From positions 1,054,001 to 1,118,000 of the forward strand of contig NZ_LNTU01000001.1 in NCBI RefSeq assembly GCF_001558695.1: 64,000 nt of DNA, written 5' to 3'. Under the pieces are notes generated by a model that made no database searches, was not told the DNA's origin, and saw only the letters and a program-made list of their open reading frames with translations. Every line of letters starts with the position of its first letter. The first letter of the stretch is position 1. The position numbers and the translations under genes are program-made. This DNA comes from Paramesorhizobium deserti (GTDB lineage: Bacteria; Pseudomonadota; Alphaproteobacteria; Rhizobiales; Rhizobiaceae). Positions 1 through 64,000 of this stretch are shown piece after piece.

Positions 1-91
1 CGCCCTTCATCTTGTTCGTACTGGCAACAGCGTTCATCTTGTCTCCTACCGCTTTTTCGAGAGATCTTTCGGTCATCAGATTCATTGTCAT
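1..91 (-). CDS. pstB: Phosphate ABC transporter ATPase PstB (N-terminal fragment)
   Basis: Only the first 30 codons are in the window; the gene runs off the left edge. The fragment begins MTMNLMTERSLEKA and ends at NKMKG, the variable leader that precedes the ABC domain in rhizobial PstB. Identity rests mainly on position: it starts 9 bases after the pstA stop, in the same direction, as expected for pstS-pstC-pstA-pstB. A GGGAG ribosome site lies just before the ATG at 91; ATG at 85 or 76 is also in frame. PstB would power phosphate import on the cytoplasmic face. No Walker motif is visible here. Confidence 0.8.
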   Translation of the reverse strand, partial: MTMNLMTERSLEKAVGDKMNAVASTNKMKG

Positions 92-100
92 GTCTCCCGT

Positions 101-1420
101 TTACCAGCGCCGCTCGAAACGGCGGCGCAGAATGATCGCAGCGATATTCATAACGGCCAGAAACAGAAGCAGCACGATGATAGCGCCTGACGTACGCTCG
201 ACAAAGGCGCGTTCTGCCTCATTGGCCCACATGTAGATCTGCACCGGCAGGGCGGTAGCCGGGTCCATCGGCGTCGTGGGGTAGCCGACGACGAAGGCAA
301 CCATGCCGATCAGGAGCAGCGGTGCGGTTTCGCCCAGAGCCTGGGCAAGGCCGATGATCGTTCCGGTCAGGATGCCGGGTGCGGCAAGCGGCAGCACATG
401 ATGGAAGACCATCTGCGTCTTGGACGCGCCGATGCCGAGCGCTGCAGAGCGGATCGACGGCGGCACGGCGCGCAGCGCGGCGCGGGTTGCGATGATGACG
501 GTCGGCAGCGTCATGAGCGTCAGCACCAATCCGCCGACCAGCGAGGCCGAACGCGGCAAGCCGACCAGATTGATGAACACCGCCAGCCCCAGGAGGCCGA
601 AGACGATGGACGGCACGGCCGCCAGATTGTTGATGTTGACCTCGATGATATCGGTAAGCCGGCTTTTCTTGGCATATTCCTCAAGATAGATCGAGGCGGC
701 GACGCCGATCGGCAGCGACAGTACCAGCACGATCAGCATCATATAGAGCGAACCGACGAGGGCCACGCCGAGGCCTGCGGTTTCCGGACGGCTCGAAGCG
801 CCGTAGGTGAAGAGGCCCGTGTTGAACTTTTGCCGCATCACGCCTTCATCGGCGAGCTCTTTCATCCAGGCGACCTGCCGGTTCGAAACCTTGCGGTTGG
901 CTTCATCGACGTCGAGATTGATCTGACCCTTGAAGGCGGAGTCGATATCGGCGCCGGCAAGGACGGGAATGGTCTGCGTGGTGCCGATCAGCGACGGATT
1001 GGCGACGACCATTTCACGAAGCTGATTGCGCACGCCGTCGGAGACGAACTTGCTCAGATCCCGCATCGCCGGCCGGTCCGTGGTGGAAACGCCGAGCTTT
1101 TCGGCAAGGGCGTTGCGCACGAGCAGCGGATAGTTGGCCGTCAGCAGCACATTGGGGTTGGTCGCACGCTGGTTGCTGGGATCGATCAGCTTTTCATCCA
1201 GCTTCACCGGCAGTTCGATGGTCGTCTGCCAGAAGGCGGTATAGCCATTGGAGATGACCGAGAACAGCAGCGCGAAGAGGAAGAAGATGCCGACGGCGAT
1301 GGCGGCGACCCCATAGAAGCGGAAGCGGCGTTCCGCTGCATAGCGGCGCTTGATGCCGATATCGCGGCGCACCGGGCGGCCAACGGCCGCGACATTCGAA
1401 TTGAACGTTGCATCAGTCAT
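101..1420 (-). CDS. pstA: Phosphate ABC transporter permease PstA
   Basis: PstA is one of the two inner-membrane permeases of the high-affinity phosphate importer. At 439 residues it is much longer than the roughly 300-residue enterobacterial form. The extra N-terminal part (about residues 30-205) holds one membrane segment and a probable periplasmic domain, as in alphaproteobacterial PstA with the DUF3333 extension. The permease core follows from about residue 215, with the ABC-contact loop around SIRSAALGIGASKTQ and a C-terminal helix before RRRFERRW. Its ATG overlaps the pstC stop by four bases (1417-1420), so the two are probably translationally coupled. Confidence 0.95.
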   Translation of the reverse strand: MTDATFNSNVAAVGRPVRRDIGIKRRYAAERRFRFYGVAAIAVGIFFLFALLFSVISNGYTAFWQTTIELPVKLDEKLIDPSNQRATNPNVLLTANYPLLVRNALAEKLGVSTTDRPAMRDLSKFVSDGVRNQLREMVVANPSLIGTTQTIPVLAGADIDSAFKGQINLDVDEANRKVSNRQVAWMKELADEGVMRQKFNTGLFTYGASSRPETAGLGVALVGSLYMMLIVLVLSLPIGVAASIYLEEYAKKSRLTDIIEVNINNLAAVPSIVFGLLGLAVFINLVGLPRSASLVGGLVLTLMTLPTVIIATRAALRAVPPSIRSAALGIGASKTQMVFHHVLPLAAPGILTGTIIGLAQALGETAPLLLIGMVAFVVGYPTTPMDPATALPVQIYMWANEAERAFVERTSGAIIVLLLFLAVMNIAAIILRRRFERRW

Positions 1421-2883
1421 TCGTACTGCTCCCGGTACTTGCGCACGATGTAGAGGGCGAAGATGTTCATCGCGAGCGTCAGGAAGAAAAGGGTGATGCC
1501 GAGCGCGAAGGCGACCAGCGTCTGCGGCGAGTTGAATTCAAGGTCGCCGGTCAGCTGATTGACGATCTTGACCGTTATGGTGGTCATCGCCTCGAACGGA
1601 TTGACGGTTAGCCTGGCGGCCACGCCGGCGGCGAGCACGACAATCATCGTCTCACCGATCGCGCGGGAGGCGGTCAGGAGCAGCGCGCCCACGATGCCGG
1701 GAAGCGCGGCCGGGAGGATGACGCGCTTGATCGTTTCGGACCGGGTGGCGCCCAGGCCGAGCGAACCATCGCGCATGGCGCGCGGAACGGCGGTGATGAT
1801 GTCATCGGAAAGCGACGAGACGAACGGGATGAGCATGATGCCCATGACGAGCCCCGCCGTCAGCACGCTCTGGGCCATGATGAAGCCGCCGCCGCCGGAA
1901 ATCGCAGCGCTCAGATCGCGGAGAAACGGGCCGACGGTGACGAGCGCGAAGAAGCCGTAGACGATGGTGGGAATGCCGGCCAGGATCTCCAGAAGCGGCT
2001 TGACCGTGGCCCGGACCTTCGGCGTCGCGTATTCGGCCATGTAGATGGCGGCGAACAAACCGACGGGCACGGCGAAGAGCATTGCGACGAAAGCTATATA
2101 GAGCGTGCCGGCCAGAAGCGGAATGAGACCGAACTGCCCCTGCGAACCGCCGGAGCCCGCATCCGCAAAGCGCGGATCCCAGACCGTGCCGAAGAAGAAG
2201 TTCCACGGGGAAACGACACTGAAGAAATTGATCGTCTGGAACAGCATTGAGAAGATGATGCCGACCGTGGTCAGGATGGCGATGGTCGACGCAGCGAGCA
2301 GGCCCCACAGCACGATCCGCTCGACATTGTTGCGGGCACGGGCACGCGGGTGAATGCCCGACAGGCCGAAGATGACCCCGGCAACGGCGAGAGCGATGGC
2401 GAGGCCGGCGCCGATGGTGCGCGCCGTAGCCGCCTGGCTATGCCAGCGCTCGGCAATCGGAACCATATAGTCCTGCCCCTCGGACGCAAGCGCGACGCCC
2501 TTGGAGCCGAGAAGGGAGCGCAGATCCGCATAGGATTGCGGGAGGTTCTGCAATTCTTGCGCGTCCAGGCGATCAAGCCCCGTGGCAATACCCCTGACCA
2601 TGCTGAGCGCGAGGCCACGGCTGGCGACGGCGCTTTCAGCGGTTTGCGCCGGCAGGCTGGCCTGCGCGGAACGCTCGAGATAAATCGACGATCCAGCGGA
2701 CCACAGGACGATGAAGAGCACCGCCGGCAGAACCGAAACGAGAAACACCCACCAGCCATGATAATAGGCGCGTGAGTGGACTTTCACCTCGCCGGTTTCC
2801 CTGGCGCTCGCACGCTGGCGCCCAATGAAGAAGCCAACGATACCTATTCCGAAGACGATAAGCAGAACCAGCAATACGGACAT
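1417..2883 (-). CDS. pstC: Phosphate ABC transporter permease PstC
   Basis: This is the partner permease of PstA. The 488-residue protein carries an N-terminal extension of about 190 residues with membrane helices at residues 1-20, 45-65 and around 155-175, then the normal permease domain from about residue 190. The EAA-type loop that contacts PstB is near AMRDGSLGLGATRSE. The extension is typical of alphaproteobacterial PstC. It lies 78 bases downstream of pstS and overlaps pstA by four bases. It is expected to be transcribed from the Pho-box promoter before pstS and to be induced by phosphate limitation through PhoB. Confidence 0.95.
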   Translation of the reverse strand: MSVLLVLLIVFGIGIVGFFIGRQRASARETGEVKVHSRAYYHGWWVFLVSVLPAVLFIVLWSAGSSIYLERSAQASLPAQTAESAVASRGLALSMVRGIATGLDRLDAQELQNLPQSYADLRSLLGSKGVALASEGQDYMVPIAERWHSQAATARTIGAGLAIALAVAGVIFGLSGIHPRARARNNVERIVLWGLLAASTIAILTTVGIIFSMLFQTINFFSVVSPWNFFFGTVWDPRFADAGSGGSQGQFGLIPLLAGTLYIAFVAMLFAVPVGLFAAIYMAEYATPKVRATVKPLLEILAGIPTIVYGFFALVTVGPFLRDLSAAISGGGGFIMAQSVLTAGLVMGIMLIPFVSSLSDDIITAVPRAMRDGSLGLGATRSETIKRVILPAALPGIVGALLLTASRAIGETMIVVLAAGVAARLTVNPFEAMTTITVKIVNQLTGDLEFNSPQTLVAFALGITLFFLTLAMNIFALYIVRKYREQYE

Positions 2884-2961
2884 CAGACTTCCCCGGGTGC
2901 CGACAATCTCAGTTGTTTGGACACAGGCAGAGACCGCCTGTGTCCAATTGTGCGGCTGACC

Positions 2962-4008
2962 TTACTTGGCCTGCATGGTCTTGCCTTCGGCGAAGGCGGT
3001 GCGCTGAGCTTCACGCTCTGCATCCGGAGCAGGAACGAGGCCGTATTCGGCAAGCGGGCTGTCGGGGCCGACCATCTGGTCGGAAAGGAAGAAATCGACA
3101 TATTCCTTCAGCCCCGGAATGACGCCGATATGAGCCTTCTTCACATAGAAGAACAGCGGGCGCGAAACCGGATATTCGCCGCTCGAGATGGTCTCGACGG
3201 AAGGAACGATATCATTGACGGTGGCGACCTTCAGCTTGTCGGCATTGTTCTCGTAGAAGGAGAGACCGAACACGCCGACGCCGGTCTTGTTCGACGAAAT
3301 GCGGGCCAGCGTTTCGCTGTAATCGCCGTCGATGTCGACAGCCTTGCCGTCCTTGCGCACCTGGATACAGGCCGAGCCGGCAGCCTTGTCGTCCATGCCG
3401 CTCGCCTTGAGGGCTTCAGCCGCACCGGTTTCCTTGCAACCTTCAGCGAGAAGCTTTTCTTCGAAAACTTCGCGCGTGCCGTGCTTTTCGCCAGGAATGT
3501 AGGCGGCGATGTCCCAATCAGGCAGGCTTGGATTGACCTGGTTCCACTTGGTGTTCGGATTGTCGACCAGCTTGCCGTCGACGACAACCTTGGCGGCGAG
3601 CGCCGAATAGACATCCTTCGGCGTCAGCTTCCAATCCGGACCATTGATGTCCGTGGCGAAGACGATGCCATCATAGCCGATGCGGACTTCCTCGACGTCC
3701 TTGACGCCGGCGTCGATGCAGGACTTCAGCTCGCTGTCCTTCATGGCGCGCGAGGAATTGGCGATATCGATGGTGTTTTCACCGACGCCCTTGCAGAATT
3801 CCTTGATGCCGGCGCCCGAGCCGCCGGATTCGACGACGGGCGTCTTGAAGTCCGGAAAGGTCTCGCCGAAGGTTTCAGCAACGATCTTGGCGTATGGCAG
3901 GACGGTCGAGGAACCTGCCACCTGGATCTGGTCGCGAGCCTCAGCGGCTGATACCGACATGGCGGCGGCAATCGCCAGCGCAGCGGTCGTGTAAATCATC
4001 TTGTTCAT
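2962..4008 (-). CDS. pstS: Periplasmic phosphate-binding protein PstS
   Basis: PstS captures phosphate in the periplasm and delivers it to PstC/PstA. Residues 1-24 form a clear Sec signal peptide ending in AEA before RDQIQ. The mature protein opens with the family signature VAGSSTVLPYA, and GGSGAGIKEF and the ANSSRAM phosphate-binding loops follow. The length (348) is normal. A GGAGC ribosome site precedes the ATG at 4008. It is the first gene of the operon. The phoR gene that often lies upstream in rhizobia is absent; guaD is there instead. Confidence 0.96.
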   Translation of the reverse strand: MNKMIYTTAALAIAAAMSVSAAEARDQIQVAGSSTVLPYAKIVAETFGETFPDFKTPVVESGGSGAGIKEFCKGVGENTIDIANSSRAMKDSELKSCIDAGVKDVEEVRIGYDGIVFATDINGPDWKLTPKDVYSALAAKVVVDGKLVDNPNTKWNQVNPSLPDWDIAAYIPGEKHGTREVFEEKLLAEGCKETGAAEALKASGMDDKAAGSACIQVRKDGKAVDIDGDYSETLARISSNKTGVGVFGLSFYENNADKLKVATVNDIVPSVETISSGEYPVSRPLFFYVKKAHIGVIPGLKEYVDFFLSDQMVGPDSPLAEYGLVPAPDAEREAQRTAFAEGKTMQAK

Positions 4009-4074
4009 AGGAGCAGCTCCTGTTGGAATGTATGAGTGACGCCTCCGACGTCGCTAGCCCTCTACGGAATCTAT

Positions 4075-4103
4075 ATTACAGTGATATGACAGCAATGTTA
4101 CAG
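4075..4103 (-). promoter_or_regulatory. Pho box (three PhoB half-sites) of pstS
   Basis: On the minus strand three 7-base repeats spaced by 4 bases read CTGTAAC-attg-CTGTCAT-atca-CTGTAAT. This fits the PhoB consensus of CTGTCAT repeats with 11-base periodicity, and three units make two overlapping Pho boxes. They lie 67-95 bases upstream of the pstS start, as expected for PhoB activation under phosphate limitation. Confidence 0.9.
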
Positions 4104-4198
4104 AACTGTATCAATGCGTCCGGACTTCGGAATTCCCCGGCTTTTTCCCAATAATTTGTGGGTTTTAGCGATTCGGAACTTTTTCGCCGACGCCTTGG

Positions 4199-5496
<1,298 letters not shown>

Positions 5497-5500
<4 letters not shown>

Positions 5501-6738
5501 TTCTTCGTTCCTGCCTGCACTGCCGTTTCATACCAGGCGGCGAGAAGGCTGCGCTCTTCCCCGGTGACGCCGGTTACATTGGCGGGCGGCATGGCATGGG
5601 AACGCCCGGCTTGCAAATAGATCTCGCGAGCGTGCGCGGCGATTTCCACATCCGTCTCCAGCATCACGCCTTTCGGCGGCGCAACGATGCCCTCCCAGGA
5701 GGGCTCACGCGCATGGCACATGGAGCAGCGGCCGAGCACCGTGTCGCGCACTTCAGGAAAGCGGTCGGACGCCAGGAAAGATTGCTCCAGGGCTGATGCT
5801 TTCGCCTCTCCCGATCCCTCCTGGAGCAGCTTCGGTTCGGTGGAAAGCCACATGATGAGGATGAACAGGATCACCGTGACGAGCCAGGTCCATGTCGGGT
5901 CGCCTCTGCGGGCATGGCGGGTGTTGAACCAGTGGCGGATGGTGACGCCCATCAGGAAGACCAGCGAAGCAATGATCCAGCTGTAGCGCGTGGCGAAAGC
6001 CAGCGGATAATGGTTGGAGAGCATCAGAAAGACGACCGGCAGCGTCAGATAATTGTTGTGGGTCGAGCGCTGCTTGGCCTGCTTGCCGAGCGCGGGATCC
6101 GGCGTGCGGCCGGCGATCAGATCGGCCACGACCTTCTTCTGGTTGGGGATGATGATCATGAAGACGTTTGCCGACATGATCGTGGCCGTGAAGGCGCCGA
6201 GATGCAGGAAAGCGGCGCGGCCGGTGAAAAGATGCGTATAACCCCAGGCCATGGCGACCAGCACGAAATAGAGCAGCACCATCAACTGCGTGTCGTTGCG
6301 GCCAAGCGGCGACTTGCAGATCAGATCATAGACGATCCAGCCGAAGGCGATGGAGGCGAGCGAGATGGCGATCGCCACCGGCGCCGAGACGTCGAGCACC
6401 TGCGGGTCGATCAGATAAAGATCGGCGCCGGCATAATAAACGATGCAGAGGAGCGCAAAGCCGGACAGCCAGGTGGCGTAGGATTCCCATTTGAACCAGG
6501 TGAGATGCTCCGGCATATGGGCCGGCGCAACCATGTATTTCTGGATATGGTAGAAGCCGCCGCCATGCACCTGCCATTCCTCGCCCTGCACGCCTTCCGG
6601 CAGGTTCGGGCGCTTCGTCAGGCCGAGATCGAGCGCTACGAAATAAAAGGAGGAGCCAATCCATGCGATGGCGGTGACGACGTGCAGCCAGCGGGCGGCG
6701 AAACTCAGCCAGTCCCACGCAATGGCATATTCATACAT
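5497..6738 (-). CDS. puuD: Urate hydroxylase PuuD (membrane urate oxidase with cytochrome c domain)
   Basis: PuuD oxidises urate to 5-hydroxyisourate and passes electrons to the respiratory chain. About eight membrane helices occupy residues 10-310, with conserved WLHVVTAIAWIGSSFYF near the N-terminus and histidines in GGFYHIQKYMVAP. The C-terminal 77 residues form a cytochrome c domain with the haem motif CSMCH at residues 338-342 and a distal methionine in HAMPP. It is the first gene of the puuD-guaD pair. No other urate-pathway genes (hydroxyisourate hydrolase, OHCU decarboxylase) are in the window. Confidence 0.93.
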
Positions 6739-6772
6739 GCGGTTCCCCTATAAATGCGCCGGACGCGCCTGT

Positions 6773-6880
6773 TACAGCGCCGTGCGTCCGTTAGGACGCA
6801 CAAAGGACGCTGTATATTATTGAATCTACGTTATCCAAGCTTTCCGAAAATCGATTCCGATTTTCGGGCCGATGCTGTAG
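6773..6880. repeat. Composite rhizobial palindromic repeat
   Basis: Two hairpins lie in the gap between the aminotransferase and puuD. The first has an 8-bp stem GTGCGTCC/GGACGCAC (6782-6801) inside an outer ACAGCG/CGCTGT pair (6774-6813). The second is a 10-bp stem CCGAAAATCG/CGATTTTCGG with a 4-base loop (6844-6867). The arrangement resembles a palindromic element I know as common in rhizobial intergenic regions. It may also end transcription. Confidence 0.7.
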
Positions 6881-6933
6881 CCGGAACTATAGAAGAGAAT
6901 TCCCGATAATGGCCATATGCCTTTTGTGCATGA

Positions 6934-8109
6934 TCAGGAGGAGAGCTGCGCCAGCCGCCCCTCGAGCAGCCGGATCGTCGCGGCATCGGCATTCGCGAAG
7001 GCAAAGCGCAGGAAGCGCTCCTGCCCCTCGCCGAAAAAGACGCCCGGCAGGGCCAGCACACCGGCTTCTTTTGCGAGTCTTCCAGCCACTTCCAGGGAAG
7101 ACTCGCCCTCGAAAGGATGGCGGATGAAGGCGAAATAAGCGCCGATCGCCTCAAGCCGCCAATCGGGAAGGCGACCCATCACATCGTGAAGCGCGTTGGC
7201 GCGGGCGGCGATTTCCGCCCGGTTTACCTCGCGCCAGGAGGTGAGCGGCTCGATGGCGCGGGCGACGGCCGCCTGCGGCGCGCGCGGCGCGCATATCTGG
7301 AGGTTGTCCATGACCTTCGCCACATTCTCCACCACGGCGGGACCGGCGAGGATGGCGCCCAGCCGGTGGCCCGGAATGCAGAAGGATTTGGAGAAGCTGT
7401 AGAGCTGGATCAGCGTGTCCTGCCAGCTGGGTACACCGAGGAGCCCATGCGGCGGCTCACTCGCCGAAGGTAGGAAATCCCGGTAGGTCTCATCGAGGAT
7501 CAGCCAGGTGCCGTTGGCGCGGCAGAGATCATAGACGGCGCGGAGCATCTCGGGCGGGTAGATGGCGCCGGTCGGATTATTCGGCGTGACCAGCGCCAGC
7601 GCCCGCACATCGGGGGTGAGCGCGCCGGCTATCGTCTGCACATCGGAGACGAAGCTCTTCGCCGCGCTGCATTCGACGGTGCGGCTTTTTACGCCCAGCA
7701 TCGCCAGCGTCGATTCATGGTTGAAATAGAAGGGGTTGGTCATCAGCACCGTGTCACCCGCCCCAGCCACGGCCATGACGGCGGCAATGAATGCCTGGTT
7801 GCAGCCGGCGGTGATATGCACATTGGCCGCCTCGACGGGTGCGCTGTAGAGGCTGGCGACATGCCTGGCATAGGCCTGCCGCAGCATCGTTTCGCCCTCG
7901 ATCGGCCCATAGCCCGCATAGGCCGTGGAAGACGCAGCCTCCCCCAGCCATTGCAGCATATCCGGATGCGGCGGGTAGCCGGGAACCGCCTGCGAAAGAT
8001 CGATCAGCGGCCCGTGCGCGCCCGAATATTCATTGGCCCAGGCCTGCACCAGGGGGATGGGCGGCGTGGAGAGGTTCGCCACCAGGGGATTGAAAAGCGG
8101 AGCAGGCAT
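6934..8109 (-). CDS. PLP-dependent aminotransferase (class I/II)
   Basis: A fold-type I aminotransferase of 391 residues. The substrate-binding NNPTG is at 177-181, the PLP pyridine-nitrogen aspartate at 206 in LILDETYR, and the Schiff-base lysine at 241 in YSFSKSF. The start at 8109 lies 32 bases after the stop of the LysR gene, so they are probably cotranscribed. The divergent ureohydrolase, transporter and amidase suggest the substrate is an amino acid or guanidino compound such as arginine, but sequence alone does not fix the donor. A valine-pyruvate, arginine-pyruvate or aromatic transaminase is possible. Confidence 0.85.
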   Translation of the reverse strand: MPAPLFNPLVANLSTPPIPLVQAWANEYSGAHGPLIDLSQAVPGYPPHPDMLQWLGEAASSTAYAGYGPIEGETMLRQAYARHVASLYSAPVEAANVHITAGCNQAFIAAVMAVAGAGDTVLMTNPFYFNHESTLAMLGVKSRTVECSAAKSFVSDVQTIAGALTPDVRALALVTPNNPTGAIYPPEMLRAVYDLCRANGTWLILDETYRDFLPSASEPPHGLLGVPSWQDTLIQLYSFSKSFCIPGHRLGAILAGPAVVENVAKVMDNLQICAPRAPQAAVARAIEPLTSWREVNRAEIAARANALHDVMGRLPDWRLEAIGAYFAFIRHPFEGESSLEVAGRLAKEAGVLALPGVFFGEGQERFLRFAFANADAATIRLLEGRLAQLSS

Positions 8110-8141
8110 GTCTGGAAAATCCTTGAGTGTCAGGGAGGAGA

Positions 8142-9173
8142 TCAGGGTTTGATGCGGCGCTTGGCCCGACGGGCAGGCGCCTGTTTGGAAGCGGGACCGC
8201 GGGCACTGCCTTTGACAATCGGCTTACCGGCGATCTTGCTATTGCGGCGACGGATGATGCGCCGCGCCGCCGTCTGCGGTTCGGCGATGCTGTCAGCGCC
8301 GAGAGACGCGAAAAGCCAGTCGATGAACACCCTGACGATGGGAGCCGCGCGAACCTCGCTGCGGCAGGCGACGTAGAAGGCATCGTTGGCCGGAACCGTG
8401 AGATCGAAGGGCACGATCAGCTCGCCCTTGGCGATCAAATCGCTCGCGGTGATCGTATCGCCCAGCGCGACGCCCTGGCCATGCAGCGCTGCCTCGGTCG
8501 AAAGACGGGCATCGCTCATGAAATGCTGCGGCCCTCGCGGGAGGCCGGTGGCGTCGGCCGCGGCAAGCCAGGTGTTCCACTCGCGCCCGTCATCGCCATG
8601 CAGCATCACATGATCGCGCAGATCGCGCAGGGTGCGCAGCGGCCGGCTATTGAGCAAGGTCGGGCTGACCACGGGAAAGAGCCGGAGATGGCTCCACAGC
8701 CGCGCCCAGCAATCGGCCCAGTTGCCGTCGCCATAGAGGATGCAGATATCGACATCCGGCGAGCGCAGATGATCCGCATCGTTGGAGGCAGTCAGCGTCA
8801 GGCGGATATCGGGATATTGCTCCGTGAACTGGTTCAACCGCGGAATGAGCCATAAGGAGAGCAGCGCCGGCACGCAGGTCACGCTCAGTTCTCCACTGGT
8901 CGAGGGACGCTTCACCATGGCGGTCGCCGCCGCGATTTCGGCAAAGGCGTTGGAGACAGCGGGCAGAAGCAGCGCGCCCTGCGCGGTCAGCTTCAGGCGC
9001 TGCGCACCGCGTTCGAACAATTTGACGTCGAGCGTCGCCTCCAGCGCCTTGATCTGATGACTGATCGCGCCGTGGGTGACGCTCAATTCCTGCGCGGCGA
9101 GTGAAACCGAGCCATGGCGCGCCGCCGCCTCGAAGGCCCTCAGCGGATTGAGCGGGGGAAGGCGGCTCGACAT
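8142..9173 (-). CDS. LysR-family transcriptional regulator
   Basis: A 343-residue LysR regulator. The winged helix-turn-helix is at residues 6-65, with FEAAARHGSVSLAAQELSVT and AISHQIKALE. The effector-binding domain follows from about residue 92. The opening PPLNPLRAFEAAAR resembles the GcvA subfamily. The C-terminal tail (about residue 300 on) is basic and rich in R, K and A, beyond the usual end near 300. It reads away from the ureohydrolase gene over a 277-base gap, the classic layout for a LysR protein controlling the divergent operon and itself. The inducer is unknown; a guanidino compound is my guess from context. Confidence 0.92.
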   Translation of the reverse strand: MSSRLPPLNPLRAFEAAARHGSVSLAAQELSVTHGAISHQIKALEATLDVKLFERGAQRLKLTAQGALLLPAVSNAFAEIAAATAMVKRPSTSGELSVTCVPALLSLWLIPRLNQFTEQYPDIRLTLTASNDADHLRSPDVDICILYGDGNWADCWARLWSHLRLFPVVSPTLLNSRPLRTLRDLRDHVMLHGDDGREWNTWLAAADATGLPRGPQHFMSDARLSTEAALHGQGVALGDTITASDLIAKGELIVPFDLTVPANDAFYVACRSEVRAAPIVRVFIDWLFASLGADSIAEPQTAARRIIRRRNSKIAGKPIVKGSARGPASKQAPARRAKRRIKP

Positions 9174-9212
9174 TGAGAAAACGCGTCCGGAGTGATGTGA
9201 GAAAATTTCACA

Positions 9213-9252
9213 TGAAATCCTATAACAATATCAATTGCATTTCAAAGCAATT
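9213..9252. promoter_or_regulatory. Possible LysR operator in the divergent gap
   Basis: Two dyads occur in an AT-rich stretch close to the LysR start. One is TGAAAT (9213-9218) with ATTTCA (9239-9244). The other is AATTGC-N8-GCAATT (9233-9252). Interrupted dyads in the gap between a LysR gene and its divergent target are typical binding sites, but no exact T-N11-A box stands out. Confidence 0.35.
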
Positions 9253-9385
9253 TGTACCGATAATGCGCCAAAAGACGAGGCTGAAAGCCTGGGGAACAGA
9301 ACTGGCATCTGCTCGCACGTCCATGCAGCGGGACGATTTTTTGCTTCTCCTGATTTCCGCCTGTCTCGAACATTTTGTTTCAGCC

Positions 9386-9432
9386 GCATGATCTTATCTG
9401 GAAGCCGGCAACCTTTCGGGATCATGCTCTAG
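9386..9432. repeat. Rhizobiales REP-like palindrome (GCATGATC type)
   Basis: Arms GCATGATC (9386-9393) and GATCATGC (9420-9427) enclose a degenerate centre and are followed by TCTAG. This matches the widespread rhizobial intergenic palindrome with GCATGATC/GATCATGC ends. It lies just upstream of the ureohydrolase ribosome site, so it could also affect that mRNA leader. Confidence 0.7.
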
Positions 9433-9450
9433 TGACGAGGACGGCCGATC

Positions 9451-10512
9451 ATGAACTGGGACGCAAAGAAGCTCGATGCCCTGCGCGCGAAATATGGCGA
9501 AAGCCATGGCGGCGAACTTTTCGATCCGGAATTCCGCAAGGTCGCTGACAAGATATTCTCGAAAAGCGGCACAAGGCTCGCGCCCTATGCCGGCGTGCCG
9601 ACCTTTCTTTCAGCGCCTTATATGCCTGTCGACGCGAACGAACCCGATTTCGGCAATCTGCAGGTGGCTATAACGGGCGTGCCGATGGATTTGGGCGTCA
9701 CCAACCGCCCCGGCTCGCGCTTCGGCCCCCGCGCAATGCGCACTATTGAGCGTATCGGCCCCTACAATCACGTGCTCGGCACGGCGCCTGTCTTCGACCT
9801 GCGGGTGGCCGATATAGGCGATGTGCCCTTCGCCAGCCGCTACCGGCTGGAGCAGAGCCACGCGGATATCGAAAAGCGGCTTGGCCAGATCGTGGCTGCC
9901 GGCGTGGTGCCGCTCTCGGTCGGCGGCGATCATTCGATCACCCATCCGATCCTCAAGGCTGTCGGCAGGGATCGGCCAGTCGGCATGATCCATATCGACG
10001 CGCATTGCGACACGGGCGGCGCCTTCGACCAGACCAAGTTCCATCATGGCGGGCCGTTCCGCAACGCCGTGCTCGACGGCGTGCTCGACCCGACGCGCAC
10101 CATCCAGATCGGCATTCGCGGCTCGGCCGAATATCTCTGGGAGTTCTCCTATGAGGCCGGCATGACCGTCATCCATGCCGAAGAGGTGACGGGGCTCGGC
10201 ATTCCCGCGATCATCGAGAAGGCGCGGGCGATCGTCGGCGACGGGCCGACCTATCTCTCCTTCGATATCGACAGCCTGGACCCTGGCTTCGCCCCCGGCA
10301 CGGGTACGCCTGAAGTGGGCGGACTGACGACGCGTGAGGTGCTGGAGCTGATCCGAGGCCTCAAGGGCGTCAATCTGGTGGGTGGTGATGTCGTTGAGGT
10401 GGCGCCGCAATATGATGCGACGACGAATACGGCCCATGCGGGCGCGCAAATCCTGTTCGAAATCCTCAGCCTGATGGTGTTCAGCCCCTTCATCGCAGGC
10501 AAGCGGGATTGA
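9451..10512 (+). CDS. Ureohydrolase (agmatinase/guanidinobutyrase family)
   Basis: A 353-residue member of the arginase/agmatinase family, which uses a binuclear Mn centre to hydrolyse a guanidino group to urea and an amine. Metal ligands are visible in GGDHS (about 153-157), IDAHCD (about 176-181) and SFDIDSLDP (about 271-279). The family's EVAPQYD segment is near the C-terminus. GAGGA precedes the ATG by nine bases. It heads a cluster with a polyamine-type ABC transporter and an amidase, so substrates such as agmatine, 4-guanidinobutyrate or another guanidino acid are plausible. The name speB would overstate what the sequence shows. Confidence 0.9.
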   Translation: MNWDAKKLDALRAKYGESHGGELFDPEFRKVADKIFSKSGTRLAPYAGVPTFLSAPYMPVDANEPDFGNLQVAITGVPMDLGVTNRPGSRFGPRAMRTIERIGPYNHVLGTAPVFDLRVADIGDVPFASRYRLEQSHADIEKRLGQIVAAGVVPLSVGGDHSITHPILKAVGRDRPVGMIHIDAHCDTGGAFDQTKFHHGGPFRNAVLDGVLDPTRTIQIGIRGSAEYLWEFSYEAGMTVIHAEEVTGLGIPAIIEKARAIVGDGPTYLSFDIDSLDPGFAPGTGTPEVGGLTTREVLELIRGLKGVNLVGGDVVEVAPQYDATTNTAHAGAQILFEILSLMVFSPFIAGKRD

Positions 10513-10579
10513 TTTTTCACTGATATAATAACAAGCAGATGGGAACAGCCGGCCTCGGCCGGGATAAAGGAGAAGAGAG

Positions 10580-11665
10580 ATGGATGCATTCCAAAACAAG
10601 GTGAGCCGGCGCACCGTTCTTGGCGCTGGCGTTGCGGGCGTCGCCACGCTTGCCATGCCGTCGCTGCTGCGCGCGCAGGACAAGTCGCTGAAAATCGGCG
10701 TCTATGGCGGCTACTTCAAGGATTCCTTCGACAAGAACATCTTTCCCGATTTCACCAAGGCGACAGGCATCGCGGTGGAATCGGTCGCAGAACCCACGGG
10801 CGAGGCATGGCTGGTGCAGCTCGAACAGGCGGCTCGTGCCGGGCAGGCGCCGGCGGATGTCTCGATGATGTCGCAGGTCGCCATGCTCAAGGGGCAGGCG
10901 ACGGATCTCTGGACGCCGCTCGACATGGCCAAGATCCCCAACGCCTCGAACCTTCTCGACCGTTTCGTCAACAAATATCCGGATGGCCGCGTGGGCGGCA
11001 TCGGCGCGGTGGCGTGGTATATCACGCTCGTCACCAACACGGATGTCTACAAGGAAGCGCCTGATTCATGGGCCGCGTTCTGGGACAAGGCGAATGAGGA
11101 CAAGCTGGGCCTCCTCGCCCTCGTCTCCAACTCCTTCCTCCTGGAAGTGACGGCCAAGACCTTCTTCGGCGGCACCGACGCGCTCAGCACCGAGGAAGGG
11201 CTCTTGAAAGCCTTCGACAAGCTGGCCGAGGTCAAGCCGAATGTGCGGCTGTGGTATCGCGACGAGGCGCAATTCGAGCAGGCGCTGAAATCCGGCGAAA
11301 TCCCGATGGGGCAATATTATCACGACGTAACGGGGCTTGCCGCCGCCGACGGCAATCCGGTTCGCTCCACCTTTCCGAAGGAAGGCGGCATCCAGGATTC
11401 GGGCTGCTGGGCATTGTCGCGCGCTTCCAAGAAGAGCGAGGAGGCGCATATCTTCATCAACTATATGAGCCAGCCGGCGATCCAGGCGACGCTGTCACGC
11501 AAGGTCGGCACCGCGCCCACCGTCAAGCGCGAGTTGCTCGATCTGACCGACGAGGAGTTCGCTGCGGTCTCCTCCGATATCGAGCCGATCATCCCGCGCT
11601 ACGACCTCTACCAGACCAAATCGGACTGGCTGAACCAGAAGTGGACAGAGCTGATTGCGGGATAA
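10580..11665 (+). CDS. ABC transporter substrate-binding protein, polyamine/PotD type, Tat signal
   Basis: A periplasmic binding protein of the spermidine/putrescine class, 361 residues. It begins with a twin-arginine signal: arginines 10-11 in SRRTVLG, then a hydrophobic stretch and a cleavage site near LLRAQ, about residue 33. The mature part carries the type II binding fold with IGVYGGYFKDSF at its start. AAGGAGAAGAGAG gives a strong ribosome site. It lies 67 bases after the ureohydrolase and 99 bases before the ATPase gene; that second gap holds a palindrome. The ligand is probably a polyamine-like or guanidino cation. Confidence 0.9.
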   Translation: MDAFQNKVSRRTVLGAGVAGVATLAMPSLLRAQDKSLKIGVYGGYFKDSFDKNIFPDFTKATGIAVESVAEPTGEAWLVQLEQAARAGQAPADVSMMSQVAMLKGQATDLWTPLDMAKIPNASNLLDRFVNKYPDGRVGGIGAVAWYITLVTNTDVYKEAPDSWAAFWDKANEDKLGLLALVSNSFLLEVTAKTFFGGTDALSTEEGLLKAFDKLAEVKPNVRLWYRDEAQFEQALKSGEIPMGQYYHDVTGLAAADGNPVRSTFPKEGGIQDSGCWALSRASKKSEEAHIFINYMSQPAIQATLSRKVGTAPTVKRELLDLTDEEFAAVSSDIEPIIPRYDLYQTKSDWLNQKWTELIAG

Positions 11666-11688
11666 TATCTGATAAGATCCACTACCCG

Positions 11689-11730
11689 CCCTCGTGGTTC
11701 GAGGCTCCGCTTCGCACCTCACCATGAGGG
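11689..11730. repeat. REP-type palindrome between transporter genes
   Basis: An imperfect palindrome with outer arms CCCTCGTGGT and ACCATGAGGG (one mismatch) and an inner pair around CGAGG/CCTC. It resembles the common rhizobial palindrome built on CCTCATGGT. It sits inside the operon, just 3' of the binding-protein gene. Confidence 0.7.
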
Positions 11731-11764
11731 TGACAATGACAATTGCGATTAAATCGAGAGACGG

Positions 11765-12802
11765 ATGTCCGGACTGGTTCTGAAAGACATATCCAAGCGG
11801 TTCGGAGATTTCACCGCTGTCGACCATGTCGATCTCAGCGTGCCGCACGGCACCTTCGTCTGCATGCTTGGGCCGTCGGGATGCGGGAAGACGACACTCC
11901 TGCGCATGATCGCCGGGCTGGACGAGCCAAGCGAAGGCGCCATCCTGCTCGACGACGAGGATATCACGCCCATCCCGACGCACAAGCGCAATCTCGGCAT
12001 GGTGTTCCAGTCGCTGGCGCTTTTCCCGCATCTCAATGTCGGTGAGAACATTGCCTATCCCCTGCGCATCCGCGGCGTGGCGAAGGAAGAGCAGAAACGA
12101 CGCGTCGACGAGCTTCTGCAGATGATCCACCTACCGGGCTATGGCGACCGCCCGGTCGCCAAGCTTTCCGGCGGCCAGCGCCAGCGCGTGGCCATCGCCC
12201 GCGCGCTGGCGCTTTCGCCCAAACTGTTCCTGCTCGATGAGCCGCTGTCGGCGCTCGACGCCAAGCTGCGCGAGGCGATGCAGGTGGAATTGCGCCAGCT
12301 GCAGCAGTCGCTGGGGATTACCACAATCGTCGTCACCCACGACCAGCGCGAGGCGATGACCATGGCCGACACGGTGGTGGTGATGAATGGCGGCGAGATC
12401 CGGCAGGCGGCCTCGCCCGTCGAGATCTACCGCAATCCCGCCGACACCTTCGTCGCCGATTTCATCGGCTCGACCAATCTTCTCGAACTTTCCGCCGACA
12501 GCGCCCGCCGCGCCACCTTTCGCGGAAAGCCGGTGGCGGGGCTCACCCTTCCCGCCGGCCTTGCCAAGGCATCGGTCTCGATACGGCCGGAGGATGTGCA
12601 CCTGACCGCGTCCGGAGGGGATGCGATCGACGGCACCATCACGTTCATCCGCGATCTCGGCGGCACGATCGAGACCTTCATCGATATATCGGGACAGAAT
12701 GTCGTCGCGGTCTCGACGCCGCGGGCGCGGCCCGACGTCACCGTCGGCCAGAAGGTCGGAGTCGTCCTGCCGGCCGAGGCCTGCGTGGTGCTCAAGCAAT
12801 GA
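11765..12802 (+). CDS. ABC transporter ATP-binding protein (PotA type)
   Basis: The ATPase of the polyamine-type importer, 345 residues. Walker A GPSGCGKT is at 36-43, the signature LSGGQRQRVA near 135-144 and Walker B LFLLDEPLSALD near 155, with the switch histidine in VVTHDQREAM. A C-terminal TOBE-like domain follows from about residue 240. The stop overlaps the next permease start by four bases (12799-12802). The order binding protein, ATPase, permease, permease is common for rhizobial transporters of this class. Confidence 0.93.
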   Translation: MSGLVLKDISKRFGDFTAVDHVDLSVPHGTFVCMLGPSGCGKTTLLRMIAGLDEPSEGAILLDDEDITPIPTHKRNLGMVFQSLALFPHLNVGENIAYPLRIRGVAKEEQKRRVDELLQMIHLPGYGDRPVAKLSGGQRQRVAIARALALSPKLFLLDEPLSALDAKLREAMQVELRQLQQSLGITTIVVTHDQREAMTMADTVVVMNGGEIRQAASPVEIYRNPADTFVADFIGSTNLLELSADSARRATFRGKPVAGLTLPAGLAKASVSIRPEDVHLTASGGDAIDGTITFIRDLGGTIETFIDISGQNVVAVSTPRARPDVTVGQKVGVVLPAEACVVLKQ

Positions 12803-13653
12803 AGCGCGAGCCGCCCCGGACATTGGCCGATTACGGGCCGCTCCTCTTTCCGGCGGCGATGCTGACGGTCTTCTTCGTCGTGCCCTCCGGCACGATGATC
12901 GCCGTCAGTTTCTTCCAGCGCCAGCAGGGCGGTTTCTATACGCCGGCATTCGTCTGGAGCAATTACGAGCGTTTCCTCAGCGTTTTCTTCGGCAATGTAC
13001 TGGGCTTTTCACTGATGCTCGCCATTGCGGTCGCCATATGCTGCGTGGTGCTAGCGCTGCCCTTCACCTATCTGCTCGCCCGGATGAGCCGGCGCGCGCA
13101 GGTGCTCTGGCTGGTGGGACTGCTCTCGGTGCTGTCGCTTTCGGAAGTCATCATCGGCTTTGCCTGGTCGACACTCTTCTCGCGCACGGCCGGCATCACC
13201 AATCTGCTGGTGGCAATCGGCCTGATGGATAGCCCAAAGGCGCTCTATCCCGGCTTCAGCGCTGTCCTGACGGGCATGGTCTATCAAGCCTTCCCCTATA
13301 CGGTGCTGGTGCTCTTTCCAGCCCTGGTGCGGCTCGACCCGACATTGACGGAAGCGGCGCGCACGCTCGGCTCCTCGCCACTTCGCGCCTTCTTCAATGT
13401 CGTCATTCCCGCGCTGCGCAACACCATCGTCGCAACATTGATCATGGTCTTCATCTTCGCACTCGGCTCCTATCTCCTGCCGCAGATCCTCGGGCGGCCG
13501 CAGCACTGGACGCTGTCGGTGCTGATCACCGACCAGGCGATCTACCAGTCGAACATGCCATTCGCGGCGGCGATGGCGGTGTTCCTCGTGCTCGTGACGC
13601 TGGCGTTGGTTACGCTGACGCTCTTTCTCGGGCGCAAGGGAGAAGCGGCATGA
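12799..13653 (+). CDS. ABC transporter permease (PotB type)
   Basis: An inner-membrane permease with about six helices in 284 residues. The coupling loop contacting the ATPase is near LTEAARTLGSSPLRAFFNV (residues 175-195). It overlaps the ATPase gene and the second permease by four bases each, giving tight translational coupling. It should form the membrane channel together with the downstream PotC-type subunit. Confidence 0.92.
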   Translation: MKREPPRTLADYGPLLFPAAMLTVFFVVPSGTMIAVSFFQRQQGGFYTPAFVWSNYERFLSVFFGNVLGFSLMLAIAVAICCVVLALPFTYLLARMSRRAQVLWLVGLLSVLSLSEVIIGFAWSTLFSRTAGITNLLVAIGLMDSPKALYPGFSAVLTGMVYQAFPYTVLVLFPALVRLDPTLTEAARTLGSSPLRAFFNVVIPALRNTIVATLIMVFIFALGSYLLPQILGRPQHWTLSVLITDQAIYQSNMPFAAAMAVFLVLVTLALVTLTLFLGRKGEAA

Positions 13654-14450
13654 ACCGGCTCCTGCAGCGGCTCTATTTCACATTGATCGGCATCTTCCTC
13701 GCCGCGCCGCTCATCGTGGTCGCCGGCGTTTCGGTCAATGAGCGCCAGAGCCTGACCTTTCCGCCGAAGGGCTTCTCGCTCTCCTGGTATGGCGAGATCT
13801 TCACCAATCCGGAATGGCGCAACGCGCTTCTCGCATCGGTGACGCTTGCCGCGCTTTCCGCGGCACTTGCCGTCGCCATCGCCTTGCCGCTCGCCTGGTT
13901 TTCCTGGCGACGCATCGCGCCATGGACCAATATCTTCCAGGTGCTCGGCATCGCTCCCTTCACCCTTCCGCCTGTCATCACCGCGCTTGGGCTTCTTACC
14001 TTCTGGGCGACAACAGGCTTCTATGGCCAGCCTTGGACGGCGGTTATCAGCCACGCGATCTTCTTCGTCACGCTGCCGCTCGTCACATTGTCGCTCGGCT
14101 TCTCCTCGATCGACCGCTCGCTGGTGGAAGCCGCCTCGACCATGGGTGCCGACGACCGCACCGTGTTCCTCACCATCATCGTTCCGCTGATCCTACCCTA
14201 TATCGTTTCGGGCTATGCCTTCGCCTTCGTGCTGTCGCTCAACGAATATATCGTCGCCTATATGACGGTGGGCTTCACGCTCGAAACCCTGCCGATCAAG
14301 ATCTTCAATGCGCTGCGCTACGGCTACACCCCGACCATGGCGTCGGTGACGGTGCTGTTCGTCGCCGTTTCCGCCGCGATCTTCGGCCTCGTCGCCTGGT
14401 TCGGCGATCTGCCGAAGCTGCTCGGCGCGCTGTCCTCCGAAGGCAAATGA
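13650..14450 (+). CDS. ABC transporter permease (PotC type)
   Basis: The second permease, 266 residues, with six predicted helices. The coupling loop is near LVEAASTMGADDRTVFLTI. The N-terminal FTLIGIFLAAPLIVVAGVSVNERQ is typical of PotC relatives. The stop codon TGA is embedded in ATGATGA, so it overlaps both possible starts of the amidase that follows, suggesting that the amidase acts on the transported compound or a breakdown product of it. Confidence 0.92.
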   Translation: MNRLLQRLYFTLIGIFLAAPLIVVAGVSVNERQSLTFPPKGFSLSWYGEIFTNPEWRNALLASVTLAALSAALAVAIALPLAWFSWRRIAPWTNIFQVLGIAPFTLPPVITALGLLTFWATTGFYGQPWTAVISHAIFFVTLPLVTLSLGFSSIDRSLVEAASTMGADDRTVFLTIIVPLILPYIVSGYAFAFVLSLNEYIVAYMTVGFTLETLPIKIFNALRYGYTPTMASVTVLFVAVSAAIFGLVAWFGDLPKLLGALSSEGK

Positions 14451-15220
14451 TGCGCATCGCGCTTTTCCAGATGCAGGCCGTGAGCGGCGATGTCGCGGCC
14501 AATCTGAAGAGCATCGCCGATGCAGCAAAGAAGGCCGCGAACGGCGGCGCCAGCCTGCTTGTCGCCCCGGAACTGGCGCTGACCGGCTATGGCGCGGGCG
14601 ATGTGATCCGCACGCTCGCCGAACCGGCCGATGGCGCGCAGATCGCGCAGCTCGAAGCGATCGCGGCGGCGCATGGCATCGCCATCGTCGCCGGCTTCGC
14701 GGAAAGGGACGGCGAGGTCATCTTCAACAGCGCCGCCTATGTGGACGGCAAAGGCGGACACGCGATCTACCGAAAGTCGCATCTCTTCGGCGATTATGAG
14801 CGCGCGCTGTTTCAGGCCGCGCCGCCCGCGACCTGCCTCTTCCAGCATGGCGGGCTGAAGATCGGCATGCTGATCTGCTATGACGTGGAATTCCCCGAGA
14901 ATGTGCGGCGGCTGGCGCTTGCCGGCGCGGATCTGGTGGCCGTGCCGACGGCTCTGCCGGCGGGACCATCCGGAACGTTCATCGCTCAGAAGATGATCCA
15001 GGTGCGCGCCTTCGAGAACCAGCTGTTCGTGGCCTATGTGAACCACGCGGGAAAAGACGAGAACTTCACTTTCGCCGGGCTGTCGCGGCTTGCAGCGCCC
15101 GATGGCAGCCTGCTCGCGGAAATGGATCACACAGAGGAAGAGCTGCGTTTTGCCGATATCGACCCAGCCGCCCGCACAGCGGCGATGGCCGAGTACAGCT
15201 ATCTGCGCGATCTCGGCTGA
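14447..15220 (+). CDS. Nitrilase-superfamily carbon-nitrogen hydrolase (amidase)
   Basis: A 257-residue C-N hydrolase. The Glu-Lys-Cys triad is visible: E42 in VAPELALTG, K110 in IYRKSHLF and C144 in LICYDVEFPE. Such enzymes hydrolyse amides to acid plus ammonia. With an ureohydrolase in the same operon, one reading is 4-guanidinobutyramide to 4-guanidinobutyrate followed by urea release to GABA. An N-carbamoylputrescine amidase or another omega-amidase is the main alternative. The reading frame is open far upstream inside the permease gene, but the overlapping ATGATG (14447/14450) is the natural start. Confidence 0.9.
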   Translation: MMRIALFQMQAVSGDVAANLKSIADAAKKAANGGASLLVAPELALTGYGAGDVIRTLAEPADGAQIAQLEAIAAAHGIAIVAGFAERDGEVIFNSAAYVDGKGGHAIYRKSHLFGDYERALFQAAPPATCLFQHGGLKIGMLICYDVEFPENVRRLALAGADLVAVPTALPAGPSGTFIAQKMIQVRAFENQLFVAYVNHAGKDENFTFAGLSRLAAPDGSLLAEMDHTEEELRFADIDPAARTAAMAEYSYLRDLG

Positions 15221-15232
15221 CGCGCGTCGCCT

Positions 15233-15652
15233 TCAATCAGGCCGCGACAGGACGAAAGCGGCGCAAGCCAGCAAGAGCAGCGCAACGCCTGCCGCGAGCG
15301 GCCAGCCCGGACGGGCGGCCCACCAGAACAATGCATAGCCGGCGACCATGCCCCCTGAAGCAGCCATCTTGGCCCTTGGGGGGATTGCGCCCTTGTCGCG
15401 CCAGCTGCGCAGCACCGGGCCGAAGGTGGGATGGCCGAGCAGCCATGCCTCGAGCCTCGGCGACGACCGGCCGAAGAACCAGGCGGCGAGAATGATAAAG
15501 ATTGTCGTCGGCATGACGGGCAGGAATGCGCCGATAATGCCGAGCAGCAGCATGAGGAAACCCAGGGCAAGATAGGCCCAGCGCAGCGTGCCGGGCACCC
15601 GGCGCTCCGACACCGCCTGTTCCATCTCATCCTTTCCGTTATCCGGTTTCAT
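15233..15652 (-). CDS. YbaN/DUF454 family inner-membrane protein
   Basis: A small membrane protein of unknown function. The DUF454 signature is clear: RWAYLALGFLMLLLGIIGAF, FLPVMPTTIFIILAAWFFGR, and HPTFGPVLRSWRDKGAIPP. Helices follow near the C-terminus. The frame is open back to 15745, but the extra 31 residues look unconserved. I prefer ATG at 15652 with GGGAG upstream; ATG at 15625 preceded by AAGGA is also possible. It converges on the amidase gene with 12 bases between stops. Confidence 0.85.
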   Translation of the reverse strand: MKPDNGKDEMEQAVSERRVPGTLRWAYLALGFLMLLLGIIGAFLPVMPTTIFIILAAWFFGRSSPRLEAWLLGHPTFGPVLRSWRDKGAIPPRAKMAASGGMVAGYALFWWAARPGWPLAAGVALLLLACAAFVLSRPD

Positions 15653-16120
15653 TCCGGTGCCTGCTCCCTTCGCGGCGTCTCGTTCAGCTCTATAGAGGAA
15701 ATTCAGGGGTTGGGCGGAAAAAATGCCGATTTTCGGCGCGCCCAAGAATTTCAGAGAAGAACTTGCCGTTCAAATAAACATTCCGTGGCTGGAGCGGCGG
15801 GAAGACAGCCCATGGTGGAATCTATTTGAGATCCAAGTATCGCCATCGTCCGGCTTTCCGGCGACAATCCGGTGAAATCATGATTTTGAAAGAAAGTTTA
15901 TCTACGCACTATGTATTGTATAAGTAGTATATTTGAATAGTTGCGGATCTATATTTTCCGTTTTCCTTAAAACGGGAAAATTCTCCGCTAGAATCACAAT
16001 TATGAATCACAGTGTAATTTCGCGTGAAACCATTTCTCGCCACATTTCCACTGCAGCAAATCTTTGCTTCCAAAGGGGTCCTACTTCCGGAAGCATTTCG
16101 AAACAGCAAGCGAAGACGAG
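15653..16120. other. AT-rich non-coding gap upstream of the RlpA-like gene
   Basis: About 470 bases with no convincing gene between two divergent genes. Base composition turns AT-rich after 15880. A hairpin with arms of about 12 bases, ATTTTCCGTTTT and AAAACGGGAAAAT, spans 15953-15981. Promoters for both neighbours must be here, but I cannot pick out a reliable -35/-10. Confidence 0.5.
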
Positions 16121-16477
16121 ATGAGCTTCACGATACGTATGGCATTTCTGGCCGCGACGGCGGCCAGCATTCTTTCTGCAACCGCCATCGAGGCTTCGGC
16201 GCAATGCGGGCGGGCTTCCTGGTATGCGCTCACCTCGCGCACGGCCTCGGGCGAACGGATGAACCCCGCCGCGATGACGGCCGCGCACCGCACACTGCCG
16301 CTCGGCAGCAAGGTGCGGGTGACCAATCAGAAAAACGGCAAGTCACTCGTCGTGCGCATCAATGATCGAGGGCCTTTCATCAAGGGGCGCATTCTCGATC
16401 TTTCGAAGGGGGCCGCGCAGCGGCTCGGCTTTATCAGCGCCGGACATGCGAAGGTCTGCTTCGATCGGCTGGGCTGA
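16121..16477 (+). CDS. RlpA-like double-psi beta-barrel protein, exported
   Basis: A 118-residue protein with an N-terminal signal peptide ([19 protein letters not shown], cleaved before QCGRASWY) and a single RlpA-like barrel. Conserved features are [28 protein letters not shown] and [10 protein letters not shown]. RlpA proteins cleave denuded peptidoglycan glycans or bind the septum; this one lacks the SPOR domain of full-length RlpA. The reading frame is open to 16064; ATG 16121 is chosen because the signal peptide starts there. ATG 16136 is another option. Confidence 0.85.
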
Positions 16478-16506
16478 GGCGGAACCCTCTCTTCAGCCGT
16501 AGCGCG

Positions 16507-17967
16507 CTATTTCGCCCGTTCCAGGCGGTCGATGAACCAGCGGGTCAGGTTCAGCCAGACCTCATCCTTCTCCGCCGCATCCTCGATGCCGTGCTCGAGA
16601 TTGGGATTGTCGTTCACCTCGATGACGACGACGCCATCCTCTGTTTCCTTGAGATCGACGCCGTAGAGCCCGTTGCCGATGCAGCGGGCCGCCCTGAGCC
16701 CCGTCTCAATGACGAGCGGCGGCGCATCGTCCAGCGCGACGGACCGGAAGCCGCCTTCCAGCGGCTTGCCGCCGGTGTCATGCTTGACGATCTGCCAATG
16801 ATGCTTCGCCATCAGATACTGGCATGCGAAAAGCGGCTTTCCGTCGAGCACGCCGACCCGCCAGTCGAATTTGGTGGGCATGTATTTCTGCGCGATCAGG
16901 AGATCGCTGTCGGCAAGCCATTCGGTGGCGAGCGCCTTCAGCTCCCCGCAGGAACCGACCTTCTTGACCCCGCGCGAGAAGGAGGAGTCCGGTATCTTGA
17001 TGACCATGGGAAAGCCGAGGAGATCGGCGGCGCGCGTCAGGTCCTCGGCGCTTGCGATCATCACCGTCGGCGGCACGGGAACCCCGTTGCCCTGCATCAA
17101 TTCATTCAGATAGACCTTGTTTGTGCAGCGGATCATCGAAACCGGATCGTCGATGACGGGCATTCCCTCCTGCTGAGCACGGCGGGCGAAGCGGTAGGTA
17201 TGATTTGAGATCGAGGTCGTCTCGCGGATGAACAGCGCATCGTAATTGGCAAGGCGCGGCAGATCCTTCCTGCCGATCGGCTCGACATCGACGCCGAGGC
17301 GGCTCGCGATGCGCGCCCAGTGCTTGAGCGATGAAACCGTGGAGGGAGGCATCGCCTCATGCGGATCGCACAGGGTGGCGAATGAATAGCGCGCCGGCGT
17401 CTTCTGCTTGGCGGCGCGCCATTCGCGCTGCGTATAGCGTTCAAGCGCATGGTTGAAATGCGCTTTCTCTTCCTCATCGAGTTTCGCGAGATTGGCGAAG
17501 CCGATCTTCTGTATTTTCGCCCATTCGCCTGGTTTGACCGAAACTTCTAGGGCGGGCGCGCGGAACCAGTCGAAGAGGAGCCGGGCGAAGCGTTCCAGAT
17601 GATGGGCCGGCGCATAGCCGAAATAGACGCGGATGGTAGTGGGCGCATGCTCGGGATGCTGGCCCAGCGCCTTGTTCAGCGCATCCTCCAGTTCGGGGAT
17701 GGCGTTCTCGTAGAGCCGCCGCTCCGAAAGATCGATCATCGTCTCGACCGAGGGAATGACGCGATGGCCCCGCGCCTCGGCAAGCAGCGAGGCATAATAG
17801 CCGCGGCTTTGATAGGCATAGGAACGCGACAGATTGATGATCCGAGGGCGCTGGCCGTTGAAGAGAGCGGGATGCGAGAGATAATCGCGATTGGTCATGA
17901 CCTTGTGACGGGTCGCGCCATTGTCGATATCGGACAGCCGCCCGACGAGAATGACACAGATAGGCAT
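16507..17967 (-). CDS. RimK-like ATP-grasp ligase with RLAN N-terminal domain
   Basis: A 486-residue ATP-grasp protein. The N-terminal half (to about 200) matches the RLAN type (RimK-like ATP-grasp N-terminal) with LSRSYAYQSRGYYASLLAEARGH. The catalytic ATP-grasp region (about 290-480) shows FPMVIKIPDSSFSRGVKKV, KYMPTKFDWRVGVLDG and the Mg-binding EVNDNPNLEHG. RimK relatives ligate amino acids to peptides or proteins. TGATG joins its start to the stop of the GNAT-C39 gene upstream, so the pair is translationally coupled. The substrate is unknown; ribosomal protein S6 is not implied. Confidence 0.9.
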   Translation of the reverse strand: MPICVILVGRLSDIDNGATRHKVMTNRDYLSHPALFNGQRPRIINLSRSYAYQSRGYYASLLAEARGHRVIPSVETMIDLSERRLYENAIPELEDALNKALGQHPEHAPTTIRVYFGYAPAHHLERFARLLFDWFRAPALEVSVKPGEWAKIQKIGFANLAKLDEEEKAHFNHALERYTQREWRAAKQKTPARYSFATLCDPHEAMPPSTVSSLKHWARIASRLGVDVEPIGRKDLPRLANYDALFIRETTSISNHTYRFARRAQQEGMPVIDDPVSMIRCTNKVYLNELMQGNGVPVPPTVMIASAEDLTRAADLLGFPMVIKIPDSSFSRGVKKVGSCGELKALATEWLADSDLLIAQKYMPTKFDWRVGVLDGKPLFACQYLMAKHHWQIVKHDTGGKPLEGGFRSVALDDAPPLVIETGLRAARCIGNGLYGVDLKETEDGVVVIEVNDNPNLEHGIEDAAEKDEVWLNLTRWFIDRLERAK

Positions 17968-19130
17968 CAATCGGTCCTTTTCTCAACTCTTTTTGAGCTG
18001 GACGATCCCGAAAAGTCCGCAGCTTTATCGGGATCAAGCTCCAGAAAAACCGCAGCGCGCAGGCTGCTTGTGCCGAACCGCGCCATGCGATCGAAAATGT
18101 CATAGGGGACGGGAACATTGGCAGCGTCGGCAACCGTCTCGCCAATGTCGCCCTCCACCCAAGGATCATGGATCATGATGTGGCGCCCGTCATCGCCATG
18201 AGCGAGAATCCAGTGGGGCACCTTCTTGCCGAACATGTGATAACCGCTGACGAGAACGATGGCGCAGGCGCCGCGCCGCAGGGCCGAGCGGATGTCCTTC
18301 ATGGTGAAGCCGCGATGACGCACGCCGATGCCATAGGCTTTCGCACGGCGGCGGAAATCCGTCTGGGCGAGCTCCATCACCATCCGCTTCTCCGGGTCGC
18401 GCACCGACTGCAGGAACAGGATCTCGTCGGTCGAAACGATGATGGAGGATTTCAGACCATGCTCGCGGGCGGCAACGGCAAGGCCGAAGGGCTCGCAGCC
18501 GCCAGGACCAGACTGCATGAACACCGTCGTCGCCTCGCGCCACAGGCGGATCTCCAGCACCGGATCGAGCCGAACCTCAGGCAGACGGCAGGCAAGCGCC
18601 ATCATCAGGCAGGCCGCACCGCAGGTGAAATCCGTCGTCTGCTCGTAATAGGGAACGCTGGTGGAGAGCGGCGCGCCGCCGCGCAGCGTCTTTTCGAAGC
18701 GCAGCGCGTCGGAATGATCGGCGTAATAATCGAGACAACGCCCGACCGGGCGATAACCATGGCGCTTGTAAAGCGCGATCGCCCGTTGATTGTCCTCCCG
18801 CACCTCGAGACGCAGGAGCAGCCGGTCATGATCGAACGCCGCCTGCTCGGCGGCATTGAGCAGGAGGGTGCCGACGCCGCGCGATTTCGCATCCGGATCG
18901 ACGGCGATCGAATAGAGCCGCGCCAGCGCCGTGCCCTTGCGGAACAGGATCATGGCGTAGCCGACGATGGCGCCGCGTTCCTCGGCAATAATGGTTTCCG
19001 CCGTCGGCCGGGCGATCAATGCGCGGAAGGAGCGCCGCGAGATACGGTCCGCATCGAAACAACGCTCCTCTATGCGCAAAAGCGCCTCGATATCGTCGGG
19101 TGTGGCCTTGCGCGTTGCAGCGCCTGTCAT
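17967..19130 (-). CDS. GNAT acetyltransferase fused to C39-like cysteine peptidase
   Basis: A two-domain protein of 387 residues. Residues 5-150 form a GNAT domain with the acetyl-CoA loop SRGVGT at 83-88 and the helix ENDNQRAIALYKRHGY-like segment near 111-126. Residues 155-360 form a papain-like C39 domain with the catalytic Cys170 in DFTCGAAC, His306 in VPHWILAHG and HDPW at 321-324. It overlaps the ATP-grasp gene by one base. The architecture fits predicted peptide-modifying or peptide-making systems that combine ligase, acetylation and peptidase. Residues about 363-377 are encoded by a palindromic repeat. Confidence 0.9.
   Translation of the reverse strand: MTGAATRKATPDDIEALLRIEERCFDADRISRRSFRALIARPTAETIIAEERGAIVGYAMILFRKGTALARLYSIAVDPDAKSRGVGTLLLNAAEQAAFDHDRLLLRLEVREDNQRAIALYKRHGYRPVGRCLDYYADHSDALRFEKTLRGGAPLSTSVPYYEQTTDFTCGAACLMMALACRLPEVRLDPVLEIRLWREATTVFMQSGPGGCEPFGLAVAAREHGLKSSIIVSTDEILFLQSVRDPEKRMVMELAQTDFRRRAKAYGIGVRHRGFTMKDIRSALRRGACAIVLVSGYHMFGKKVPHWILAHGDDGRHIMIHDPWVEGDIGETVADAANVPVPYDIFDRMARFGTSSLRAAVFLELDPDKAADFSGSSSSKRVEKRTD
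18001..18042. repeat. REP-like palindrome inside a coding 3' end
   Basis: Arms GATCCCGA (18004-18011) and TCGGGATC (18028-18035) with a partly paired centre resemble the rhizobial GATCCCGAAAAGT-type palindrome. It lies inside the last 30 codons of the GNAT-C39 gene and encodes the tail ELDPDKAADFSGSSS. Confidence 0.6.
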
Positions 19131-19397
19131 TTCCTGGCCTTTGGAACGGAACGCGGGATACGGTTATGGCTGGCGAAACAGTGGCTGACCCAGTGCTAGC
19201 CGGACAGGCAAGCATCAGGAGATTGGCGGGATTGTGGCAGGGCCGAAAACGTGGATTGGTGCGTAGCAGCAAAACCGCTCAAGAATGTGTGCATTGCAAT
19301 ATCCTCGGATTGCACTATGTTCAGAATAAAGGAATGCTGTTTCAGTATATAGGTTTTCCGGTATCTCTTTTTTACGCGCTTCTCTGAGGTTTGGAAA

Positions 19398-20675
19398 ATG
19401 TATTATCAGCTTTACGAACTCAATCATGCGGCGCTTCAGCCCTACCGGGCCCTTGCGGATGCCACCAGGCTGTTCTTCGAAAATCCGCTGAACCCGATGT
19501 CGCAGAGTTCCTATGGCCGCTCGATGGCGGCGCTGATGGAGCTTTTCGAGCGCACCACAAGGCGCTACGACAAGCCGGCGTTCAATCTTCCCGCAACCAC
19601 GGTCGACGGCAAAAGGACCGCGGTGACGGAGGAGATCGCCTGGCAGAAGCCGTTCTGCAATCTTCTCCATTTCAAGCGCGATCTGCCGACGGACCGCGCA
19701 GCCGACCCGAAGATCCTGCTTGTCGCGCCCTTGTCCGGCCATTATGCGACGCTGCTGCGCGGGACCGTCGAGACCCTGCTGCCGCATGCGGAAATCTACA
19801 TCACGGACTGGATCGACGCGCGCATGGTGCCGTTGAGCGAAGGCCGTTTCGATCTCGACGACTATATCGACTATGTAATCGAAATGTTCCACGCCATCGG
19901 CGAGAACACTCATGTCATCGCCGTCTGTCAGCCTTCCGTTCCGGTGCTGGCCGCTGTGGCGGTGATGGAGAAGGCCGGCGACCGGTTCGCGCCTTCCTCG
20001 ATGACGCTGATGGGCGGGCCGATCGACACACGCATCAATCCGACCGCCGTCAACAAGATGGCGGAGGAAAAGGATATCGGCTGGTTCCGCGACAATGTGA
20101 TCATGCCTGTCCCATGGCCGCATCCCGGCGTCATGCGGCCGGTCTATCCCGGTTTTTTGCAATTGTCGGGCTTCATGAGCATGAATCTCGACCGGCACAT
20201 CGCCGCGCACAAGGACTTCTTTTTTCATTTGGTGAAAGAGGACGGGGACTCCGCCGAGAAGCACCGCGACTTTTATGACGAATATCTGGCGGTGATGGAT
20301 ATGACGGCGGAATTCTACCTGCAGACCGTGGAGACGGTCTTCATCCGCCATGATCTGCCGCAGAATAAAATGAAGCATCGCGGCAACACCGTCGACCTTT
20401 CTGCAATCCGCAATGCCGCTCTTCTGACGGTCGAAGGCGAGAATGACGACATTTCCGGCGTCGGCCAGACGGAAGCGGCACAAAAGCTCTGCGTCAATAT
20501 CCCGAACGAGAAGCGGATGCATTATATACAACCCAAGGTCGGCCATTACGGCGTGTTCAACGGCTCGCGGTTCCGCAACGAGATCGCGCCGCGCATCCTC
20601 AACTTCGTCCATGCAAACGACAAATCGGCGCAAAATCAGGCGGCATCGCCGCGAAAGCGTGCGCGCAAACGCTGA
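19398..20675 (+). CDS. phaZ: Intracellular polyhydroxyalkanoate depolymerase PhaZ
   Basis: PhaZ mobilises stored polyhydroxybutyrate granules. The 425-residue protein matches the cytoplasmic depolymerase family: N-terminal MYYQLYELNHAALQPYR, the active-site cysteine C177 in VIAVCQPSVPVLA (the family has Cys where lipases have Ser), and GPIDTRINPTAVN. The C-terminal QPKVGHYGVFNG supplies the catalytic histidine. GAGG lies eight bases before the ATG. It reads away from the GNAT-C39 gene over a 267-base gap. The last 20 residues are basic (PRKRARKR). Confidence 0.94.
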   Translation: MYYQLYELNHAALQPYRALADATRLFFENPLNPMSQSSYGRSMAALMELFERTTRRYDKPAFNLPATTVDGKRTAVTEEIAWQKPFCNLLHFKRDLPTDRAADPKILLVAPLSGHYATLLRGTVETLLPHAEIYITDWIDARMVPLSEGRFDLDDYIDYVIEMFHAIGENTHVIAVCQPSVPVLAAVAVMEKAGDRFAPSSMTLMGGPIDTRINPTAVNKMAEEKDIGWFRDNVIMPVPWPHPGVMRPVYPGFLQLSGFMSMNLDRHIAAHKDFFFHLVKEDGDSAEKHRDFYDEYLAVMDMTAEFYLQTVETVFIRHDLPQNKMKHRGNTVDLSAIRNAALLTVEGENDDISGVGQTEAAQKLCVNIPNEKRMHYIQPKVGHYGVFNGSRFRNEIAPRILNFVHANDKSAQNQAASPRKRARKR

Positions 20676-20684
20676 AGCCCCTCC

Positions 20685-20704
20685 GATCTGCGGCTGCGCA
20701 GATC
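20685..20704 (+). terminator. Hairpin after phaZ
   Basis: A perfect 8-bp stem GATCTGCG/CGCAGATC with loop GCTG begins ten bases after the phaZ stop. It is followed by TCTACTT rather than a clean T run, so termination is plausible but not certain. Confidence 0.45.
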
Positions 20705-20949
20705 TCTACTTATGCGCGATAAGGCCTTCACCATCCCTGCGGCGCCGGCTCCATCCCCGCGTGATTGCAGTCATCCAACCATGGCCAGAATCCATTTTGT
20801 GCTTGCCCTAAGGTTGTGCTTTCACGATAGTCTCGCGTGGTAACCATAAGCCGAATTGAGCAATTCGGTGATGGTATTATGAATTGACTCTCCTCCATTT
20901 CAGCCTTTAACGTTTTGTTAACGATAAGAGGTGCGGCGGAGTGTTGCGT

Positions 20950-21567
20950 ATGTTCAGGGGCGTATGGTCTTGCGGGGCGGTTGGGGCTGCAATCTTTCTC
21001 AGCACGCTTATTTCTGGCTCTTCCGGCGCATCGGCGGCGTCCGACGATTTCATGCGCATCGGCGGCTTGAGCTCACAGCCGATCGGCCATTATGAGTTCT
21101 GCAAGCGCCTGCCGCAGGAATGCACCATCCGCAACCGGGATACCACGCCGCTGAAGCTGACGCGTGACATGTGGCAGCATCTCATCGCCGTCAATGCCTC
21201 CGTCAACGAGCGCATCCAGCCGCTGACTGACAAGGAAATCTACGGCAAGGAAGAATATTGGGATTATCCGAAGCTCTTCGGCGACTGCGAGGATTACGTG
21301 CTGCAGAAGCGCCGTGAGCTCAACCGATCCGGTATTTCGCTCGCCAATCTGCTGATCACGGTGGTCCGCAAGCGCGACGGCGAGGGCCATGCGGTCTTGA
21401 CCGTGCGCACCGATGGCGGCGATTTCGTCCTCGACAACCTGACCGACGAGGTGAAGAACTGGCAGCAGACCAACTATACCTATCTGAAGCGCCAGGCGGT
21501 CAACTACACCGGTCGCTGGGTCAGCATCGAGGCGCCGAGCAATCTGCTGGTCGGCTCGGTTCAGTAG
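20950..21567 (+). CDS. Transglutaminase-like cysteine proteinase (peptidase C93/BTLCP), exported
   Basis: A periplasmic protein of the bacterial transglutaminase-like cysteine proteinase family. A signal peptide (about residues 1-30, hydrophobic AAIFLSTLISGSSGASAA) is followed by the conserved catalytic region: Cys in KLFGDCEDYVLQKRREL, His in GEGHAVLTVRTDGGDFVLDN and that Asp, with the family's WVSIEAP near the end. GGAG sits eight bases before ATG 20950; a GTG at 20941 is also in frame. In other bacteria relatives such as LapG process surface adhesins, but no LapD or adhesin partner is adjacent. Confidence 0.88.
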   Translation: MFRGVWSCGAVGAAIFLSTLISGSSGASAASDDFMRIGGLSSQPIGHYEFCKRLPQECTIRNRDTTPLKLTRDMWQHLIAVNASVNERIQPLTDKEIYGKEEYWDYPKLFGDCEDYVLQKRRELNRSGISLANLLITVVRKRDGEGHAVLTVRTDGGDFVLDNLTDEVKNWQQTNYTYLKRQAVNYTGRWVSIEAPSNLLVGSVQ

Positions 21568-21568
21568 T

Positions 21569-21631
21569 TAAGGGAATAAGGGAATAAGGGAATAAGGGAA
21601 TAAGGGAATAAGGGAATAAGGGAATAAGGGA
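21569..21631. repeat. Tandem octamer repeat (TAAGGGAA)
   Basis: Seven perfect copies of TAAGGGAA followed by seven bases of an eighth, starting two bases after the stop codon of the C93 gene. Such short perfect arrays usually vary in copy number between strains. No hairpin or coding role is apparent. Confidence 0.95.
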
Positions 21632-21744
21632 GCATGCCTTCCTTCCTGTTCACCGCAAGCGCTTTTTTTCCCGGCCAGGATATTGTGGGGCATGAAACAA
21701 TGGGCAGCGAAATAGGATGCCCTATTCGCCTATGTTCCCGTCCC

Positions 21745-23277
21745 TCACGCCGCCGACATGATTCTTTCCCCGCTCATGCGGTAGGAAATCGCTTCGGCCA
21801 AATGCAGCCGGCCGACCTTTTCCACACCTTCGAGATCGGCAAGCGTGCGCGCCACCTTGAGAATACGGTGATAGGCGCGGGCGGAGAATTTCATCTGCTC
21901 GCTCGCATCGCGCAGAAGCGCCACGCCGCCGGCATCCAGGACGGCGATCTCCTCGATCAGCGCAGCGGAGCAATGCGCATTGGTCGAAACATTGGAGAGG
22001 CCCAACGCCTCATAGCGGCGTTTCTGGATCGCCCGCGCCCGAGCCACCCTTTCCGCCACCACCTTGCTCGATTCGGCCTGCGACGGGCGGATCAAATCGG
22101 CGGCCGAGACGGCGGGCACCTCGATGCGCAGATCGATACGGTCGAGCAGAGGGCCTGATATCCTGGCCTGATAATCCACCTGGCAGCGCGGCCCGCGGGC
22201 GCAGCGGTGGCCCGGCTCGCCGGCCATGCCGCAACGGCACGGGTTCATGGCCGCGACGAGCTGTATCTGCGCGGGATAGCTGACGCGGTGGTTGGCGCGA
22301 GCGATCATGCATTCGCCGGTTTCCAGCGGCTGGCGCAGCGAATCGAGCACCTGCGGTGTAAATTCTGGGAATTCATCGAGGAAGAGCACGCCATTATGGG
22401 CGAGCGACACCTCGCCCGGCTTCGCCCTGATGCCGCCGCCGACCATCGCCGCCATGGAAGCGGAGTGATGCGGCGCGCGGAAGGGCCTGCGGTCGGAGAG
22501 CTTGCCGCCGGCGAGTTCGCCGGCAATGGAGGCGATCATCGAGACATCGAGCAATTCGCGCGGCGAAAGCGGCGGCAGGATGGACGGCAAACGCTGCGCC
22601 AGCATCGATTTGCCCGAGCCCGGCGGCCCGACGAGCAGCAGATTGTGATTGCCCGCCGCGGCCACCTCAAGTGCGCGCTTCGCCGTCTCCTGGCCCTTGA
22701 TATCGGCAAGATCGGGCAGATCGTCCGCCCTCGGGCGCATTACCGGCTCGGGCCGCGACAGAACCTGCGTGCCGCGAAAATGATTAGCGAGTGCGATCAG
22801 GCTGCGCGGCGCCAGAATATCGATCTCGCTGCCGGCCCAGGCGGCCTCCGGTCCGCAGGCGTGCGGACAGATCAGCCCCTTGTCCTGACGGTTGGCGCCG
22901 ATTGCGGCTGGGAGCACGCCGGCAACGGCGCTGATCGTGCCGTCGAGCGAGAGCTCCCCCAGAACCACATAGGATTGCAGGGCATCGCCGGGAAGCGCGC
23001 CGAGCGCCGCCATCAGGCCGACGGCGATCGGCAAATCGTAATGGGAACCTTCCTTCGGCAGATCGGCAGGGGCGAGATTGACCGTCACCTTCTTGGGCGG
23101 CATCGACAGGCCTGAGGCATGGAGCGCGGCCTGCACCCGCTCGCGGCTTTCGGCCACCGCCTTGTCGGGCAGGCCGACGATCGACATGCCCATCTTGCCC
23201 GGCGCGATCATCACCTGCACGTCGACGCGAACCGCTTCGACCCCCTGAAACGCTACGGTGCTGACCCGCGATACCAT
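21745..23277 (-). CDS. comM: YifB/ComM-family Mg-chelatase-like AAA+ ATPase
   Basis: A 510-residue member of the ComM/YifB family; ComM is a hexameric helicase promoting branch migration during natural transformation. An N-terminal Lon-like domain (about 1-170: MSIVGLPDKAVAESRERV, DLPIAVGLMAALGAL) precedes an AAA+ domain with Walker A LVGPPGSGKS near 210-218 and Walker B GVLFLDEFPEF near 285-295. A zinc-knuckle-like NPCRCG and a C-terminal Mg-chelatase domain follow. Length and order are standard. It converges on the C93 protease and is followed upstream by the gshB terminator region. Confidence 0.93.
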   Translation of the reverse strand: MVSRVSTVAFQGVEAVRVDVQVMIAPGKMGMSIVGLPDKAVAESRERVQAALHASGLSMPPKKVTVNLAPADLPKEGSHYDLPIAVGLMAALGALPGDALQSYVVLGELSLDGTISAVAGVLPAAIGANRQDKGLICPHACGPEAAWAGSEIDILAPRSLIALANHFRGTQVLSRPEPVMRPRADDLPDLADIKGQETAKRALEVAAAGNHNLLLVGPPGSGKSMLAQRLPSILPPLSPRELLDVSMIASIAGELAGGKLSDRRPFRAPHHSASMAAMVGGGIRAKPGEVSLAHNGVLFLDEFPEFTPQVLDSLRQPLETGECMIARANHRVSYPAQIQLVAAMNPCRCGMAGEPGHRCARGPRCQVDYQARISGPLLDRIDLRIEVPAVSAADLIRPSQAESSKVVAERVARARAIQKRRYEALGLSNVSTNAHCSAALIEEIAVLDAGGVALLRDASEQMKFSARAYHRILKVARTLADLEGVEKVGRLHLAEAISYRMSGERIMSAA

Positions 23278-23484
23278 GCCGCTGCCCCCAAACTCGCCTT
23301 TCCGCTGCCCATACGGAAAGCCTCACGCCCCTGATCTTGCAAGATAAGCATGGATCGGCGCGAGCTGCAAGAACATTTAGGGAACAATAACAACTTATCG
23401 CATATTTAATAAGTGTATCGAGTTGTATCGTCAGAACAAAATGAGATTTTTCAGTAAATTTGAACGCTCTTATATTCTTATTTT

Positions 23485-23526
23485 CTTAATAAATAAAAGC
23501 AGCTCCCACTAAATAAGGAGCTGCTT
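23485..23526 (-). terminator. Intrinsic terminator of gshB
   Basis: On the minus strand a perfect 10-bp stem AAGCAGCTCC/GGAGCTGCTT (23497-23526) with a 10-base loop is followed directly by TTATTTATTAAG. It begins 25 bases after the gshB stop codon, a textbook Rho-independent terminator. Confidence 0.88.
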
Positions 23527-23551
23527 GAGCGACGATGTAAGAAAAGGGCCT

Positions 23552-24502
23552 CTATCCCGCCTTCCGGCGTTTGGCTTCGACCGCATCCCAGAAAAGCGCC
23601 GCCACATCGGCTCCACCGAAACGCTTGATCTCGCGAATGCCGGTCGGCGAGGTCACGTTGATCTCGGTCATATAATCGCCGATGACATCGATGCCGACGA
23701 GGATGAAGCCCCGTTCCCTCAACGATGGGCCGATGCGGGTGCAGATTTCGTACTCGCGTTCCGTCAATTGCGATGCCTCGGCCCTGCCGCCGACATGCAT
23801 GTTGGAGCGCGCATCCGTTTCTGAGGGAACGCGATTGATGGCGCCGACCGGCTCGCCGTCGATCAGGATGATGCGCTTGTCGCCGGCGCGCACATCCTTC
23901 AAATAGCGCTGGGCGATGAACGGCTCGCGGTACATCTGCGCAAACATCTCAAGCAGCGAGGCAAGGTTGCGGTCGGCATTGGCCAGATGGAAAACGCCGG
24001 CGCCGCCATTGCCATAGAGCGGCTTGACGATGATATCGCCGAATTCGCGACGGAAATCCGCCACCTCCTGCGGATCCTTGGTGATCAGCGTTTCCGGCAT
24101 CAGGTCCGGAAATTCGGTGACGAAGATCTTTTCCGGGCTGTTGCGCACCCAGGCGGGGTCGTTGACCACCAGCGTCTTCGGATGGATACGCTCCAGAAGA
24201 TGCGTGGTGGTGATGTAATTCATGTCGAAGGGCGGATCCTGGCGAAGCAGCACCACGTCCATTTCGGAAAGATCGCGGCGCTCGGGCTTGCCGAGCGTGA
24301 AATGATCGCCTTCGACGTCGCGCACCTCCAGATGCTCGATGGCGGCGGAGACGATGCCGTCGCGCATGGAAAGACGGTCCGGCGTATAATGATAAAGCGT
24401 GTGGCCGCGCCTTGCCGCCTCCAGGCAGAGCGCGAAGGTGGTGTCGCCTGCGATCCGGATGGAACGGATATGGTCCATCTGGACCGCAATTTTCATAGAC
24501 AT
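23552..24502 (-). CDS. gshB: Glutathione synthetase
   Basis: GshB joins glycine to gamma-glutamylcysteine with ATP. The 316-residue protein starts [12 protein letters not shown] and shows [18 protein letters not shown], the ATP-grasp elements [13 protein letters not shown] and [20 protein letters not shown], and the Mg-binding tail [19 protein letters not shown]. The reading frame is open to 24589, but GAGGG five bases before ATG 24502 and the family N-terminus fix the start. It is a single-gene unit with its own terminator. A gamma-glutamyltransferase for glutathione turnover lies at 32.8 kb. Confidence 0.96.
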
Positions 24503-24675
24503 GATAACCCTCAGCGATTCGCTATGGTCGAAACAGGGCGCCAAACTGTCATGGACGGAACCGCGATAACAGGAAATTTTATTTATCATACTATACGGTT
24601 TCGCTGAATTCCGCTAAGCGGTTCGGGCCGGCAAAAGCCGCAACAATTATGCAAGCCAGCCTGGGAGGACCCTTC

Positions 24676-25443
24676 ATGCTGCCATCGACCGTATTTCCCG
24701 ACCTGAAGGACCGCTCCATCCTGATCACCGGCGGCGGTTCCGGCATCGGCGCCTCGCTGACGGAAGGCTTCGTCGCGCAGGGCGCCAAGGTCGCCTTCAT
24801 CGACATCGCCAGGGAATCATCGACGGCGCTGGTCGAGACGCTGGAAAAGAAATATGGCAGCCGCCCGCTCTATCTCGATGCGGATCTGCGCGATCTCGAT
24901 GCTCTGCGCCAGGCGGCGGCGAAGGCCGAAGCGGCGCATGGCCCGGTCACCGTCCTGGTCAACAATGCCGCATGGGACGACCGGCACGCGGTCGAGGACG
25001 TGACCGAGGACTATTGGAACCTCAACCAGTCGATCAATCTGCGGCCGCAGTTTTTTGCCGTGCAGGCGGTGCTGCCGGGCATGAAAAAGGCCGGCGGCGG
25101 CGCGATCGTCAATTTCACCTCCATCTCCTTCATGATCAATCAGGGCGACCTGCCCGTCTATACCGCGGCGAAGGCCGGCGTCATCGGCCTGACCAAGGGG
25201 CTTGCCGGAGCGCTCGGGCCGGATAAAATCCGCGTCAACGCGATTGCGCCCGGCTGGGTGATGACGGAGCGCCAGAAGACGCTCTGGGTGACGGAGGAAG
25301 GCCTCAAGGCCCATCTTGGCAAGCAGTGCCTCAAGGAAGAGGTGCTGCCGGACGACATGGTCGGGCCCTGCCTGTTCCTTGCTTCCGACGCAGCCCGCAT
25401 GCTCACCGCGCAGACACTGATCGTCGACGGAGGTTGTTTGTGA
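24676..25443 (+). CDS. SDR-family sugar dehydrogenase (probable galactose 1-dehydrogenase)
   Basis: A classical short-chain dehydrogenase of 255 residues. TGGGSGIG is the NAD(P) loop, NNAA follows, and the catalytic Ser and YTAAK (Tyr-x3-Lys) are visible in NFTSISF and PVYTAAKAG. It heads an operon with DgoK, DgoA and a lactonase, so oxidation of D-galactose (or a related aldose) to a lactone is the likely role. GGGAGGA seven bases before ATG 24676 is a much better start than the upstream ATG 24649. The stop overlaps the dgoK GTG start. Confidence 0.85.
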   Translation: MLPSTVFPDLKDRSILITGGGSGIGASLTEGFVAQGAKVAFIDIARESSTALVETLEKKYGSRPLYLDADLRDLDALRQAAAKAEAAHGPVTVLVNNAAWDDRHAVEDVTEDYWNLNQSINLRPQFFAVQAVLPGMKKAGGGAIVNFTSISFMINQGDLPVYTAAKAGVIGLTKGLAGALGPDKIRVNAIAPGWVMTERQKTLWVTEEGLKAHLGKQCLKEEVLPDDMVGPCLFLASDAARMLTAQTLIVDGGCL

Positions 25444-26387
25444 GCAGAGACGAAGAGCCCGCTTTCGCCGGGGCCGACTGGGGCACGAGCCGGTTCCGGC
25501 TCTGGCTCATGGACAAGGCTGGCAACGTGCTCGCAGAGCGGCGCAGCGACGACGGGCTCGACGCGTCGCGCGCAAGCGGCTTCTCGCAGGTCCTCGAATG
25601 CCATCTCGCGGCGCTCGGCGCGCCGGCTAACCTGCCTGTCGTCGTCTGCGGCATGGCGGGATCGCGGCAGGGCTGGGTCGAAGCATCCTATGTGGATATC
25701 CCGGCTGACCCCGCGACCATTCTCGCCGCCTCGGCACGTATCATCGATACCAAGCGCGACATTCGCATCGTGCCGGGCCTGGCGCAGCAGGGCGCAAAGC
25801 CCAATGTCATGCGCGGCGAGGAAACCCAGCTTCTCGGCCTCGTGCATGGCAAGCCCGGTTTCTCCGGTCTCGTCGCCATGCCGGGCACTCATTCCAAATG
25901 GGTTCATCTGGAAGGCGGAAGAGTATCGCGTTTCTCCACCTATCTGACCGGCGAGCTCTATGCGTTGATCTGCAGCCAGTCGATCCTGCGCCATTCCATC
26001 GGCGCGGCGGCGGAGAGCGTCGATGCCGACCATCCGGGCTTCGCCACCGGTCTTGAGCAGGCGCTGGCCCCTGATTTCAGCCTGCTCGGCACGCTTTTCG
26101 AGCTTCGCGCGGCGATGCTGCTCAACGGACAGGGCGAGGATGAAGCCGCAGCAAAGCTTTCCGGCATGGTGATCGGGTCGGAGGCAGCTGACGCGCGCGC
26201 CAAGGCGCCCGCCGATATCCGGACGGTGCAGCTCATCGCATCAGGACGCATGGAGCGGCTTTATCGCAAGGCGCTCGGCGCGGCGGGCTTCGATTGCGAA
26301 ACGGTGGATGCCGATGATGCGGTCAGAAAGGGCCTGCACGCCGCCGCCACAGGACTATGGTTCTCCTCCCGAAAGGAAACGGCATGA
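25440..26387 (+). CDS. dgoK: 2-Dehydro-3-deoxygalactonokinase DgoK
   Basis: DgoK phosphorylates 2-keto-3-deoxygalactonate at C6. The 315-residue protein contains the family hallmarks ADWGTSRFRLWL near the N-terminus (ASKHA-type phosphate loop), VVVCGMAGSRQGW, and LVAMPGTHSKWV. I use GTG 25440, which overlaps the upstream TGA and has GGAGG six bases before it. The frame stays open further upstream inside the dehydrogenase gene, which is not meaningful. Its end overlaps dgoA by four bases. Confidence 0.93.
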   Translation: MSRDEEPAFAGADWGTSRFRLWLMDKAGNVLAERRSDDGLDASRASGFSQVLECHLAALGAPANLPVVVCGMAGSRQGWVEASYVDIPADPATILAASARIIDTKRDIRIVPGLAQQGAKPNVMRGEETQLLGLVHGKPGFSGLVAMPGTHSKWVHLEGGRVSRFSTYLTGELYALICSQSILRHSIGAAAESVDADHPGFATGLEQALAPDFSLLGTLFELRAAMLLNGQGEDEAAAKLSGMVIGSEAADARAKAPADIRTVQLIASGRMERLYRKALGAAGFDCETVDADDAVRKGLHAAATGLWFSSRKETA

Positions 26388-27037
26388 CTCACGCCCCCTC
26401 CGTCGCCTGGCCGAAGCTGAAGCGCGACCTGATCGCCATCCTGCGCGGAATCAGACCAGAAGAGGCGGTGGATATCTGCCATGCGCTGGCGGATGCCGGG
26501 TTCGAGGCGATTGAGATCCCGCTTAACTCGCCGGAGCCGTTCCGCTCCATCGAGATGGTCGCGAAGGCATTGCCAGCCAATGTGCTGGTCGGGGCGGGAA
26601 CGGTGCTCGATACAGCCAGCGTCAAGCGGCTCGACGATGCAGGCGGGCGGCTGATGGTGAGCCCCAATGTGGATGCCGAGGTGATCCGCGCCGCTTCCAC
26701 CGCCGAAATGGTGACGATGCCCGGCGTCTTCTCACCGACCGAGGCGCTGGCCGCACTGAAGGCGGGCGCTTCGGGACTGAAATTCTTCCCCGCCAATGTG
26801 TTTGGACCTCAGGGCATCAAGGCGGTGAGCGCCGTCCTGCCGAAGGGCACGGTGATCGGCGCGGTGGGCGGCGTCGCCGAGGGCGATTTCGCGTCTTACG
26901 GCGAGGTGGGCATCCGCGCCTTCGGCCTGGGATCCAGCATCTATAAGCCGGGCATGTCCGCAGCCGATGTAGCGGAGCGCGCCCGGCTGACCATCCAGGC
27001 CTATGACGCGGTTTTCTTCGGAGAGAGATACGCATGA
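26384..27037 (+). CDS. dgoA: 2-Dehydro-3-deoxy-6-phosphogalactonate aldolase DgoA
   Basis: DgoA splits 2-keto-3-deoxy-6-phosphogalactonate into pyruvate and glyceraldehyde 3-phosphate. The 217-residue TIM-barrel shows LIAILRGIRPEEA, the catalytic Glu in GFEAIEIPLNSPEP, VGAGTV, and the Schiff-base lysine in GLKFFPANVFGP. The family's SNPNV-like motif appears as SPNVD. ATG 26384 overlaps the dgoK stop (ATGA), with GAAAGG upstream. A four-base overlap to the lactonase completes the coupled operon. Confidence 0.94.
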   Translation: MTHAPSVAWPKLKRDLIAILRGIRPEEAVDICHALADAGFEAIEIPLNSPEPFRSIEMVAKALPANVLVGAGTVLDTASVKRLDDAGGRLMVSPNVDAEVIRAASTAEMVTMPGVFSPTEALAALKAGASGLKFFPANVFGPQGIKAVSAVLPKGTVIGAVGGVAEGDFASYGEVGIRAFGLGSSIYKPGMSAADVAERARLTIQAYDAVFFGERYA

Positions 27038-27912
27038 CGACCGCGTCCAACGCCACACTCTTTTCCGACATCGTCTGCGAACTCGGTGAAGGGCCGGGCT
27101 ACGATCCGCTGACCGGTACGGTCTGGTGGTTCGATATCCTGGCGGGCAGGCTTCTCGAGAAGAAATGGCCCGAGGGCGAAACGCGGGTACACGAGCTTGG
27201 GCTTATGGCGAGCGCGCTCGCCGTCATCGATGCGCAAAGCCAAATGCTCTGGACCGAGAAGGGGCTCTATATCCGTGACCGCGCAAGCGGCGTGCTGACG
27301 CTGCACAAAGCGATCGAGGCCGACAATCCGGCCACCCGCTCGAATGATGCGCGCGTGCACCCTTCCGGCGCCTTTTGGATGGGGACGATGGGCAAAAAGG
27401 CCGAGGCCGGCGCCGGCTCCATCTGGTGGTATCGCGAGGGCGAGGTCCGCCAGCTCTTCTCCGGCATCACCATCACCAATTCGATCTCGTTCTCGCCCGA
27501 CGGGCGCGTCGCCTATTTCGCGGATACCGACAAGAATGTCCTCTGGCGCGTCGACACGGACCCGGAGACCGGCCTGCCGGTGAGCGAAAGAAGCGTCTTT
27601 CATCACCGGATCGAAGACGGCGGGCTGGACGGCTCCGTGGTGGATGCGAACGGTGTCCTCTGGAATGCCTGCTGGGGTGCGGGAGCCGTCCACGCCTATT
27701 CGCCCGACGGCAGGCTGATCCGCTCGGTTCCGGTGCCGGCCCGCCAGCCCTCCTGCCCGGCCTTCGTCGGCCCCGATGCCAACCGGCTGCTCGTCACCAC
27801 GGCGCATCAGGGAATGGGTGAAAGCGAACGCGAGGCCGACCCAAATGCCGGCCGGCCATTGCTGCTGGATATTGCGGTGCAAGGCGTTTTCGACCGGCCG
27901 GTAAGGCTCTGA
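27034..27912 (+). CDS. SMP-30/gluconolactonase-family sugar lactonase
   Basis: A six-bladed beta-propeller lactonase of 292 residues. Metal ligands are recognisable: Glu in CELGEGPGYDP, Asn in TRSNDARVHPSGAFWMGTM (with a further Asn in ITNSISFSPDG) and Asp in DGGLDGSVVDANGVLW. In this operon it should open the aldonolactone produced by the dehydrogenase. It is the last coupled gene; no sugar-acid dehydratase follows, so the dehydration step must be encoded elsewhere. Confidence 0.9.
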   Translation: MTTASNATLFSDIVCELGEGPGYDPLTGTVWWFDILAGRLLEKKWPEGETRVHELGLMASALAVIDAQSQMLWTEKGLYIRDRASGVLTLHKAIEADNPATRSNDARVHPSGAFWMGTMGKKAEAGAGSIWWYREGEVRQLFSGITITNSISFSPDGRVAYFADTDKNVLWRVDTDPETGLPVSERSVFHHRIEDGGLDGSVVDANGVLWNACWGAGAVHAYSPDGRLIRSVPVPARQPSCPAFVGPDANRLLVTTAHQGMGESEREADPNAGRPLLLDIAVQGVFDRPVRL

Positions 27913-27961
27913 AGGACAACTCGGCGTGGCGCGCATTGGCGCTGCGTGATATTCTATCATT

Positions 27962-28330
27962 ATGCGCGCGATCTCGTTCGTCGCGGGGGGCGTTACAGGC
28001 ATTTTGCTTGCGCAGGCCGCACTTGCGGACTGCCAATGCCTCGGCAATGGCTTGCGTTACGACGAAGGCGATCAGGTTTGCCTCAGGCTGCCCACGGGGC
28101 CACAGCTGGCGCGCTGCGAGAAAGTCCTCAACAACAGCTCATGGAAATTGCTGGGGAGCGCGTGTCAATTGACCGCCAGCAATGAGCAATCCTGGAAGTC
28201 ACCCTCACAATTCGCGTTACAGCCAAAATCCGGCGAACCGCACCCGCCCGCCGGCCAGTATCCAGCTGCACCGCAAGGGCTTTGGAACGGTTCACTTTTT
28301 GATGGAAACGATGCGGAGACTGCACCGTAG
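27962..28330 (+). CDS. Hypothetical exported protein
   Basis: A 122-residue protein I do not recognise. Residues 1-23 form a signal peptide (ISFVAGGVTGILLAQAALA, cleaved before DCQCLG). The mature part has cysteines in DCQCLG, QVCLRL, ARCEK and GSACQ, consistent with two disulfides, then a Pro/Ser/Gln-rich tail. No clear ribosome site precedes the ATG. Its TAG stop is the first base pair block of the 151-base inverted-repeat element that follows, so the 3' end may have been shaped by that element. Confidence 0.65.
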   Translation: MRAISFVAGGVTGILLAQAALADCQCLGNGLRYDEGDQVCLRLPTGPQLARCEKVLNNSSWKLLGSACQLTASNEQSWKSPSQFALQPKSGEPHPPAGQYPAAPQGLWNGSLFDGNDAETAP

Positions 28331-28480
28331 AGGCATGGATCCCAGTGACAAGCACTGGGATGACGGCGGTTAGCCGTAGGCGAAAGATCTTCAGCGTCTC
28401 CGCTTGGCAAGAACGATTGTGGGTAGAGGGAAAACATCTTCACCCGTCATCCCAGTGCTTGTCACTGGGATCCATGCCTC
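28330..28480. repeat. MITE-like element with 37-bp perfect inverted repeats
   Basis: Perfect 37-bp terminal inverted repeats occupy 28330-28366 and 28444-28480 around a 77-base centre. Each arm contains its own palindrome, TCCCAGTG-N5-CACTGGGA. There is no transposase gene and no reading frame inside. The structure looks like a miniature inverted-repeat element or paired palindromic units between two genes. Confidence 0.85.
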
Positions 28481-28543
28481 GACTTTTCCACCACAACAAT
28501 GGTTCAAAGGAATCCGAGCGATTCCATCAGGACATGAGCCCCT

Positions 28544-28837
28544 CTAACCCTCATATCCTTCCACGATGACGATCTCGCCATCGGCAACGGTCTGGCGGAT
28601 CGCTTTCGCGGCCTGATATTCCGGCGAATTGTAGCAATCGAGCGCGGCCTGAATGGACGGAAATTCGATGATGACATTGCGGGCGCGGCCCGGCCCTTCG
28701 ACGGTATGCGCCGTGCCGCCGCGCGCCAGGAATTTGGCACCGTAGCGCTCGAAAGCGGGTTTGGCGGTTGAGACGTAATCCTTGTAGCGCTCGGGATCCC
28801 TGACATCGACGCGCGCAATCCAATAGGCTTTCGTCAT
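28544..28837 (-). CDS. DUF1330 family protein
   Basis: A 97-residue ferredoxin-like (dimeric alpha-beta barrel) protein of unknown function. The family pattern is complete: KAYWIARVDVRDPERYKDY, ARGG, EGPGRARNVIIEFPS, ALDCYNSPEYQ and DGEIVIVEG. It is the last gene of the dnaJ-pmtA-pyrF run, 12 bases after pyrF. The role is unknown; some relatives lie beside metabolic enzymes. Confidence 0.92.
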   Translation of the reverse strand: MTKAYWIARVDVRDPERYKDYVSTAKPAFERYGAKFLARGGTAHTVEGPGRARNVIIEFPSIQAALDCYNSPEYQAAKAIRQTVADGEIVIVEGYEG

Positions 28838-28849
28838 ATTCCTCTTCCT

Positions 28850-29572
28850 TCAGCTTAAATCTGCCGGCTGGGCGACAGCCGCGGCCATTTCCGCCAGAAT
28901 GGCGCGGGCGGCGGCCTGCTTGTCCTCGGCAGCAATGATGGGGCGGGCGACGACGAGATGGCTCGAACCGGCCTTAAGCGCCTCGCCCGGCGTCATGACG
29001 CGTTTCTGGTCGCCCTTGTCCGCCCCGGCGGGACGGATGCCCGGTGTGACCAGCGCCATGTCGGGGCCGATGATGCGGCGTACGGCGGATGCCTCGGGCG
29101 CCGCGCAGACAATGCCGCCCATACCGGCGGCGCGCGCCTGCTCGGCACGCCTCAGAACCAGCGTCTGCGGGTCCAGGCTATAACCGGCATCGGCCAAATC
29201 CGCGCCATCCATGGAGGTGAGCACCGTAACCGCCAGCAGGCAGAGGCCGGAGCCTTTCGCCGCTTCGACGCCGGCGCGCATCGCCTTGGGATAGGCATGC
29301 AGCGTCAGCATGGAGACGCCCATTTTGGCGATGTTCTCGACGCCCTTGGCGACGGTGTTGTCGATATCGAGCAGTTTCATGTCGAGAAAGACTTGTTTGC
29401 CCGAGCGGACAAGCTCCCCGGCAAAATCCAGCCCGCCCGCGAAGGCAAGCTGATAACCGATCTTATAGAAGGAGACCGTGTGGCCCAAAGCCGCGACGAC
29501 GGCTTCGGCTTCCTTCACCGTTGGAACATCAAGGCCGACGATCAGCCGGTCGCGCACTCTATTCTCATCCAT
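28850..29572 (-). CDS. pyrF: Orotidine 5'-phosphate decarboxylase
   Basis: PyrF makes UMP from OMP, the last step of pyrimidine synthesis. The 240-residue TIM barrel shows RLIVGLDVP at its start, the catalytic [11 protein letters not shown] (Asp-x-Lys-x2-Asp), [12 protein letters not shown], and the phosphate-binding [18 protein letters not shown] and VVARPI. The reading frame is open to 29698 but ATG 29572 matches the family start. It overlaps the stop of the histidine phosphatase gene by eight bases. Confidence 0.95.
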
Positions 29573-30158
29573 GAAAATCACCGCTGAATGTTTCCACCGG
29601 CTTCCAATCGCACAGACACGCGCGGTCGGAAAGCCGGAAGGCGAAGATATTTCCGCCACCGGGCGGCTGATCATGAACACGCGAAATGGGATAGCCACCG
29701 AAATGGCACTTCAGGAGGGTACCGACGCCGCCATGACCAACGAAGGCCACCGGCCCGTCTCCAGAGCAACGCTCCAGCGCTATGCTGACGGCTTTGACGA
29801 TGCGGGCCTCAGCATCCACCGCCCGCTCCCATCCCTTGAAGCTTTCCTCGGGTTCGGCAAAGAAGCGGTCGGCCGCCTTTTCGAATTCAGGCGGCGGCAG
29901 GAAACCGGTAGACGAACGGTCGTTCTCGCCCATCAGGGGATCGATCTCGATCGGGCAGCCGGTATTGCGGGCCAATATCCCGGCCGTCTCGATCGCCTTT
30001 TTCTCGTCGCTGGAAAATATCCGCGTGAGCGAGAGCACCCATGGCCTGTCACAGACGGCCTCGATCCGCGCTCGTCCCGTCTCGGACAATCCCCATTGCG
30101 GAACGGGGACCGCCGGATTCATCACGATCTGGGGGTGAGTGATGTAATAAGCGTGCAT
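29565..30158 (-). CDS. Histidine phosphatase superfamily protein with atypical active site
   Basis: A 197-residue phosphoglycerate-mutase-like protein. The second catalytic histidine is present in FVGHGGVGT, and [26 protein letters not shown] and MGEND follow the family order. The normal N-terminal RHG triad is replaced by THP in [12 protein letters not shown]: the nucleophilic histidine remains but its arginine is lost. Coupling is tight: TGATG with the reductase gene upstream and an eight-base overlap with pyrF. Substrate unknown; activity may differ from canonical phosphatases. Confidence 0.85.
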
Positions 30159-30742
30159 CAGCGTCTAAACGACGCCATCTGCACATGCTCGATCAGCGAG
30201 ATGCAGGCCCTCGTCATCATCTTGGCGGTGCGTTCGTCCCTTAAGGAGCCATCCTCGTTGAAGGCCTCCGACGCGCGCGCCACGGAGCATTGCTCGGTGA
30301 TGATCTGGGTGCCGACATTCATCAGCACCGAGCGCAGATGATAAAGGCCGCGGATGCCGGCGTAATTGCCGTCCGACGAGGAACAGAGGCCGACGATCTT
30401 GCCGGCATAGGGGCGCAGCACATGCTCGCCATCGCGCGAGATGCGGCTGACCCAGTCGATGGTGTTCTTCAGAAGCGGCGGGATGGAAGAATTATATTCC
30501 GGCGAGCAGATCATCAGCCCCTCATGGGCCGCGAACATGCGACCGAGCCGCATGGCGTTTTCCGGGACGCCCTTTTCCTTCTCCAGATCCTCGTCCATGA
30601 TCGGCAAGGGATAATCAGCAAGCGAAATGCGCGTGACCTCGGCGCCCTGCAGCGCAAGCTCCTTGACGGCGGCGTCAGCCGTCCTGCTGCTGAAGGCTCC
30701 CGAGCGGATCGAGCCGGCGAAAACGAGAATTCTGGGAGCCAT
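30158..30742 (-). CDS. NAD(P)H-dependent FMN reductase
   Basis: A 194-residue flavodoxin-fold reductase. FMN phosphate-binding FAGSIRSGAFSSRTA is at the N-terminus; the family hallmark SPEYNSSIPPLLKNTIDWVSR is in the middle. Such enzymes reduce FMN, quinones, azo dyes or chromate. It lies 23 bases after pmtA and shares one base with the histidine phosphatase. A role in quinone or flavin redox balance is possible but not shown. Confidence 0.92.
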   Translation of the reverse strand: MAPRILVFAGSIRSGAFSSRTADAAVKELALQGAEVTRISLADYPLPIMDEDLEKEKGVPENAMRLGRMFAAHEGLMICSPEYNSSIPPLLKNTIDWVSRISRDGEHVLRPYAGKIVGLCSSSDGNYAGIRGLYHLRSVLMNVGTQIITEQCSVARASEAFNEDGSLRDERTAKMMTRACISLIEHVQMASFRR

Positions 30743-30765
30743 GCTAAGCCGTGTGGACAGAAAAA

Positions 30766-31365
30766 TCAGGTACGCCCGCGCTTATAGACCCATAGCCGCG
30801 CCGGGGGAACATTGCGGATGACGAAATCATAGTGCTGGACGACATAGTTCCCGCGGCCGGCGGGTACGGGCGACAAGGGTCCATAGGTGATCTGTATCAC
30901 CGGCCGCCCATCGGGGATCCTGTTCAGGAGATCCTCCAGGATCGCCACCCGCTTCTCGACGGGGAAGCTCAAAAGCGGCACGGCGGAGATGACGCTGTCG
31001 AAGACGAGACCCTTGTTCTCGCCAAGCGTCTTATCGAGATCGAACGCATCGCCATGGATGATGTTGACGTCAGGAAAATCCTCGCGCAGATGGCGGACGA
31101 AATCCTCCGAATATTCGACGGAATAAAGATCCGCGGGCTTCACGCCGCGCTGCAGGATCGCCTTGGTGATGACGCCGGTTCCGGGTCCCAACTCCAGCAC
31201 CGGCAGGCCGGAATGGATGTCGATGACGCTCGCCATACGCCGCGCCGTGACAGAACTTGTCGGCAGGATGGCGCCGACCGCCTTAGGACCATCGATCCAG
31301 CCCTTGAAGAACCGGATCTCCTCATCGAACTTCTCCGCAATCTTCTTGCCGAGTGGTCCTGCCAT
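30766..31365 (-). CDS. pmtA: Phospholipid N-methyltransferase PmtA (Sinorhizobium type)
   Basis: PmtA methylates phosphatidylethanolamine stepwise to phosphatidylcholine at the inner membrane. The 199-residue protein has an N-terminal amphipathic stretch (KKIAEKFDEEIRFFKGWI), the SAM-binding motif VLELGPGTGVITKAIL and SVEYSEDFV. VISAVPLLSFP and ITYGPLSPVP near the end are typical of the rhizobial class. A TTG at 31380 is in frame, but GGGAG before ATG 31365 sets the start. It follows dnaJ after 108 bases. Confidence 0.93.
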   Translation of the reverse strand: MAGPLGKKIAEKFDEEIRFFKGWIDGPKAVGAILPTSSVTARRMASVIDIHSGLPVLELGPGTGVITKAILQRGVKPADLYSVEYSEDFVRHLREDFPDVNIIHGDAFDLDKTLGENKGLVFDSVISAVPLLSFPVEKRVAILEDLLNRIPDGRPVIQITYGPLSPVPAGRGNYVVQHYDFVIRNVPPARLWVYKRGRT

Positions 31366-31473
31366 GGCGTCTGCTCCCAAATGTCGTTATCGGGCAGATT
31401 TATGACGCATTGCATGGCGGAAGCAAGGCGTCATGGCGAGTTTAGGATCAGAAATCCTAATTAATTATACACG

Positions 31474-32601
31474 TTATTCGCCAATGCCCTCGAAGAATTC
31501 CTTCATCCGCGAGAAGAAGCCTGTCGATTGCGGGCTGTTCTCCTTGGAGGAAATCTTCTCGAATTCTTCCAGCAGCTCGCGCTGCCGCCGGTTGAGGTTC
31601 TGCGGCGTTTCGATGGCGATCTGGATATAGAGGTCGCCCATGGCCGGCTGGCGCAGGACGGGCATTCCCTTGCCCTTCAGGCGGAACTGCTTGCCGTTCT
31701 GCGTGCCCTCGGGGATCTTGACGCGGGTCTGCGTGCCGTCGAGCGTCGACACCTCGAACTGGCCGCCCAACGCCGCCGTGGTCATGGAGATGGGCACCTT
31801 GCAATAGAGATCGGCGCCGTCGCGCTGGAAGAACTCATGCGGCTTGATGGAGAGGAAGATATAGAGATCGCCCGAAGGCCCGCCGCGAAGGCCCGCCTCG
31901 CCCTCGCCGGAGAGGCGGATGCGCGTGCCGTCCTCGATGCCGGCCGGAATGTTGACGGAAAGCGAGCGCTCCTGTGTGACGCGGCCTTGCCCTGAGCATT
32001 TGCCGCAAGGATCCTTGATGGTCTGGCCGCGCCCGTTACAGGACGGGCAGGTCCGTTCGATGGAGAAGAAACCCTGCGCCGCGCGCACGCGGCCCGCGCC
32101 GCCGCACATCGAGCAGGTGACGGGCTGCGTGCCGGGCCTGGCGCCGCTGCCCGAACAATCCTCGCAAACGATGGAGGTCGGCACACGGATCTGCGCCGTC
32201 TTGCCGGTATAGGCCTCCTCCAGCGTGATCTCCATATTGTAGCGCAGATCGGCGCCGCGCTCGCGGCCATTGGCCCGGCGCTGGCGCCCGCCGCCCATCA
32301 TCTCGCCGAAGATATCCTCGAAGATATCGGCGAAGCCGCCGGCAGCACCAAAACCATGGGCGCCGAAGCCGCCGCCATTCTCGAATGCGGCATGGCCGAA
32401 GCGGTCGTAGGCGGCCCGCTTCTGCGGGTCCTTCAGCGTCTCATAAGCCTCACCGATTTCCTTGAACCTTCGTTCCGCCTCGTGATCTCCGGGGTTCCTG
32501 TCCGGATGATACTGCATGGCAAGCTTGCGGAACGCGCTTTTCAGGGTCTTTTCATCCGCGCCCTTGTTGACGCCGAGCGTTTCGTAATAGTCAGGCTTCA
32601 T
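31474..32601 (-). CDS. dnaJ: Chaperone DnaJ
   Basis: DnaJ stimulates the DnaK ATPase and binds unfolded proteins. The 375-residue protein has a complete J-domain with HPD in MQYHPDRN (about 32-36) and a Gly/Phe-rich linker ([15 protein letters not shown]). Four zinc-binding CxxCxGxG repeats follow: [24 protein letters not shown] and CGKCSGQG. The substrate-binding C-terminal domains complete a class A J protein. The upstream neighbour is a divergent gamma-glutamyltransferase, not dnaK. Confidence 0.93.
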
Positions 32602-32843
32602 AAACCAGTCATCCCGATGACAACATTCCCACGGCCATGAATCATGGCGTCCTCGTTTCCGAGTAAAAATCGGCTAGGACCGCTATTTAGGCGTTCCGCG
32701 CGGCGAATGCCATAGTCAAACGGAAATTCCTATCCCTCTCATGATTACACCCACCTTGGGAAAACAGCTTCCACTTTCCTGGACTTGACGCGGCATACGC
32801 AAGCTCCGAACCTGCCGCGAGCCAAGTCCACGGAGGATTGACC

Positions 32844-34601
32844 ATGCATGCTCTCCACAAGAAGGCCGTCGCGGTCCTTTTAGCGTTTACCCTCAGCCTG
32901 CCGCCGCTAGCACCGGTGTTCGCCGCATCTCCGGAACCGGTCGAGGCCCAACACGGAATGGTGGTGACGGCGCAGCATCTGGCATCGGATATCGGCGTCG
33001 AAACCTTGAAGAATGGCGGCAATGCCGTCGATGCCGCGGTGGCCGTCGGCTATGCGCTGGCGGTCGTCTATCCCCGGGCCGGCAATATCGGCGGCGGCGG
33101 CTTCATGACCATCCGCCTCAAGGACGGCAAGACGACCTTCCTCGATTTCCGCGAGCGGGCGCCGCTCGCTTCCACCAAAACGATGTATCTCGATGACAAA
33201 GGCAACCCGGTGAAGGGGCTCAGCACCGACGGCTATCTCGCCGTCGGCGTGCCCGGCTCCGTGATGGGCCTTGAGACCGCCCGAACCCGCTACGGCACGA
33301 AATCGCGGCAGGAGCTGATGGAACCGGCGATCAAGCTGGCCAGAGACGGCTTCGTGCTGGAGCAGGGCGATGCCGCCGCCTTGGCCGAGAATGCCGATAC
33401 GCTGGCAAGCGATCCCGCCGCCAAGGCCATCTTCCTCAAACCGGATGGCAAGCCCTATGCGGCGGGCGAAACGCTTGCCCAGGCGGATCTTGCCGCATCG
33501 CTGTCCAGCGTCTCGGAACAGGGGCCGGACGCCTTCTACAAGGGAGCGATTGCGGATGCGATCGTCAAGGCGAGCCAGGAAAACAATGGCATTCTCGCCA
33601 AGGAGGACTTCGAGCAATACCAGGTTCGGGAGCTCGAGCCGGTAAAATGCAATTATCGCGGCTATGACATCTCTTCCTCACCGCCGCCGAGCTCCGGCGG
33701 CGTGATCATCTGCGAGATCCTGAATATTCTCGAGGGATATCCGATCTCCTATCTGGGTTACGGCTCGGCCGATACGGTGCATCTCATGGTCGAGGCGATG
33801 CGCCACGCCTATGTCGATCGCAACACCGCGCTGGGCGATCCCGATTTCGTCGAAAATCCGGTCGCGAAGCTGCTGGACGAGAACTATGCCGCCGATATCC
33901 GCGAGAAGATCAGCCCATTCAAGGCTGGCGTATCGCAGGATCTGATGCCCAAGGGCTTTGGTGAGAGCACGGAGACGACGCACTATTCCATCATCGACGA
34001 CGAGGGAAATGCCGTCGCGGTCACCTATACGCTGAACGGCTCCTTCGGCGCCGGCGTCGTGGCGCCCGGAACCGGCATTCTCCTCAACAACGAGATGGAC
34101 GATTTCACCGCAAAGCCGGGGGTGCCCAATCTCTATGGTCTCATCCAGGGCGAGGCGAATGCCATCGCGCCGAAGAAAACGCCGCTGTCATCGATGAGCC
34201 CGACGATCGTCGCGAAGGATGGCAAGCCGTTCATGGTCATCGGCAGCCCCGGCGGCGCGCGCATCATCACCATCACGCTCGAAGCGATCATCAATGTCAT
34301 CGACCATGGCATGAACATCCAGGAAGCGATCGACGCGCCGCGCATCCATCACCAGTGGCTGCCCGACAAGGTCTATATGGAGCCCTATGGCTTGTCGCCC
34401 GACACGCGCCGCCTGCTCACCGGCATGGGGTATAATGTCGATATAGACGAGAACTGGCCGATATGGGGCGAGGCGGCAGGCATACTGGTTGGCGGGAAGA
34501 GCCTTCCCGATATCGAGAAGGCTGAGGGCGGAGACACCGGCGGCCGCTATTACGGCGCCATCGACAGCCGCGCGGCTTCGGGCGCCGCACGCGGCTATTG
34601 A
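32844..34601 (+). CDS. ggt: Gamma-glutamyltransferase (glutathione hydrolase)
   Basis: Ggt cleaves glutathione and other gamma-glutamyl compounds in the periplasm after self-cleavage into two subunits. The 585-residue precursor has a signal peptide (residues 1-28, VAVLLAFTLSLPPLAPVFA). The autoprocessing threonine is in ESTETTHYSIIDDEGNAV, preceded by the large subunit with GGNAVDAAVA and NIGGGGFM. LSSMSPTIV and GSPGGARI are further conserved blocks. GGAGG seven bases before ATG 32844 fixes the start. It reads away from dnaJ over about 240 bases. Confidence 0.96.
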   Translation: MHALHKKAVAVLLAFTLSLPPLAPVFAASPEPVEAQHGMVVTAQHLASDIGVETLKNGGNAVDAAVAVGYALAVVYPRAGNIGGGGFMTIRLKDGKTTFLDFRERAPLASTKTMYLDDKGNPVKGLSTDGYLAVGVPGSVMGLETARTRYGTKSRQELMEPAIKLARDGFVLEQGDAAALAENADTLASDPAAKAIFLKPDGKPYAAGETLAQADLAASLSSVSEQGPDAFYKGAIADAIVKASQENNGILAKEDFEQYQVRELEPVKCNYRGYDISSSPPPSSGGVIICEILNILEGYPISYLGYGSADTVHLMVEAMRHAYVDRNTALGDPDFVENPVAKLLDENYAADIREKISPFKAGVSQDLMPKGFGESTETTHYSIIDDEGNAVAVTYTLNGSFGAGVVAPGTGILLNNEMDDFTAKPGVPNLYGLIQGEANAIAPKKTPLSSMSPTIVAKDGKPFMVIGSPGGARIITITLEAIINVIDHGMNIQEAIDAPRIHHQWLPDKVYMEPYGLSPDTRRLLTGMGYNVDIDENWPIWGEAAGILVGGKSLPDIEKAEGGDTGGRYYGAIDSRAASGAARGY

Positions 34602-34943
34602 TGCCGAAAAAAGGGCCGGCCGGTTTTCCGGCTGGCCACCGCCAGGAATACCCCGCCTTGCCAAGGGAAATGCTGCTCCGAGCAAGCGGGCAGAGCAACC
34701 ACACGTGACCGACAGTTAAGGCTGAATAGTTGAATCGAATATTGTGAATAGTTTTGATATTAAAGCATATAATCAGATATAAGATATCTTTTATTCTATA
34801 TCATTCAGGAAAGTTTCCTTAACCAGCCGCACAAAAATACAACAGATTAGGGCATTTTTATTTTCAATCCCGCTGAAATGCATGGCACTTTTCGTGCCGT
34901 TACGACGAGAAATGGTTCCGTCGGAGAAGCAGGGATATGAATA
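34602..34943. other. AT-rich gap after ggt with a hairpin
   Basis: No gene is evident. A hairpin GGCCGGCCGG/CCGGCTGGCC with a TTTT loop (34614-34637) follows the ggt stop. Its A-rich flank (AAAAAA) lies on the 5' side, so it looks like a terminator on the minus strand and only a weak one for ggt. From 34720 the sequence is strongly AT-rich and probably carries the promoter of the small exported protein. Confidence 0.55.
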
Positions 34944-35216
34944 ATGAAGACTTTCACTCTTACCATTGCAGCCTTGGCTTTGAGCGCAGGTGCAGCTTTT
35001 GCCGAGAATCCGAATTTCGGCGTTCCGGTCGATCTGCAGGATCCGACCCAGCTTGGCGTCGACCACACGGCGACAAGCTCCATCGGTACCTCGGATTTTT
35101 CGACAAAGCCTTTGCCTCACCTTATGTCCACTCCGACAGGCGCTTCCGTGGAGACCAGCAATCCGGCCGCTGACCGTTTCAGCGACGCTTCGCCGAAGGT
35201 CGATATGGGCTATTGA
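34944..35216 (+). CDS. Small exported protein of unknown function
   Basis: A 90-residue protein. Residues 1-20 are a signal peptide (MKTFTLTIAALALSAGAAFA before ENPN). The mature 70 residues are acidic, rich in Pro, Ser, Thr and Asp, without cysteines, and end SDASPKVDMGY. AGGGATATGAATA precedes the ATG. The AT-rich leader upstream and the strong terminator downstream mark it as an independent single-gene unit. I do not recognise a family. Confidence 0.75.
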   Translation: MKTFTLTIAALALSAGAAFAENPNFGVPVDLQDPTQLGVDHTATSSIGTSDFSTKPLPHLMSTPTGASVETSNPAADRFSDASPKVDMGY

Positions 35217-35237
35217 TCCAGCGACCCTTCACGTGCC

Positions 35238-35270
35238 AAGGGCGGCGAAGTTTCCTTCGCCGCCCTTTTA
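35238..35270 (+). terminator. Strong intrinsic terminator
   Basis: A perfect 13-bp stem AAGGGCGGCGAAG/CTTCGCCGCCCTT with loop TTTC runs into TTTTA. It ends the small exported gene and also separates it from the convergent autotransporter gene. Confidence 0.92.
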
Positions 35271-35298
35271 TTATGTGCCGTTCCTGGCCAGCGGTGCC

Positions 35299-38200
35299 CT
35301 ACCATTTGACGCGCAGGCCGAGCGAACCGCCGACGGAATAGCTGTCGCCGAAATCGGCAAGGCTCGTGCGGGCGAAGGCCTCGCCATAGAGCGAATAGCG
35401 GTCGTCCGCCCAGTTATAGGCCCCGCCAACGCCGAAGCCGCCCCAGACCCGGTCGTTCTCGCTGACAAAGCTGACCTTTTTGACACTACCGACGCTGACC
35501 TCGGTTCCATCGAGGAACTCGTAATAGAGATTGCCCGCACCATAGGCGCTGATGCGGCTGGTGGTGCCGTTGTCGGCCTGCCAGCTACGCTGGTAATCGA
35601 GCTGCACGCCCGTGCGGCCGAGGAGGCTGTCGCCCTTTTGCAGCGACACATTCGCCAGGAAGGGCGCGCGGTCGGTGAACTCGTCGAAGTCGATGCTGGA
35701 ATAGACCAGCTGCGCCTGCGGGGTCAGAGACCAGCTGGAGTCGAGATCGAAGCGGCGACCGGCCTCCAGCCCCAGCGCATAGCCAAAGCCCTTGAGCCCA
35801 GACGCCATGCTGCTGTCGAGGAGCGACGAGGTGAGGTCGCTCTTGTACCAGGTCGCCTGCGCCTGCCCGTCGACATAGAAGCCGTCATAGCCGTACCAGG
35901 TCAGCGCTCCACCGATGCCTGCACCCTTGGTGTCGATCTTGCCATCGCCATAAGGCGAGGACACATCGGCCGCGCCGGAGGTGTAGTGGCCGGTGAGCGA
36001 GCCGATAAGGATACCGCTTTCGTTCTCGTAGAACTGGCCGTCGAGCCCGGCCTGTCCTTTCCAGAGCGTCAGTTCGGACTCGGCACCGCTCGTCGAGGTG
36101 TCGGGGCGGATGCGGCCATAGGACGACTCCATCCTGCCCCACACCGCCCGGCGCTCGACAAGGGCGGACGGGCCGGCATCCTCCGGGCTCGGCGGCAGAT
36201 CGGCGATGCCGGGGCCATCGCCCTGCTCGATCATCAGATTGCCGGCGCCCGACCAGTAGCGGGTGCCGACGCGCTGTCTCAAGGTCGGCAGGCTGTTCAT
36301 CGCCAGCAGGAGCTGCGGATAGGCTTCGTAGAGCGCGACGCCAGGCTGATAGGTGCCGCGCAGATACCAGTCGCCATCATTGGGCGTGGAAACGCCACCC
36401 TTCTCGAGGCTGTAGCTGTAGGCGCCGAAGCCGATACCCTGCTTGCCGTACTTGTTCTGGTAGTTGCCGACGAGCTCGAACACGCCGTCGGAGGCACCGT
36501 CGACATCGACGATCTTGATGCCCTCCTTGGTCAGATCGCCCACCCCGCCCATATTGGAAACGATGACATAGGACTTGCCTGACGTGGCCCCACCGATGTG
36601 AACCATGTCGGTGGGGGAATCATCGCCATCGAGCACAGTGTTGAAATGCACATAGCCCTCCTGCCCCGCATAGGCCTGGCGAGTCGTCAGGGTCGTTCCC
36701 GGCTTGCCGCCCAGATCGACCAGACCGGCATTGGCGAGCGACTTGATCGTCTGGTCGTAACCGGCAAGGTCGAGCGCCGTGTGTTGTTTGACGATGTGAT
36801 CGGAATTGGCGCTGAAAGTGTTGCGCGCGCCGGCAGCCAGGATGCCCCGATCGACGGTCGTTATCCCGGAATAGCTGTTCCTGCCGGTCAGCACCGTCTT
36901 GCCCGTGCCGACCTGATGCGCATCGCCGGCGCCTGAAATATCGCCCTTGAAGGTATAGACATCGGAACGGTTGAAGATGAGCGTGCCGTCGTTGTCGACA
37001 TTGCCAGTGATGCTGCCGGAATTGCCGCCATTGCCGAGCTGGAGAACCGCGGCCTTACCGATCTTCGTGCCGCCGGTATAGGTGTTGGTGCCGGTCAGCG
37101 TCTCCCATCCGCCATCGACATTCAACCTGCCGGTCCCGTCAATGACACCATCGAAGGTGTCGTCCGCATTGGTAATGACGAGTTCCTTGCTGCCAAGATG
37201 CACCCGGCCTGTCTTTGCGCCGGCGAGGCGGCGGATCTTCGAGCTCGGTCCGCTGATGGCCGAGATGTCGAAAGTTGCATCGGCCTTGACCCGGCGGGAC
37301 TGCGCGATGCTGCCGTTGCCGGCAAGCTTCACCGTACCTTCATCGATGTGGGTTTCGCCCGTGTAGATGTTGGCGGCCGCCAGCGTCAGCGTTCCGGTTC
37401 CCTTCTTGGCGAACCCACCCTCTCCATCGATCACGCCGTTCAGCGCGTTATTGTTGGCCTGCGTATCGATGATCTTGAGGTCCTGCGAAGCATCGGACTC
37501 CCGCCGGGGGAGCACGCTGCCATTCGCGCCGTCCAGACTGGCCTTCTTCCTGCCCAGCGTGACCCTGCGGTTGGTGGAAAAGCTCTCGGCGAACTCGAGC
37601 CCACCGCCATCGATCCTGATATTGCTGCTGACATGGCCAAGGTTCCTGTCGGCTGCCACATTGACCAGGCCGTCATATATCTTGGTGTCGCCGGCATAGT
37701 TGTTGTTTCCTCTCAAAACCAGCGTGCCCTTGCCCTCCTTCGTCAGACCGCCATCGATCCCGTCCCCGGCCGGGTCCGGATTGTTCTGATTGCCGGGGCC
37801 GCTGTAGGCATCGCTGGCGATGTCGTCATTGATAGTGGCCGTTTCTCCTTCATCGGCTGAGAAACTGACGCCGGTCCTGCCATTGAGGAAGAATCCGCTG
37901 CCGAGCCCGAAACTGGTGCCACGCCCATTGCCGCCAGCCGCCGAATTGCCGGATACGTTGCCGTTACCTTTATATTTGATGGAGCTGCCATTCTCGCCGA
38001 AGACGCCACCGCCAAAGCCGGCACCGCCGCCGCCGCTGTTCAGTCCGCCAGCTCCGCCACCATATCCCCCTGTGGCTGTTTCGCCTGTAGGGGTAGGACC
38101 ACCACCACCGCCGCCACCAAAGCCACCATTGCCGCCTTTCTGGGTGGTCGGTCCCGGTCCTCCGTTTGATGAAATACCACTGCCGCCGCCGCCGCCGCCG

Positions 38201-39165
38201 CCAAAACCACCATTTCCACCGACTGCGCCTAAGTAAGCATCACCGCCGCCGCCGCCGCCGCCGAAGCCGCCATTACCGCCCGGCCCATTGCTGCCACCGC
38301 CGCCACCGGAATAATCACCACCATTGCCACCGCCCTGCGCACCACCGTTCGGACCGCCGCCGTGATGGTTGACGCCATCAGTACCCGCACCAAAACCACC
38401 TCCGCCGCCTCCGTGGCCAGCAGTATTGGATTCCCCATTGCCGCCATTCAATCCGCCGCCGCCGGTACCGGTAGGGGTGCAGCAATTTGCCTCGCCTGCT
38501 GTACCAGCGTCCCCACCTTGCGCATGATTGTTCTCCACATCGACATTTTCAAGGGTTACGTCGCTGCCATCGCCTGCGAAGACACCACCTCCCGCTCCCA
38601 AACCACCGCCCGACGCATAGGCTCCCGAAGCATCCGACCCCTTCCCCCCGTCTCCACCCTTGGCGCGGGCATTGGCGATGTTGAGATTGCGAATGGTGAC
38701 ATCGATCCGGTTATTGGGATCGGGATTATCGGGACGGATGAAAAATGCCTGTCGCTGATTATTGCCGTCGATCGTCAGATCAGGCACGCCGCTGCCGTCG
38801 ATGGTGACGCTATCCGATATACGCGGCGTCTGCACATTTCCGGTCAGGGACAGCCTTGGATTCGGTCCCGTGAAAGCCTCTGGATCGAAAGCAATGGTCT
38901 TGTTGCCGCCGGCATTGGCCTGGGCGATGGCCCAGCTAAGGCTTCCCCGTGCGTTCACATCACCATTATCGGTCGTCTGCGTCACGCAGATGGCGCCGTC
39001 GGCACAGGCTGCCTGCGCATTGCCCGCAAGGAATGCAGGCAGAATGGCGGTGCTGCCCAGAAGCACAAGAGCAAGATCGAGACACCTGCTCCGGCGGGAA
39101 CCCTGCACGACGCGGAAAGAATTGGAGCTCAAACGAACAGGAACGGACAGCTTGATGCGCTTCAC
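35299..39165 (-). CDS. Glycine-rich autotransporter (type V secretion)
   Basis: A 1288-residue surface protein. An extended signal (about 1-52) ends NAQA. Residues 55-170 contain GSLSWAIAQANAGG and lead into a beta-helix. About residues 165-400 are extremely glycine-rich, with three GGNGGFGGGGGGG-type blocks. From about 470 four autotransporter-associated strand repeats occur, each with a TKEGKGTLVLRGNNNYAG-like core. The last 280 residues form the autotransporter barrel, from RRAVWGRMESSYGR to the aromatic end LRVKW. It probably exposes the passenger on the outer membrane. No adhesin ligand can be inferred. Confidence 0.92.
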   Translation of the reverse strand: MKRIKLSVPVRLSSNSFRVVQGSRRSRCLDLALVLLGSTAILPAFLAGNAQAACADGAICVTQTTDNGDVNARGSLSWAIAQANAGGNKTIAFDPEAFTGPNPRLSLTGNVQTPRISDSVTIDGSGVPDLTIDGNNQRQAFFIRPDNPDPNNRIDVTIRNLNIANARAKGGDGGKGSDASGAYASGGGLGAGGGVFAGDGSDVTLENVDVENNHAQGGDAGTAGEANCCTPTGTGGGGLNGGNGESNTAGHGGGGGGFGAGTDGVNHHGGGPNGGAQGGGNGGDYSGGGGGSNGPGGNGGFGGGGGGGDAYLGAVGGNGGFGGGGGGGSGISSNGGPGPTTQKGGNGGFGGGGGGGPTPTGETATGGYGGGAGGLNSGGGGAGFGGGVFGENGSSIKYKGNGNVSGNSAAGGNGRGTSFGLGSGFFLNGRTGVSFSADEGETATINDDIASDAYSGPGNQNNPDPAGDGIDGGLTKEGKGTLVLRGNNNYAGDTKIYDGLVNVAADRNLGHVSSNIRIDGGGLEFAESFSTNRRVTLGRKKASLDGANGSVLPRRESDASQDLKIIDTQANNNALNGVIDGEGGFAKKGTGTLTLAAANIYTGETHIDEGTVKLAGNGSIAQSRRVKADATFDISAISGPSSKIRRLAGAKTGRVHLGSKELVITNADDTFDGVIDGTGRLNVDGGWETLTGTNTYTGGTKIGKAAVLQLGNGGNSGSITGNVDNDGTLIFNRSDVYTFKGDISGAGDAHQVGTGKTVLTGRNSYSGITTVDRGILAAGARNTFSANSDHIVKQHTALDLAGYDQTIKSLANAGLVDLGGKPGTTLTTRQAYAGQEGYVHFNTVLDGDDSPTDMVHIGGATSGKSYVIVSNMGGVGDLTKEGIKIVDVDGASDGVFELVGNYQNKYGKQGIGFGAYSYSLEKGGVSTPNDGDWYLRGTYQPGVALYEAYPQLLLAMNSLPTLRQRVGTRYWSGAGNLMIEQGDGPGIADLPPSPEDAGPSALVERRAVWGRMESSYGRIRPDTSTSGAESELTLWKGQAGLDGQFYENESGILIGSLTGHYTSGAADVSSPYGDGKIDTKGAGIGGALTWYGYDGFYVDGQAQATWYKSDLTSSLLDSSMASGLKGFGYALGLEAGRRFDLDSSWSLTPQAQLVYSSIDFDEFTDRAPFLANVSLQKGDSLLGRTGVQLDYQRSWQADNGTTSRISAYGAGNLYYEFLDGTEVSVGSVKKVSFVSENDRVWGGFGVGGAYNWADDRYSLYGEAFARTSLADFGDSYSVGGSLGLRVKW

Positions 39166-39370
39166 TTTATAAAATCCTTAAAAACAATTTTTGGGATAGT
39201 ATGATTTAAATGGAACCCGCAGAGGTTGTATTATCGTGCATCGACGGCACGCAACTCCAACTCTGTGGGTGTAAATCCCGCAGCCGGAACTCAAATTTAA
39301 AACGGGAAAGTTGCGAATGAGAGCGGCAGCGCGGGCTGCTCAGCGTGTCGGGATCGAAGCCTTACAGACC

Positions 39371-39419
39371 AACAAAATGCCACCCCGACCGCATCGACTT
39401 TATGTCGGCGCGGTCGGGG
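39371..39419 (-). terminator. Terminator of the GlsB-like gene
   Basis: A 10-bp stem CCCCGACCGC/GCGGTCGGGG (39383-39419) with an imperfect inner stem is followed on the minus strand by GGCATTTTGTT. It lies 25 bases after the stop of the GlsB-like gene and upstream of the autotransporter, insulating the two. Confidence 0.7.
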
Positions 39420-39443
39420 CGGCCATATGAAATCAGATGATTC

Positions 39444-39695
39444 CTATCGCCTGATCGCCCGTCCGAGCGCGATCAGGATGCACGCACCGATGAAGCCCGC
39501 GACGAGATATCCGAGCCAGCCGGGAAGGGTGATGCCGAAGAGCCCCAGGATCGCATTGGCAATGATGGCTCCGACGATACCCAGAAGGATATTGGCGATG
39601 ACGCCCATATTGCTTTTCATAAACATCTCGGCAAGCCAACCCGCGATGCCGCCGATGATGATGGCTGCAATCCAGCCGACGCCAGCGTTTTCCAT
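39444..39695 (-). CDS. GlsB/YeaQ/YmgE-family stress membrane protein
   Basis: An 83-residue inner-membrane protein of the transglycosylase-associated family. It has three helices and the family pattern GWIAAIIIGGIAGWLAEMFMK, GVIANILLGIVGAIIANAIL and GYLVAGFIGACILIALGRAIRR. Members are commonly induced by general stress; the biochemical role is unknown. CGGGAGACACTTGA precedes the ATG. No EcfG-type promoter was found directly upstream, unlike its neighbours, and it has its own terminator. Confidence 0.93.
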   Translation of the reverse strand: MENAGVGWIAAIIIGGIAGWLAEMFMKSNMGVIANILLGIVGAIIANAILGLFGITLPGWLGYLVAGFIGACILIALGRAIRR

Positions 39696-39846
39696 TCAAG
39701 TGTCTCCCGTCCTTGATTAATCGATATGATATCAATGAACTATAAGCCGGCTATCTTCCGCCTCAGGCTTCGAGAGCCGACGTTTGATCATAACGCCGCC
39801 GGTTGCCGGTGAAAACAGCCGAATGAATCCGGCCAGCACCTTCCTT

Positions 39847-39984
39847 TCAGCCCGACTGGTCCAGCGCATGCGGCGGCATCTGCCGGTCCGGTTCATCACG
39901 CGACAGCTGAACGGCCACAATAATGGCGATGGCTGCTATTGCAATGACAATGAGCGAACCTATGAACAATCTTGGGTTCTGCAT
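39847..39984 (-). CDS. Small single-pass membrane protein (45 aa)
   Basis: A short frame reads MQNPRLFIGSLIVIAIAAIA then IIVAVQLSRDEPDRQ and ends ALDQSG. One strong membrane helix spans about residues 7-27, followed by a charged cytoplasmic or periplasmic tail. Support comes from its composition and from a GGAAC-N16-GGTT promoter ending 29 bases before the ATG; the ribosome site (AGG four bases upstream) is weak. Single-helix proteins of this size are common in the stress regulons of alphaproteobacteria. No function is known to me. Confidence 0.6.
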   Translation of the reverse strand: MQNPRLFIGSLIVIAIAAIAIIVAVQLSRDEPDRQMPPHALDQSG

Positions 39985-40012
39985 TGGCCTGGTCCGGTTT
40001 CCTCAGTTCCAG

Positions 40013-40037
40013 AACCTCCCTCATCCCGGAAAGTTCC
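40013..40037 (-). promoter_or_regulatory. EcfG-type promoter for the 45-aa membrane protein
   Basis: GGAAC (40037-40033), 16-base spacer, GGTT (40016-40013). The predicted start of transcription is about 20 bases before the ATG at 39984. Confidence 0.6.
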
Positions 40038-41183
40038 CTAATGCATGAGCGGCTTGCCCTGCCTGGAGCGGGCTGCCGCGAAGGCTTCCAGCAGCTGTTC
40101 GACCGTATCCCGGTCGACCAAAACGCGCTGGGTCGGATAGGCGAAGTTGATGTCGTTGTCCTCGAACCATTGCGCAATCTGCACAAGGATCCGCTGATGG
40201 ATATCCATGTAGATGTTGTAGTCGGGGCTCAAGACATAATAGACCGTTTCGAGACGGGGGCCGATCTGATCGAACTCCGCCAGATGCGATCGGTCGAAGC
40301 GCGTCTCGTCGATTGCCTCTATCACCTCATGAATATAGCCGGGCAATTCCTGCAGCTTGGCGATCGGCGCCCGATAATGCGTGCGCAGTTCAAAGACCAC
40401 CCGGCGCTCGCTCATCCGCTTGAAGTTGCGCAGGCGCGAATTGAGAAGCGTGTCGTTGGCGACGGAGATCTGCTCGCCTGACAGGGAGCGGATGCGTGTG
40501 GTCTTCAACCCGACCTGCTCGACCGTGCCCATGGAATCGTCAAAAATGATGAAGTCGCCGACGACGAAAGGTTTGTCCAGAATGATCGCCAGGGAGGCGA
40601 ACAGGTCCTTGAGCAGGCTTTGCAGGGCAAACGCGATGGCTATGCCGCCGATGCCGAGACCGGCCACCAGCCCGGTAATGTCGATGCCGAGATTGCTCAG
40701 CATCACCAGCGCGACGGCCGACCAGACGACCGAGATGCCCATGATCCGCACGATCTGAGCGGCGCTCGAGCGCGCCGGATCGGGCTGGCTCGGTCCGAGC
40801 AGATGATTCTCGATCCAGAGGCTGACAAGCGCTCCGCCCCAAAGCCCGATCTGGACCATCGTCGCGATCAGGACGATGGCGGCAATCAAGCGGCTGGCCT
40901 GCAGCGGCAGAATGACGAACTGCATCGCGATCCAGAGAGCGACCGCGGCGAGAAAGAAACGATATGTATGGCCGGTCAGCGCCTGCAACGTCCGCAACAG
41001 GAGATTTCTTCGCCGCGTGCCGTCACCGGCAAGCCGCCTGTCGATTACGGACCGCAGCTTTGCCATGACGGCGAAAGCGACGGCGAAGACGAGCGCCGCC
41101 AATCCCCAGACGAAAATGTGATTGCCGAAAATTTCCCACGAATGGGTGAATTCCACAATTTCGGGCAAGGTCTCTCCAGTCAT
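40038..41183 (-). CDS. MscS-family mechanosensitive channel
   Basis: A 381-residue small-conductance mechanosensitive channel. About five membrane helices precede the pore helix NLGIDITGLVAGLGIGGIAIAFALQ (about 165-190). The MscS beta domain follows with KPFVVGDFIIFDD and the conserved TTRIRSLSGEQISVANDTLLNSRLRNF. The C-terminal domain binds near QRILVQIAQWFEDNDINFAYPTQ. It releases solutes under hypo-osmotic shock. It lies 40 bases after the aldo-keto reductase and may share its stress promoter. Confidence 0.93.
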   Translation of the reverse strand: MTGETLPEIVEFTHSWEIFGNHIFVWGLAALVFAVAFAVMAKLRSVIDRRLAGDGTRRRNLLLRTLQALTGHTYRFFLAAVALWIAMQFVILPLQASRLIAAIVLIATMVQIGLWGGALVSLWIENHLLGPSQPDPARSSAAQIVRIMGISVVWSAVALVMLSNLGIDITGLVAGLGIGGIAIAFALQSLLKDLFASLAIILDKPFVVGDFIIFDDSMGTVEQVGLKTTRIRSLSGEQISVANDTLLNSRLRNFKRMSERRVVFELRTHYRAPIAKLQELPGYIHEVIEAIDETRFDRSHLAEFDQIGPRLETVYYVLSPDYNIYMDIHQRILVQIAQWFEDNDINFAYPTQRVLVDRDTVEQLLEAFAAARSRQGKPLMH

Positions 41184-41223
41184 CGATAATCGTCGATAAT
41201 ATGAACCGCTGGCCGCGGACCGA

Positions 41224-42027
41224 TCACGCGTATGGAAGCGATCCGAGCGAGGAATACCGCTCGTTCAAGCCGTTCAATTCCTTCATGTCCTCGTCGGCGA
41301 TCACAAAATCGAGGACGTCGAGATTCTCCTGCAGATGATCCTGCCGATTGGCTTTGGGCAGCGGAACGGTGCCGTTCTGCAGGTTCCAGCGGATCATGAC
41401 CTGAGCCGGTGTCTTCTGATATCTCGCCGCGATTCCGGCCAGCTTCTCGTCGTTCAAACGCTTTGAACGAGTCAGCGGACAATAGGCCTGGATGATGATC
41501 CCGTTCTCGCGGGAGAAGCGCAGCATTTTCTCACTATGGCCGAAGGGACTCCATTCGATCTGATTGACGACGGGCTTTTCGCCCGTTGCGCGGATGAGCG
41601 TATCGATCAGGTCGACGGAATAGTTGCTGACGCCGATATCCTTGGTAAGGCCCTCCTGCCTGGCACGGATGAGCCCGCGCCACAGTTCCTCGCCCGCACC
41701 CGAAGGCGGCGGACGATGGATGAGCATGAGATCCGCATAATCGAGCTGGAGCTCTTTCAGATTCCTGCCCACCGCCTCATAGGCGTCGTCCGTTTCTTCG
41801 ACCTTGGTGACCAGATAGAAGTCGGAACGCTCGGCGCCGCTGCGCTTGATGCCTTCTGCGATGCCCGGCTGCGTTCCATAATCGCCTGACGTATCGATCA
41901 TACGGTAGCCTAAGCGTATCGCCGCATCGATGACGCCAGCCGTATCGTCCGTCAATTGCCAGGTTCCCACGCCCATCACCGGCATGTTCCGTCCGGTATG
42001 CAGGGACAGTTCGCTGATCTGATGCAT
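41224..42027 (-). CDS. Aldo-keto reductase
   Basis: A 267-residue NADPH-dependent TIM-barrel reductase. The catalytic tetrad is complete: Asp and Tyr in MIDTSGDYG, Lys in YLVTKVEE and His in LMLIHRPPP. IGVSNYSVDLI, VNQIEWSPF and the cofactor-binding VPLPKANR follow. The length is on the short side of the family. GAGG six bases before ATG 42027 is preferred over ATG 42039. An EcfG-type promoter lies 53 bases upstream. It probably detoxifies carbonyls formed under stress; the physiological substrate is unknown. Confidence 0.9.
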   Translation of the reverse strand: MHQISELSLHTGRNMPVMGVGTWQLTDDTAGVIDAAIRLGYRMIDTSGDYGTQPGIAEGIKRSGAERSDFYLVTKVEETDDAYEAVGRNLKELQLDYADLMLIHRPPPSGAGEELWRGLIRARQEGLTKDIGVSNYSVDLIDTLIRATGEKPVVNQIEWSPFGHSEKMLRFSRENGIIIQAYCPLTRSKRLNDEKLAGIAARYQKTPAQVMIRWNLQNGTVPLPKANRQDHLQENLDVLDFVIADEDMKELNGLNERYSSLGSLPYA

Positions 42028-42079
42028 GTTCGGCCTCATTGATCGGCATTCTTCGGACGCATATCCACGCCACAAGCCA

Positions 42080-42104
42080 AACCTCAGCATCGCAGAATTG
42101 TTCC
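42080..42104 (-). promoter_or_regulatory. EcfG-type promoter for the aldo-keto reductase
   Basis: GGAAC (42104-42100), 16-base spacer, GGTT (42083-42080), 53 bases before the chosen ATG. Confidence 0.65.
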
Positions 42105-42134
42105 ACGGCTGAAGCCGGAGGAAAGCCCGATTTC

Positions 42135-42929
42135 TCAGGGCACGACCGCTTGCCGGCTCACCGCACCGCTCCCATGCGACGGCAAAACCGGCACTTCAAC
42201 CCTGGCGACCAGCGGCAGATGATCGGAAGCCGTGCGCGTTAAAACGTCCGACCACACTTGCGTTTCGATCGGCACAACGCCGTTGCCGACAAAGATATGG
42301 TCGAGCCTGAAGAGCGGATAGCGGGAGGGGAACGTCGCTCGCGGAGGCTTCGCGCCGAGCTGCGCATCCATCGCCTGCCGCGCAATGGTGCGATAGGCCA
42401 CCGAAGAGGGCCTTGCGTTGAAATCACCCAACAGGACGAAGGGAGCGTTCTGGCACATCGGACTTGCGAGCCAGCTCGGGCCGAGAAGCGTCACGACCTG
42501 CTGCATGCGCTCGCGCCGGCGCAATCCCAGATGGGTGTTGATCACCTGCAGCTGCGTGCCGGCGATATCGACCGAGACCCATATGGCGCCTCTTGGCTCG
42601 CCCAGCGACGGCAGCGGCCCGGCCCGTATCAGGCGTGACGGCAGCGCCGTCAGGATCGCGTCTCCATATTTCTCCTCGGCCAGATGCAGCGCGGGATGGA
42701 AATGCACCTCCATGCGCAGTTGCGACGCGATGACATGCGCCTGATCGATGCCCTGCGTGCGCGCGCGTCCGACATCGACCTCCTGAAGCGCGATGATATC
42801 GGGATCGCAATGCGCGATCACCCTGGCGATGCGCGCCGGGTCGACCTTGCCGTCCGTTCCCCGGCAACTATGCACATTATAGGTGAGCACCCTCAGCGAA
42901 AGCCCGGAATTTGAGCGGGGTAAATTCAT
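42135..42929 (-). CDS. Endonuclease/exonuclease/phosphatase-family protein (YbhP-like)
   Basis: A 264-residue EEP-fold phosphodiesterase/phosphatase. Catalytic blocks are LTYNVHSCRGTDGK, IALQEVDVGR, VINTHLGL, LLGDFNARPSS and TASDHLPLVARV. Divergent genes encode a YbhN-like membrane protein and a phospholipase-D-type synthase, reproducing the E. coli ybhP-ybhO-ybhN association, so a role in phospholipid metabolism is likely. No ribosome site precedes ATG 42929. The stress promoter ends nine bases before it, so the mRNA may be leaderless. Confidence 0.88.
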   Translation of the reverse strand: MNLPRSNSGLSLRVLTYNVHSCRGTDGKVDPARIARVIAHCDPDIIALQEVDVGRARTQGIDQAHVIASQLRMEVHFHPALHLAEEKYGDAILTALPSRLIRAGPLPSLGEPRGAIWVSVDIAGTQLQVINTHLGLRRRERMQQVVTLLGPSWLASPMCQNAPFVLLGDFNARPSSVAYRTIARQAMDAQLGAKPPRATFPSRYPLFRLDHIFVGNGVVPIETQVWSDVLTRTASDHLPLVARVEVPVLPSHGSGAVSRQAVVP

Positions 42930-42935
42930 GGGAAG

Positions 42936-42961
42936 GGAACGCTTGCCTTCTCAGGTTCGTT
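42936..42961 (+). promoter_or_regulatory. EcfG-type promoter for the YbhN-like gene (forward half of a palindrome)
   Basis: GGAAC (42936-42940), 17-base spacer, CGTT (42958-42961). It shares its bases with the reverse promoter: the site as a whole is GGAACG-N16-CGTTCC. The coding start is 36 bases further on. Confidence 0.7.
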
Positions 42962-42963
42962 CC
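42938..42963 (-). promoter_or_regulatory. EcfG-type promoter for the YbhP-like gene (reverse half of a palindrome)
   Basis: GGAAC (42963-42959), 17-base spacer, CGTT (42941-42938). With a start about seven bases downstream of CGTT, transcription would begin at or next to the ATG at 42929. Confidence 0.7.
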
Positions 42964-42997
42964 GGAAGCGGATGCCGCATGTTTCGGAAAGAGGACC

Positions 42998-43960
42998 ATG
43001 ACCGCGTTTCGGCTTTTCATCAGGCTTTTCATTCTGCTGGCGATTTGCGTCGCAGCCTATCTGCTCTACCGCGCGATCAGCCGATACAGCCTCGATGAGA
43101 TCATCGGATCAATTCAAGCCATTTCCCTGGGCAGGCTGATGGCCGCCTTCGGTTTTGCCGCGGCTTCCTATGTCTGCTTGACGGGGTTTGATGCGCTGGC
43201 GGTGCGTTACGTAGGCAAGAAGCTCGCCTATCGCAGGATTGCGCTCGCCTCCTTCGTCAGCCTGTCGATCGGCCACAATATCGGTGTGGCGGCGCTGAGC
43301 AGCGGCGCCATAAGGTACCGCTTCTATTCCCGCTGGGGGCTGAGCGGTGGCGACGTGGCCAAGATTATCCTCTTCACGGGGACGACCGTCGGCCTGGGAT
43401 TGGCGACGCTGGGCGGCATCGGGCTGTTTCTCTATCCCGCTGACGCCAAAAGCCTGACCGACCTCAGTCCCGCGGCCATAAAGATGGTGGCAGCTGCCAG
43501 CCTGACGTTCTCAGCGCTCTATCTCGTTCTGTCGGCCTTTATCCGCAAACCGTTCGGATACCGCAAATGGAAGCTCGAACTGCCGCCTTTCCGACTGGCA
43601 GCCGGACAGATCACGGTCGGCACCCTCAATTTTGCTTTCGTCGCGGCCTGCCTCTACCAGTTGGTCGCCGCATCCGCCGAGATGCGCTACCTCGACATCG
43701 TCGCCATTTACACCACAGCCAACGCCGCGGCCATCATCAGCCATGTTCCCGGCGGCATCGGCGTGATCGAGGCGACGGTCATCTATTTTCTGCCGGGTGC
43801 GGCCGCCGTCGGCGCGGCTGTCGCCTTCCGCGTCGTTTATTTCTTCGTGCCGCTTGCATTCGGCCTGCCGCTGTTCCTCATCAGCGAACATGTGCTGCGA
43901 AAGCGCGACGAGAACGGCAAATCCCAACAGGATACGGCAATAGGCACCGCACTGCGATGA
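42998..43960 (+). CDS. Lysylphosphatidylglycerol synthase-type membrane protein (YbhN-like)
   Basis: A 320-residue membrane protein of the LPG synthase N-terminal (YbhN/AglD) family, with about eight helices. Conserved parts are LASFVSLSIGHNIGVAALSSGAIRYR, SLGRLMAAF and AAIISHVPGGIGVIEATVIYF near the end. It lacks the soluble transferase domain of MprF, as YbhN does. It probably acts in lipid transport or modification with the neighbouring cardiolipin-synthase-like protein. ATG 42998 follows AGAGGACC; the reading frame is open to 42911. Confidence 0.88.
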   Translation: MTAFRLFIRLFILLAICVAAYLLYRAISRYSLDEIIGSIQAISLGRLMAAFGFAAASYVCLTGFDALAVRYVGKKLAYRRIALASFVSLSIGHNIGVAALSSGAIRYRFYSRWGLSGGDVAKIILFTGTTVGLGLATLGGIGLFLYPADAKSLTDLSPAAIKMVAAASLTFSALYLVLSAFIRKPFGYRKWKLELPPFRLAAGQITVGTLNFAFVAACLYQLVAASAEMRYLDIVAIYTTANAAAIISHVPGGIGVIEATVIYFLPGAAAVGAAVAFRVVYFFVPLAFGLPLFLISEHVLRKRDENGKSQQDTAIGTALR

Positions 43961-43980
43961 ACCGGCTCACCGATGGGGCT

Positions 43981-45576
43981 TCAAAAGAATCTCGAAAAAA
44001 GAGAGCCGATATATCCGAAGACCCTCTGCAAGGGCCAGAACGGCTCCTTGGGATCCAGCAGCCCCGTGCCGATGAGCGGCGTGGTCTTGCCGTCATGCGC
44101 ATTGACGGGGAAGGCCCTCAATCCCCTCGGCCGGATGTTCAGCTCATCGATCGCCGTGACCAGCGATCCGGTGCGGGCCAGGCATTTTTCGACGGCTTGC
44201 GGCGCGGCGTCGAGATGTTCGGCGATCAGCCTGTTGCGGAAGCCGGCGATGAGATGCCGGTGAGCATCCGTCTTCGCTTCGATGGCGATGTCGCATTCCG
44301 TATCGAGGCCTTCCGAGCGATTGTTCAGATTCGACGAGCCGATGCGCACAAAGCGGTCGTCGACGACCAGGACCTTGGAATGGATGAGGACTTCGCGCTC
44401 CGCGCCGTCTTCCTCCGGCACCACGGCATAAACGACGCGCAGCCGACCAAAATGATCGGCCTTCTTCAATCGACGGATCAGCCGGTTGCGGTTATGCCCC
44501 ATGACCACCTGCTCTAGATAGCCGCGGGAACTGTACGTGGTCAGTATGACGATTTCCGGCCCGGCGGACTCCTCGAGACGCCTGGCCAGGATCTTGCCGA
44601 CGACGAAAGACGCGAGATATTGCGTCTCGATATAGATGTGGCGGCGGGCGGCGGCCAACGCACTGGCGGTCAGCCGGATGGTTTCATGTGTACCGTTCTG
44701 GCCGAAAAGCGAGGGCTCGGCACGGGCTATCGCCACGTCGCAATCCGATATTTCGTAAGCGAAACCGTTAGGCCAAATCTGCCGCCCGGCCTGTGTTCCG
44801 CCGATGCTCTCGCCGGTCGCCCGTTTCCAGCGATCACGCGCCAGATCACTGACGGCGCGTGCGGCCGCGCCTGAAACCATTGCCTGCACATCGTGGACGG
44901 GGCCGTAATCATCGCCTTTATGGGTGATCCGATGCCTGGAGCGAGCCAGATGCTCGCTGTTATCCCAGCGTCCGAACGTCAGGTCGATGCCGCCGACGAA
45001 GGCAACCGCATCATCGATGCAGACCATCTTCTGGTGATGGGACCCCCGCAAGGCATGCTTGCCGTCGAACCGCAGGTGAATCCGTGGATGGTTCGCCCAG
45101 CCGCGCTCGGTATAAAGCCTCAGCGACTTGCCCGAATAGGCCGGCCCCATGGACCAGACGAGGATGCGGACTTCGAGTTTCTCATTTTCTTCCACCTGCC
45201 TTCGCAGCAAACCGCCGAGGGTTTCGCCTTTCGGTTCCTTATGCGGCCGCAACCGGATCTCGGGATCGAAATCCCAGCCGACGATCCAGATGCTTTTCCT
45301 GGCTTGTACGAGGACCTCCCTGAGCCTGTCGAAATAGCTTTCGCCGTCGATGAGGAACGCTGCCTTTTCCGCGGCCCGAACCCGCCAGGCATTGCGGCCC
45401 GCCCGAATGATCGGCCGTGACGGGATATTCGCGGCGGAAGGCACGGGAGCCGTTCTCATTGCGCCGGCGGCGGCAGGACCGCGCATCCCTTTCCGACCGG
45501 ATATCTCGGTCCTCGCATCACCATTACCTGCCTCGGTGCGGAGCGTATTTCTGGGGTGATCCATTGGGGAATCCAT
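43981..45576 (-). CDS. Phospholipase D-family protein (ClsB/YbhO-like cardiolipin synthase)
   Basis: A 531-residue PLD-superfamily protein with two HKD motifs: HHQKMVCIDDAVAFVGG (about 180-196) and IHSKVLVVDDRFVRIGSSN (about 405-423). ETQYLAS and NRSEGLDTECDIAIEA are also conserved. The first 60 residues are low-complexity and probably unstructured. Such proteins make cardiolipin or exchange phospholipid head groups. It converges on the YbhN-like gene with 20 bases between stops. ATG 45576 lacks an obvious ribosome site; ATG 45564 is also possible. Confidence 0.88.
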   Translation of the reverse strand: MDSPMDHPRNTLRTEAGNGDARTEISGRKGMRGPAAAGAMRTAPVPSAANIPSRPIIRAGRNAWRVRAAEKAAFLIDGESYFDRLREVLVQARKSIWIVGWDFDPEIRLRPHKEPKGETLGGLLRRQVEENEKLEVRILVWSMGPAYSGKSLRLYTERGWANHPRIHLRFDGKHALRGSHHQKMVCIDDAVAFVGGIDLTFGRWDNSEHLARSRHRITHKGDDYGPVHDVQAMVSGAAARAVSDLARDRWKRATGESIGGTQAGRQIWPNGFAYEISDCDVAIARAEPSLFGQNGTHETIRLTASALAAARRHIYIETQYLASFVVGKILARRLEESAGPEIVILTTYSSRGYLEQVVMGHNRNRLIRRLKKADHFGRLRVVYAVVPEEDGAEREVLIHSKVLVVDDRFVRIGSSNLNNRSEGLDTECDIAIEAKTDAHRHLIAGFRNRLIAEHLDAAPQAVEKCLARTGSLVTAIDELNIRPRGLRAFPVNAHDGKTTPLIGTGLLDPKEPFWPLQRVFGYIGSLFSRFF

Positions 45577-45600
45577 TGCTGCTGAAACATCATGCGTATC

Positions 45601-45626
45601 AACCCCGCAACGATGGCGAAGGTTCC
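45601..45626 (-). promoter_or_regulatory. EcfG-type promoter for the PLD-family gene
   Basis: GGAAC (45626-45622), 17-base spacer, GGTT (45604-45601), 25 bases before ATG 45576. Confidence 0.6.
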
Positions 45627-45697
45627 AGCCATCTCATTGGCAGCAGCAAGGGACGTATCGCGTTGAAAGCCGCCACTCCTCCTTTCGCAAATTGCCT

Positions 45698-45722
45698 GGA
45701 ACATTCGCACCGGCAAGCCGTT
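45698..45722 (+). promoter_or_regulatory. EcfG-type promoter for two small genes
   Basis: GGAAC (45698-45702), 16-base spacer, CGTT (45719-45722). A GGAG ribosome site and ATG follow at 45749. Confidence 0.7.
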
Positions 45723-45748
45723 GGTCGAACAGAAAATGGAGTTTAGCG

Positions 45749-45955
45749 ATGACAGGAAACAAACATGCAAAACGCAAGGTCCCCAGCGATGCCGACCTGA
45801 AGAGAAACCCCGGCATCGGAACATCGAAGGGCACCGTCAGGGAAGGTGACGAAACCGTGCTCAAGGGCGAAACCACGTTCGAAGGCGATGTGGAGAACGA
45901 CACCAACAGGAGTGGCGGCATCAATCCCTCGCAGACCGGACGCACGAACAAGTGA
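45749..45955 (+). CDS. Small hydrophilic protein of unknown function
   Basis: A 68-residue protein without hydrophobic segments. It starts MTGNKHAKRKVPSDADLKRN and has a Gly/Thr/Asp-rich, acidic second half with KGETTFEGDVENDTN. Composition suggests a disordered, hydrophilin-like stress protein. GGAG lies seven bases before the ATG and an EcfG-type promoter 27 bases before it. Seven bases separate it from the next small gene, so they are cotranscribed. No family recognised. Confidence 0.72.
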   Translation: MTGNKHAKRKVPSDADLKRNPGIGTSKGTVREGDETVLKGETTFEGDVENDTNRSGGINPSQTGRTNK

Positions 45956-45962
45956 GGCAGCC

Positions 45963-46208
45963 ATGACCGGACGGAAAACCCACGAACAGCAATTGCGCAT
46001 CATCGAAAAACGCGAAAACACGGCCAATGCCGACGATGATTTCGACCCGCGCACAGACCTGAAGACGCCAAAGCGGATACGCGAGGCCCAGCAGGAAGAA
46101 ACCCATTCGCCCGCCGCCCGCAAAAGGGCGCTTGAGACCGACGACCGCAGCATGCTGCGCGGCGAACACCAGGAAAGCCGGCATCACAAGAATCGACCGG
46201 ACGATTAG
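45963..46208 (+). CDS. Small highly charged protein of unknown function
   Basis: An 81-residue protein rich in Lys, Arg, Glu, Asp, Gln and His: MTGRKTHEQQLRIIEKRENT at the start and RGEHQESRHHKNRPDD at the end. No membrane helix or cysteine. It looks like an intrinsically disordered stress protein. GAGG five bases before the ATG is a good ribosome site. It is the second gene behind the EcfG-type promoter at 45698. Confidence 0.72.
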   Translation: MTGRKTHEQQLRIIEKRENTANADDDFDPRTDLKTPKRIREAQQEETHSPAARKRALETDDRSMLRGEHQESRHHKNRPDD

Positions 46209-46570
46209 CGATGAGTTGGCGCTGACGCGCCCAGCTCAATGGCCGGTTGAAGATGCACTGATCTGGATTATTGTATCAGACGGTCCGGAACGGCAAAAGC
46301 GGCCACAACAGCTTCTCTCCCCAAAAACTTATCCCACAGTTCCCACTCCGCCCTTATCCTTCCCCGCAGTTCTTCCCGCGGGAACGCGGCTCGCGACGGC
46401 GGGTCTCGCGGGGAAGGACCGGCGCTTCCGGTTGACCGCTGACGCAGTGGTGAACTGGGAGGCTTCGTCCAGGGTTTCCCCTCAAGGGAAGGGCCGAGAC
46501 GGGACGTGGGTGAATGAAGCTCCCGCGACGATCCCTAGCTCTTCTCGAAGCGGAACGGACGGACATCGCC

Positions 46571-46630
46571 GACGGGCGGTCTTGCGGCCGCAATTGAATT
46601 TATTAATGAGCGTTGGCAAGACCGCCCGTC
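46571..46630. repeat. 15-bp perfect inverted repeat, 30-base loop
   Basis: Arms GACGGGCGGTCTTGC (46571-46585) and GCAAGACCGCCCGTC (46616-46630) enclose an AT-rich loop that contains GCGGCCGC. No gene is associated. Confidence 0.8.
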
Positions 46631-46691
46631 TTCCCATTCCCGGTTCGGGGTGTTCTTCTCAATGACCAGACGCGGCAAGCGGGCGTGGTGA

Positions 46692-46725
46692 CACCCCCCT
46701 CTGGCCGGCAGGCCAGAGGGGGGTG
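46692..46725. repeat. 15-bp perfect hairpin
   Basis: CACCCCCCTCTGGCC and GGCCAGAGGGGGGTG with loop GGCA. It lies 32 bases after the stop of the minus-strand small gene and could block or end its transcription, but no T run follows. Confidence 0.8.
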
Positions 46726-46757
46726 AGAAGCAGGCGACAATGTCTGCCGTTTGGGGC

Positions 46758-46976
46758 TTAGTCATCCGGCCTGCGGTTGCCGGCGTGGTCGTGATACTGC
46801 TCGGTTTCCACTTCCTTGCTGTCCAGCCCGCGCTGACGCGTGTGCTGCGCCTTGTCCCTGTTGGACAGGACCCCATTCTCCTCGATCTTGTCCTTGTCGA
46901 CATCGGTCATGGCGCCCGTGCCGTCGCCCTTGCCTTGCGTGCCGGGGCCCATATGCTTCTTGTCTGCTTTCGCCAT
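46758..46976 (-). CDS. Small hydrophilic protein of unknown function
   Basis: A 72-residue protein with no hydrophobic segment, starting MAKADKKHMGPGTQGKGDGT and continuing with charged residues (DVDKDKIEENG, TRQRGLDSKEVETEQYHDHAGN). The composition is hydrophilin-like. GGGAAAGACCA precedes the ATG. A perfect-consensus EcfG-type promoter lies 70 bases upstream, and a strong hairpin follows the stop. I do not recognise a family. Confidence 0.72.
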   Translation of the reverse strand: MAKADKKHMGPGTQGKGDGTGAMTDVDKDKIEENGVLSNRDKAQHTRQRGLDSKEVETEQYHDHAGNRRPDD

Positions 46977-47045
46977 TGGTCTTTCCCGTTCTGCTATCGC
47001 GTCAGATATTCTCGTCGCCCTAAATCATGGTCGTTCTCCGGGGCA

Positions 47046-47070
47046 AACGCACCAGATGGGCCGATGTTCC
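47046..47070 (-). promoter_or_regulatory. EcfG-type promoter for the 72-aa protein
   Basis: GGAAC (47070-47066), 16-base spacer, CGTT (47049-47046), giving a 5' leader of roughly 60 bases. Confidence 0.7.
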
Positions 47071-47091
47071 GATGAGGTTAAGCGGCTGCTT

Positions 47092-48615
47092 CTACAGGCT
47101 GGCGGGCCGCAGCGGATCCCGCGCCGGCCCATGAATGACCGATCCGTCGGGCGCGAAGACGGAGCCGTGGCAGGGGCAATCCCAGGTGCGGTCGGCATTG
47201 TTCCAGGTCAGGGTGCAGCCCTTGTGGGTGCAGGCCGCCGAAAAGGCATGGAGTTCGCCAGCCCCGTCCTTCCAGACCGCGATCTTCTCCTCGCCCCTCA
47301 CCAGAACGCCACCATGACCTGCCGCGATATCGGCCACCGTCGCGACGATGGACTGGCTTTTGCCGCTACGGTGAAAATCACTGGGGTAAGGACGGGTCGG
47401 ATCGTAGAGCGCTTTCAAGAGGCTGTCCCGACCGCATATGAGATCGGCGATCATCGCGCCTGCGGCGGTGCCGTTGCTGATGCCCCAGGCGTTGAAGCCG
47501 GTGGCGATATAAAAGCCGGGTGATTTCTCAGGATCCGGCTCGCCGACATAGGGCACGCGGTCAGGCGTATCGTAATCCTCGTTGCACCACCGCCAGACGA
47601 CATCGCCGGCGGGCAGATTGCTCCGCACCCATTGCTCCAGCTCCAAAAAACGGGTGGCGACATCGCCCTCATGGCCGGTATCGAAGCGCGGGCCCAGCAC
47701 CACGAGCAGCGGGCCGCCGGCGTCGCGGCCGGTGCGCAAGGAATGGCCGGGATCCTCGGCGCTGATGAACATGCCGTCGATCAGCTTTTCGTCTTCGATG
47801 CGAAAAGCCATGGCGATATGGCTGCGAGGCTGGGTGCGGTTGGCCATGCCGACCGGGCTCTTCACGGTCATGTTGGTGGCGACCACCAGATTTTCCGCCT
47901 CCACCTCGCCGGCATCGGTTTTGACCCGCCAGCGATTGCCTTCCTCGATCATCCTTGCACGGCTGTTTTCGAAGACACGCCCGCCATGGGCGATGAACGT
48001 CCGGGCAAGCCCCGAAAGATAGGCGGCAGGGTTGAACTGGGCCTGATGCGGAAAGCGAAGCGCCGCTGCGGTATCGAAAGGCAGCGGAGCGCGATCAACC
48101 ATCTCGGCCGTCAATCCGAGGCTGCGGGCGGCCGTCGCTTCCGCCTCGATGCGCGGGCGCAGGGCGGCATCCCTGGTATAGACATAGGCGTCCCTATGCT
48201 CGAAATCGCATTCGATGCCGTAGCTGACGACCCAGCGGTCGATCAGATCGCAGCCATCACGATTGGCCTCGGCATAAAGCCTCGCCATCTCCTCGCCGCG
48301 CATGTCGATCAGGTCCCGATAGATCAGCCGGTGCTGCGTGGTGATCTTGGCGGTCGAACGACCGGTCACCTGGCGGCCGACGGAAAGCCCCTCAAGAAGG
48401 ACGACGGAACGTCCATCCTCGCACAGGCGAAGGGCCGTCGTCAGGCCGACGATACCGCCGCCCACCACCACGGTCTCCGCCCGGATCGCCTCCCGCAGGA
48501 CCGGAAAATCCGTCGGCGGCACGGTGGCCACCCAGCAACTGCCGGCCTCGCCGGGAAGCTCCGGCACCTCTTTTTCCTGCATCACAGCGCGTTGGGACGA
48601 AAAGCCGGCTGGCAT
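47092..48615 (-). CDS. FAD-dependent oxidoreductase with C-terminal Rieske domain
   Basis: A 507-residue fusion. The N-terminal DAO-type flavoprotein has VVVGGGIVGLTTAL (about 49-62) and GRSTAKITTQH, where FAD often attaches. The last 90 residues carry a Rieske [2Fe-2S] site: Cys462 and His464 in ACTHKGC, Cys480 and His483 in CPCHGS. Such fusions occur in Bacillus YhfW-like proteins; the substrate, perhaps an amine, is unknown. The ATG lies directly after the PEBP gene's TAG stop, with GAGG inside that gene's end. Confidence 0.9.
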   Translation of the reverse strand: MPAGFSSQRAVMQEKEVPELPGEAGSCWVATVPPTDFPVLREAIRAETVVVGGGIVGLTTALRLCEDGRSVVLLEGLSVGRQVTGRSTAKITTQHRLIYRDLIDMRGEEMARLYAEANRDGCDLIDRWVVSYGIECDFEHRDAYVYTRDAALRPRIEAEATAARSLGLTAEMVDRAPLPFDTAAALRFPHQAQFNPAAYLSGLARTFIAHGGRVFENSRARMIEEGNRWRVKTDAGEVEAENLVVATNMTVKSPVGMANRTQPRSHIAMAFRIEDEKLIDGMFISAEDPGHSLRTGRDAGGPLLVVLGPRFDTGHEGDVATRFLELEQWVRSNLPAGDVVWRWCNEDYDTPDRVPYVGEPDPEKSPGFYIATGFNAWGISNGTAAGAMIADLICGRDSLLKALYDPTRPYPSDFHRSGKSQSIVATVADIAAGHGGVLVRGEEKIAVWKDGAGELHAFSAACTHKGCTLTWNNADRTWDCPCHGSVFAPDGSVIHGPARDPLRPASL

Positions 48616-49083
48616 CTAACTGGCCTCATAGGTGCCGACGAGCTCCGTTTCAGCGATGATATGGGGCTCAGCCTTCTTCAGAATGGTGTCGATATCGGCT
48701 TTTTCATCGAGATGGAGCGTTTCCGCGTCAAGCGCCGCAAGGCGGAAATGGTAATGGTGCACGCCGTGCCCTTTCGGCGGCTGCGGCCCGTCATAATGCG
48801 GGTTGCCGAAGTCATTGACGCCATGCCCGAGGCTTTCCGTCTTGGCGCCGGCGGTCGTGCCTTCTGGAAGCCGGTCCCGGTCCGGATTGATGTCATAGAC
48901 GGCCCAGTGGCGGAAAGTGCCCGATGGAGCATCGGGATCCTCGACGACCAGCATGAAGCTCCTGGTGTCCTCGGGCGCATCTTTCCACACGAGCGGCGGC
49001 GAGACGTTCTCACCATCGCGGATGAATTTTCGCGGGATCCGGTCACCATCGCTGAAGGCTGGGCTTTCGAGCGCAAATGCCAT
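48616..49083 (-). CDS. PEBP/YbhB-YbcL family protein
   Basis: A 155-residue phosphatidylethanolamine-binding-protein-like fold (Raf kinase inhibitor-like in bacteria). Conserved parts are NVSPPLVWKDAPEDTRSFMLVVEDPDAP, FRHWAVYDI and GPQPPKGHGVHHYHFRL. AAGGAGGAATATC before ATG 49083 is a near-perfect ribosome site; the frame is open to 49173 but that part lies outside the family. It is cytoplasmic and of unknown function. Translation continues into the FAD-Rieske gene without a gap, so the two are likely functionally linked. Confidence 0.93.
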   Translation of the reverse strand: MAFALESPAFSDGDRIPRKFIRDGENVSPPLVWKDAPEDTRSFMLVVEDPDAPSGTFRHWAVYDINPDRDRLPEGTTAGAKTESLGHGVNDFGNPHYDGPQPPKGHGVHHYHFRLAALDAETLHLDEKADIDTILKKAEPHIIAETELVGTYEAS

Positions 49084-49176
49084 GATATTCCTCCTTTCGA
49101 ACGGCCGGTGGATCAATTCACATACGCACGCGCTGCCCCGGAAGCTGGCAATCCGGAACAGCCTGCGTGGCATTGG

Positions 49177-49428
49177 TTACGGACAGCGTGCGGTGTAGCG
49201 ACGTCCAGAACGATCGCGATAGACACACCGGCCGGGTTCGCTGGCGTTGCCGATCAGGGCGCCGGCGGTCGCACCGACGGCGCCGCCCACCACGGCCCCT
49301 CCAACACTGTCGGATACAGCACCACCGATAGCCGCACCGCCGAGGCCGCCAATAACCGCGCCGCGCTCGGTTGCCGAACAGCCGGCGATCACCGTCATCG
49401 CGGCAAGCGCAAACAGAGCATTCCTCAT
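49177..49428 (-). CDS. Glycine-zipper lipoprotein
   Basis: An 83-residue lipoprotein. The signal ends in the lipobox IAGC with Cys17 as the lipid anchor. Then comes a glycine-zipper domain of the 17-kDa surface antigen type: GAVIGGLGGAAIGGAVSDSV and GGAVVGGAVGATAGALIG. The tail GRCVYRDRSGRRYTARCP has two cysteines. GGAGA precedes ATG 49428 and an EcfG-type promoter ends 31 bases before it. It is probably located in the outer membrane and helps the envelope cope with stress. Confidence 0.88.
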   Translation of the reverse strand: MRNALFALAAMTVIAGCSATERGAVIGGLGGAAIGGAVSDSVGGAVVGGAVGATAGALIGNASEPGRCVYRDRSGRRYTARCP

Positions 49429-49459
49429 GGTTATGTCTCCTTCTCCCTGCCTCCGGGAT

Positions 49460-49484
49460 AACCCCGACGAGCACCGTTTGTTCC
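49460..49484 (-). promoter_or_regulatory. EcfG-type promoter for the glycine-zipper lipoprotein
   Basis: GGAAC (49484-49480), 16-base spacer, GGTT (49463-49460). It is divergent from the site at 49499. Confidence 0.65.
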
Positions 49485-49498
49485 ACTGCATCCGCCAG

Positions 49499-49523
49499 GG
49501 AACATCCGGCCGAGGGGGGCGTT
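49499..49523 (+). promoter_or_regulatory. EcfG-type promoter for the 104-aa membrane protein
   Basis: GGAAC (49499-49503), 16-base spacer, CGTT (49520-49523), 26 bases before the ATG at 49550. Confidence 0.7.
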
Positions 49524-49549
49524 GATGCCGTAATCAGGAGATCGCAGAC

Positions 49550-49864
49550 ATGGTAGCGAAACGCGCGGAAAAAATCCCGAAAGACCCGCCTACGGTCGAC
49601 CGGATGCGGAAAGATATCGACAGGGGCGAAACCCGTGAAAAGGTGCCTTGGCCCGACCCGGCGGCAGCGCCCATGGGAACGGACGACGAGGCGGCGGGGC
49701 AACCGCCAGGCAGAAACGAACGCAGCATCGAGGCGGAGGCCAGGCCCGACCCCGTTGACGTGGAGAGAAGCCAGCCTTCAGCGGTGGGGACCTATGTCGT
49801 CATTACCATCATTGCCGGCTTCGTCATCATCGCCATTGCCATGGCTCTCCTCAATCGCGGTTGA
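49550..49864 (+). CDS. Tail-anchored membrane protein of unknown function
   Basis: A 104-residue protein. Residues 1-78 are charged and proline-rich (KIPKDPPTVDRMRKDIDRGE and similar), and residues 79-100 form one helix, TYVVITIIAGFVIIAIAMALL, so it is probably C-tail-anchored in the inner membrane. GGAG lies nine bases before the ATG. The EcfG-type promoter directly upstream and the neighbours place it in the general stress response. No family recognised. Confidence 0.75.
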   Translation: MVAKRAEKIPKDPPTVDRMRKDIDRGETREKVPWPDPAAAPMGTDDEAAGQPPGRNERSIEAEARPDPVDVERSQPSAVGTYVVITIIAGFVIIAIAMALLNRG

Positions 49865-49894
49865 AAGAGCGCTATCCAGCGCTCCTCCTCCCGG

Positions 49895-50953
49895 TTATCG
49901 GCCAAGGGGCTGATATTCACGCTCTCCCTGCTTTGACAGTCGTACCGCCCTGGCAAGCGTGCGACGCCTGCCGCGACGCGCTTCGCCCTCGACGGCCAAG
50001 GCCGAGAACCACTCGATCGTCCGAACCAGCCCCTCCTCCAGAAGCACTTTCGGTTCCCAACCGAGAAGCGCCCGCGCCCGGCTGATATCCGGCCGCCGCC
50101 GCTGCGGATCGTCCTCCGGCAACGGCACATACTGAAGGGGCGAGCCCGTTGGAATATGCGCCTGGACCAGCCGCGCCAGCTCCAGGACCGTGAACTCGCC
50201 GGGATTGCCAAGATTGACCGGCATGCGGGGATTGGGTTTTACGCGCATCAGGGCCAACAGGCCTTCGATCAGGTCAGAGACATAGCAGAAGGAGCGTGTC
50301 TGCTCGCCCGAGCCATAGACCGTCAAGGGCTTGCCGTGGAGCGCCTGGATGATGAAGTTCGATACGATGCGGCCATCGTCGCTCTGCATCCTCGGCCCAT
50401 ATGTGTTGAAGATGCGCGAGACCCGCGCATCGACGCGACCGGCGCGGAGGAAATCAAAGCACAGCGTCTCGGCGGCGCGCTTGCCTTCGTCGTAACAGGC
50501 GCGCGGGCCGGTGCAGTTCACATGGCCCCGGTAGGATTCATTCTGCGGGTGCTCCTGGGGATCGCCATAGACCTCGCTGGTGGAGGCCTGCAGAAAGGTC
50601 GCTCCATTCTTTTCGGCGAGTTCCAGGAGGTTGGCGGTTCCCACCACGCTGGTCATCAGCGTGTGAGCAGGGTTCGCCTGATAACGCGGCGGCGATGCGG
50701 CGCAGGCGAGGTTGAATATCTCGTCGATCGGCTCACGGATCTTGAGCGGCTGGCAAATATCATGCTCGATCAAGCGGAAGCGGGGATGATTTTCCAGCGC
50801 GGCGACATTGGCAGCGGCGCCGGTAAGAAAGCTGTCGGCGCAGATGACGGCATGGCCGTCGGCCAGCAGCGCATCGCAGAGATGAGAGCCGACGAAACCC
50901 GCGCCGCCCGCAACCAGAACGGTCTTCCGCGTATTCTTTCGCATTTCACGCAT
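49895..50953 (-). CDS. SDR nucleotide-sugar enzyme (UDP-glucuronate decarboxylase/UDP-xylose synthase-like)
   Basis: A 352-residue extended SDR. NAD-binding VAGGAGFVGSHLCDALL opens the protein; ACAASPPRYQANP, STSEVYGDPQEHPQNESYRG and the catalytic YDEGKRAAE (Tyr-x3-Lys) are the marks of UDP-xylose synthases. NTYGPRM and FCYVSDLIEGL follow. It would supply UDP-xylose or a related sugar to the glycosyltransferases. A GTG at 50962 is in frame; ATG 50953 with AAGAAGG upstream is preferred. It is the last gene of the seven-gene operon, 20 bases after the preceding stop. Confidence 0.87.
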   Translation of the reverse strand: MREMRKNTRKTVLVAGGAGFVGSHLCDALLADGHAVICADSFLTGAAANVAALENHPRFRLIEHDICQPLKIREPIDEIFNLACAASPPRYQANPAHTLMTSVVGTANLLELAEKNGATFLQASTSEVYGDPQEHPQNESYRGHVNCTGPRACYDEGKRAAETLCFDFLRAGRVDARVSRIFNTYGPRMQSDDGRIVSNFIIQALHGKPLTVYGSGEQTRSFCYVSDLIEGLLALMRVKPNPRMPVNLGNPGEFTVLELARLVQAHIPTGSPLQYVPLPEDDPQRRRPDISRARALLGWEPKVLLEEGLVRTIEWFSALAVEGEARRGRRRTLARAVRLSKQGEREYQPLGR

Positions 50954-50973
50954 GAGATACACCTTCTTTCAAA

Positions 50974-52068
50974 TCACCGGACGGCCATTGATGGAAGCGC
51001 CGCATTCGAGCATTCGATCGCCCTGATCATCTCGCGTGCCCGCGCCCGGCCGGTATGCGCGGTCAGAACCCGCTCGCGAGCCGCATGCTCGATGGCCTGC
51101 CGCTCCGGTTCGGGCAAAGAGGTAAGCTGGCGAACGACCTCTTCGGCTGTCTCGCCGATGATGATCGCCTCATGCTCCGGCATTAGATCATCAAGCCCCC
51201 GCCAACGGTCGCTGATGATCGCCGTGCCGCAGGCCGCCGCTTCGAACAGTCGCACGCTGGGGGACCAGCCGAGCTCGACCATGTCGCGACGCGTGATGTT
51301 CAGCGTGAAGCGCTGGCGCGTATAGAAGGAGGCGTGCTCGGACGGCGGAAGATGCTCGAAGCGTTCGACATTGGACGGCCAGTCGATACTCTCCGGGAAT
51401 TGCGCGCCGGCAACGACGAAACGTAGATGCGGCAGGCGCCGCGCCGGCTCGATCAAGAGCCTTTCCAGCGCCGGCTGGCGATCCGGGCTGTAGGTGCCGA
51501 GATAGCCGAGATCCCACTCGATGGCCTCGCCGGTGTTGAAATGCTGCGCCGGGTCAACAGAGCAGTGCAGAGCCTCGGCCCGCCTTGCGCCGTAACGGCT
51601 TTCCAGGAGATTGAGCACATTGCCGCCGGAAAAGGAGAAATAGACGTCAAAGATCGGTATCTGCCGCTTCGCCAGATAATCCTCCTCACCGCGATCGAGC
51701 CGTGCGAGCGTGACCGGCGTGTCGATATCATAGAAGCAGAGCACTTCCGGATTTGCCGCCGCGACAAAATCGATGATCTTGACGCCCTCGGGCACGAAGG
51801 ACCCGACGACGACCGCATCGGCATTTCTGATCGCCGGCAGATAGCGGCGCAGATCATCGATGCCGGAATAGAATTCCAGCGCGCAGAAATCGGGATCGGG
51901 CAGATCGCGATGCTCGGCATACCAGGGCAGGTCCCGTTCGAGGAACAGGATCCTGTGCCCCTCCTCGCGCAGGCCGCGCAGCAGAGCGCGCCAGGTGGTG
52001 GCATGGCCGTTTCCCCAGGAGGAGGAGAGCGAAAGCCCGAGAACGACAAAGGTGAACGGTCCCGCCAT
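50974..52068 (-). CDS. CgeB-type glycosyltransferase
   Basis: A 364-residue GT-B-like protein. The N-terminal half has FVVLGLSLSSSWGNGHATTW and DAVVVGSFVPEG. The nucleotide-sugar-binding C-terminal half has LGYLGTYSPDRQPALERLL and the signature WSPSVRLFEAAACGTAIISD (PF13524-like). It shares this architecture with the next two genes upstream, so the three are probably diverged duplicates. Start ATG 52068 forms TGATG with the preceding stop. Donor and acceptor are unknown. Confidence 0.85.
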   Translation of the reverse strand: MAGPFTFVVLGLSLSSSWGNGHATTWRALLRGLREEGHRILFLERDLPWYAEHRDLPDPDFCALEFYSGIDDLRRYLPAIRNADAVVVGSFVPEGVKIIDFVAAANPEVLCFYDIDTPVTLARLDRGEEDYLAKRQIPIFDVYFSFSGGNVLNLLESRYGARRAEALHCSVDPAQHFNTGEAIEWDLGYLGTYSPDRQPALERLLIEPARRLPHLRFVVAGAQFPESIDWPSNVERFEHLPPSEHASFYTRQRFTLNITRRDMVELGWSPSVRLFEAAACGTAIISDRWRGLDDLMPEHEAIIIGETAEEVVRQLTSLPEPERQAIEHAARERVLTAHTGRARAREMIRAIECSNAALPSMAVR

Positions 52069-53159
52069 CACACGGCCTCCATCCGGCGTGCGGGAACACG
52101 ATTGCGGACGATCTGGTCGACTTCGGCAGCGCGCCTGTCATAGGTGTGCTCGCGCAGGACGCGCTCCCTGGCGCGCTGGCCTATTGCCGTTGCACGCAGA
52201 GGCGTCAGCTCGTTGAGGATATCGACGACATCCCAGCCGTCGCGGGCGGCCAGCACCTCCTCGCCCTCCTTCAGGAAGAGGTCGAGCCCGGTCCATGCAT
52301 CGGTGATCAGGCAGGCGCCCGCGCCGACCGCCTCGAAGACACGGGTGGCGGGGGAATAGCCGTTCGATGCCATGCTCGACCGGCTGATGTTCAGCACGGC
52401 CTTGGGCGAGACGTTGAAGGCGTTGTGATCGGCGGTACCGACATGGCCGATATAGCGCACGTTGGGCGACATCGGCTTGTCCTCCCAGCCCGAGCCGCCG
52501 AGCAGAAACGTCCGCTCCGGAAGCAGGGCGGCGGCGGTGAAGAAGAAGTCGTCGACACGCTGTTCGCGATCCGGCAGGCGGTTGCCGAGAAAGGCGAGGT
52601 CACAGGCGAAACGCGGGTCGTGCGGCACGGGTTGATGCGTCTCGGGGTCGAGCGCGTTGTAGATGGGGATGCAATCCTTGACGCCGAGCGCGCGGTAGCC
52701 ATAGACGACCGGATCGCCGCCGCCATAGGTCAGCACGAGATCGACGCGGTCCAGTTGCGCGCGCAGCGGCTGGTCGCCGTCTGCAGCCAATGACGCCAAT
52801 GTCGCCGGGGCATCGACATCCCAGAAGATGGTGAGCGCCTGCGGGCTTGCCGCGTCGAGAACCTGGCCGAACAGGGCATCGTCCTCGAAGCCGACGCCGC
52901 TCGCCTTGACGACGATATCGGCTTCAGCGGCGCGGGCCGTCACGCCCTTCATGGCTGCCGCTGTCGGCTGGTAAACGACCACCTTGCACCAGTCGGGAGG
53001 GTCGATGTCGCGGTTCTGCTGCCTGCCATAGACATCGGGCTCATAGAAGGTGACGTCATAGCCGAGAGCGGCGAGCGCCTTGATGATGCCCCTGTAATAG
53101 GTGGCAGCGCCGTTCCAGCGGGAGGAAAGCAGGCTCGACCCATAGAATGCGATTTTCAT
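52068..53159 (-). CDS. CgeB-type glycosyltransferase
   Basis: A 363-residue protein of the same type as its neighbours. It starts KIAFYGSSLLSSRWNGAATY and carries DLAFLGNRLPDREQRV and the signature YSPATRVFEAVGAGACLITD in the C-terminal half, followed by WTGLDLF. It is cytoplasmic, with no membrane helix. It overlaps the upstream glycosyltransferase by four bases (ATGA at 53156-53159) and the downstream one by one base, so it is translated in a coupled series. Confidence 0.85.
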   Translation of the reverse strand: MKIAFYGSSLLSSRWNGAATYYRGIIKALAALGYDVTFYEPDVYGRQQNRDIDPPDWCKVVVYQPTAAAMKGVTARAAEADIVVKASGVGFEDDALFGQVLDAASPQALTIFWDVDAPATLASLAADGDQPLRAQLDRVDLVLTYGGGDPVVYGYRALGVKDCIPIYNALDPETHQPVPHDPRFACDLAFLGNRLPDREQRVDDFFFTAAALLPERTFLLGGSGWEDKPMSPNVRYIGHVGTADHNAFNVSPKAVLNISRSSMASNGYSPATRVFEAVGAGACLITDAWTGLDLFLKEGEEVLAARDGWDVVDILNELTPLRATAIGQRARERVLREHTYDRRAAEVDQIVRNRVPARRMEAV

Positions 53160-54307
53160 TTCACGTCCTCCTGCAGAAGCAATGTCGATCGAGCGCCGGC
53201 CACTTGTTCCGGCATACGTCTCGCCCCCAGCCGGTCGAGAATCTGGAAAAGCTCATCGACCCGATGGGCGCAGGTATGGCGCGTGCGAATGGTCTCGAGC
53301 CCGGAAGCCGAAAGCGAGGCGGCCAGGTCGCGGTCGGCGATGACGTCACGCATGCGTGCGGCCATCTCGTCGCCGTCACGGGCAAAGAGAAAATCGCGGC
53401 CCGCCCGGAACAGGCCTTCGCTGTCGCTCCAGGGGGCGGAGATCAGCGGGATGCCGGAGGCGAGCGCCTCGAACATACGGATGGTGGGGATGCCGGGCAG
53501 CGCCTCGGTATAGGGCCGGCGCGGGATGTGCACCGTCAGGCGATGACGGGCGAACACATCCGGCACATCGGCATTGGCGATCCAGCCGCGATAGGAAAGG
53601 CCTGAGGCTTCAAGCCTAGCGCGGGCATCCTCGGGATAGCGCACGCCACGGACGCTGCCGCTCAGGCCCAGCCGCCGGGCCGGCTCGATCAGGAAGGCCT
53701 CGATTTCGGCGGTTCTCTCGCCATCGCCCCAATTGCCGACCCAGACGATATCTCCCGCCGGCTCCGTCTTCTCATGCGGGCGGAACAGGCGCGTGTCGGC
53801 GGCCTCATGCCAGGTGAAGGCCTGCCGGCCCCATCCGGCCCTTATATAGCGCTCGCGCAGCGTTTCGCCGAAAGCGAGGATGCCGTCATAATCCGCAAGG
53901 TCTAGGGCGGCGATTTCCGCCGTGGCCGATGCCGCACGGTGATGGGTGTCATGAAAGAGCAGCGTGAACGCCCCGCCATCGCGCCTGGCCCTGCCGATCC
54001 GCCTGACCAGCGCGGGATCCATCCATTCGTGCACGATGACGACATCGGCCCCCGCCACGACCTCCTCATGCGGAAACGCCGAACCGTAAGCAATCGAGAT
54101 GAGGCCGGGAAAGTCGCGGCCGAAGCGGTCGAGCGCCTCCAGTCCCTGTTCCCGGACGATATTTTCCCTGCTCCAGCCGTTTTCCGGCTCCAGGGCAACG
54201 GCCTTGTGGCCGCGCGCCAGAAGCTCGCGCATGACCCCGCGCAGGAAATGCGCATTGCCATGGTTCCAGTCGGAAACGAGCGAGTGGGTGTAGAAGATGA
54301 AACGCAT
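53156..54307 (-). CDS. CgeB-type glycosyltransferase
   Basis: A 383-residue protein of the same type. It opens MRFIFYTHSLVSDWNHGNAH, has VWVGNWGDGERTAEIEAFL in the middle and the signature GIPTIRMFEALASGIPLISA, followed by WSDSEGLF. The frame stays open about 170 codons upstream inside the next gene, but TGATG at 54305-54309 is the evident start. The enzyme is predicted to be cytoplasmic. Confidence 0.85.
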   Translation of the reverse strand: MRFIFYTHSLVSDWNHGNAHFLRGVMRELLARGHKAVALEPENGWSRENIVREQGLEALDRFGRDFPGLISIAYGSAFPHEEVVAGADVVIVHEWMDPALVRRIGRARRDGGAFTLLFHDTHHRAASATAEIAALDLADYDGILAFGETLRERYIRAGWGRQAFTWHEAADTRLFRPHEKTEPAGDIVWVGNWGDGERTAEIEAFLIEPARRLGLSGSVRGVRYPEDARARLEASGLSYRGWIANADVPDVFARHRLTVHIPRRPYTEALPGIPTIRMFEALASGIPLISAPWSDSEGLFRAGRDFLFARDGDEMAARMRDVIADRDLAASLSASGLETIRTRHTCAHRVDELFQILDRLGARRMPEQVAGARSTLLLQEDVK

Positions 54308-55461
54308 CACGCCTCCGATAGTGACTGGCGGGCCGGCTGCGAGACGAGGCCGCGATAGATAGTGGCCATGCCGCGCGCCTGGCGCTCGGGCGTAAGGCCA
54401 AGCGATCGCGCGAGGGCACGTTCTCCCATGCGGCGGCGCAGTTGCGGATCGCCGGCCAGAAGATCGATGGCCTCGACGAGCTGGTCCGGTGCGGTGGGGT
54501 CGAAGAAGATCGCCGCCTCGTCCCACAATTCGTGATAGACCGGTATGTCGGAGAGGATCAGCGCCGCCCCGGCGCGCGCGCCCTCCAGCGCCGCCAGCCC
54601 GAAGGGCTCGTAAAGCGAGGGCGAAACCAGGATGCCGGCGCGCCGCACGAGCCCAAGCACTTCGCGATGCGGCAGGCTGCCGAGGCTGCGGGCATGGTGG
54701 AGGATGATCATCTGGCCGTTCGGCCCGTGGAGCGGCCCCGCGAGATGGATAGGCCATACCGATTTTCCGGCAGCTGCATCGAGCACCCCGACATTCTTGC
54801 CATCGTCCCACCAACGGCCGGCGGCGAAAACGAAGGACTGTTTGTCAACCGGATCGAACCGCGCCGCCGTTCCATTGTGCACGACCGACAATCCGGGAAT
54901 CTGCCCGTAGCTGCGCGCAATGGCATCGGCATGGGACCGGCTCGGCGCGACGATCGCATCGGCGCGGGAAAAGCCTTCGGCATTGCGGCGACGATGCCAG
55001 AGCCAATGATCCGGCAGCGGTCCCGTCCGCATCGTCTCCCACCATGTGACGAGGCAGGAATGAGAGACCGTGACCACGGGGATATCGCGCCTTATCCCAA
55101 CCGCCTGCGACGGCAGGTTGAGGTGGAGAATGTCAATGCGGTGATCATCGACCAGTCGCTCCAGCACCGACGGTATGGTTTCGAGCTCGCTTTCATCCTC
55201 AGTCATCCAGTCGAGCGGCTGGTCGAGCCAGACGAGTTCTCCGATTGCTTCCGCCTCCTCCCTCTGCTGGGATGACGGCTGCGGTCCGAAGCCGGCGAAG
55301 ACGGTCGAGACGCTGAATTCCCTCAACGCATCGGCGCAATCCATCGCATAACGCCAGACGCCGCCGACGGCATCGACGGTCATCAGGATACGCAGTTCTC
55401 GATCACCGGTGCGCAGGGCGGCTTGCGGTGATCTTTCATCATTGAGGGCGGAGAGGCTCAT
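54307..55461 (-). CDS. GT4-family glycosyltransferase
   Basis: A 384-residue GT-B glycosyltransferase of family 4. The N-terminus has ILMTVDAVGGVWRYAMD, as in acceptor-binding domains; the donor-binding half contains SPSLYEPFGLAALEGARAG with the EPFGLAALE acidic motif, and SDIPVYHELWDEAA. It is distinct from the three CgeB-type enzymes. The start overlaps the upstream epimerase by four bases (55458-55461) with GAGAGG before it; the longer frame to 55653 is discarded. Confidence 0.88.
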   Translation of the reverse strand: MSLSALNDERSPQAALRTGDRELRILMTVDAVGGVWRYAMDCADALREFSVSTVFAGFGPQPSSQQREEAEAIGELVWLDQPLDWMTEDESELETIPSVLERLVDDHRIDILHLNLPSQAVGIRRDIPVVTVSHSCLVTWWETMRTGPLPDHWLWHRRRNAEGFSRADAIVAPSRSHADAIARSYGQIPGLSVVHNGTAARFDPVDKQSFVFAAGRWWDDGKNVGVLDAAAGKSVWPIHLAGPLHGPNGQMIILHHARSLGSLPHREVLGLVRRAGILVSPSLYEPFGLAALEGARAGAALILSDIPVYHELWDEAAIFFDPTAPDQLVEAIDLLAGDPQLRRRMGERALARSLGLTPERQARGMATIYRGLVSQPARQSLSEA

Positions 55462-56564
55462 GCCGAAATCCTCTCGCGATCGCCAAGGGCCGCACCCAGC
55501 CCCCTGTAATCGTGGAGCCAGGCGGCGAGGTCGCGCAGGCCGTCGCGCCAGCCTATGGTCGGCTTCCATCCGAGCCGGAGCTGCAACGCGCGCGTATCGG
55601 CAACGAAATAGGCCTGATCTCCAGGCCGCCAGCCTGCCCGCTCGACGGCGCACCCGCGACGGGTGAGCCTCGCGATCTCGCCCAGGACGCGCCGGAGGCT
55701 GACGGCATTGGCCGGACCGCCGCCGAGGTTGAATGCCTGGCCGCTGACGCTATCGATCGATCGCAACAGCGCCCGATAGGCGGCCACGGCATCGCTGACG
55801 TGGAGCACGTCGCGCACCTGTTTGCCATTGCCGTAGATGGTGATGGGCTCGTTTTTCAAAGCGCTGATGAGGAAATGCGCCACCCATCCCTGATCCTCAT
55901 TGCCGAACTGGCGGGGGCCATAGACGCAGCTCATCCGGAGCACCGCCGTCGGCACGCCGAAGGATTTGCCGTAATCCAGCGCATACTGGTCGGCGGCGCC
56001 CTTCGAGCAGCCATAGGGCGTACAGAAATCGAGCGCCCGGTCCTCGCCGATGCCGTGCCGGTAGAGATCGCGTGCGGCGGGGACATATCTGTCCTCAAGC
56101 TCGATGAGCTTCAGATCATCGAGCGCGCCATAGACCTTGTTGGTGCTGGCGAAAATCACTGGTGCATGGTGCCTGGAGCGGCGCGCCGCTTCCAGCACAT
56201 TGAGCGTACCACGCGCATTGACATCGAAATCGAGGAAAGGCTCGGCCATGCTCGTCGTCACGGCGGTCTGGCCGGCGAGATGGAACACCGCCTTGGCATC
56301 GGTGAAGGCCGGTTCGATTGCCGAAAAATCCCTGACATCGGCGAGTAGCGGATGGACGCGCGCGCCGTGTTTCTCCTTGAGCCATTCCAGATTCTGGTGA
56401 ACCCCGGGACGGGAAAGATTGTCGAGGATCACCACCTCCTCTTCGCTGCCGAGCAGGCTGTCGGCGAGGTTGGAGCCGATAAAGCCGCTGCCGCCGGTGA
56501 TCACGACGGGCGCAGCCTTGCCGATCAGCGAAGGCGCGTGCTGGCGCGGATCGTTGTCGCTCAT
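55458..56564 (-). CDS. NAD-dependent sugar epimerase/dehydratase (SDR)
   Basis: A 368-residue extended SDR. The Rossmann loop is VVITGGSGFIGSNLADSLL. It also has VFHLAGQTAVTTSM, ASTNKVYGALD and the catalytic YGCSKGAADQY (Tyr-x3-Lys). The set TNKVYG and SCVYGPRQFGNEDQGWVAHF resembles CDP-paratose/CDP-tyvelose 2-epimerases, so 2-epimerisation of a nucleotide sugar is a reasonable guess. It overlaps both neighbours by four bases. Confidence 0.87.
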   Translation of the reverse strand: MSDNDPRQHAPSLIGKAAPVVITGGSGFIGSNLADSLLGSEEEVVILDNLSRPGVHQNLEWLKEKHGARVHPLLADVRDFSAIEPAFTDAKAVFHLAGQTAVTTSMAEPFLDFDVNARGTLNVLEAARRSRHHAPVIFASTNKVYGALDDLKLIELEDRYVPAARDLYRHGIGEDRALDFCTPYGCSKGAADQYALDYGKSFGVPTAVLRMSCVYGPRQFGNEDQGWVAHFLISALKNEPITIYGNGKQVRDVLHVSDAVAAYRALLRSIDSVSGQAFNLGGGPANAVSLRRVLGEIARLTRRGCAVERAGWRPGDQAYFVADTRALQLRLGWKPTIGWRDGLRDLAAWLHDYRGLGAALGDRERISA

Positions 56565-57670
56565 GTCACCAATCCCCGTGCTTCGAGATTGCGCCGCATT
56601 TCGGCACCCTTGTCGACGGCGCGGGAGCGGCTGACCCATTCCGCGAATTCGCCGAGCGAATTCTCCAGAAGGAAGCGGGGCTGGAAGCCGAGAAGCTCGC
56701 CGGCCTTGGAGATATCGGCAAAGCAGTGCCTGATGTCGCCGGAACGGGAGGTCCCGAGGATTTCCGGCTCGATTCCGGGCACGCCCATGACCTCCGCCAG
56801 GAGCCGCGCGACGCCTGCAATGGTATAGGAGCGGCCGCTGCCGACATTGATCACATGACCATCGGCCTGCGGCTGCTCCAGCGCCAGGCGGAAGGCCCGG
56901 GCCACATCCCTGACATGGACAAAGTCGCGGCGCTGCTCGCCATCCTCGAAGATCATCGGCCTTTGCCCGTTGGCGAGCCGCGACGAGAAATTGGCGAGGA
57001 CGCCGGTATAGGGATTAGAGAGCGCCTGGCCGGGTCCGAAGACGTTGAAGAGGCGCAACGCCACTGCCTGGCGGGCATAGGCCTGAGCGAAGATCAAGAC
57101 CGCCTTCTCCTGGCAATATTTGGTGAGGGCGTAGATGGAGGCGATATCGACCGGCTTCTGCTCGTCGGTCTGGACGGGCTCCAGCTTTCGCCCATCGGGA
57201 TTGGTGGGGTCCCAGCGCCCGGGCCCGATGGATTTGGGAACGCGGCGGACGGCCCGCTGCAACTCGCCCTCATCGTCACGGTAAAGGCCCTCGCCATAAA
57301 CGCTCATCGAGGAGGCGACGACGATACGCTCCACCGGGAGATCGATCAGCTCCTCGAGCAGGATCGCCGTTCCCAGCTCATTCGCGCCGACATAACGGGC
57401 GATCTCGTACATCGACTGCCCAACGCCGACCTCGGCGGCAAGGTGCACCACCTGGTCAATTCCGCGGAGGGCAGCGCGCAGCGCGTCGCGGTCCCTAATG
57501 TCGGCGAAGACATAATCGACGCGGCCGTCGCGCTCCGGCGCCTCCTCGCCATGGACCTGTTCGACGAGGCCATCGAGAACGCGGACGCCGTAGCCGTTTT
57601 CCAGAAGTTCGTCGGTGAGATGGCGGCCGATGAAACCGCATCCTCCGGTGATCAATATCTTCTTGTTCAC
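56561..57670 (-). CDS. NAD-dependent epimerase/dehydratase (SDR), first gene of the glycan operon
   Basis: A 369-residue extended SDR with ILITGGCGFIGRHLTDELL, VVHLAAEVGVGQSMYEI, SSMSVYGEG and YALTKYCQE (Tyr-x3-Lys). FNVFGPGQALSNPYTGVLANFSSRL resembles UDP-glucose 4-epimerase-like enzymes. It starts with GTG at 57670, preceded by GAGGAG five bases upstream. It heads the run of seven genes on the minus strand, and an EcfG-like promoter (GGAAC-N16-TGTT) ends 45 bases before the start. The exact sugar substrate cannot be read from sequence. Confidence 0.87.
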   Translation of the reverse strand: MNKKILITGGCGFIGRHLTDELLENGYGVRVLDGLVEQVHGEEAPERDGRVDYVFADIRDRDALRAALRGIDQVVHLAAEVGVGQSMYEIARYVGANELGTAILLEELIDLPVERIVVASSMSVYGEGLYRDDEGELQRAVRRVPKSIGPGRWDPTNPDGRKLEPVQTDEQKPVDIASIYALTKYCQEKAVLIFAQAYARQAVALRLFNVFGPGQALSNPYTGVLANFSSRLANGQRPMIFEDGEQRRDFVHVRDVARAFRLALEQPQADGHVINVGSGRSYTIAGVARLLAEVMGVPGIEPEILGTSRSGDIRHCFADISKAGELLGFQPRFLLENSLGEFAEWVSRSRAVDKGAEMRRNLEARGLVT

Positions 57671-57714
57671 GCCGGCTCCTCATATGGAATTGAAATCAGT
57701 GAATTTTCCAACCG

Positions 57715-57739
57715 AACAGGAACAACGAAGGTTTGTTCC
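57715..57739 (-). promoter_or_regulatory. EcfG-like promoter for the glycan operon
   Basis: GGAAC (57739-57735), 16-base spacer, TGTT (57718-57715; one base off CGTT). The site overlaps a palindrome GGAACAA-N7-TTGTTCC (57719-57739), which also gives GGAAC-N16-CGAT on the plus strand. Confidence 0.5.
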
Positions 57740-57819
57740 CGATGCTGATGAACATCATGAAGATGCTGAAAAAGGTGCGTGTATGAGAGAAGATGGCCAG
57801 CAGTGCTGCTGGCTCCAAA

Positions 57820-57844
57820 GGAACAATTTCCGGCTCGAAAGGTT
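57820..57844 (+). promoter_or_regulatory. EcfG-type promoter for the 91-aa protein
   Basis: GGAAC (57820-57824), 16-base spacer, GGTT (57841-57844), 83 bases before the ATG at 57928. Confidence 0.5.
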
Positions 57845-57927
57845 TCTATCGGTCCCGAAATTTTCTGCTTCGCGCCATGGCATTCAGCGGCGAAGCAGGT
57901 CGAATGCGATTTCGTCAGGAGGGATCA

Positions 57928-58203
57928 ATGAGCGAATCGAAAACCACCACCGATCATGGAACCATCCGCAAATGGGCCGAGGCGCGGGACGGTCATCCCG
58001 CACGCGTCAAGACTTCCGCGCCGGGCGGGATCCTCAGGATCGATTTCGGCGAGCCGGAGGAGAGCCTGGAAGAGATTTCGTGGGACGCGTTCTTCACGAT
58101 CTTCGACGAAAACGATCTGGCATTCCTCTACCAGGACACCACTTCGAGCGGCGGGAAAAGCCGGTTCAACAAATTCATCGAGCGCGGCTCCGAGCGGCGG
58201 TAG
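57928..58203 (+). CDS. Conserved small protein (often mislabelled glucan branching enzyme)
   Basis: A 91-residue soluble protein: TTTDHGTIRKWAEARDGHPA at the start and EISWDAFFTIFDENDLAFLY, then QDTTSSGGKSRFNKFIER. The pattern matches a family of about 90 residues that databases tend to call 1,4-alpha-glucan branching enzyme; it is far too short to be that enzyme and has no amylase motif. AGGAGG five bases before ATG 57928 is a strong ribosome site. The stress-type promoter upstream suggests a stress role. Confidence 0.82.
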   Translation: MSESKTTTDHGTIRKWAEARDGHPARVKTSAPGGILRIDFGEPEESLEEISWDAFFTIFDENDLAFLYQDTTSSGGKSRFNKFIERGSERR

Positions 58204-58246
58204 CGACGTTCCGACCTCGCTGATTTCTTGTCAAACCGTCAGGACA

Positions 58247-58669
58247 TCATGGATCGCTATACCCGAGAACCCTGACGCGGAGTTGCGCCGCGCCAGGGTC
58301 GGCGCTGAACAGGAAGGCGCCATGTCGCGTCGAATGCCGGGGGATATAATCGAACTCGATCTCGGCCGTTTCCGCAACCGCACCGTCGCGTTCCAACATG
58401 CCGCTCAGCCGCACACCGGCGGCCGTCTCGGTGCCCTGATTGGTGACGGCGACTGGAACGCGGAAGGCGTCGCCGGCCCTCTCGATCCTGCCGATCTCAT
58501 AGGCGAACCGCGGCGGATCGGGTGAAACGAAAAACGCCTGGTAAAGAAGAAATCCCAGCAAGCCCAAAATGAGCAGGGCGGAGAGCCCGCCCACTGCCCA
58601 TTCGACGGGGTGGGCCGTTCCTTCCTTTATCGCCGCCTTCGGCTGCCCGCTCTTCTTGGTCATATCCAT
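58247..58669 (-). CDS. TIGR02588-family membrane protein
   Basis: A 140-residue protein with one N-terminal helix (WAVGGLSALLILGLLGFLLY) and a soluble beta-rich domain: PPRFAYEIGRIERAGDAFRV, PVAVTNQGTETAAGVRLSG and EIEFDYIPRHSTRHGAF. It fits the small family usually found beside TIGR02587 proteins. Function unknown. The start is uncertain: ATG 58696, 58669 or 58663. It follows the TIGR02587 gene with at most 31 bases between. Confidence 0.8.
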   Translation of the reverse strand: MDMTKKSGQPKAAIKEGTAHPVEWAVGGLSALLILGLLGFLLYQAFFVSPDPPRFAYEIGRIERAGDAFRVPVAVTNQGTETAAGVRLSGMLERDGAVAETAEIEFDYIPRHSTRHGAFLFSADPGAAQLRVRVLGYSDP

Positions 58670-58700
58670 TTCTTCAATCCGTTGAAGCCATGCCAATGGT

Positions 58701-59573
58701 TCACAGGATCAGCCGGGCCGCCGCCGCGCCGACGGCCGACGGAAACGCCAGAACGATCATCGCCATGACGACCTGCTCGAATGCCAGACCGTCGGTGCGT
58801 CCGAAAACCCAGAGAATGAAAAGGCTCACACCCGACGCGACCACATATCCAGGCAGCGTGAAACGGATGAGGGCGCTCCACCAGGGCGTTTCCGGCGAAA
58901 GCTCCGTTCCGCCCTGAAACCCGAGAGCGAACACGAAGCCATGCATGACGGCGAGCGAGAGCAGGACCAGCGCGATCGCGTGCCATTGCGTCATCTGATA
59001 GGAGATGAGCACGGTTTCCTCCGTCGGCGCGATGTTGAACCCCAGGAACAGGGCACCCACGCCCATCAGGAACATTTCACCTCCATAGGTATCTTCCCGC
59101 CGCTGATCCGGCTCGTTGGAGGTGGCCACAAACTGGCTGCGCGCGAGCAATGCGCCTATGCCGGCCGGTATCGTCTGCAGCGCGATCTTGCCGACGATCT
59201 CCTCGACCGCCATGTCGGAACGGTTGACATTGAACAGGATCAGCACCGTCACGCTGGTGAAAAGGCCTATGCCGAGGGCGAAGACCGCATCAAGGACGAT
59301 ATCCTGCCAGCGCAAGGTGTATCTGAAGCCGATCCGGTGCGACAAGCCTATGAGAAGCGGAACCGAAAGAGCGATGAGCACCGCCAGGCGGATCGGGTCT
59401 GCGTAGAAACCCAGCCACCACATCTCCATCGTCATCAGCATGGGAAGCGAAAAGATCAGCGCCCCGCCCACCGCACGGCCGGTATCCCTGAGCAGCTTGC
59501 CATTCGAGGATCGCATTTGCCTCTTGGCGGCTGACGAACCGGTGGTTCGCCTTCGCCCATTATTACCGCTCAT
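58701..59573 (-). CDS. TIGR02587-family integral membrane protein
   Basis: A 290-residue protein with about seven or eight helices. Recognisable blocks are GGALIFSLPMLMTMEMWWLGFY, SVPLLIGLSHRIGF, EEIVGKIALQTIPAGIGALLA and the strongly conserved FLGFNIAPTEETVLIS. The N-terminal 30 residues are basic. Its function is unknown. It forms a putative complex with the TIGR02588 partner downstream. It lies 35 bases after a small exported-protein gene that has an EcfG-type promoter, so all three probably form one stress-induced unit. Confidence 0.85.
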   Translation of the reverse strand: MSGNNGRRRTTGSSAAKRQMRSSNGKLLRDTGRAVGGALIFSLPMLMTMEMWWLGFYADPIRLAVLIALSVPLLIGLSHRIGFRYTLRWQDIVLDAVFALGIGLFTSVTVLILFNVNRSDMAVEEIVGKIALQTIPAGIGALLARSQFVATSNEPDQRREDTYGGEMFLMGVGALFLGFNIAPTEETVLISYQMTQWHAIALVLLSLAVMHGFVFALGFQGGTELSPETPWWSALIRFTLPGYVVASGVSLFILWVFGRTDGLAFEQVVMAMIVLAFPSAVGAAAARLIL

Positions 59574-59608
59574 CGGCCTCGTTCCTGCCTCATCTTCATT
59601 CCGCGCAT

Positions 59609-59941
59609 TCAGTTATCCGACGGCTGATCCGGGATGGCACGGGGCGGGATGACCGGCGTCTTGCCCACGTCGGGGGGCGGAATGTCCGCTTCCGTGTCTC
59701 CCGTGGGCGGTGGCTTCAATACACTCCTGCAGCGCTCCAGCCGCTCCGCCAGGGCTTCGCGGGTCTCTCCCTGCTTGTCGTCTTTCCGCCCATCCCCGGG
59801 TTGAGCCCGGCATTCCGCCGGAACTTGCCAGTTTCCGTTCTGATCGTTCCCCTTCGCTTCATGATCGGCGGCAAGGGCGTGAAAGGGCCCCGTCGCAAGC
59901 ATTGATATGCCAAGCAAAGCGATGGATGTCCGATTTGACAT
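59609..59941 (-). CDS. Small exported protein of unknown function
   Basis: A 110-residue protein. Residues 1-25 form a signal peptide (SIALLGISMLATGPFHALA before ADHE). The mature part contains QVPAECRAQPGDGRKDDKQG and ALAERLERCRSVLKPPPTGD, with two cysteines, then a proline-rich tail. GCGAGGTTACC before ATG 59941 gives the start. An EcfG-type promoter ends 52 bases upstream. No family recognised, though exported proteins with this charged two-cysteine pattern recur in rhizobia. Confidence 0.75.
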   Translation of the reverse strand: MSNRTSIALLGISMLATGPFHALAADHEAKGNDQNGNWQVPAECRAQPGDGRKDDKQGETREALAERLERCRSVLKPPPTGDTEADIPPPDVGKTPVIPPRAIPDQPSDN

Positions 59942-59992
59942 GGTAACCTCGCTTTCGTCGCGGTCGCGTTTCCGGTTGTATTCCATGCACAT

Positions 59993-60017
59993 AACGCCCG
60001 GGCCCCATTCCTGTTCC
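59993..60017 (-). promoter_or_regulatory. EcfG-type promoter for the exported protein/TIGR02587/TIGR02588 unit
   Basis: GGAAC (60017-60013), 16-base spacer, CGTT (59996-59993). Confidence 0.7.
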
Positions 60018-60042
60018 TCCACTCCGCTTCGCGCCGAGCGCG

Positions 60043-60067
60043 GGAACATGTCGGGTTCTACATTGTT
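60043..60067 (+). promoter_or_regulatory. EcfG-like promoter for the dehydrogenase pair
   Basis: GGAAC (60043-60047), 16-base spacer, TGTT (60064-60067; one base off), 30 bases before ATG 60097. It is divergent from the site at 59993. Confidence 0.5.
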
Positions 60068-60096
60068 CGGCGGTGTCGAAGCAGAAGGGGATGATC

Positions 60097-61104
60097 ATGA
60101 CGCTGAACAGACCGATGACGCTCGACACGATCGCTCCGGTGCGCATGATGCACGCAGCCGTGGTCACCGGTCCGGGCGCGCTGCGCATCGAAACCGTGCC
60201 GCGGCCGGAGCCGGCGGCGGGCCAGGTGCGCGTGAAGCTGGAGGGCTGCGGCGTATGCGCCTCGAACCTGGTGCCCTGGGCCGGGCCGGAATGGATGCAG
60301 TTTCCGACCGAGCCCGGCGGCCTCGGCCATGAAGGCTGGGGCATCGTCGATGCCGTCGGTCCTGAGGTCGACACGGTCAGGGAAGGCGACCGGGTCGCGG
60401 CCCTCTTCCATCATAGCTATGCCGAATATGACGTCGGCGACGCCGAGGCGGTGGTGAAGATACCGCCCGAAATGGCCGATCAGCCCTTCCCCGGCGAACC
60501 GCTGGGCTGCGCGATGAATATCTTCCGCCGCAGCGATATCCAGCCGGGACAAATGGTGGCGATCGTCGGTACGGGTTTCATCGGCGCACTGCTCTGCCGC
60601 CTCATGGTCGGGGCGGGCGCCCATGTCATCGCCCTTTCCAGGCGCGGCTTCGCCCTTGATGTGGCGAAGCGGATGGGCGCCAGCGAGGTGATCGCGCTCG
60701 ACAACCATCATGCGGTGATCGACAAGGTGAAAGCGCTGACGGGCGGCCTCTTCTGCGACCGCGTCATTGAGGCGACGGGAAAACAGTGGCCGTTCGATCT
60801 CGCCGCCGAGATCACAAGGGAGCGTGGCCGGCTGATCATCGCCGGCTATCACCAGGACGGCCCACGGCAGATCAACATGCAGCTCTGGAATTGGCGCGGC
60901 CTCGACGTCATCAACGCGCATGAGCGCGACCCCGCGGTCTATATCCGGGGCATGCGCGAGGCGGTCGAGGCGGTGGCTTCCGGGGCGCTCGATCCGCTGC
61001 CGCTTTACACGCATCGTTTTCCCCTGTCGCGTCTCGATGAGGCGCTGAATGCGACAAGGGATCGCCCGGACGGTTTCATGAAAGCGCTGGTGACGATGCA
61101 ATGA
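60097..61104 (+). CDS. Zinc-type MDR alcohol/sorbitol dehydrogenase-like protein
   Basis: A 335-residue medium-chain dehydrogenase. The catalytic-zinc cysteine is in LEGCGVCASNL and the histidine in GGLGHEGWG; the Rossmann loop is VAIVGTGFIGALLCRL. The structural four-cysteine zinc loop of classical enzymes is missing. AAGGGG six bases before ATG 60097 fixes the start. It overlaps the Gfo/Idh gene by four bases, so the pair may oxidise and reduce positions on the same sugar or polyol. Substrate unknown. Confidence 0.85.
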   Translation: MTLNRPMTLDTIAPVRMMHAAVVTGPGALRIETVPRPEPAAGQVRVKLEGCGVCASNLVPWAGPEWMQFPTEPGGLGHEGWGIVDAVGPEVDTVREGDRVAALFHHSYAEYDVGDAEAVVKIPPEMADQPFPGEPLGCAMNIFRRSDIQPGQMVAIVGTGFIGALLCRLMVGAGAHVIALSRRGFALDVAKRMGASEVIALDNHHAVIDKVKALTGGLFCDRVIEATGKQWPFDLAAEITRERGRLIIAGYHQDGPRQINMQLWNWRGLDVINAHERDPAVYIRGMREAVEAVASGALDPLPLYTHRFPLSRLDEALNATRDRPDGFMKALVTMQ

Positions 61105-62138
61105 CGGTGCTCGACCAGATACAGCGACTGGATCCGGCCCTCAAGCGGCCCCGGCTTGGCTTTCTCGGCGTCGGGTGGATCGGCCGCCAGCGCATGGAGA
61201 CGATCCTGGCCTCGGGCTATGCCGAAGCGGTGGCGATCGCCGATCCATCACCGGAGATGACGGCGGCCGCCCAAGAGATGGCTCCCTATGCGGAAACGGT
61301 TTCATCGCTCGACGAACTGTTGGAGCTCGAGCTGGACGGGGTGGTGATCGCAACCCCCAGCGCGCTGCACGCCGCGCAGTCGGTCGAGGCCCTGAAACGG
61401 GGCGCGGCGGTGTTCTGCCAGAAGCCGCTCGGCCGCAGGGCAACCGAAGTCAAGGAAGTGGTCAGGACGGCGCGGGAGGCGGACCTGCTTCTGGGGGTGG
61501 ACCTTTCCTATCGTTTTACCGAGGCGATGCGATGCGTCCGCGACAGTATCGAGAGCGGCGAGATAGGACCAGTGTACGCGGCGGAACTCGTCTTCCACAA
61601 TGCCTATGGCCCGGACAAGCCGTGGTTCTACCAGCCCGAGCTTTCGGGCGGCGGCTGCGTGATGGATCTCGGCATCCATCTTGTCGACCTCGCGCTGTGG
61701 GCGCTGGATTTCCCCCCAGTGACGCAGGTTTCGGGCAGTCTCTTCTCGGAGGGGGAACGTCTTGGCGTCAATCCCGAGCGGGTCGAGGATTATGCCGTGG
61801 CGACGCTCGAATTCGAGACGGGGGCGATGGCGCGGATCGCCTGCTCCTGGCGGCTCCACGCCGGATGCGACGCGGAAATCTCGGCCACTTTCTACGGTCG
61901 GAGCGGCGCCCTCGCCTTCTCGAATGTCGGCGGCTCCTTCTATGATTTCAAAGCCGAACGGTTCACCGGCACGAGCCGGGAGACACTGATCAGCCCGCCC
62001 GACGCCTGGGGCGGTGTGGCCGCTGTGGACTGGGCGCGGCGTCTTGCAGCCGGTTCCGGCTTTTCGCCCTCGGCCGAGGATTATGTGAAGGTCGCGGCCG
62101 TTCTCGACCGCATCTATGGGCGGTCTACGCTCATGTGA
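61101..62138 (+). CDS. Gfo/Idh/MocA-family oxidoreductase
   Basis: A 345-residue NAD(P)-dependent dehydrogenase. It opens with RLGFLGVGWIGRQRMETIL (Rossmann loop) and carries CQKPLGRRATE (the EKP-equivalent with Gln), GVDLSYRF and GGCVMDLGIHLVDLALWAL with the catalytic DxGxH. Such enzymes act on inositols, sugars or nucleotide sugars. Coupled to the zinc dehydrogenase upstream; it converges on topoisomerase IB with an eight-base overlap of 3' ends. Being close to the glycan operon, it may supply a modified sugar. Confidence 0.88.
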   Translation: MTVLDQIQRLDPALKRPRLGFLGVGWIGRQRMETILASGYAEAVAIADPSPEMTAAAQEMAPYAETVSSLDELLELELDGVVIATPSALHAAQSVEALKRGAAVFCQKPLGRRATEVKEVVRTAREADLLLGVDLSYRFTEAMRCVRDSIESGEIGPVYAAELVFHNAYGPDKPWFYQPELSGGGCVMDLGIHLVDLALWALDFPPVTQVSGSLFSEGERLGVNPERVEDYAVATLEFETGAMARIACSWRLHAGCDAEISATFYGRSGALAFSNVGGSFYDFKAERFTGTSRETLISPPDAWGGVAAVDWARRLAAGSGFSPSAEDYVKVAAVLDRIYGRSTLM

Positions 62139-63216
62139 TGTGATTGTTCTCCGGGCGTTCGAGCCAGCGCAGCACGATCGCCTCCTCCGGGGGGAACCCC
62201 TCCGCCGGCTTGCGCATGCGGCGGCGGATCGCGTCCAGTTCGCGGGCGAGCCGGCCATCCTCCCAGGCGGTCATCACAGAGGGATGGATATAGCACTCGC
62301 GGCAGATGGTGCGGGTGTTGCCGAGTTTTGCCGCGACCTGGTCGATGATGCCGTTCATCACCCGAGCGCGCTGGCGTTTCGTCTCCGGCACCTCCGCCTC
62401 AGCAAAGAGGCCGGCCGCCCTCACCGTACCGCCCCATGTCCTGAAATGCTTGGAGCTGAAGGGCGTGCCGGCGGCCTCGCGGATATAGTCGTTGACGTCC
62501 TGCGATGCCACCGAATGGCGATTTCCGTCATCGTCCAGATATTGGAAAAGCCGCTGGTCCGGCAAATCCTGGAGAGCCCGTATCACCCTTGCGATACGGC
62601 GATCGGTGATCCTGAGCTTCCACTCCTTCCCCGATTTGCCGCTGAACTGCAGCCGAAGCGTCGAGCCTTCCAGCTCCACATGCCGCTCGCGCAAGGTGGT
62701 GAGGCCGAAGCTGTTGTTTTCCCTGGCATAGGATGGGTTGCCTATGCGGATCATGGCGCGGTCGAGCAGCCAGACTGCCGCGGCAAGCACACGTTCGCGC
62801 GGCACGCCATGCCGGCGCAGGTCGCAGTCAATCTGCTCGCGCAGCTTCGGCAGCGACCGGGCAAAGGCGGCGAGGCTCGAAAACTTCACCTCGTCGCGAT
62901 AGACGGTCCAGCGGGGGTGGTAGCGATATTGCTTGCGTCCGCGGGCGTCGCGGCCCGTGGCCTGGATATGGCCATTGCTGGCCGGGGAAATCCAGACATC
63001 GGTCCAGGCCGGCGGGATGGCAAGGGCTTTGATGCGCTTCAGCGTCTTCTCGTCGGTCACCTTGCCGCCGTCGGCCCTGATATACCAGAAGCCTTTTCCG
63101 GCGTGCCTGCGCCGGATGCCCGGCTCCATATCGCTGCAATAGACAAGGGAGGCGGCGCGCGCAGCCGCCTCGGCATCCACATATTCATTCTCACCGATTT
63201 CCGTTGCCTTGAGCAC
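62131..63216 (-). CDS. DNA topoisomerase IB
   Basis: A eukaryote-like type IB topoisomerase of 361 residues that relaxes supercoils by nicking one strand. Conserved parts are GKGFWYIRADGGKVTDEKTLKRI, ALAIPPAWTDVWI, GRKQYRYHPRW, SSKHFRTWGGTVRAA, and the nucleophile region ICRECYIHPSV with the active tyrosine. There is no ATG at the natural N-terminus; GGAGG five bases before GTG 63216 marks the start. A consensus EcfG-type promoter ends 36 bases upstream. Confidence 0.92.
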   Translation of the reverse strand: MLKATEIGENEYVDAEAAARAASLVYCSDMEPGIRRRHAGKGFWYIRADGGKVTDEKTLKRIKALAIPPAWTDVWISPASNGHIQATGRDARGRKQYRYHPRWTVYRDEVKFSSLAAFARSLPKLREQIDCDLRRHGVPRERVLAAAVWLLDRAMIRIGNPSYARENNSFGLTTLRERHVELEGSTLRLQFSGKSGKEWKLRITDRRIARVIRALQDLPDQRLFQYLDDDGNRHSVASQDVNDYIREAAGTPFSSKHFRTWGGTVRAAGLFAEAEVPETKRQRARVMNGIIDQVAAKLGNTRTICRECYIHPSVMTAWEDGRLARELDAIRRRMRKPAEGFPPEEAIVLRWLERPENNHIT

Positions 63217-63251
63217 GTAATCCTCCGAAGCTGAAGCTGCCGCAGGAAGCA

Positions 63252-63276
63252 AACGGGAAAGGGTGCGGCGGGTTCC
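63252..63276 (-). promoter_or_regulatory. EcfG-type promoter for topoisomerase IB
   Basis: GGAAC (63276-63272), 16-base spacer, CGTT (63255-63252). Divergent from the site at 63292, 15 bases away. Confidence 0.72.
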
Positions 63277-63291
63277 ATGCCGGCGAAAACG

Positions 63292-63316
63292 GGAACATGG
63301 AAGCCGCCCGCACGTT
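63292..63316 (+). promoter_or_regulatory. EcfG-type promoter for the 101-aa protein and DUF427 gene
   Basis: GGAAC (63292-63296), 16-base spacer, CGTT (63313-63316), 29 bases before ATG 63345. Confidence 0.72.
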
Positions 63317-63344
63317 GATCCGGCAGCCGAAAGGGGAACCAGCA

Positions 63345-63650
63345 ATGACCGAAATCACACATGAAGAAATCGAGGGGCGGCTGATCGCCCAGCGCGAGGT
63401 GCTGGGCTTCATGCTTGCGATCCTCGCCCGGCGGGAAGGCGCGGGTGATGCGCTCTGGAACGAGCTGGAGGAAAGGGCGACGTTCCAGAACCAGCAGGAA
63501 GATCCCGGCGTTCTGCCGACGCGCGCTTTCGCGGCGGAAGCCGCCATGATGCGCGAATTCAGGTTGATCGTCGACGAGGCCCGGGCGCGTTTCAATGAGG
63601 CCAGAGGGAAAGACCGGAACTATTCGCAGCCGCCCGAATTAGAGGAATAA
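63345..63650 (+). CDS. Small soluble protein of unknown function
   Basis: A 101-residue, mostly helical, charged protein starting MTEITHEEIEGRLIAQREVL, with LGFMLAILARREGAGDALWN and MREFRLIVDEARARFNEARG. There is no signal peptide or membrane helix. GGGG is eight bases before ATG 63345. Behind an EcfG-type promoter and 29 bases ahead of the DUF427 gene, it is probably stress-induced. No family recognised. Confidence 0.78.
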   Translation: MTEITHEEIEGRLIAQREVLGFMLAILARREGAGDALWNELEERATFQNQQEDPGVLPTRAFAAEAAMMREFRLIVDEARARFNEARGKDRNYSQPPELEE

Positions 63651-63679
63651 CGGCGCCGGCAACAATGGAGGGCCGCAAG

Positions 63680-64000
63680 ATGACAGATCCCCAAACGACG
63701 GACAGAATGACGATAAGGGCCCATCAGGGACCGGTCACGGTGCGCTTTCTCGACGTGGTCGTCGCCTCGACGGAGCGGGCAAGGGAATTGTATGAACCCG
63801 GTCACGATCCGGTGCTCTACATCCCCTTCGAGGACGTCTATTTCGTCTATATGCAGAAAACGGACAAGCGGACGGAATGTCCGCGAAAAGGCATCGCCAG
63901 CTATTGGCGGATTGTCGGGCAAGGGCAGGCCGCCGAGAATGCGGTCTGGACCTATGACGATCCCAATCCAGCCGTCGCTTCGCTGAAGGGCCATGCGGCA
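63680..64000 (+). CDS. DUF427 family protein (C-terminally truncated by window edge)
   Basis: The first 107 codons are in the window. The sequence shows the DUF427 pattern: VTVRFLDVVVASTERARELY, DPVLYIPFEDV, the motif TECPRKGIASYWRI, and AVWTYDDPNPAVASLKGHAA. GGAGG eight bases before ATG 63680 supports the start. DUF427 proteins are small cytoplasmic beta-rich proteins of uncertain role. It lies in the same unit as the preceding 101-residue protein. Confidence 0.9.
   Translation, partial: MTDPQTTDRMTIRAHQGPVTVRFLDVVVASTERARELYEPGHDPVLYIPFEDVYFVYMQKTDKRTECPRKGIASYWRIVGQGQAAENAVWTYDDPNPAVASLKGHAA

Follow-up and report, generated by a model that had tools for sequence, protein, structure and literature searches.

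The last 24 kb of the 64 kb stretch of DNA analysed here (the window) very probably represents the larger part of an approximately 32 kb general stress response island under the control of sigma-EcfG (ECF15/EcfG promoters). The assignment of these genes to the general stress regulon, as made in the original prediction, is supported by the form, spacing, and placement of the promoter motif, by its conservation in congeners, by the presence of PhyR, NepR, and EcfG in the genome, and by a motif 5' of phyR. The promoter-studded neighbouring genes end with a second EcfG sigma gene, which would mean that part of the stress programme is gathered in one place. Many genes in general stress regulons have no assigned function, and with this contiguous block as many as 43 predicted genes become candidate members on sequence grounds.

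Distribution and conservation of the promoter motif

The pattern GGAAC-N16/17-BGTT is found 16 times in the window, compared with a mean of 1.74 (sd 1.36, maximum 5) in dinucleotide shuffles (n=100), and 15 of the 16 matches are within 40013–63316, that is, after 39.8 kb. The remaining match, at 4355–4379, is intragenic. All 15 of the gene starts for which a site was originally listed do have one in the pattern scan. They include the gene starting at 57928, for which the promoter had been called weaker; its site at 57820–57844 (plus strand) is a full match 83 bp away. The clustering proposed for the last 24 kb is also real, but its extent is closer to 32 kb, with the cluster continuing for 8 kb outside the window, up to approximately 72.1 kb in window numbering (G000:C1:1094013-1125827).

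In the region from 39.8 to 72.1 kb, all 23 sites are 8–83 bp (median 36 bp) 5' of a start on the same strand and none of the 23 is intragenic. The spacer is 16 bp in 19 of these sites and 17 bp in four. The scan of the whole genome that had been suggested as a check gives a motif density in the island approximately 19 times that found elsewhere in the genome, with 23 of the 229 matches falling in 31.8 kb where 1.3 would be expected. The genome-wide count of 229 is only a modest excess over the 182 matches to the reversed control, and therefore the isolated matches elsewhere are mostly due to chance.

Eight altered patterns served as controls. Seven of them had at most one match each in the island; the eighth, GGAAC..BTTG, had 8, with 6 before starts, and these may include real sites read one base off. 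A scoring matrix trained solely on the GGAAC..NGTT sites of the core EcfG1/NepR loci, with the island sites excluded, gave 27 hits scoring 13 bits or more over 103 kb, of which 24 are within the island, 22 of them at strict sites. The site of otsA, a gene outside the window, is of the variant AGTT form.

Between the congeners, 22 of the 23 island sites can be aligned in G002 and 19 of the 23 in G005, with GGAAC and GTT kept in every aligned case. In the ungapped subset the box bases are kept at 144/144 positions in G002 and 120/120 in G005, against 176/219 and 107/181 for the rest of the spacer; this count skips gapped and unaligned rows and omits three of the 23 sites, at 42080 (unaligned), 49460 (gapped), and 42938 (which duplicates its partner). 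The base preceding GTT varies among promoters and tends to persist at each one across the congeners, being kept in 31 of 33 cases versus 283 of 400 for the other spacer bases outside positions 6–9 (P 0.002, pooled).

It might be argued that this is a stress neighbourhood in which only some of the motifs are used, many of the GGAAC/GTT pairs being there by chance or for a different ECF sigma factor that recognizes a similar -35 box. GGAAC-like -35 boxes are common to several ECF groups, contig C23 encodes a further ECF-type sigma factor with a PhyR_sigma2-like match, and the single prolific control pattern could be read in the same way. The preservation of both boxes at all aligned sites of two congeners, the spacing of 16–17 bp, the near absence of matches to the other seven controls, and the lack of any site in the 10 kb around the C23 sigma gene make such partial use very unlikely.

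Genes served by the predicted promoters

Unless stated otherwise, the promoters below were identified by the motif scan together with congener alignment. A promoter at 40013–40037 (minus strand), the boxes of which are kept in G002 and G005, would serve a 45 aa ORF (39847–39984, minus) with 77% and 68% identity in these congeners; a Pfam search gave no hit, and its hydrophobic stretch suggests that it is probably a membrane protein. The site at 42080–42104 (minus) is 5' of a unit (40038–42027, minus) of an aldo/keto reductase (41224–42027) and a mechanosensitive channel (40038–41183), both assigned by Pfam. This site could not be aligned in G002 or G005, which are without the aldo/keto reductase gene and where the motif site precedes MscS.

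At 42936–42963 there is an overlapping divergent pair, GGAACG-N16-CGTTCC, kept in G002 and G005, with the plus strand copy at 42936–42961 and the minus strand copy at 42938–42963. These are predicted to serve an LPG_synthase_TM membrane protein (42998–43960, plus) and an endonuclease/exonuclease/phosphatase-family protein (42135–42929, minus), both from Pfam. The gene start at 42929 that had been assumed for the latter is only 8 bp after the -10 box, so that GTG 42890 is the likelier start. The notion that overlapping bidirectional promoters are a special device was rejected, as CC follows GTT in 34 of 256 sites (13%), which is the background after GTT; overlapping pairs would instead follow from the near-palindromic consensus. 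The pair at 42936–42963 is nonetheless conserved.

The site at 45601–45626 (minus) precedes a phospholipase D/cardiolipin-synthase-type protein (43981–45576, minus; Pfam PLDc, PLDc_2), and that at 45698–45722 (plus) precedes two small hydrophilic proteins of 68 and 81 aa (45749–46208, plus; GRAVY -1.31 and -1.89), with 80–96% identity in G002 and G005. Another hydrophilic protein, of 72 aa (46758–46976, minus; GRAVY -1.63; 93% identity in G002 and 81% in G005), has a site at 47046–47070 (minus) that is identical in G002 and unaligned in G005. The site at 49460–49484 (minus), with its boxes kept in G002, is 5' of a unit (47092–49428, minus) encoding a glycine-zipper protein (49177–49428), a PEBP-family protein (48616–49173), and an FAD oxidoreductase with a Rieske domain (47092–48615), all by Pfam; this unit was absent from a search of G005. 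On the plus strand, the site at 49499–49523 would serve a 104 aa protein (49550–49864), which reads as hydrophilic with a hydrophobic C-terminal stretch and has 85% and 65% identity in G002 and G005.

A seven-gene glycan operon (49895–57670, minus; Pfam/NCBIfam) follows a site at 57715–57739 (minus) and encodes three NAD-dependent epimerase/dehydratases, a family-4 glycosyltransferase, and three PF13524 glycosyltransferases. The plus strand site at 57820–57844 is that of a 91 aa protein (57928–58203, plus), which is found near the glycan operon in several genera; this member has no Pfam family and is predicted to adopt a small alpha/beta fold (model mean pLDDT 83). The site at 59993–60017 (minus) is assigned to a unit (58247–59941, minus) of a 110 aa protein (59609–59941), a DUF2391 membrane protein (58701–59573), and a TIGR02588 protein (58247–58696), and that at 60043–60067 (plus) to a zinc-type alcohol dehydrogenase with a Gfo/Idh/MocA oxidoreductase (60097–62138, plus; Pfam). 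A bacterial DNA topoisomerase IB (62131–63216, minus; Pfam) has a site at 63252–63276 (minus). The last site in the window, at 63292–63316 (plus), keeps GGAAC and GTT in the congeners, with AGTT in G005, and is 5' of a 101 aa protein and then a DUF427 protein that crosses the window edge (63345–64000, plus; profile searches). The approximately 8 kb of the island beyond the window encode UdgX, PRC-barrel, OtsA-type, DUF3182, EcfG2-type sigma, and DUF892 proteins.

The products look protective: besides the small hydrophilic proteins there are a set concerned with phospholipids and the envelope, a glycan for the surface or for storage, trehalose-6-phosphate synthase, UdgX and topoisomerase IB acting on DNA, and the ferritin-like DUF892 protein.

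The core switch, the second sigma gene, and probable loss of the island

The canonical PhyR-NepR-EcfG locus (L048) is on another contig and encodes NepR (E 9.7e-17), PhyR with two sigma-like domains and a receiver, EcfG, and two HWE/HisKA2-type kinases. A strict motif site is present 5' of phyR, with none 5' of nepR-ecfG1. NepR loci were found 45 times in this and related genomes, and the motif is present in all 30 of those that were fetched.

The EcfG2-type sigma gene lies at the island's far end and is itself preceded by a sigma-EcfG-type promoter. Its product groups with the sigma factors of Rhizobium etli p42f and Sinorhizobium meliloti pSymB, taken as EcfG2 and RpoE5, apart from the canonical EcfG1. 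Support for this grouping in a tree of 40 rows is moderate (89/91), and the R. etli row is on a long branch, so that its position is unsure. There is no PhyR or PF18557 NepR beside the island sigma gene, the PhyR and sole PF18557 NepR of the genome being at the core locus. A 65 aa ORF convergent to it (71393–71590 in window numbering, L001:8393-8590) was considered as a possible anti-sigma factor but has no Pfam hit at E 1 and no match in plasmids. Its hhalign match to NepR is weak (probability 6%, E 0.006, 31 gapless columns; also with full rows), the NepR side being 13 sequences, from this and 12 other loci of the 30 fetched.

Under stress, the HWE/HisKA2-type kinases would phosphorylate PhyR, which would remove NepR from EcfG1. 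RNA polymerase with EcfG1 would then transcribe from the island promoters, the ecfG2 promoter among them, and EcfG2 may add to or prolong the output. Against this, in partial texts on known systems, ecfG2 was not a direct target of R. etli EcfG1 in E. coli (PMC3892343), S. meliloti RpoE5 has a single putative target (PMC6180224), and the promoter pattern of non-canonical EcfG is described as undetermined (PMC8103513); in its favour, RpoE2 does raise rpoE5 in S. meliloti. Were the island instead a separate regulon run mainly by EcfG2, with EcfG1 acting, if at all, solely on ecfG2, the location of ecfG2 within it and behind its own promoter would be explained, and in the portion of PMC3892343 available the R. 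etli sigma factors do have partly distinct targets, with 11 genes shared by both single-mutant lists. The island promoters have the same form as the phyR site and the core-locus sites on which the matrix was trained, and no feature peculiar to them was found, which makes a separate EcfG2 regulon rather unlikely.

In congener G004 both flanks of the island are joined across approximately 215 bp, in which a 64 bp relic of an island gene remains. The fact that this relic persists at the junction suggests that the island was lost from G004 as a block by deletion, and evidence for such a deletion in a congener is new here. The intact flanks in G004, and the failure to find the island marker genes in G001, G003, and G004, might be expected of a recent mobile insertion that brought its own sigma factor and targets from outside the older chromosomal stress programme. 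However, the base composition of the island resembles the rest of the window, no tRNA was found in the window and no integrase or transposase family among the island proteins scanned, and the genome's single RepC match is on C4 rather than on C1 (1.48 Mb), the contig that bears the island. Together with the relic, which points to loss, these observations leave a mobile insertion improbable. Congeners with and without the island provide a natural comparison.

Across ten genomes, the motif occurs 7.0 (EcfG1) and 7.5 (EcfG2) times per 20 kb near the sigma genes, versus 0.44 in arbitrary stretches, and this density around both sigma genes is new here. It is possible, although only tentatively proposed, that the island functions as a self-amplifying module, holding a large part of the programme with its own EcfG2 and kept or lost as a unit, at the extreme of these recurrent motif-dense ecfG1 and ecfG2 neighbourhoods, and that the base before GTT sets reading by EcfG1 versus EcfG2. 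The island bears on the role of EcfG2-type sigma factors.

The glycan operon and comparison with known systems

The gene order of the glycan operon is conserved in most of the relatives examined, and the zinc-type alcohol dehydrogenase and Gfo/Idh/MocA pair adjoins it in many. Of 80 loci, 34 were looked at for an upstream motif and the other 46 were dropped. The motif in its loose form is present 5' of 19 of 22 named alphaproteobacterial orthologues (17 BGTT, 2 AGTT) and in none of seven Bradyrhizobium or five non-alphaproteobacterial relatives, and three Devosia glycan loci have no motif near the start. In 14 further relatives the strict motif is found in only six. With these negatives and the 6/14, universal stress control of the operon was rejected. 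The EcfG-type promoter in 19 of the 22 orthologues is new here, and the conserved operon is a candidate shared stress output.

On R. etli CFN42 p42b the same seven genes (RHE_RS22265-RS22295) are present with 51–71% identity, with divergent alcohol dehydrogenase and Gfo/Idh genes and a motif upstream of the operon, as here. The p42b operon is then followed by a TIGR04290 methyltransferase, which here is in a second glycan cluster (C1:308-328 kb).

The kinds of gene in the island match those reported as EcfG-dependent in Sphingomonas melonis Fr1, which include, in the available part of PMC6599016, topoisomerase IB, a YbhB/YbcL-type protein, Zn-alcohol dehydrogenase, a PRC-barrel protein, and glycosyltransferases. 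The R. etli promoter form is GGAAC-N16-CGTT and the mapped S. meliloti RpoE2-dependent promoters are of the same form (PMC3892343, PMC6180224, both in part). The systems of EcfG1/RpoE4 in R. etli and of RpoE2 in S. meliloti resemble this one in promoter form, in the PhyR-NepR-EcfG switch, and in the kinds of target gene. The accessible portions of these two papers describe no contiguous block in PhyR-NepR-EcfG regulons such as the 23 promoters in 32 kb found here. The neighbourhood of R. etli EcfG2 is also motif-rich (9 within 10 kb), with 6 in 24.5 kb for S. meliloti RpoE5. Those two sigma genes are on p42f and pSymB, whereas the island sigma gene is on a 1.48 Mb contig without a RepC match and, unlike them, closes a larger block.

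Predicted sigma-EcfG promoter sites and their conservation

The window holds 16 matches to the strict sigma-EcfG promoter form, GGAAC-N16/17-BGTT, against a mean of 1.74 and a maximum of 5 in 100 shuffles. The original prediction had proposed a motif-dense island at 39847-64000, and 15 of the 16 matches do fall at 40013-63316, each upstream of a start that it named. The window occupies 1054001-1118000 of contig C1, and the cluster extends beyond it up to 1125827 (positions above 64000 keep the window numbering here, 64001 being position 1001 of the overlapping stretch L001). The proposed scan of the 5.48 Mb assembly likewise bears out the density, with 23 matches in 31.8 kb where 1.3 would be expected, about 19-fold, although the genome as a whole has only a moderate excess (229 matches versus 182 for the reversed control).

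Genes were predicted with a simple caller and a small number of starts adjusted manually; relative to this set, every one of the 23 island sites is intergenic and lies 8–83 bp (median 36) upstream of a start in its own orientation. Outside the island there is one match in 1-39800, which is intragenic, and none in 72001-103000. The spacer is 16 bases at 19 sites and 17 at 4. Seven of eight altered control patterns gave 0 or 1 match in the island; the control GGAAC..BTTG gave 8, 6 of them upstream of starts. For the predicted start at 42929 the motif is present, but this start is just 8 bp past the -10 box and the GTG at 42890 is the likelier start.

A matrix trained on 123 GGAAC..NGTT sites from core EcfG1/NepR loci only, mostly those of relatives, places 24 of its 27 matches scoring 13 bits or more within the island, 22 of these being strict sites; since the motif definition is common to both, this tests the location and not the motif itself. 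The two variants are at 63616-63640 (AATT) and 68410-68435 (AGTT), the latter upstream of otsA, and the strict site at 71623 scores 12.6 bits.

Most of the island is also present in the congeners G002 and G005, where the corresponding gaps contain sites (27 and 23 matches, respectively, in 40 kb). The aldo/keto reductase is missing from both, and the glycine-zipper, PEBP, FAD-Rieske and DUF892 genes were not found in the island of G005. Counterparts of 22 of the 23 sites could be aligned in G002 and of 19 in G005, with GGAAC and GTT kept at every one; one aligned G005 site reads AGTT. Across the ungapped alignments (18 sites in G002, 15 in G005) the boxes are identical at 144/144 and 120/120 bases, and the remaining spacer at 176/219 and 107/181. 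The base preceding GTT is unchanged in 31 of 33 cases, with P 0.002 when the two congeners are pooled, P 0.12 for G002 by itself and P 0.006 for G005 by itself. Both congeners also keep a divergent, overlapping promoter pair, one near-palindrome, at 42936-42963 between the EEP-family and LPG_synthase_TM genes, overlaps of this type being at chance rate overall. That the island genes, including the unknown ones, would be members of the sigma-EcfG general stress response, as had been predicted, is well supported by sequence, not by expression.

Island genes and the glycan operon

The envelope or membrane genes encode a mechanosensitive channel, a PLD-type phospholipid enzyme, LPG_synthase_TM, an EEP-family protein, a glycine-zipper protein, and DUF2391/TIGR02588. 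Those for solutes and redox encode an OtsA-type trehalose-6-phosphate synthase (533.9 bits, under the curated cut-off of 564.85), an aldo/keto reductase, an alcohol dehydrogenase, Gfo/Idh, and an FAD-Rieske oxidoreductase. Topoisomerase IB and UdgX act on DNA, and the other families are PEBP, PRC-barrel, DUF892, DUF427, and DUF3182. The E. coli genes ybhP-ybhO-ybhN are a similar trio to the EEP-family, PLD-type, and LPG_synthase_TM genes. Three small proteins encoded at 45749-46976 are strongly hydrophilic (GRAVY -1.3 to -1.9), which would fit drying protectants.

The seven-gene operon at 49895-57670 encodes three epimerase/dehydratases, one GT4, and three PF13524 glycosyltransferases. There is no transporter or polymerase among the seven, so that the product may as well be a glycolipid or small glycan as an exported polymer. 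The gene labelled CgeB2 (52068-53159) is present in 18 of 101 genomes, counting this one. Among 22 named alphaproteobacterial orthologues (64–70% identity), 19 have a looser motif (N15-18 spacer, NGTT) 36–111 bp upstream of the operon's first gene; these loci are not independent, several being from Rhizobium. The looser motif was not found near the operon start in three Devosia loci, in any of seven Bradyrhizobium operons (52–55% identity), or in five non-alphaproteobacteria, and the strict site is upstream of the operon in only 6 of 14 further relatives. In R. etli CFN42 the operon is on p42b. In several relatives the operon lies next to further island genes in varying, shuffled combinations (EcfG2-type sigma, UdgX, topoisomerase IB, DUF2391, DUF892, and the 91-aa protein). 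The last (57928-58203) is predicted to be a small alpha/beta domain (model mean pLDDT 83), for which structure comparison gave no convincing match; its orthologue in G005 (stretch L011) has an in-frame stop.

The second sigma factor and the absence of the block from G004

The core locus on contig C34 encodes NepR, PhyR, EcfG, and two HWE/HisKA2-type kinases; its 20 kb contain 8 motif sites, of which one is upstream of phyR and none upstream of nepR-ecfG1. A second ECF15-type sigma gene (70822-71376), with its own site upstream (70747-70771), closes the island. In a tree of 40 rows its product groups apart from canonical EcfG1 with moderate support (89/91), together with two Phyllobacterium plasmid sigmas (61–63% identical), Chelatococcus, a sigma encoded on S. 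meliloti pSymB (presumed RpoE5) and, on a long branch, RHE_RS26680 of R. etli p42f (presumed EcfG2, PF00052). Among 60 relatives searched, only G002 and G005 have orthologues of 94–97%. Because PMC6180224 places a NepR-like ORF near S. meliloti RpoE5 on the opposite strand, the 65-aa ORF convergent to the island sigma gene was compared with NepR, to which it shows a weak and doubtful match.

Ten genomes picked for an EcfG2-type match, and arbitrary stretches from nine of them, have 69 sites in 184 kb around EcfG2-type genes, 69 in 198 kb around EcfG1, and 4 in 180 kb of arbitrary sequence (reversed controls 12, 4, and 2). Without the three island bearers these become 5.4, 5.6, and 0.33 sites per 20 kb (reversed controls 1.5, 0.14, and 0.17). 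The EcfG2-type neighbourhoods are uneven, with no sites in 10.5 kb in G013, 2 in G029, and 3 in G014, and 9 within 10 kb of the gene on R. etli p42f. Since targets crowd round ecfG1 as well, the clustering can be explained without the second sigma. Another cluster in this genome (C1:308001-328000, L244) has six motif sites among genes for GlgE, Host_attach/baeRF12, inositol-3-phosphate synthase, a PF13524 glycosyltransferase, a nucleotidyltransferase, and a TIGR04290 methyltransferase.

In the congener G004 the island flanks are joined, with about 215 bp between matches ending at 39827 and resuming at 72631; four stretches of the flanks align, three of them at 84–86% DNA identity and the remaining one at 75%, and the 20 kb around the junction have no motif sites. 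The junction contains 64 bp with 78% identity to the island gene 66545-66898 (E 1e-7), a remnant which suggests that G004 has lost the block, unless this stretch represents a related gene from elsewhere. G004 branches beside the three island bearers in a core-locus DNA tree and is there nearer to this genome than G002 is (82% versus 76%), so that the branching order may go either way, and the block may have been gained or lost. Searches at the thresholds used gave no hit for DUF2391, CgeB2, or the second sigma in G001, G003, or G004.

A cytochrome oxidase operon directly follows the island here (72734-77166; L001:9734 onward) and is also at the G004 junction; it was not found at the island end in G002 and G005, where there is DUF2189 instead. 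Immediately outside the other end is a 1288-aa autotransporter (35299-39165); its top matches in G002 and G004 reach 71–74% identity (88% at one end of the G002 match), less than most flanking genes there.

Comparison with known regulons

This type of regulon is already known. The EcfG1 motif of R. etli is GGAAC-N16-CGTT and its EcfG1 and EcfG2 regulons are partly distinct (PMC3892343), and S. melonis Fr1 has EcfG-dependent genes of the same annotated kinds, a likeness by annotation (PMC6599016); PMC3188799, PMC7083833, PMC3616915, and PMC8103513 were also consulted. No contiguous island of this kind is described in the titles and abstract openings covered. As far as these searches go, what is new is the packing of the regulon into one block with EcfG2, the lack of that block in a congener with intact flanks, and the association with one glycan operon, which recurs without being universal.
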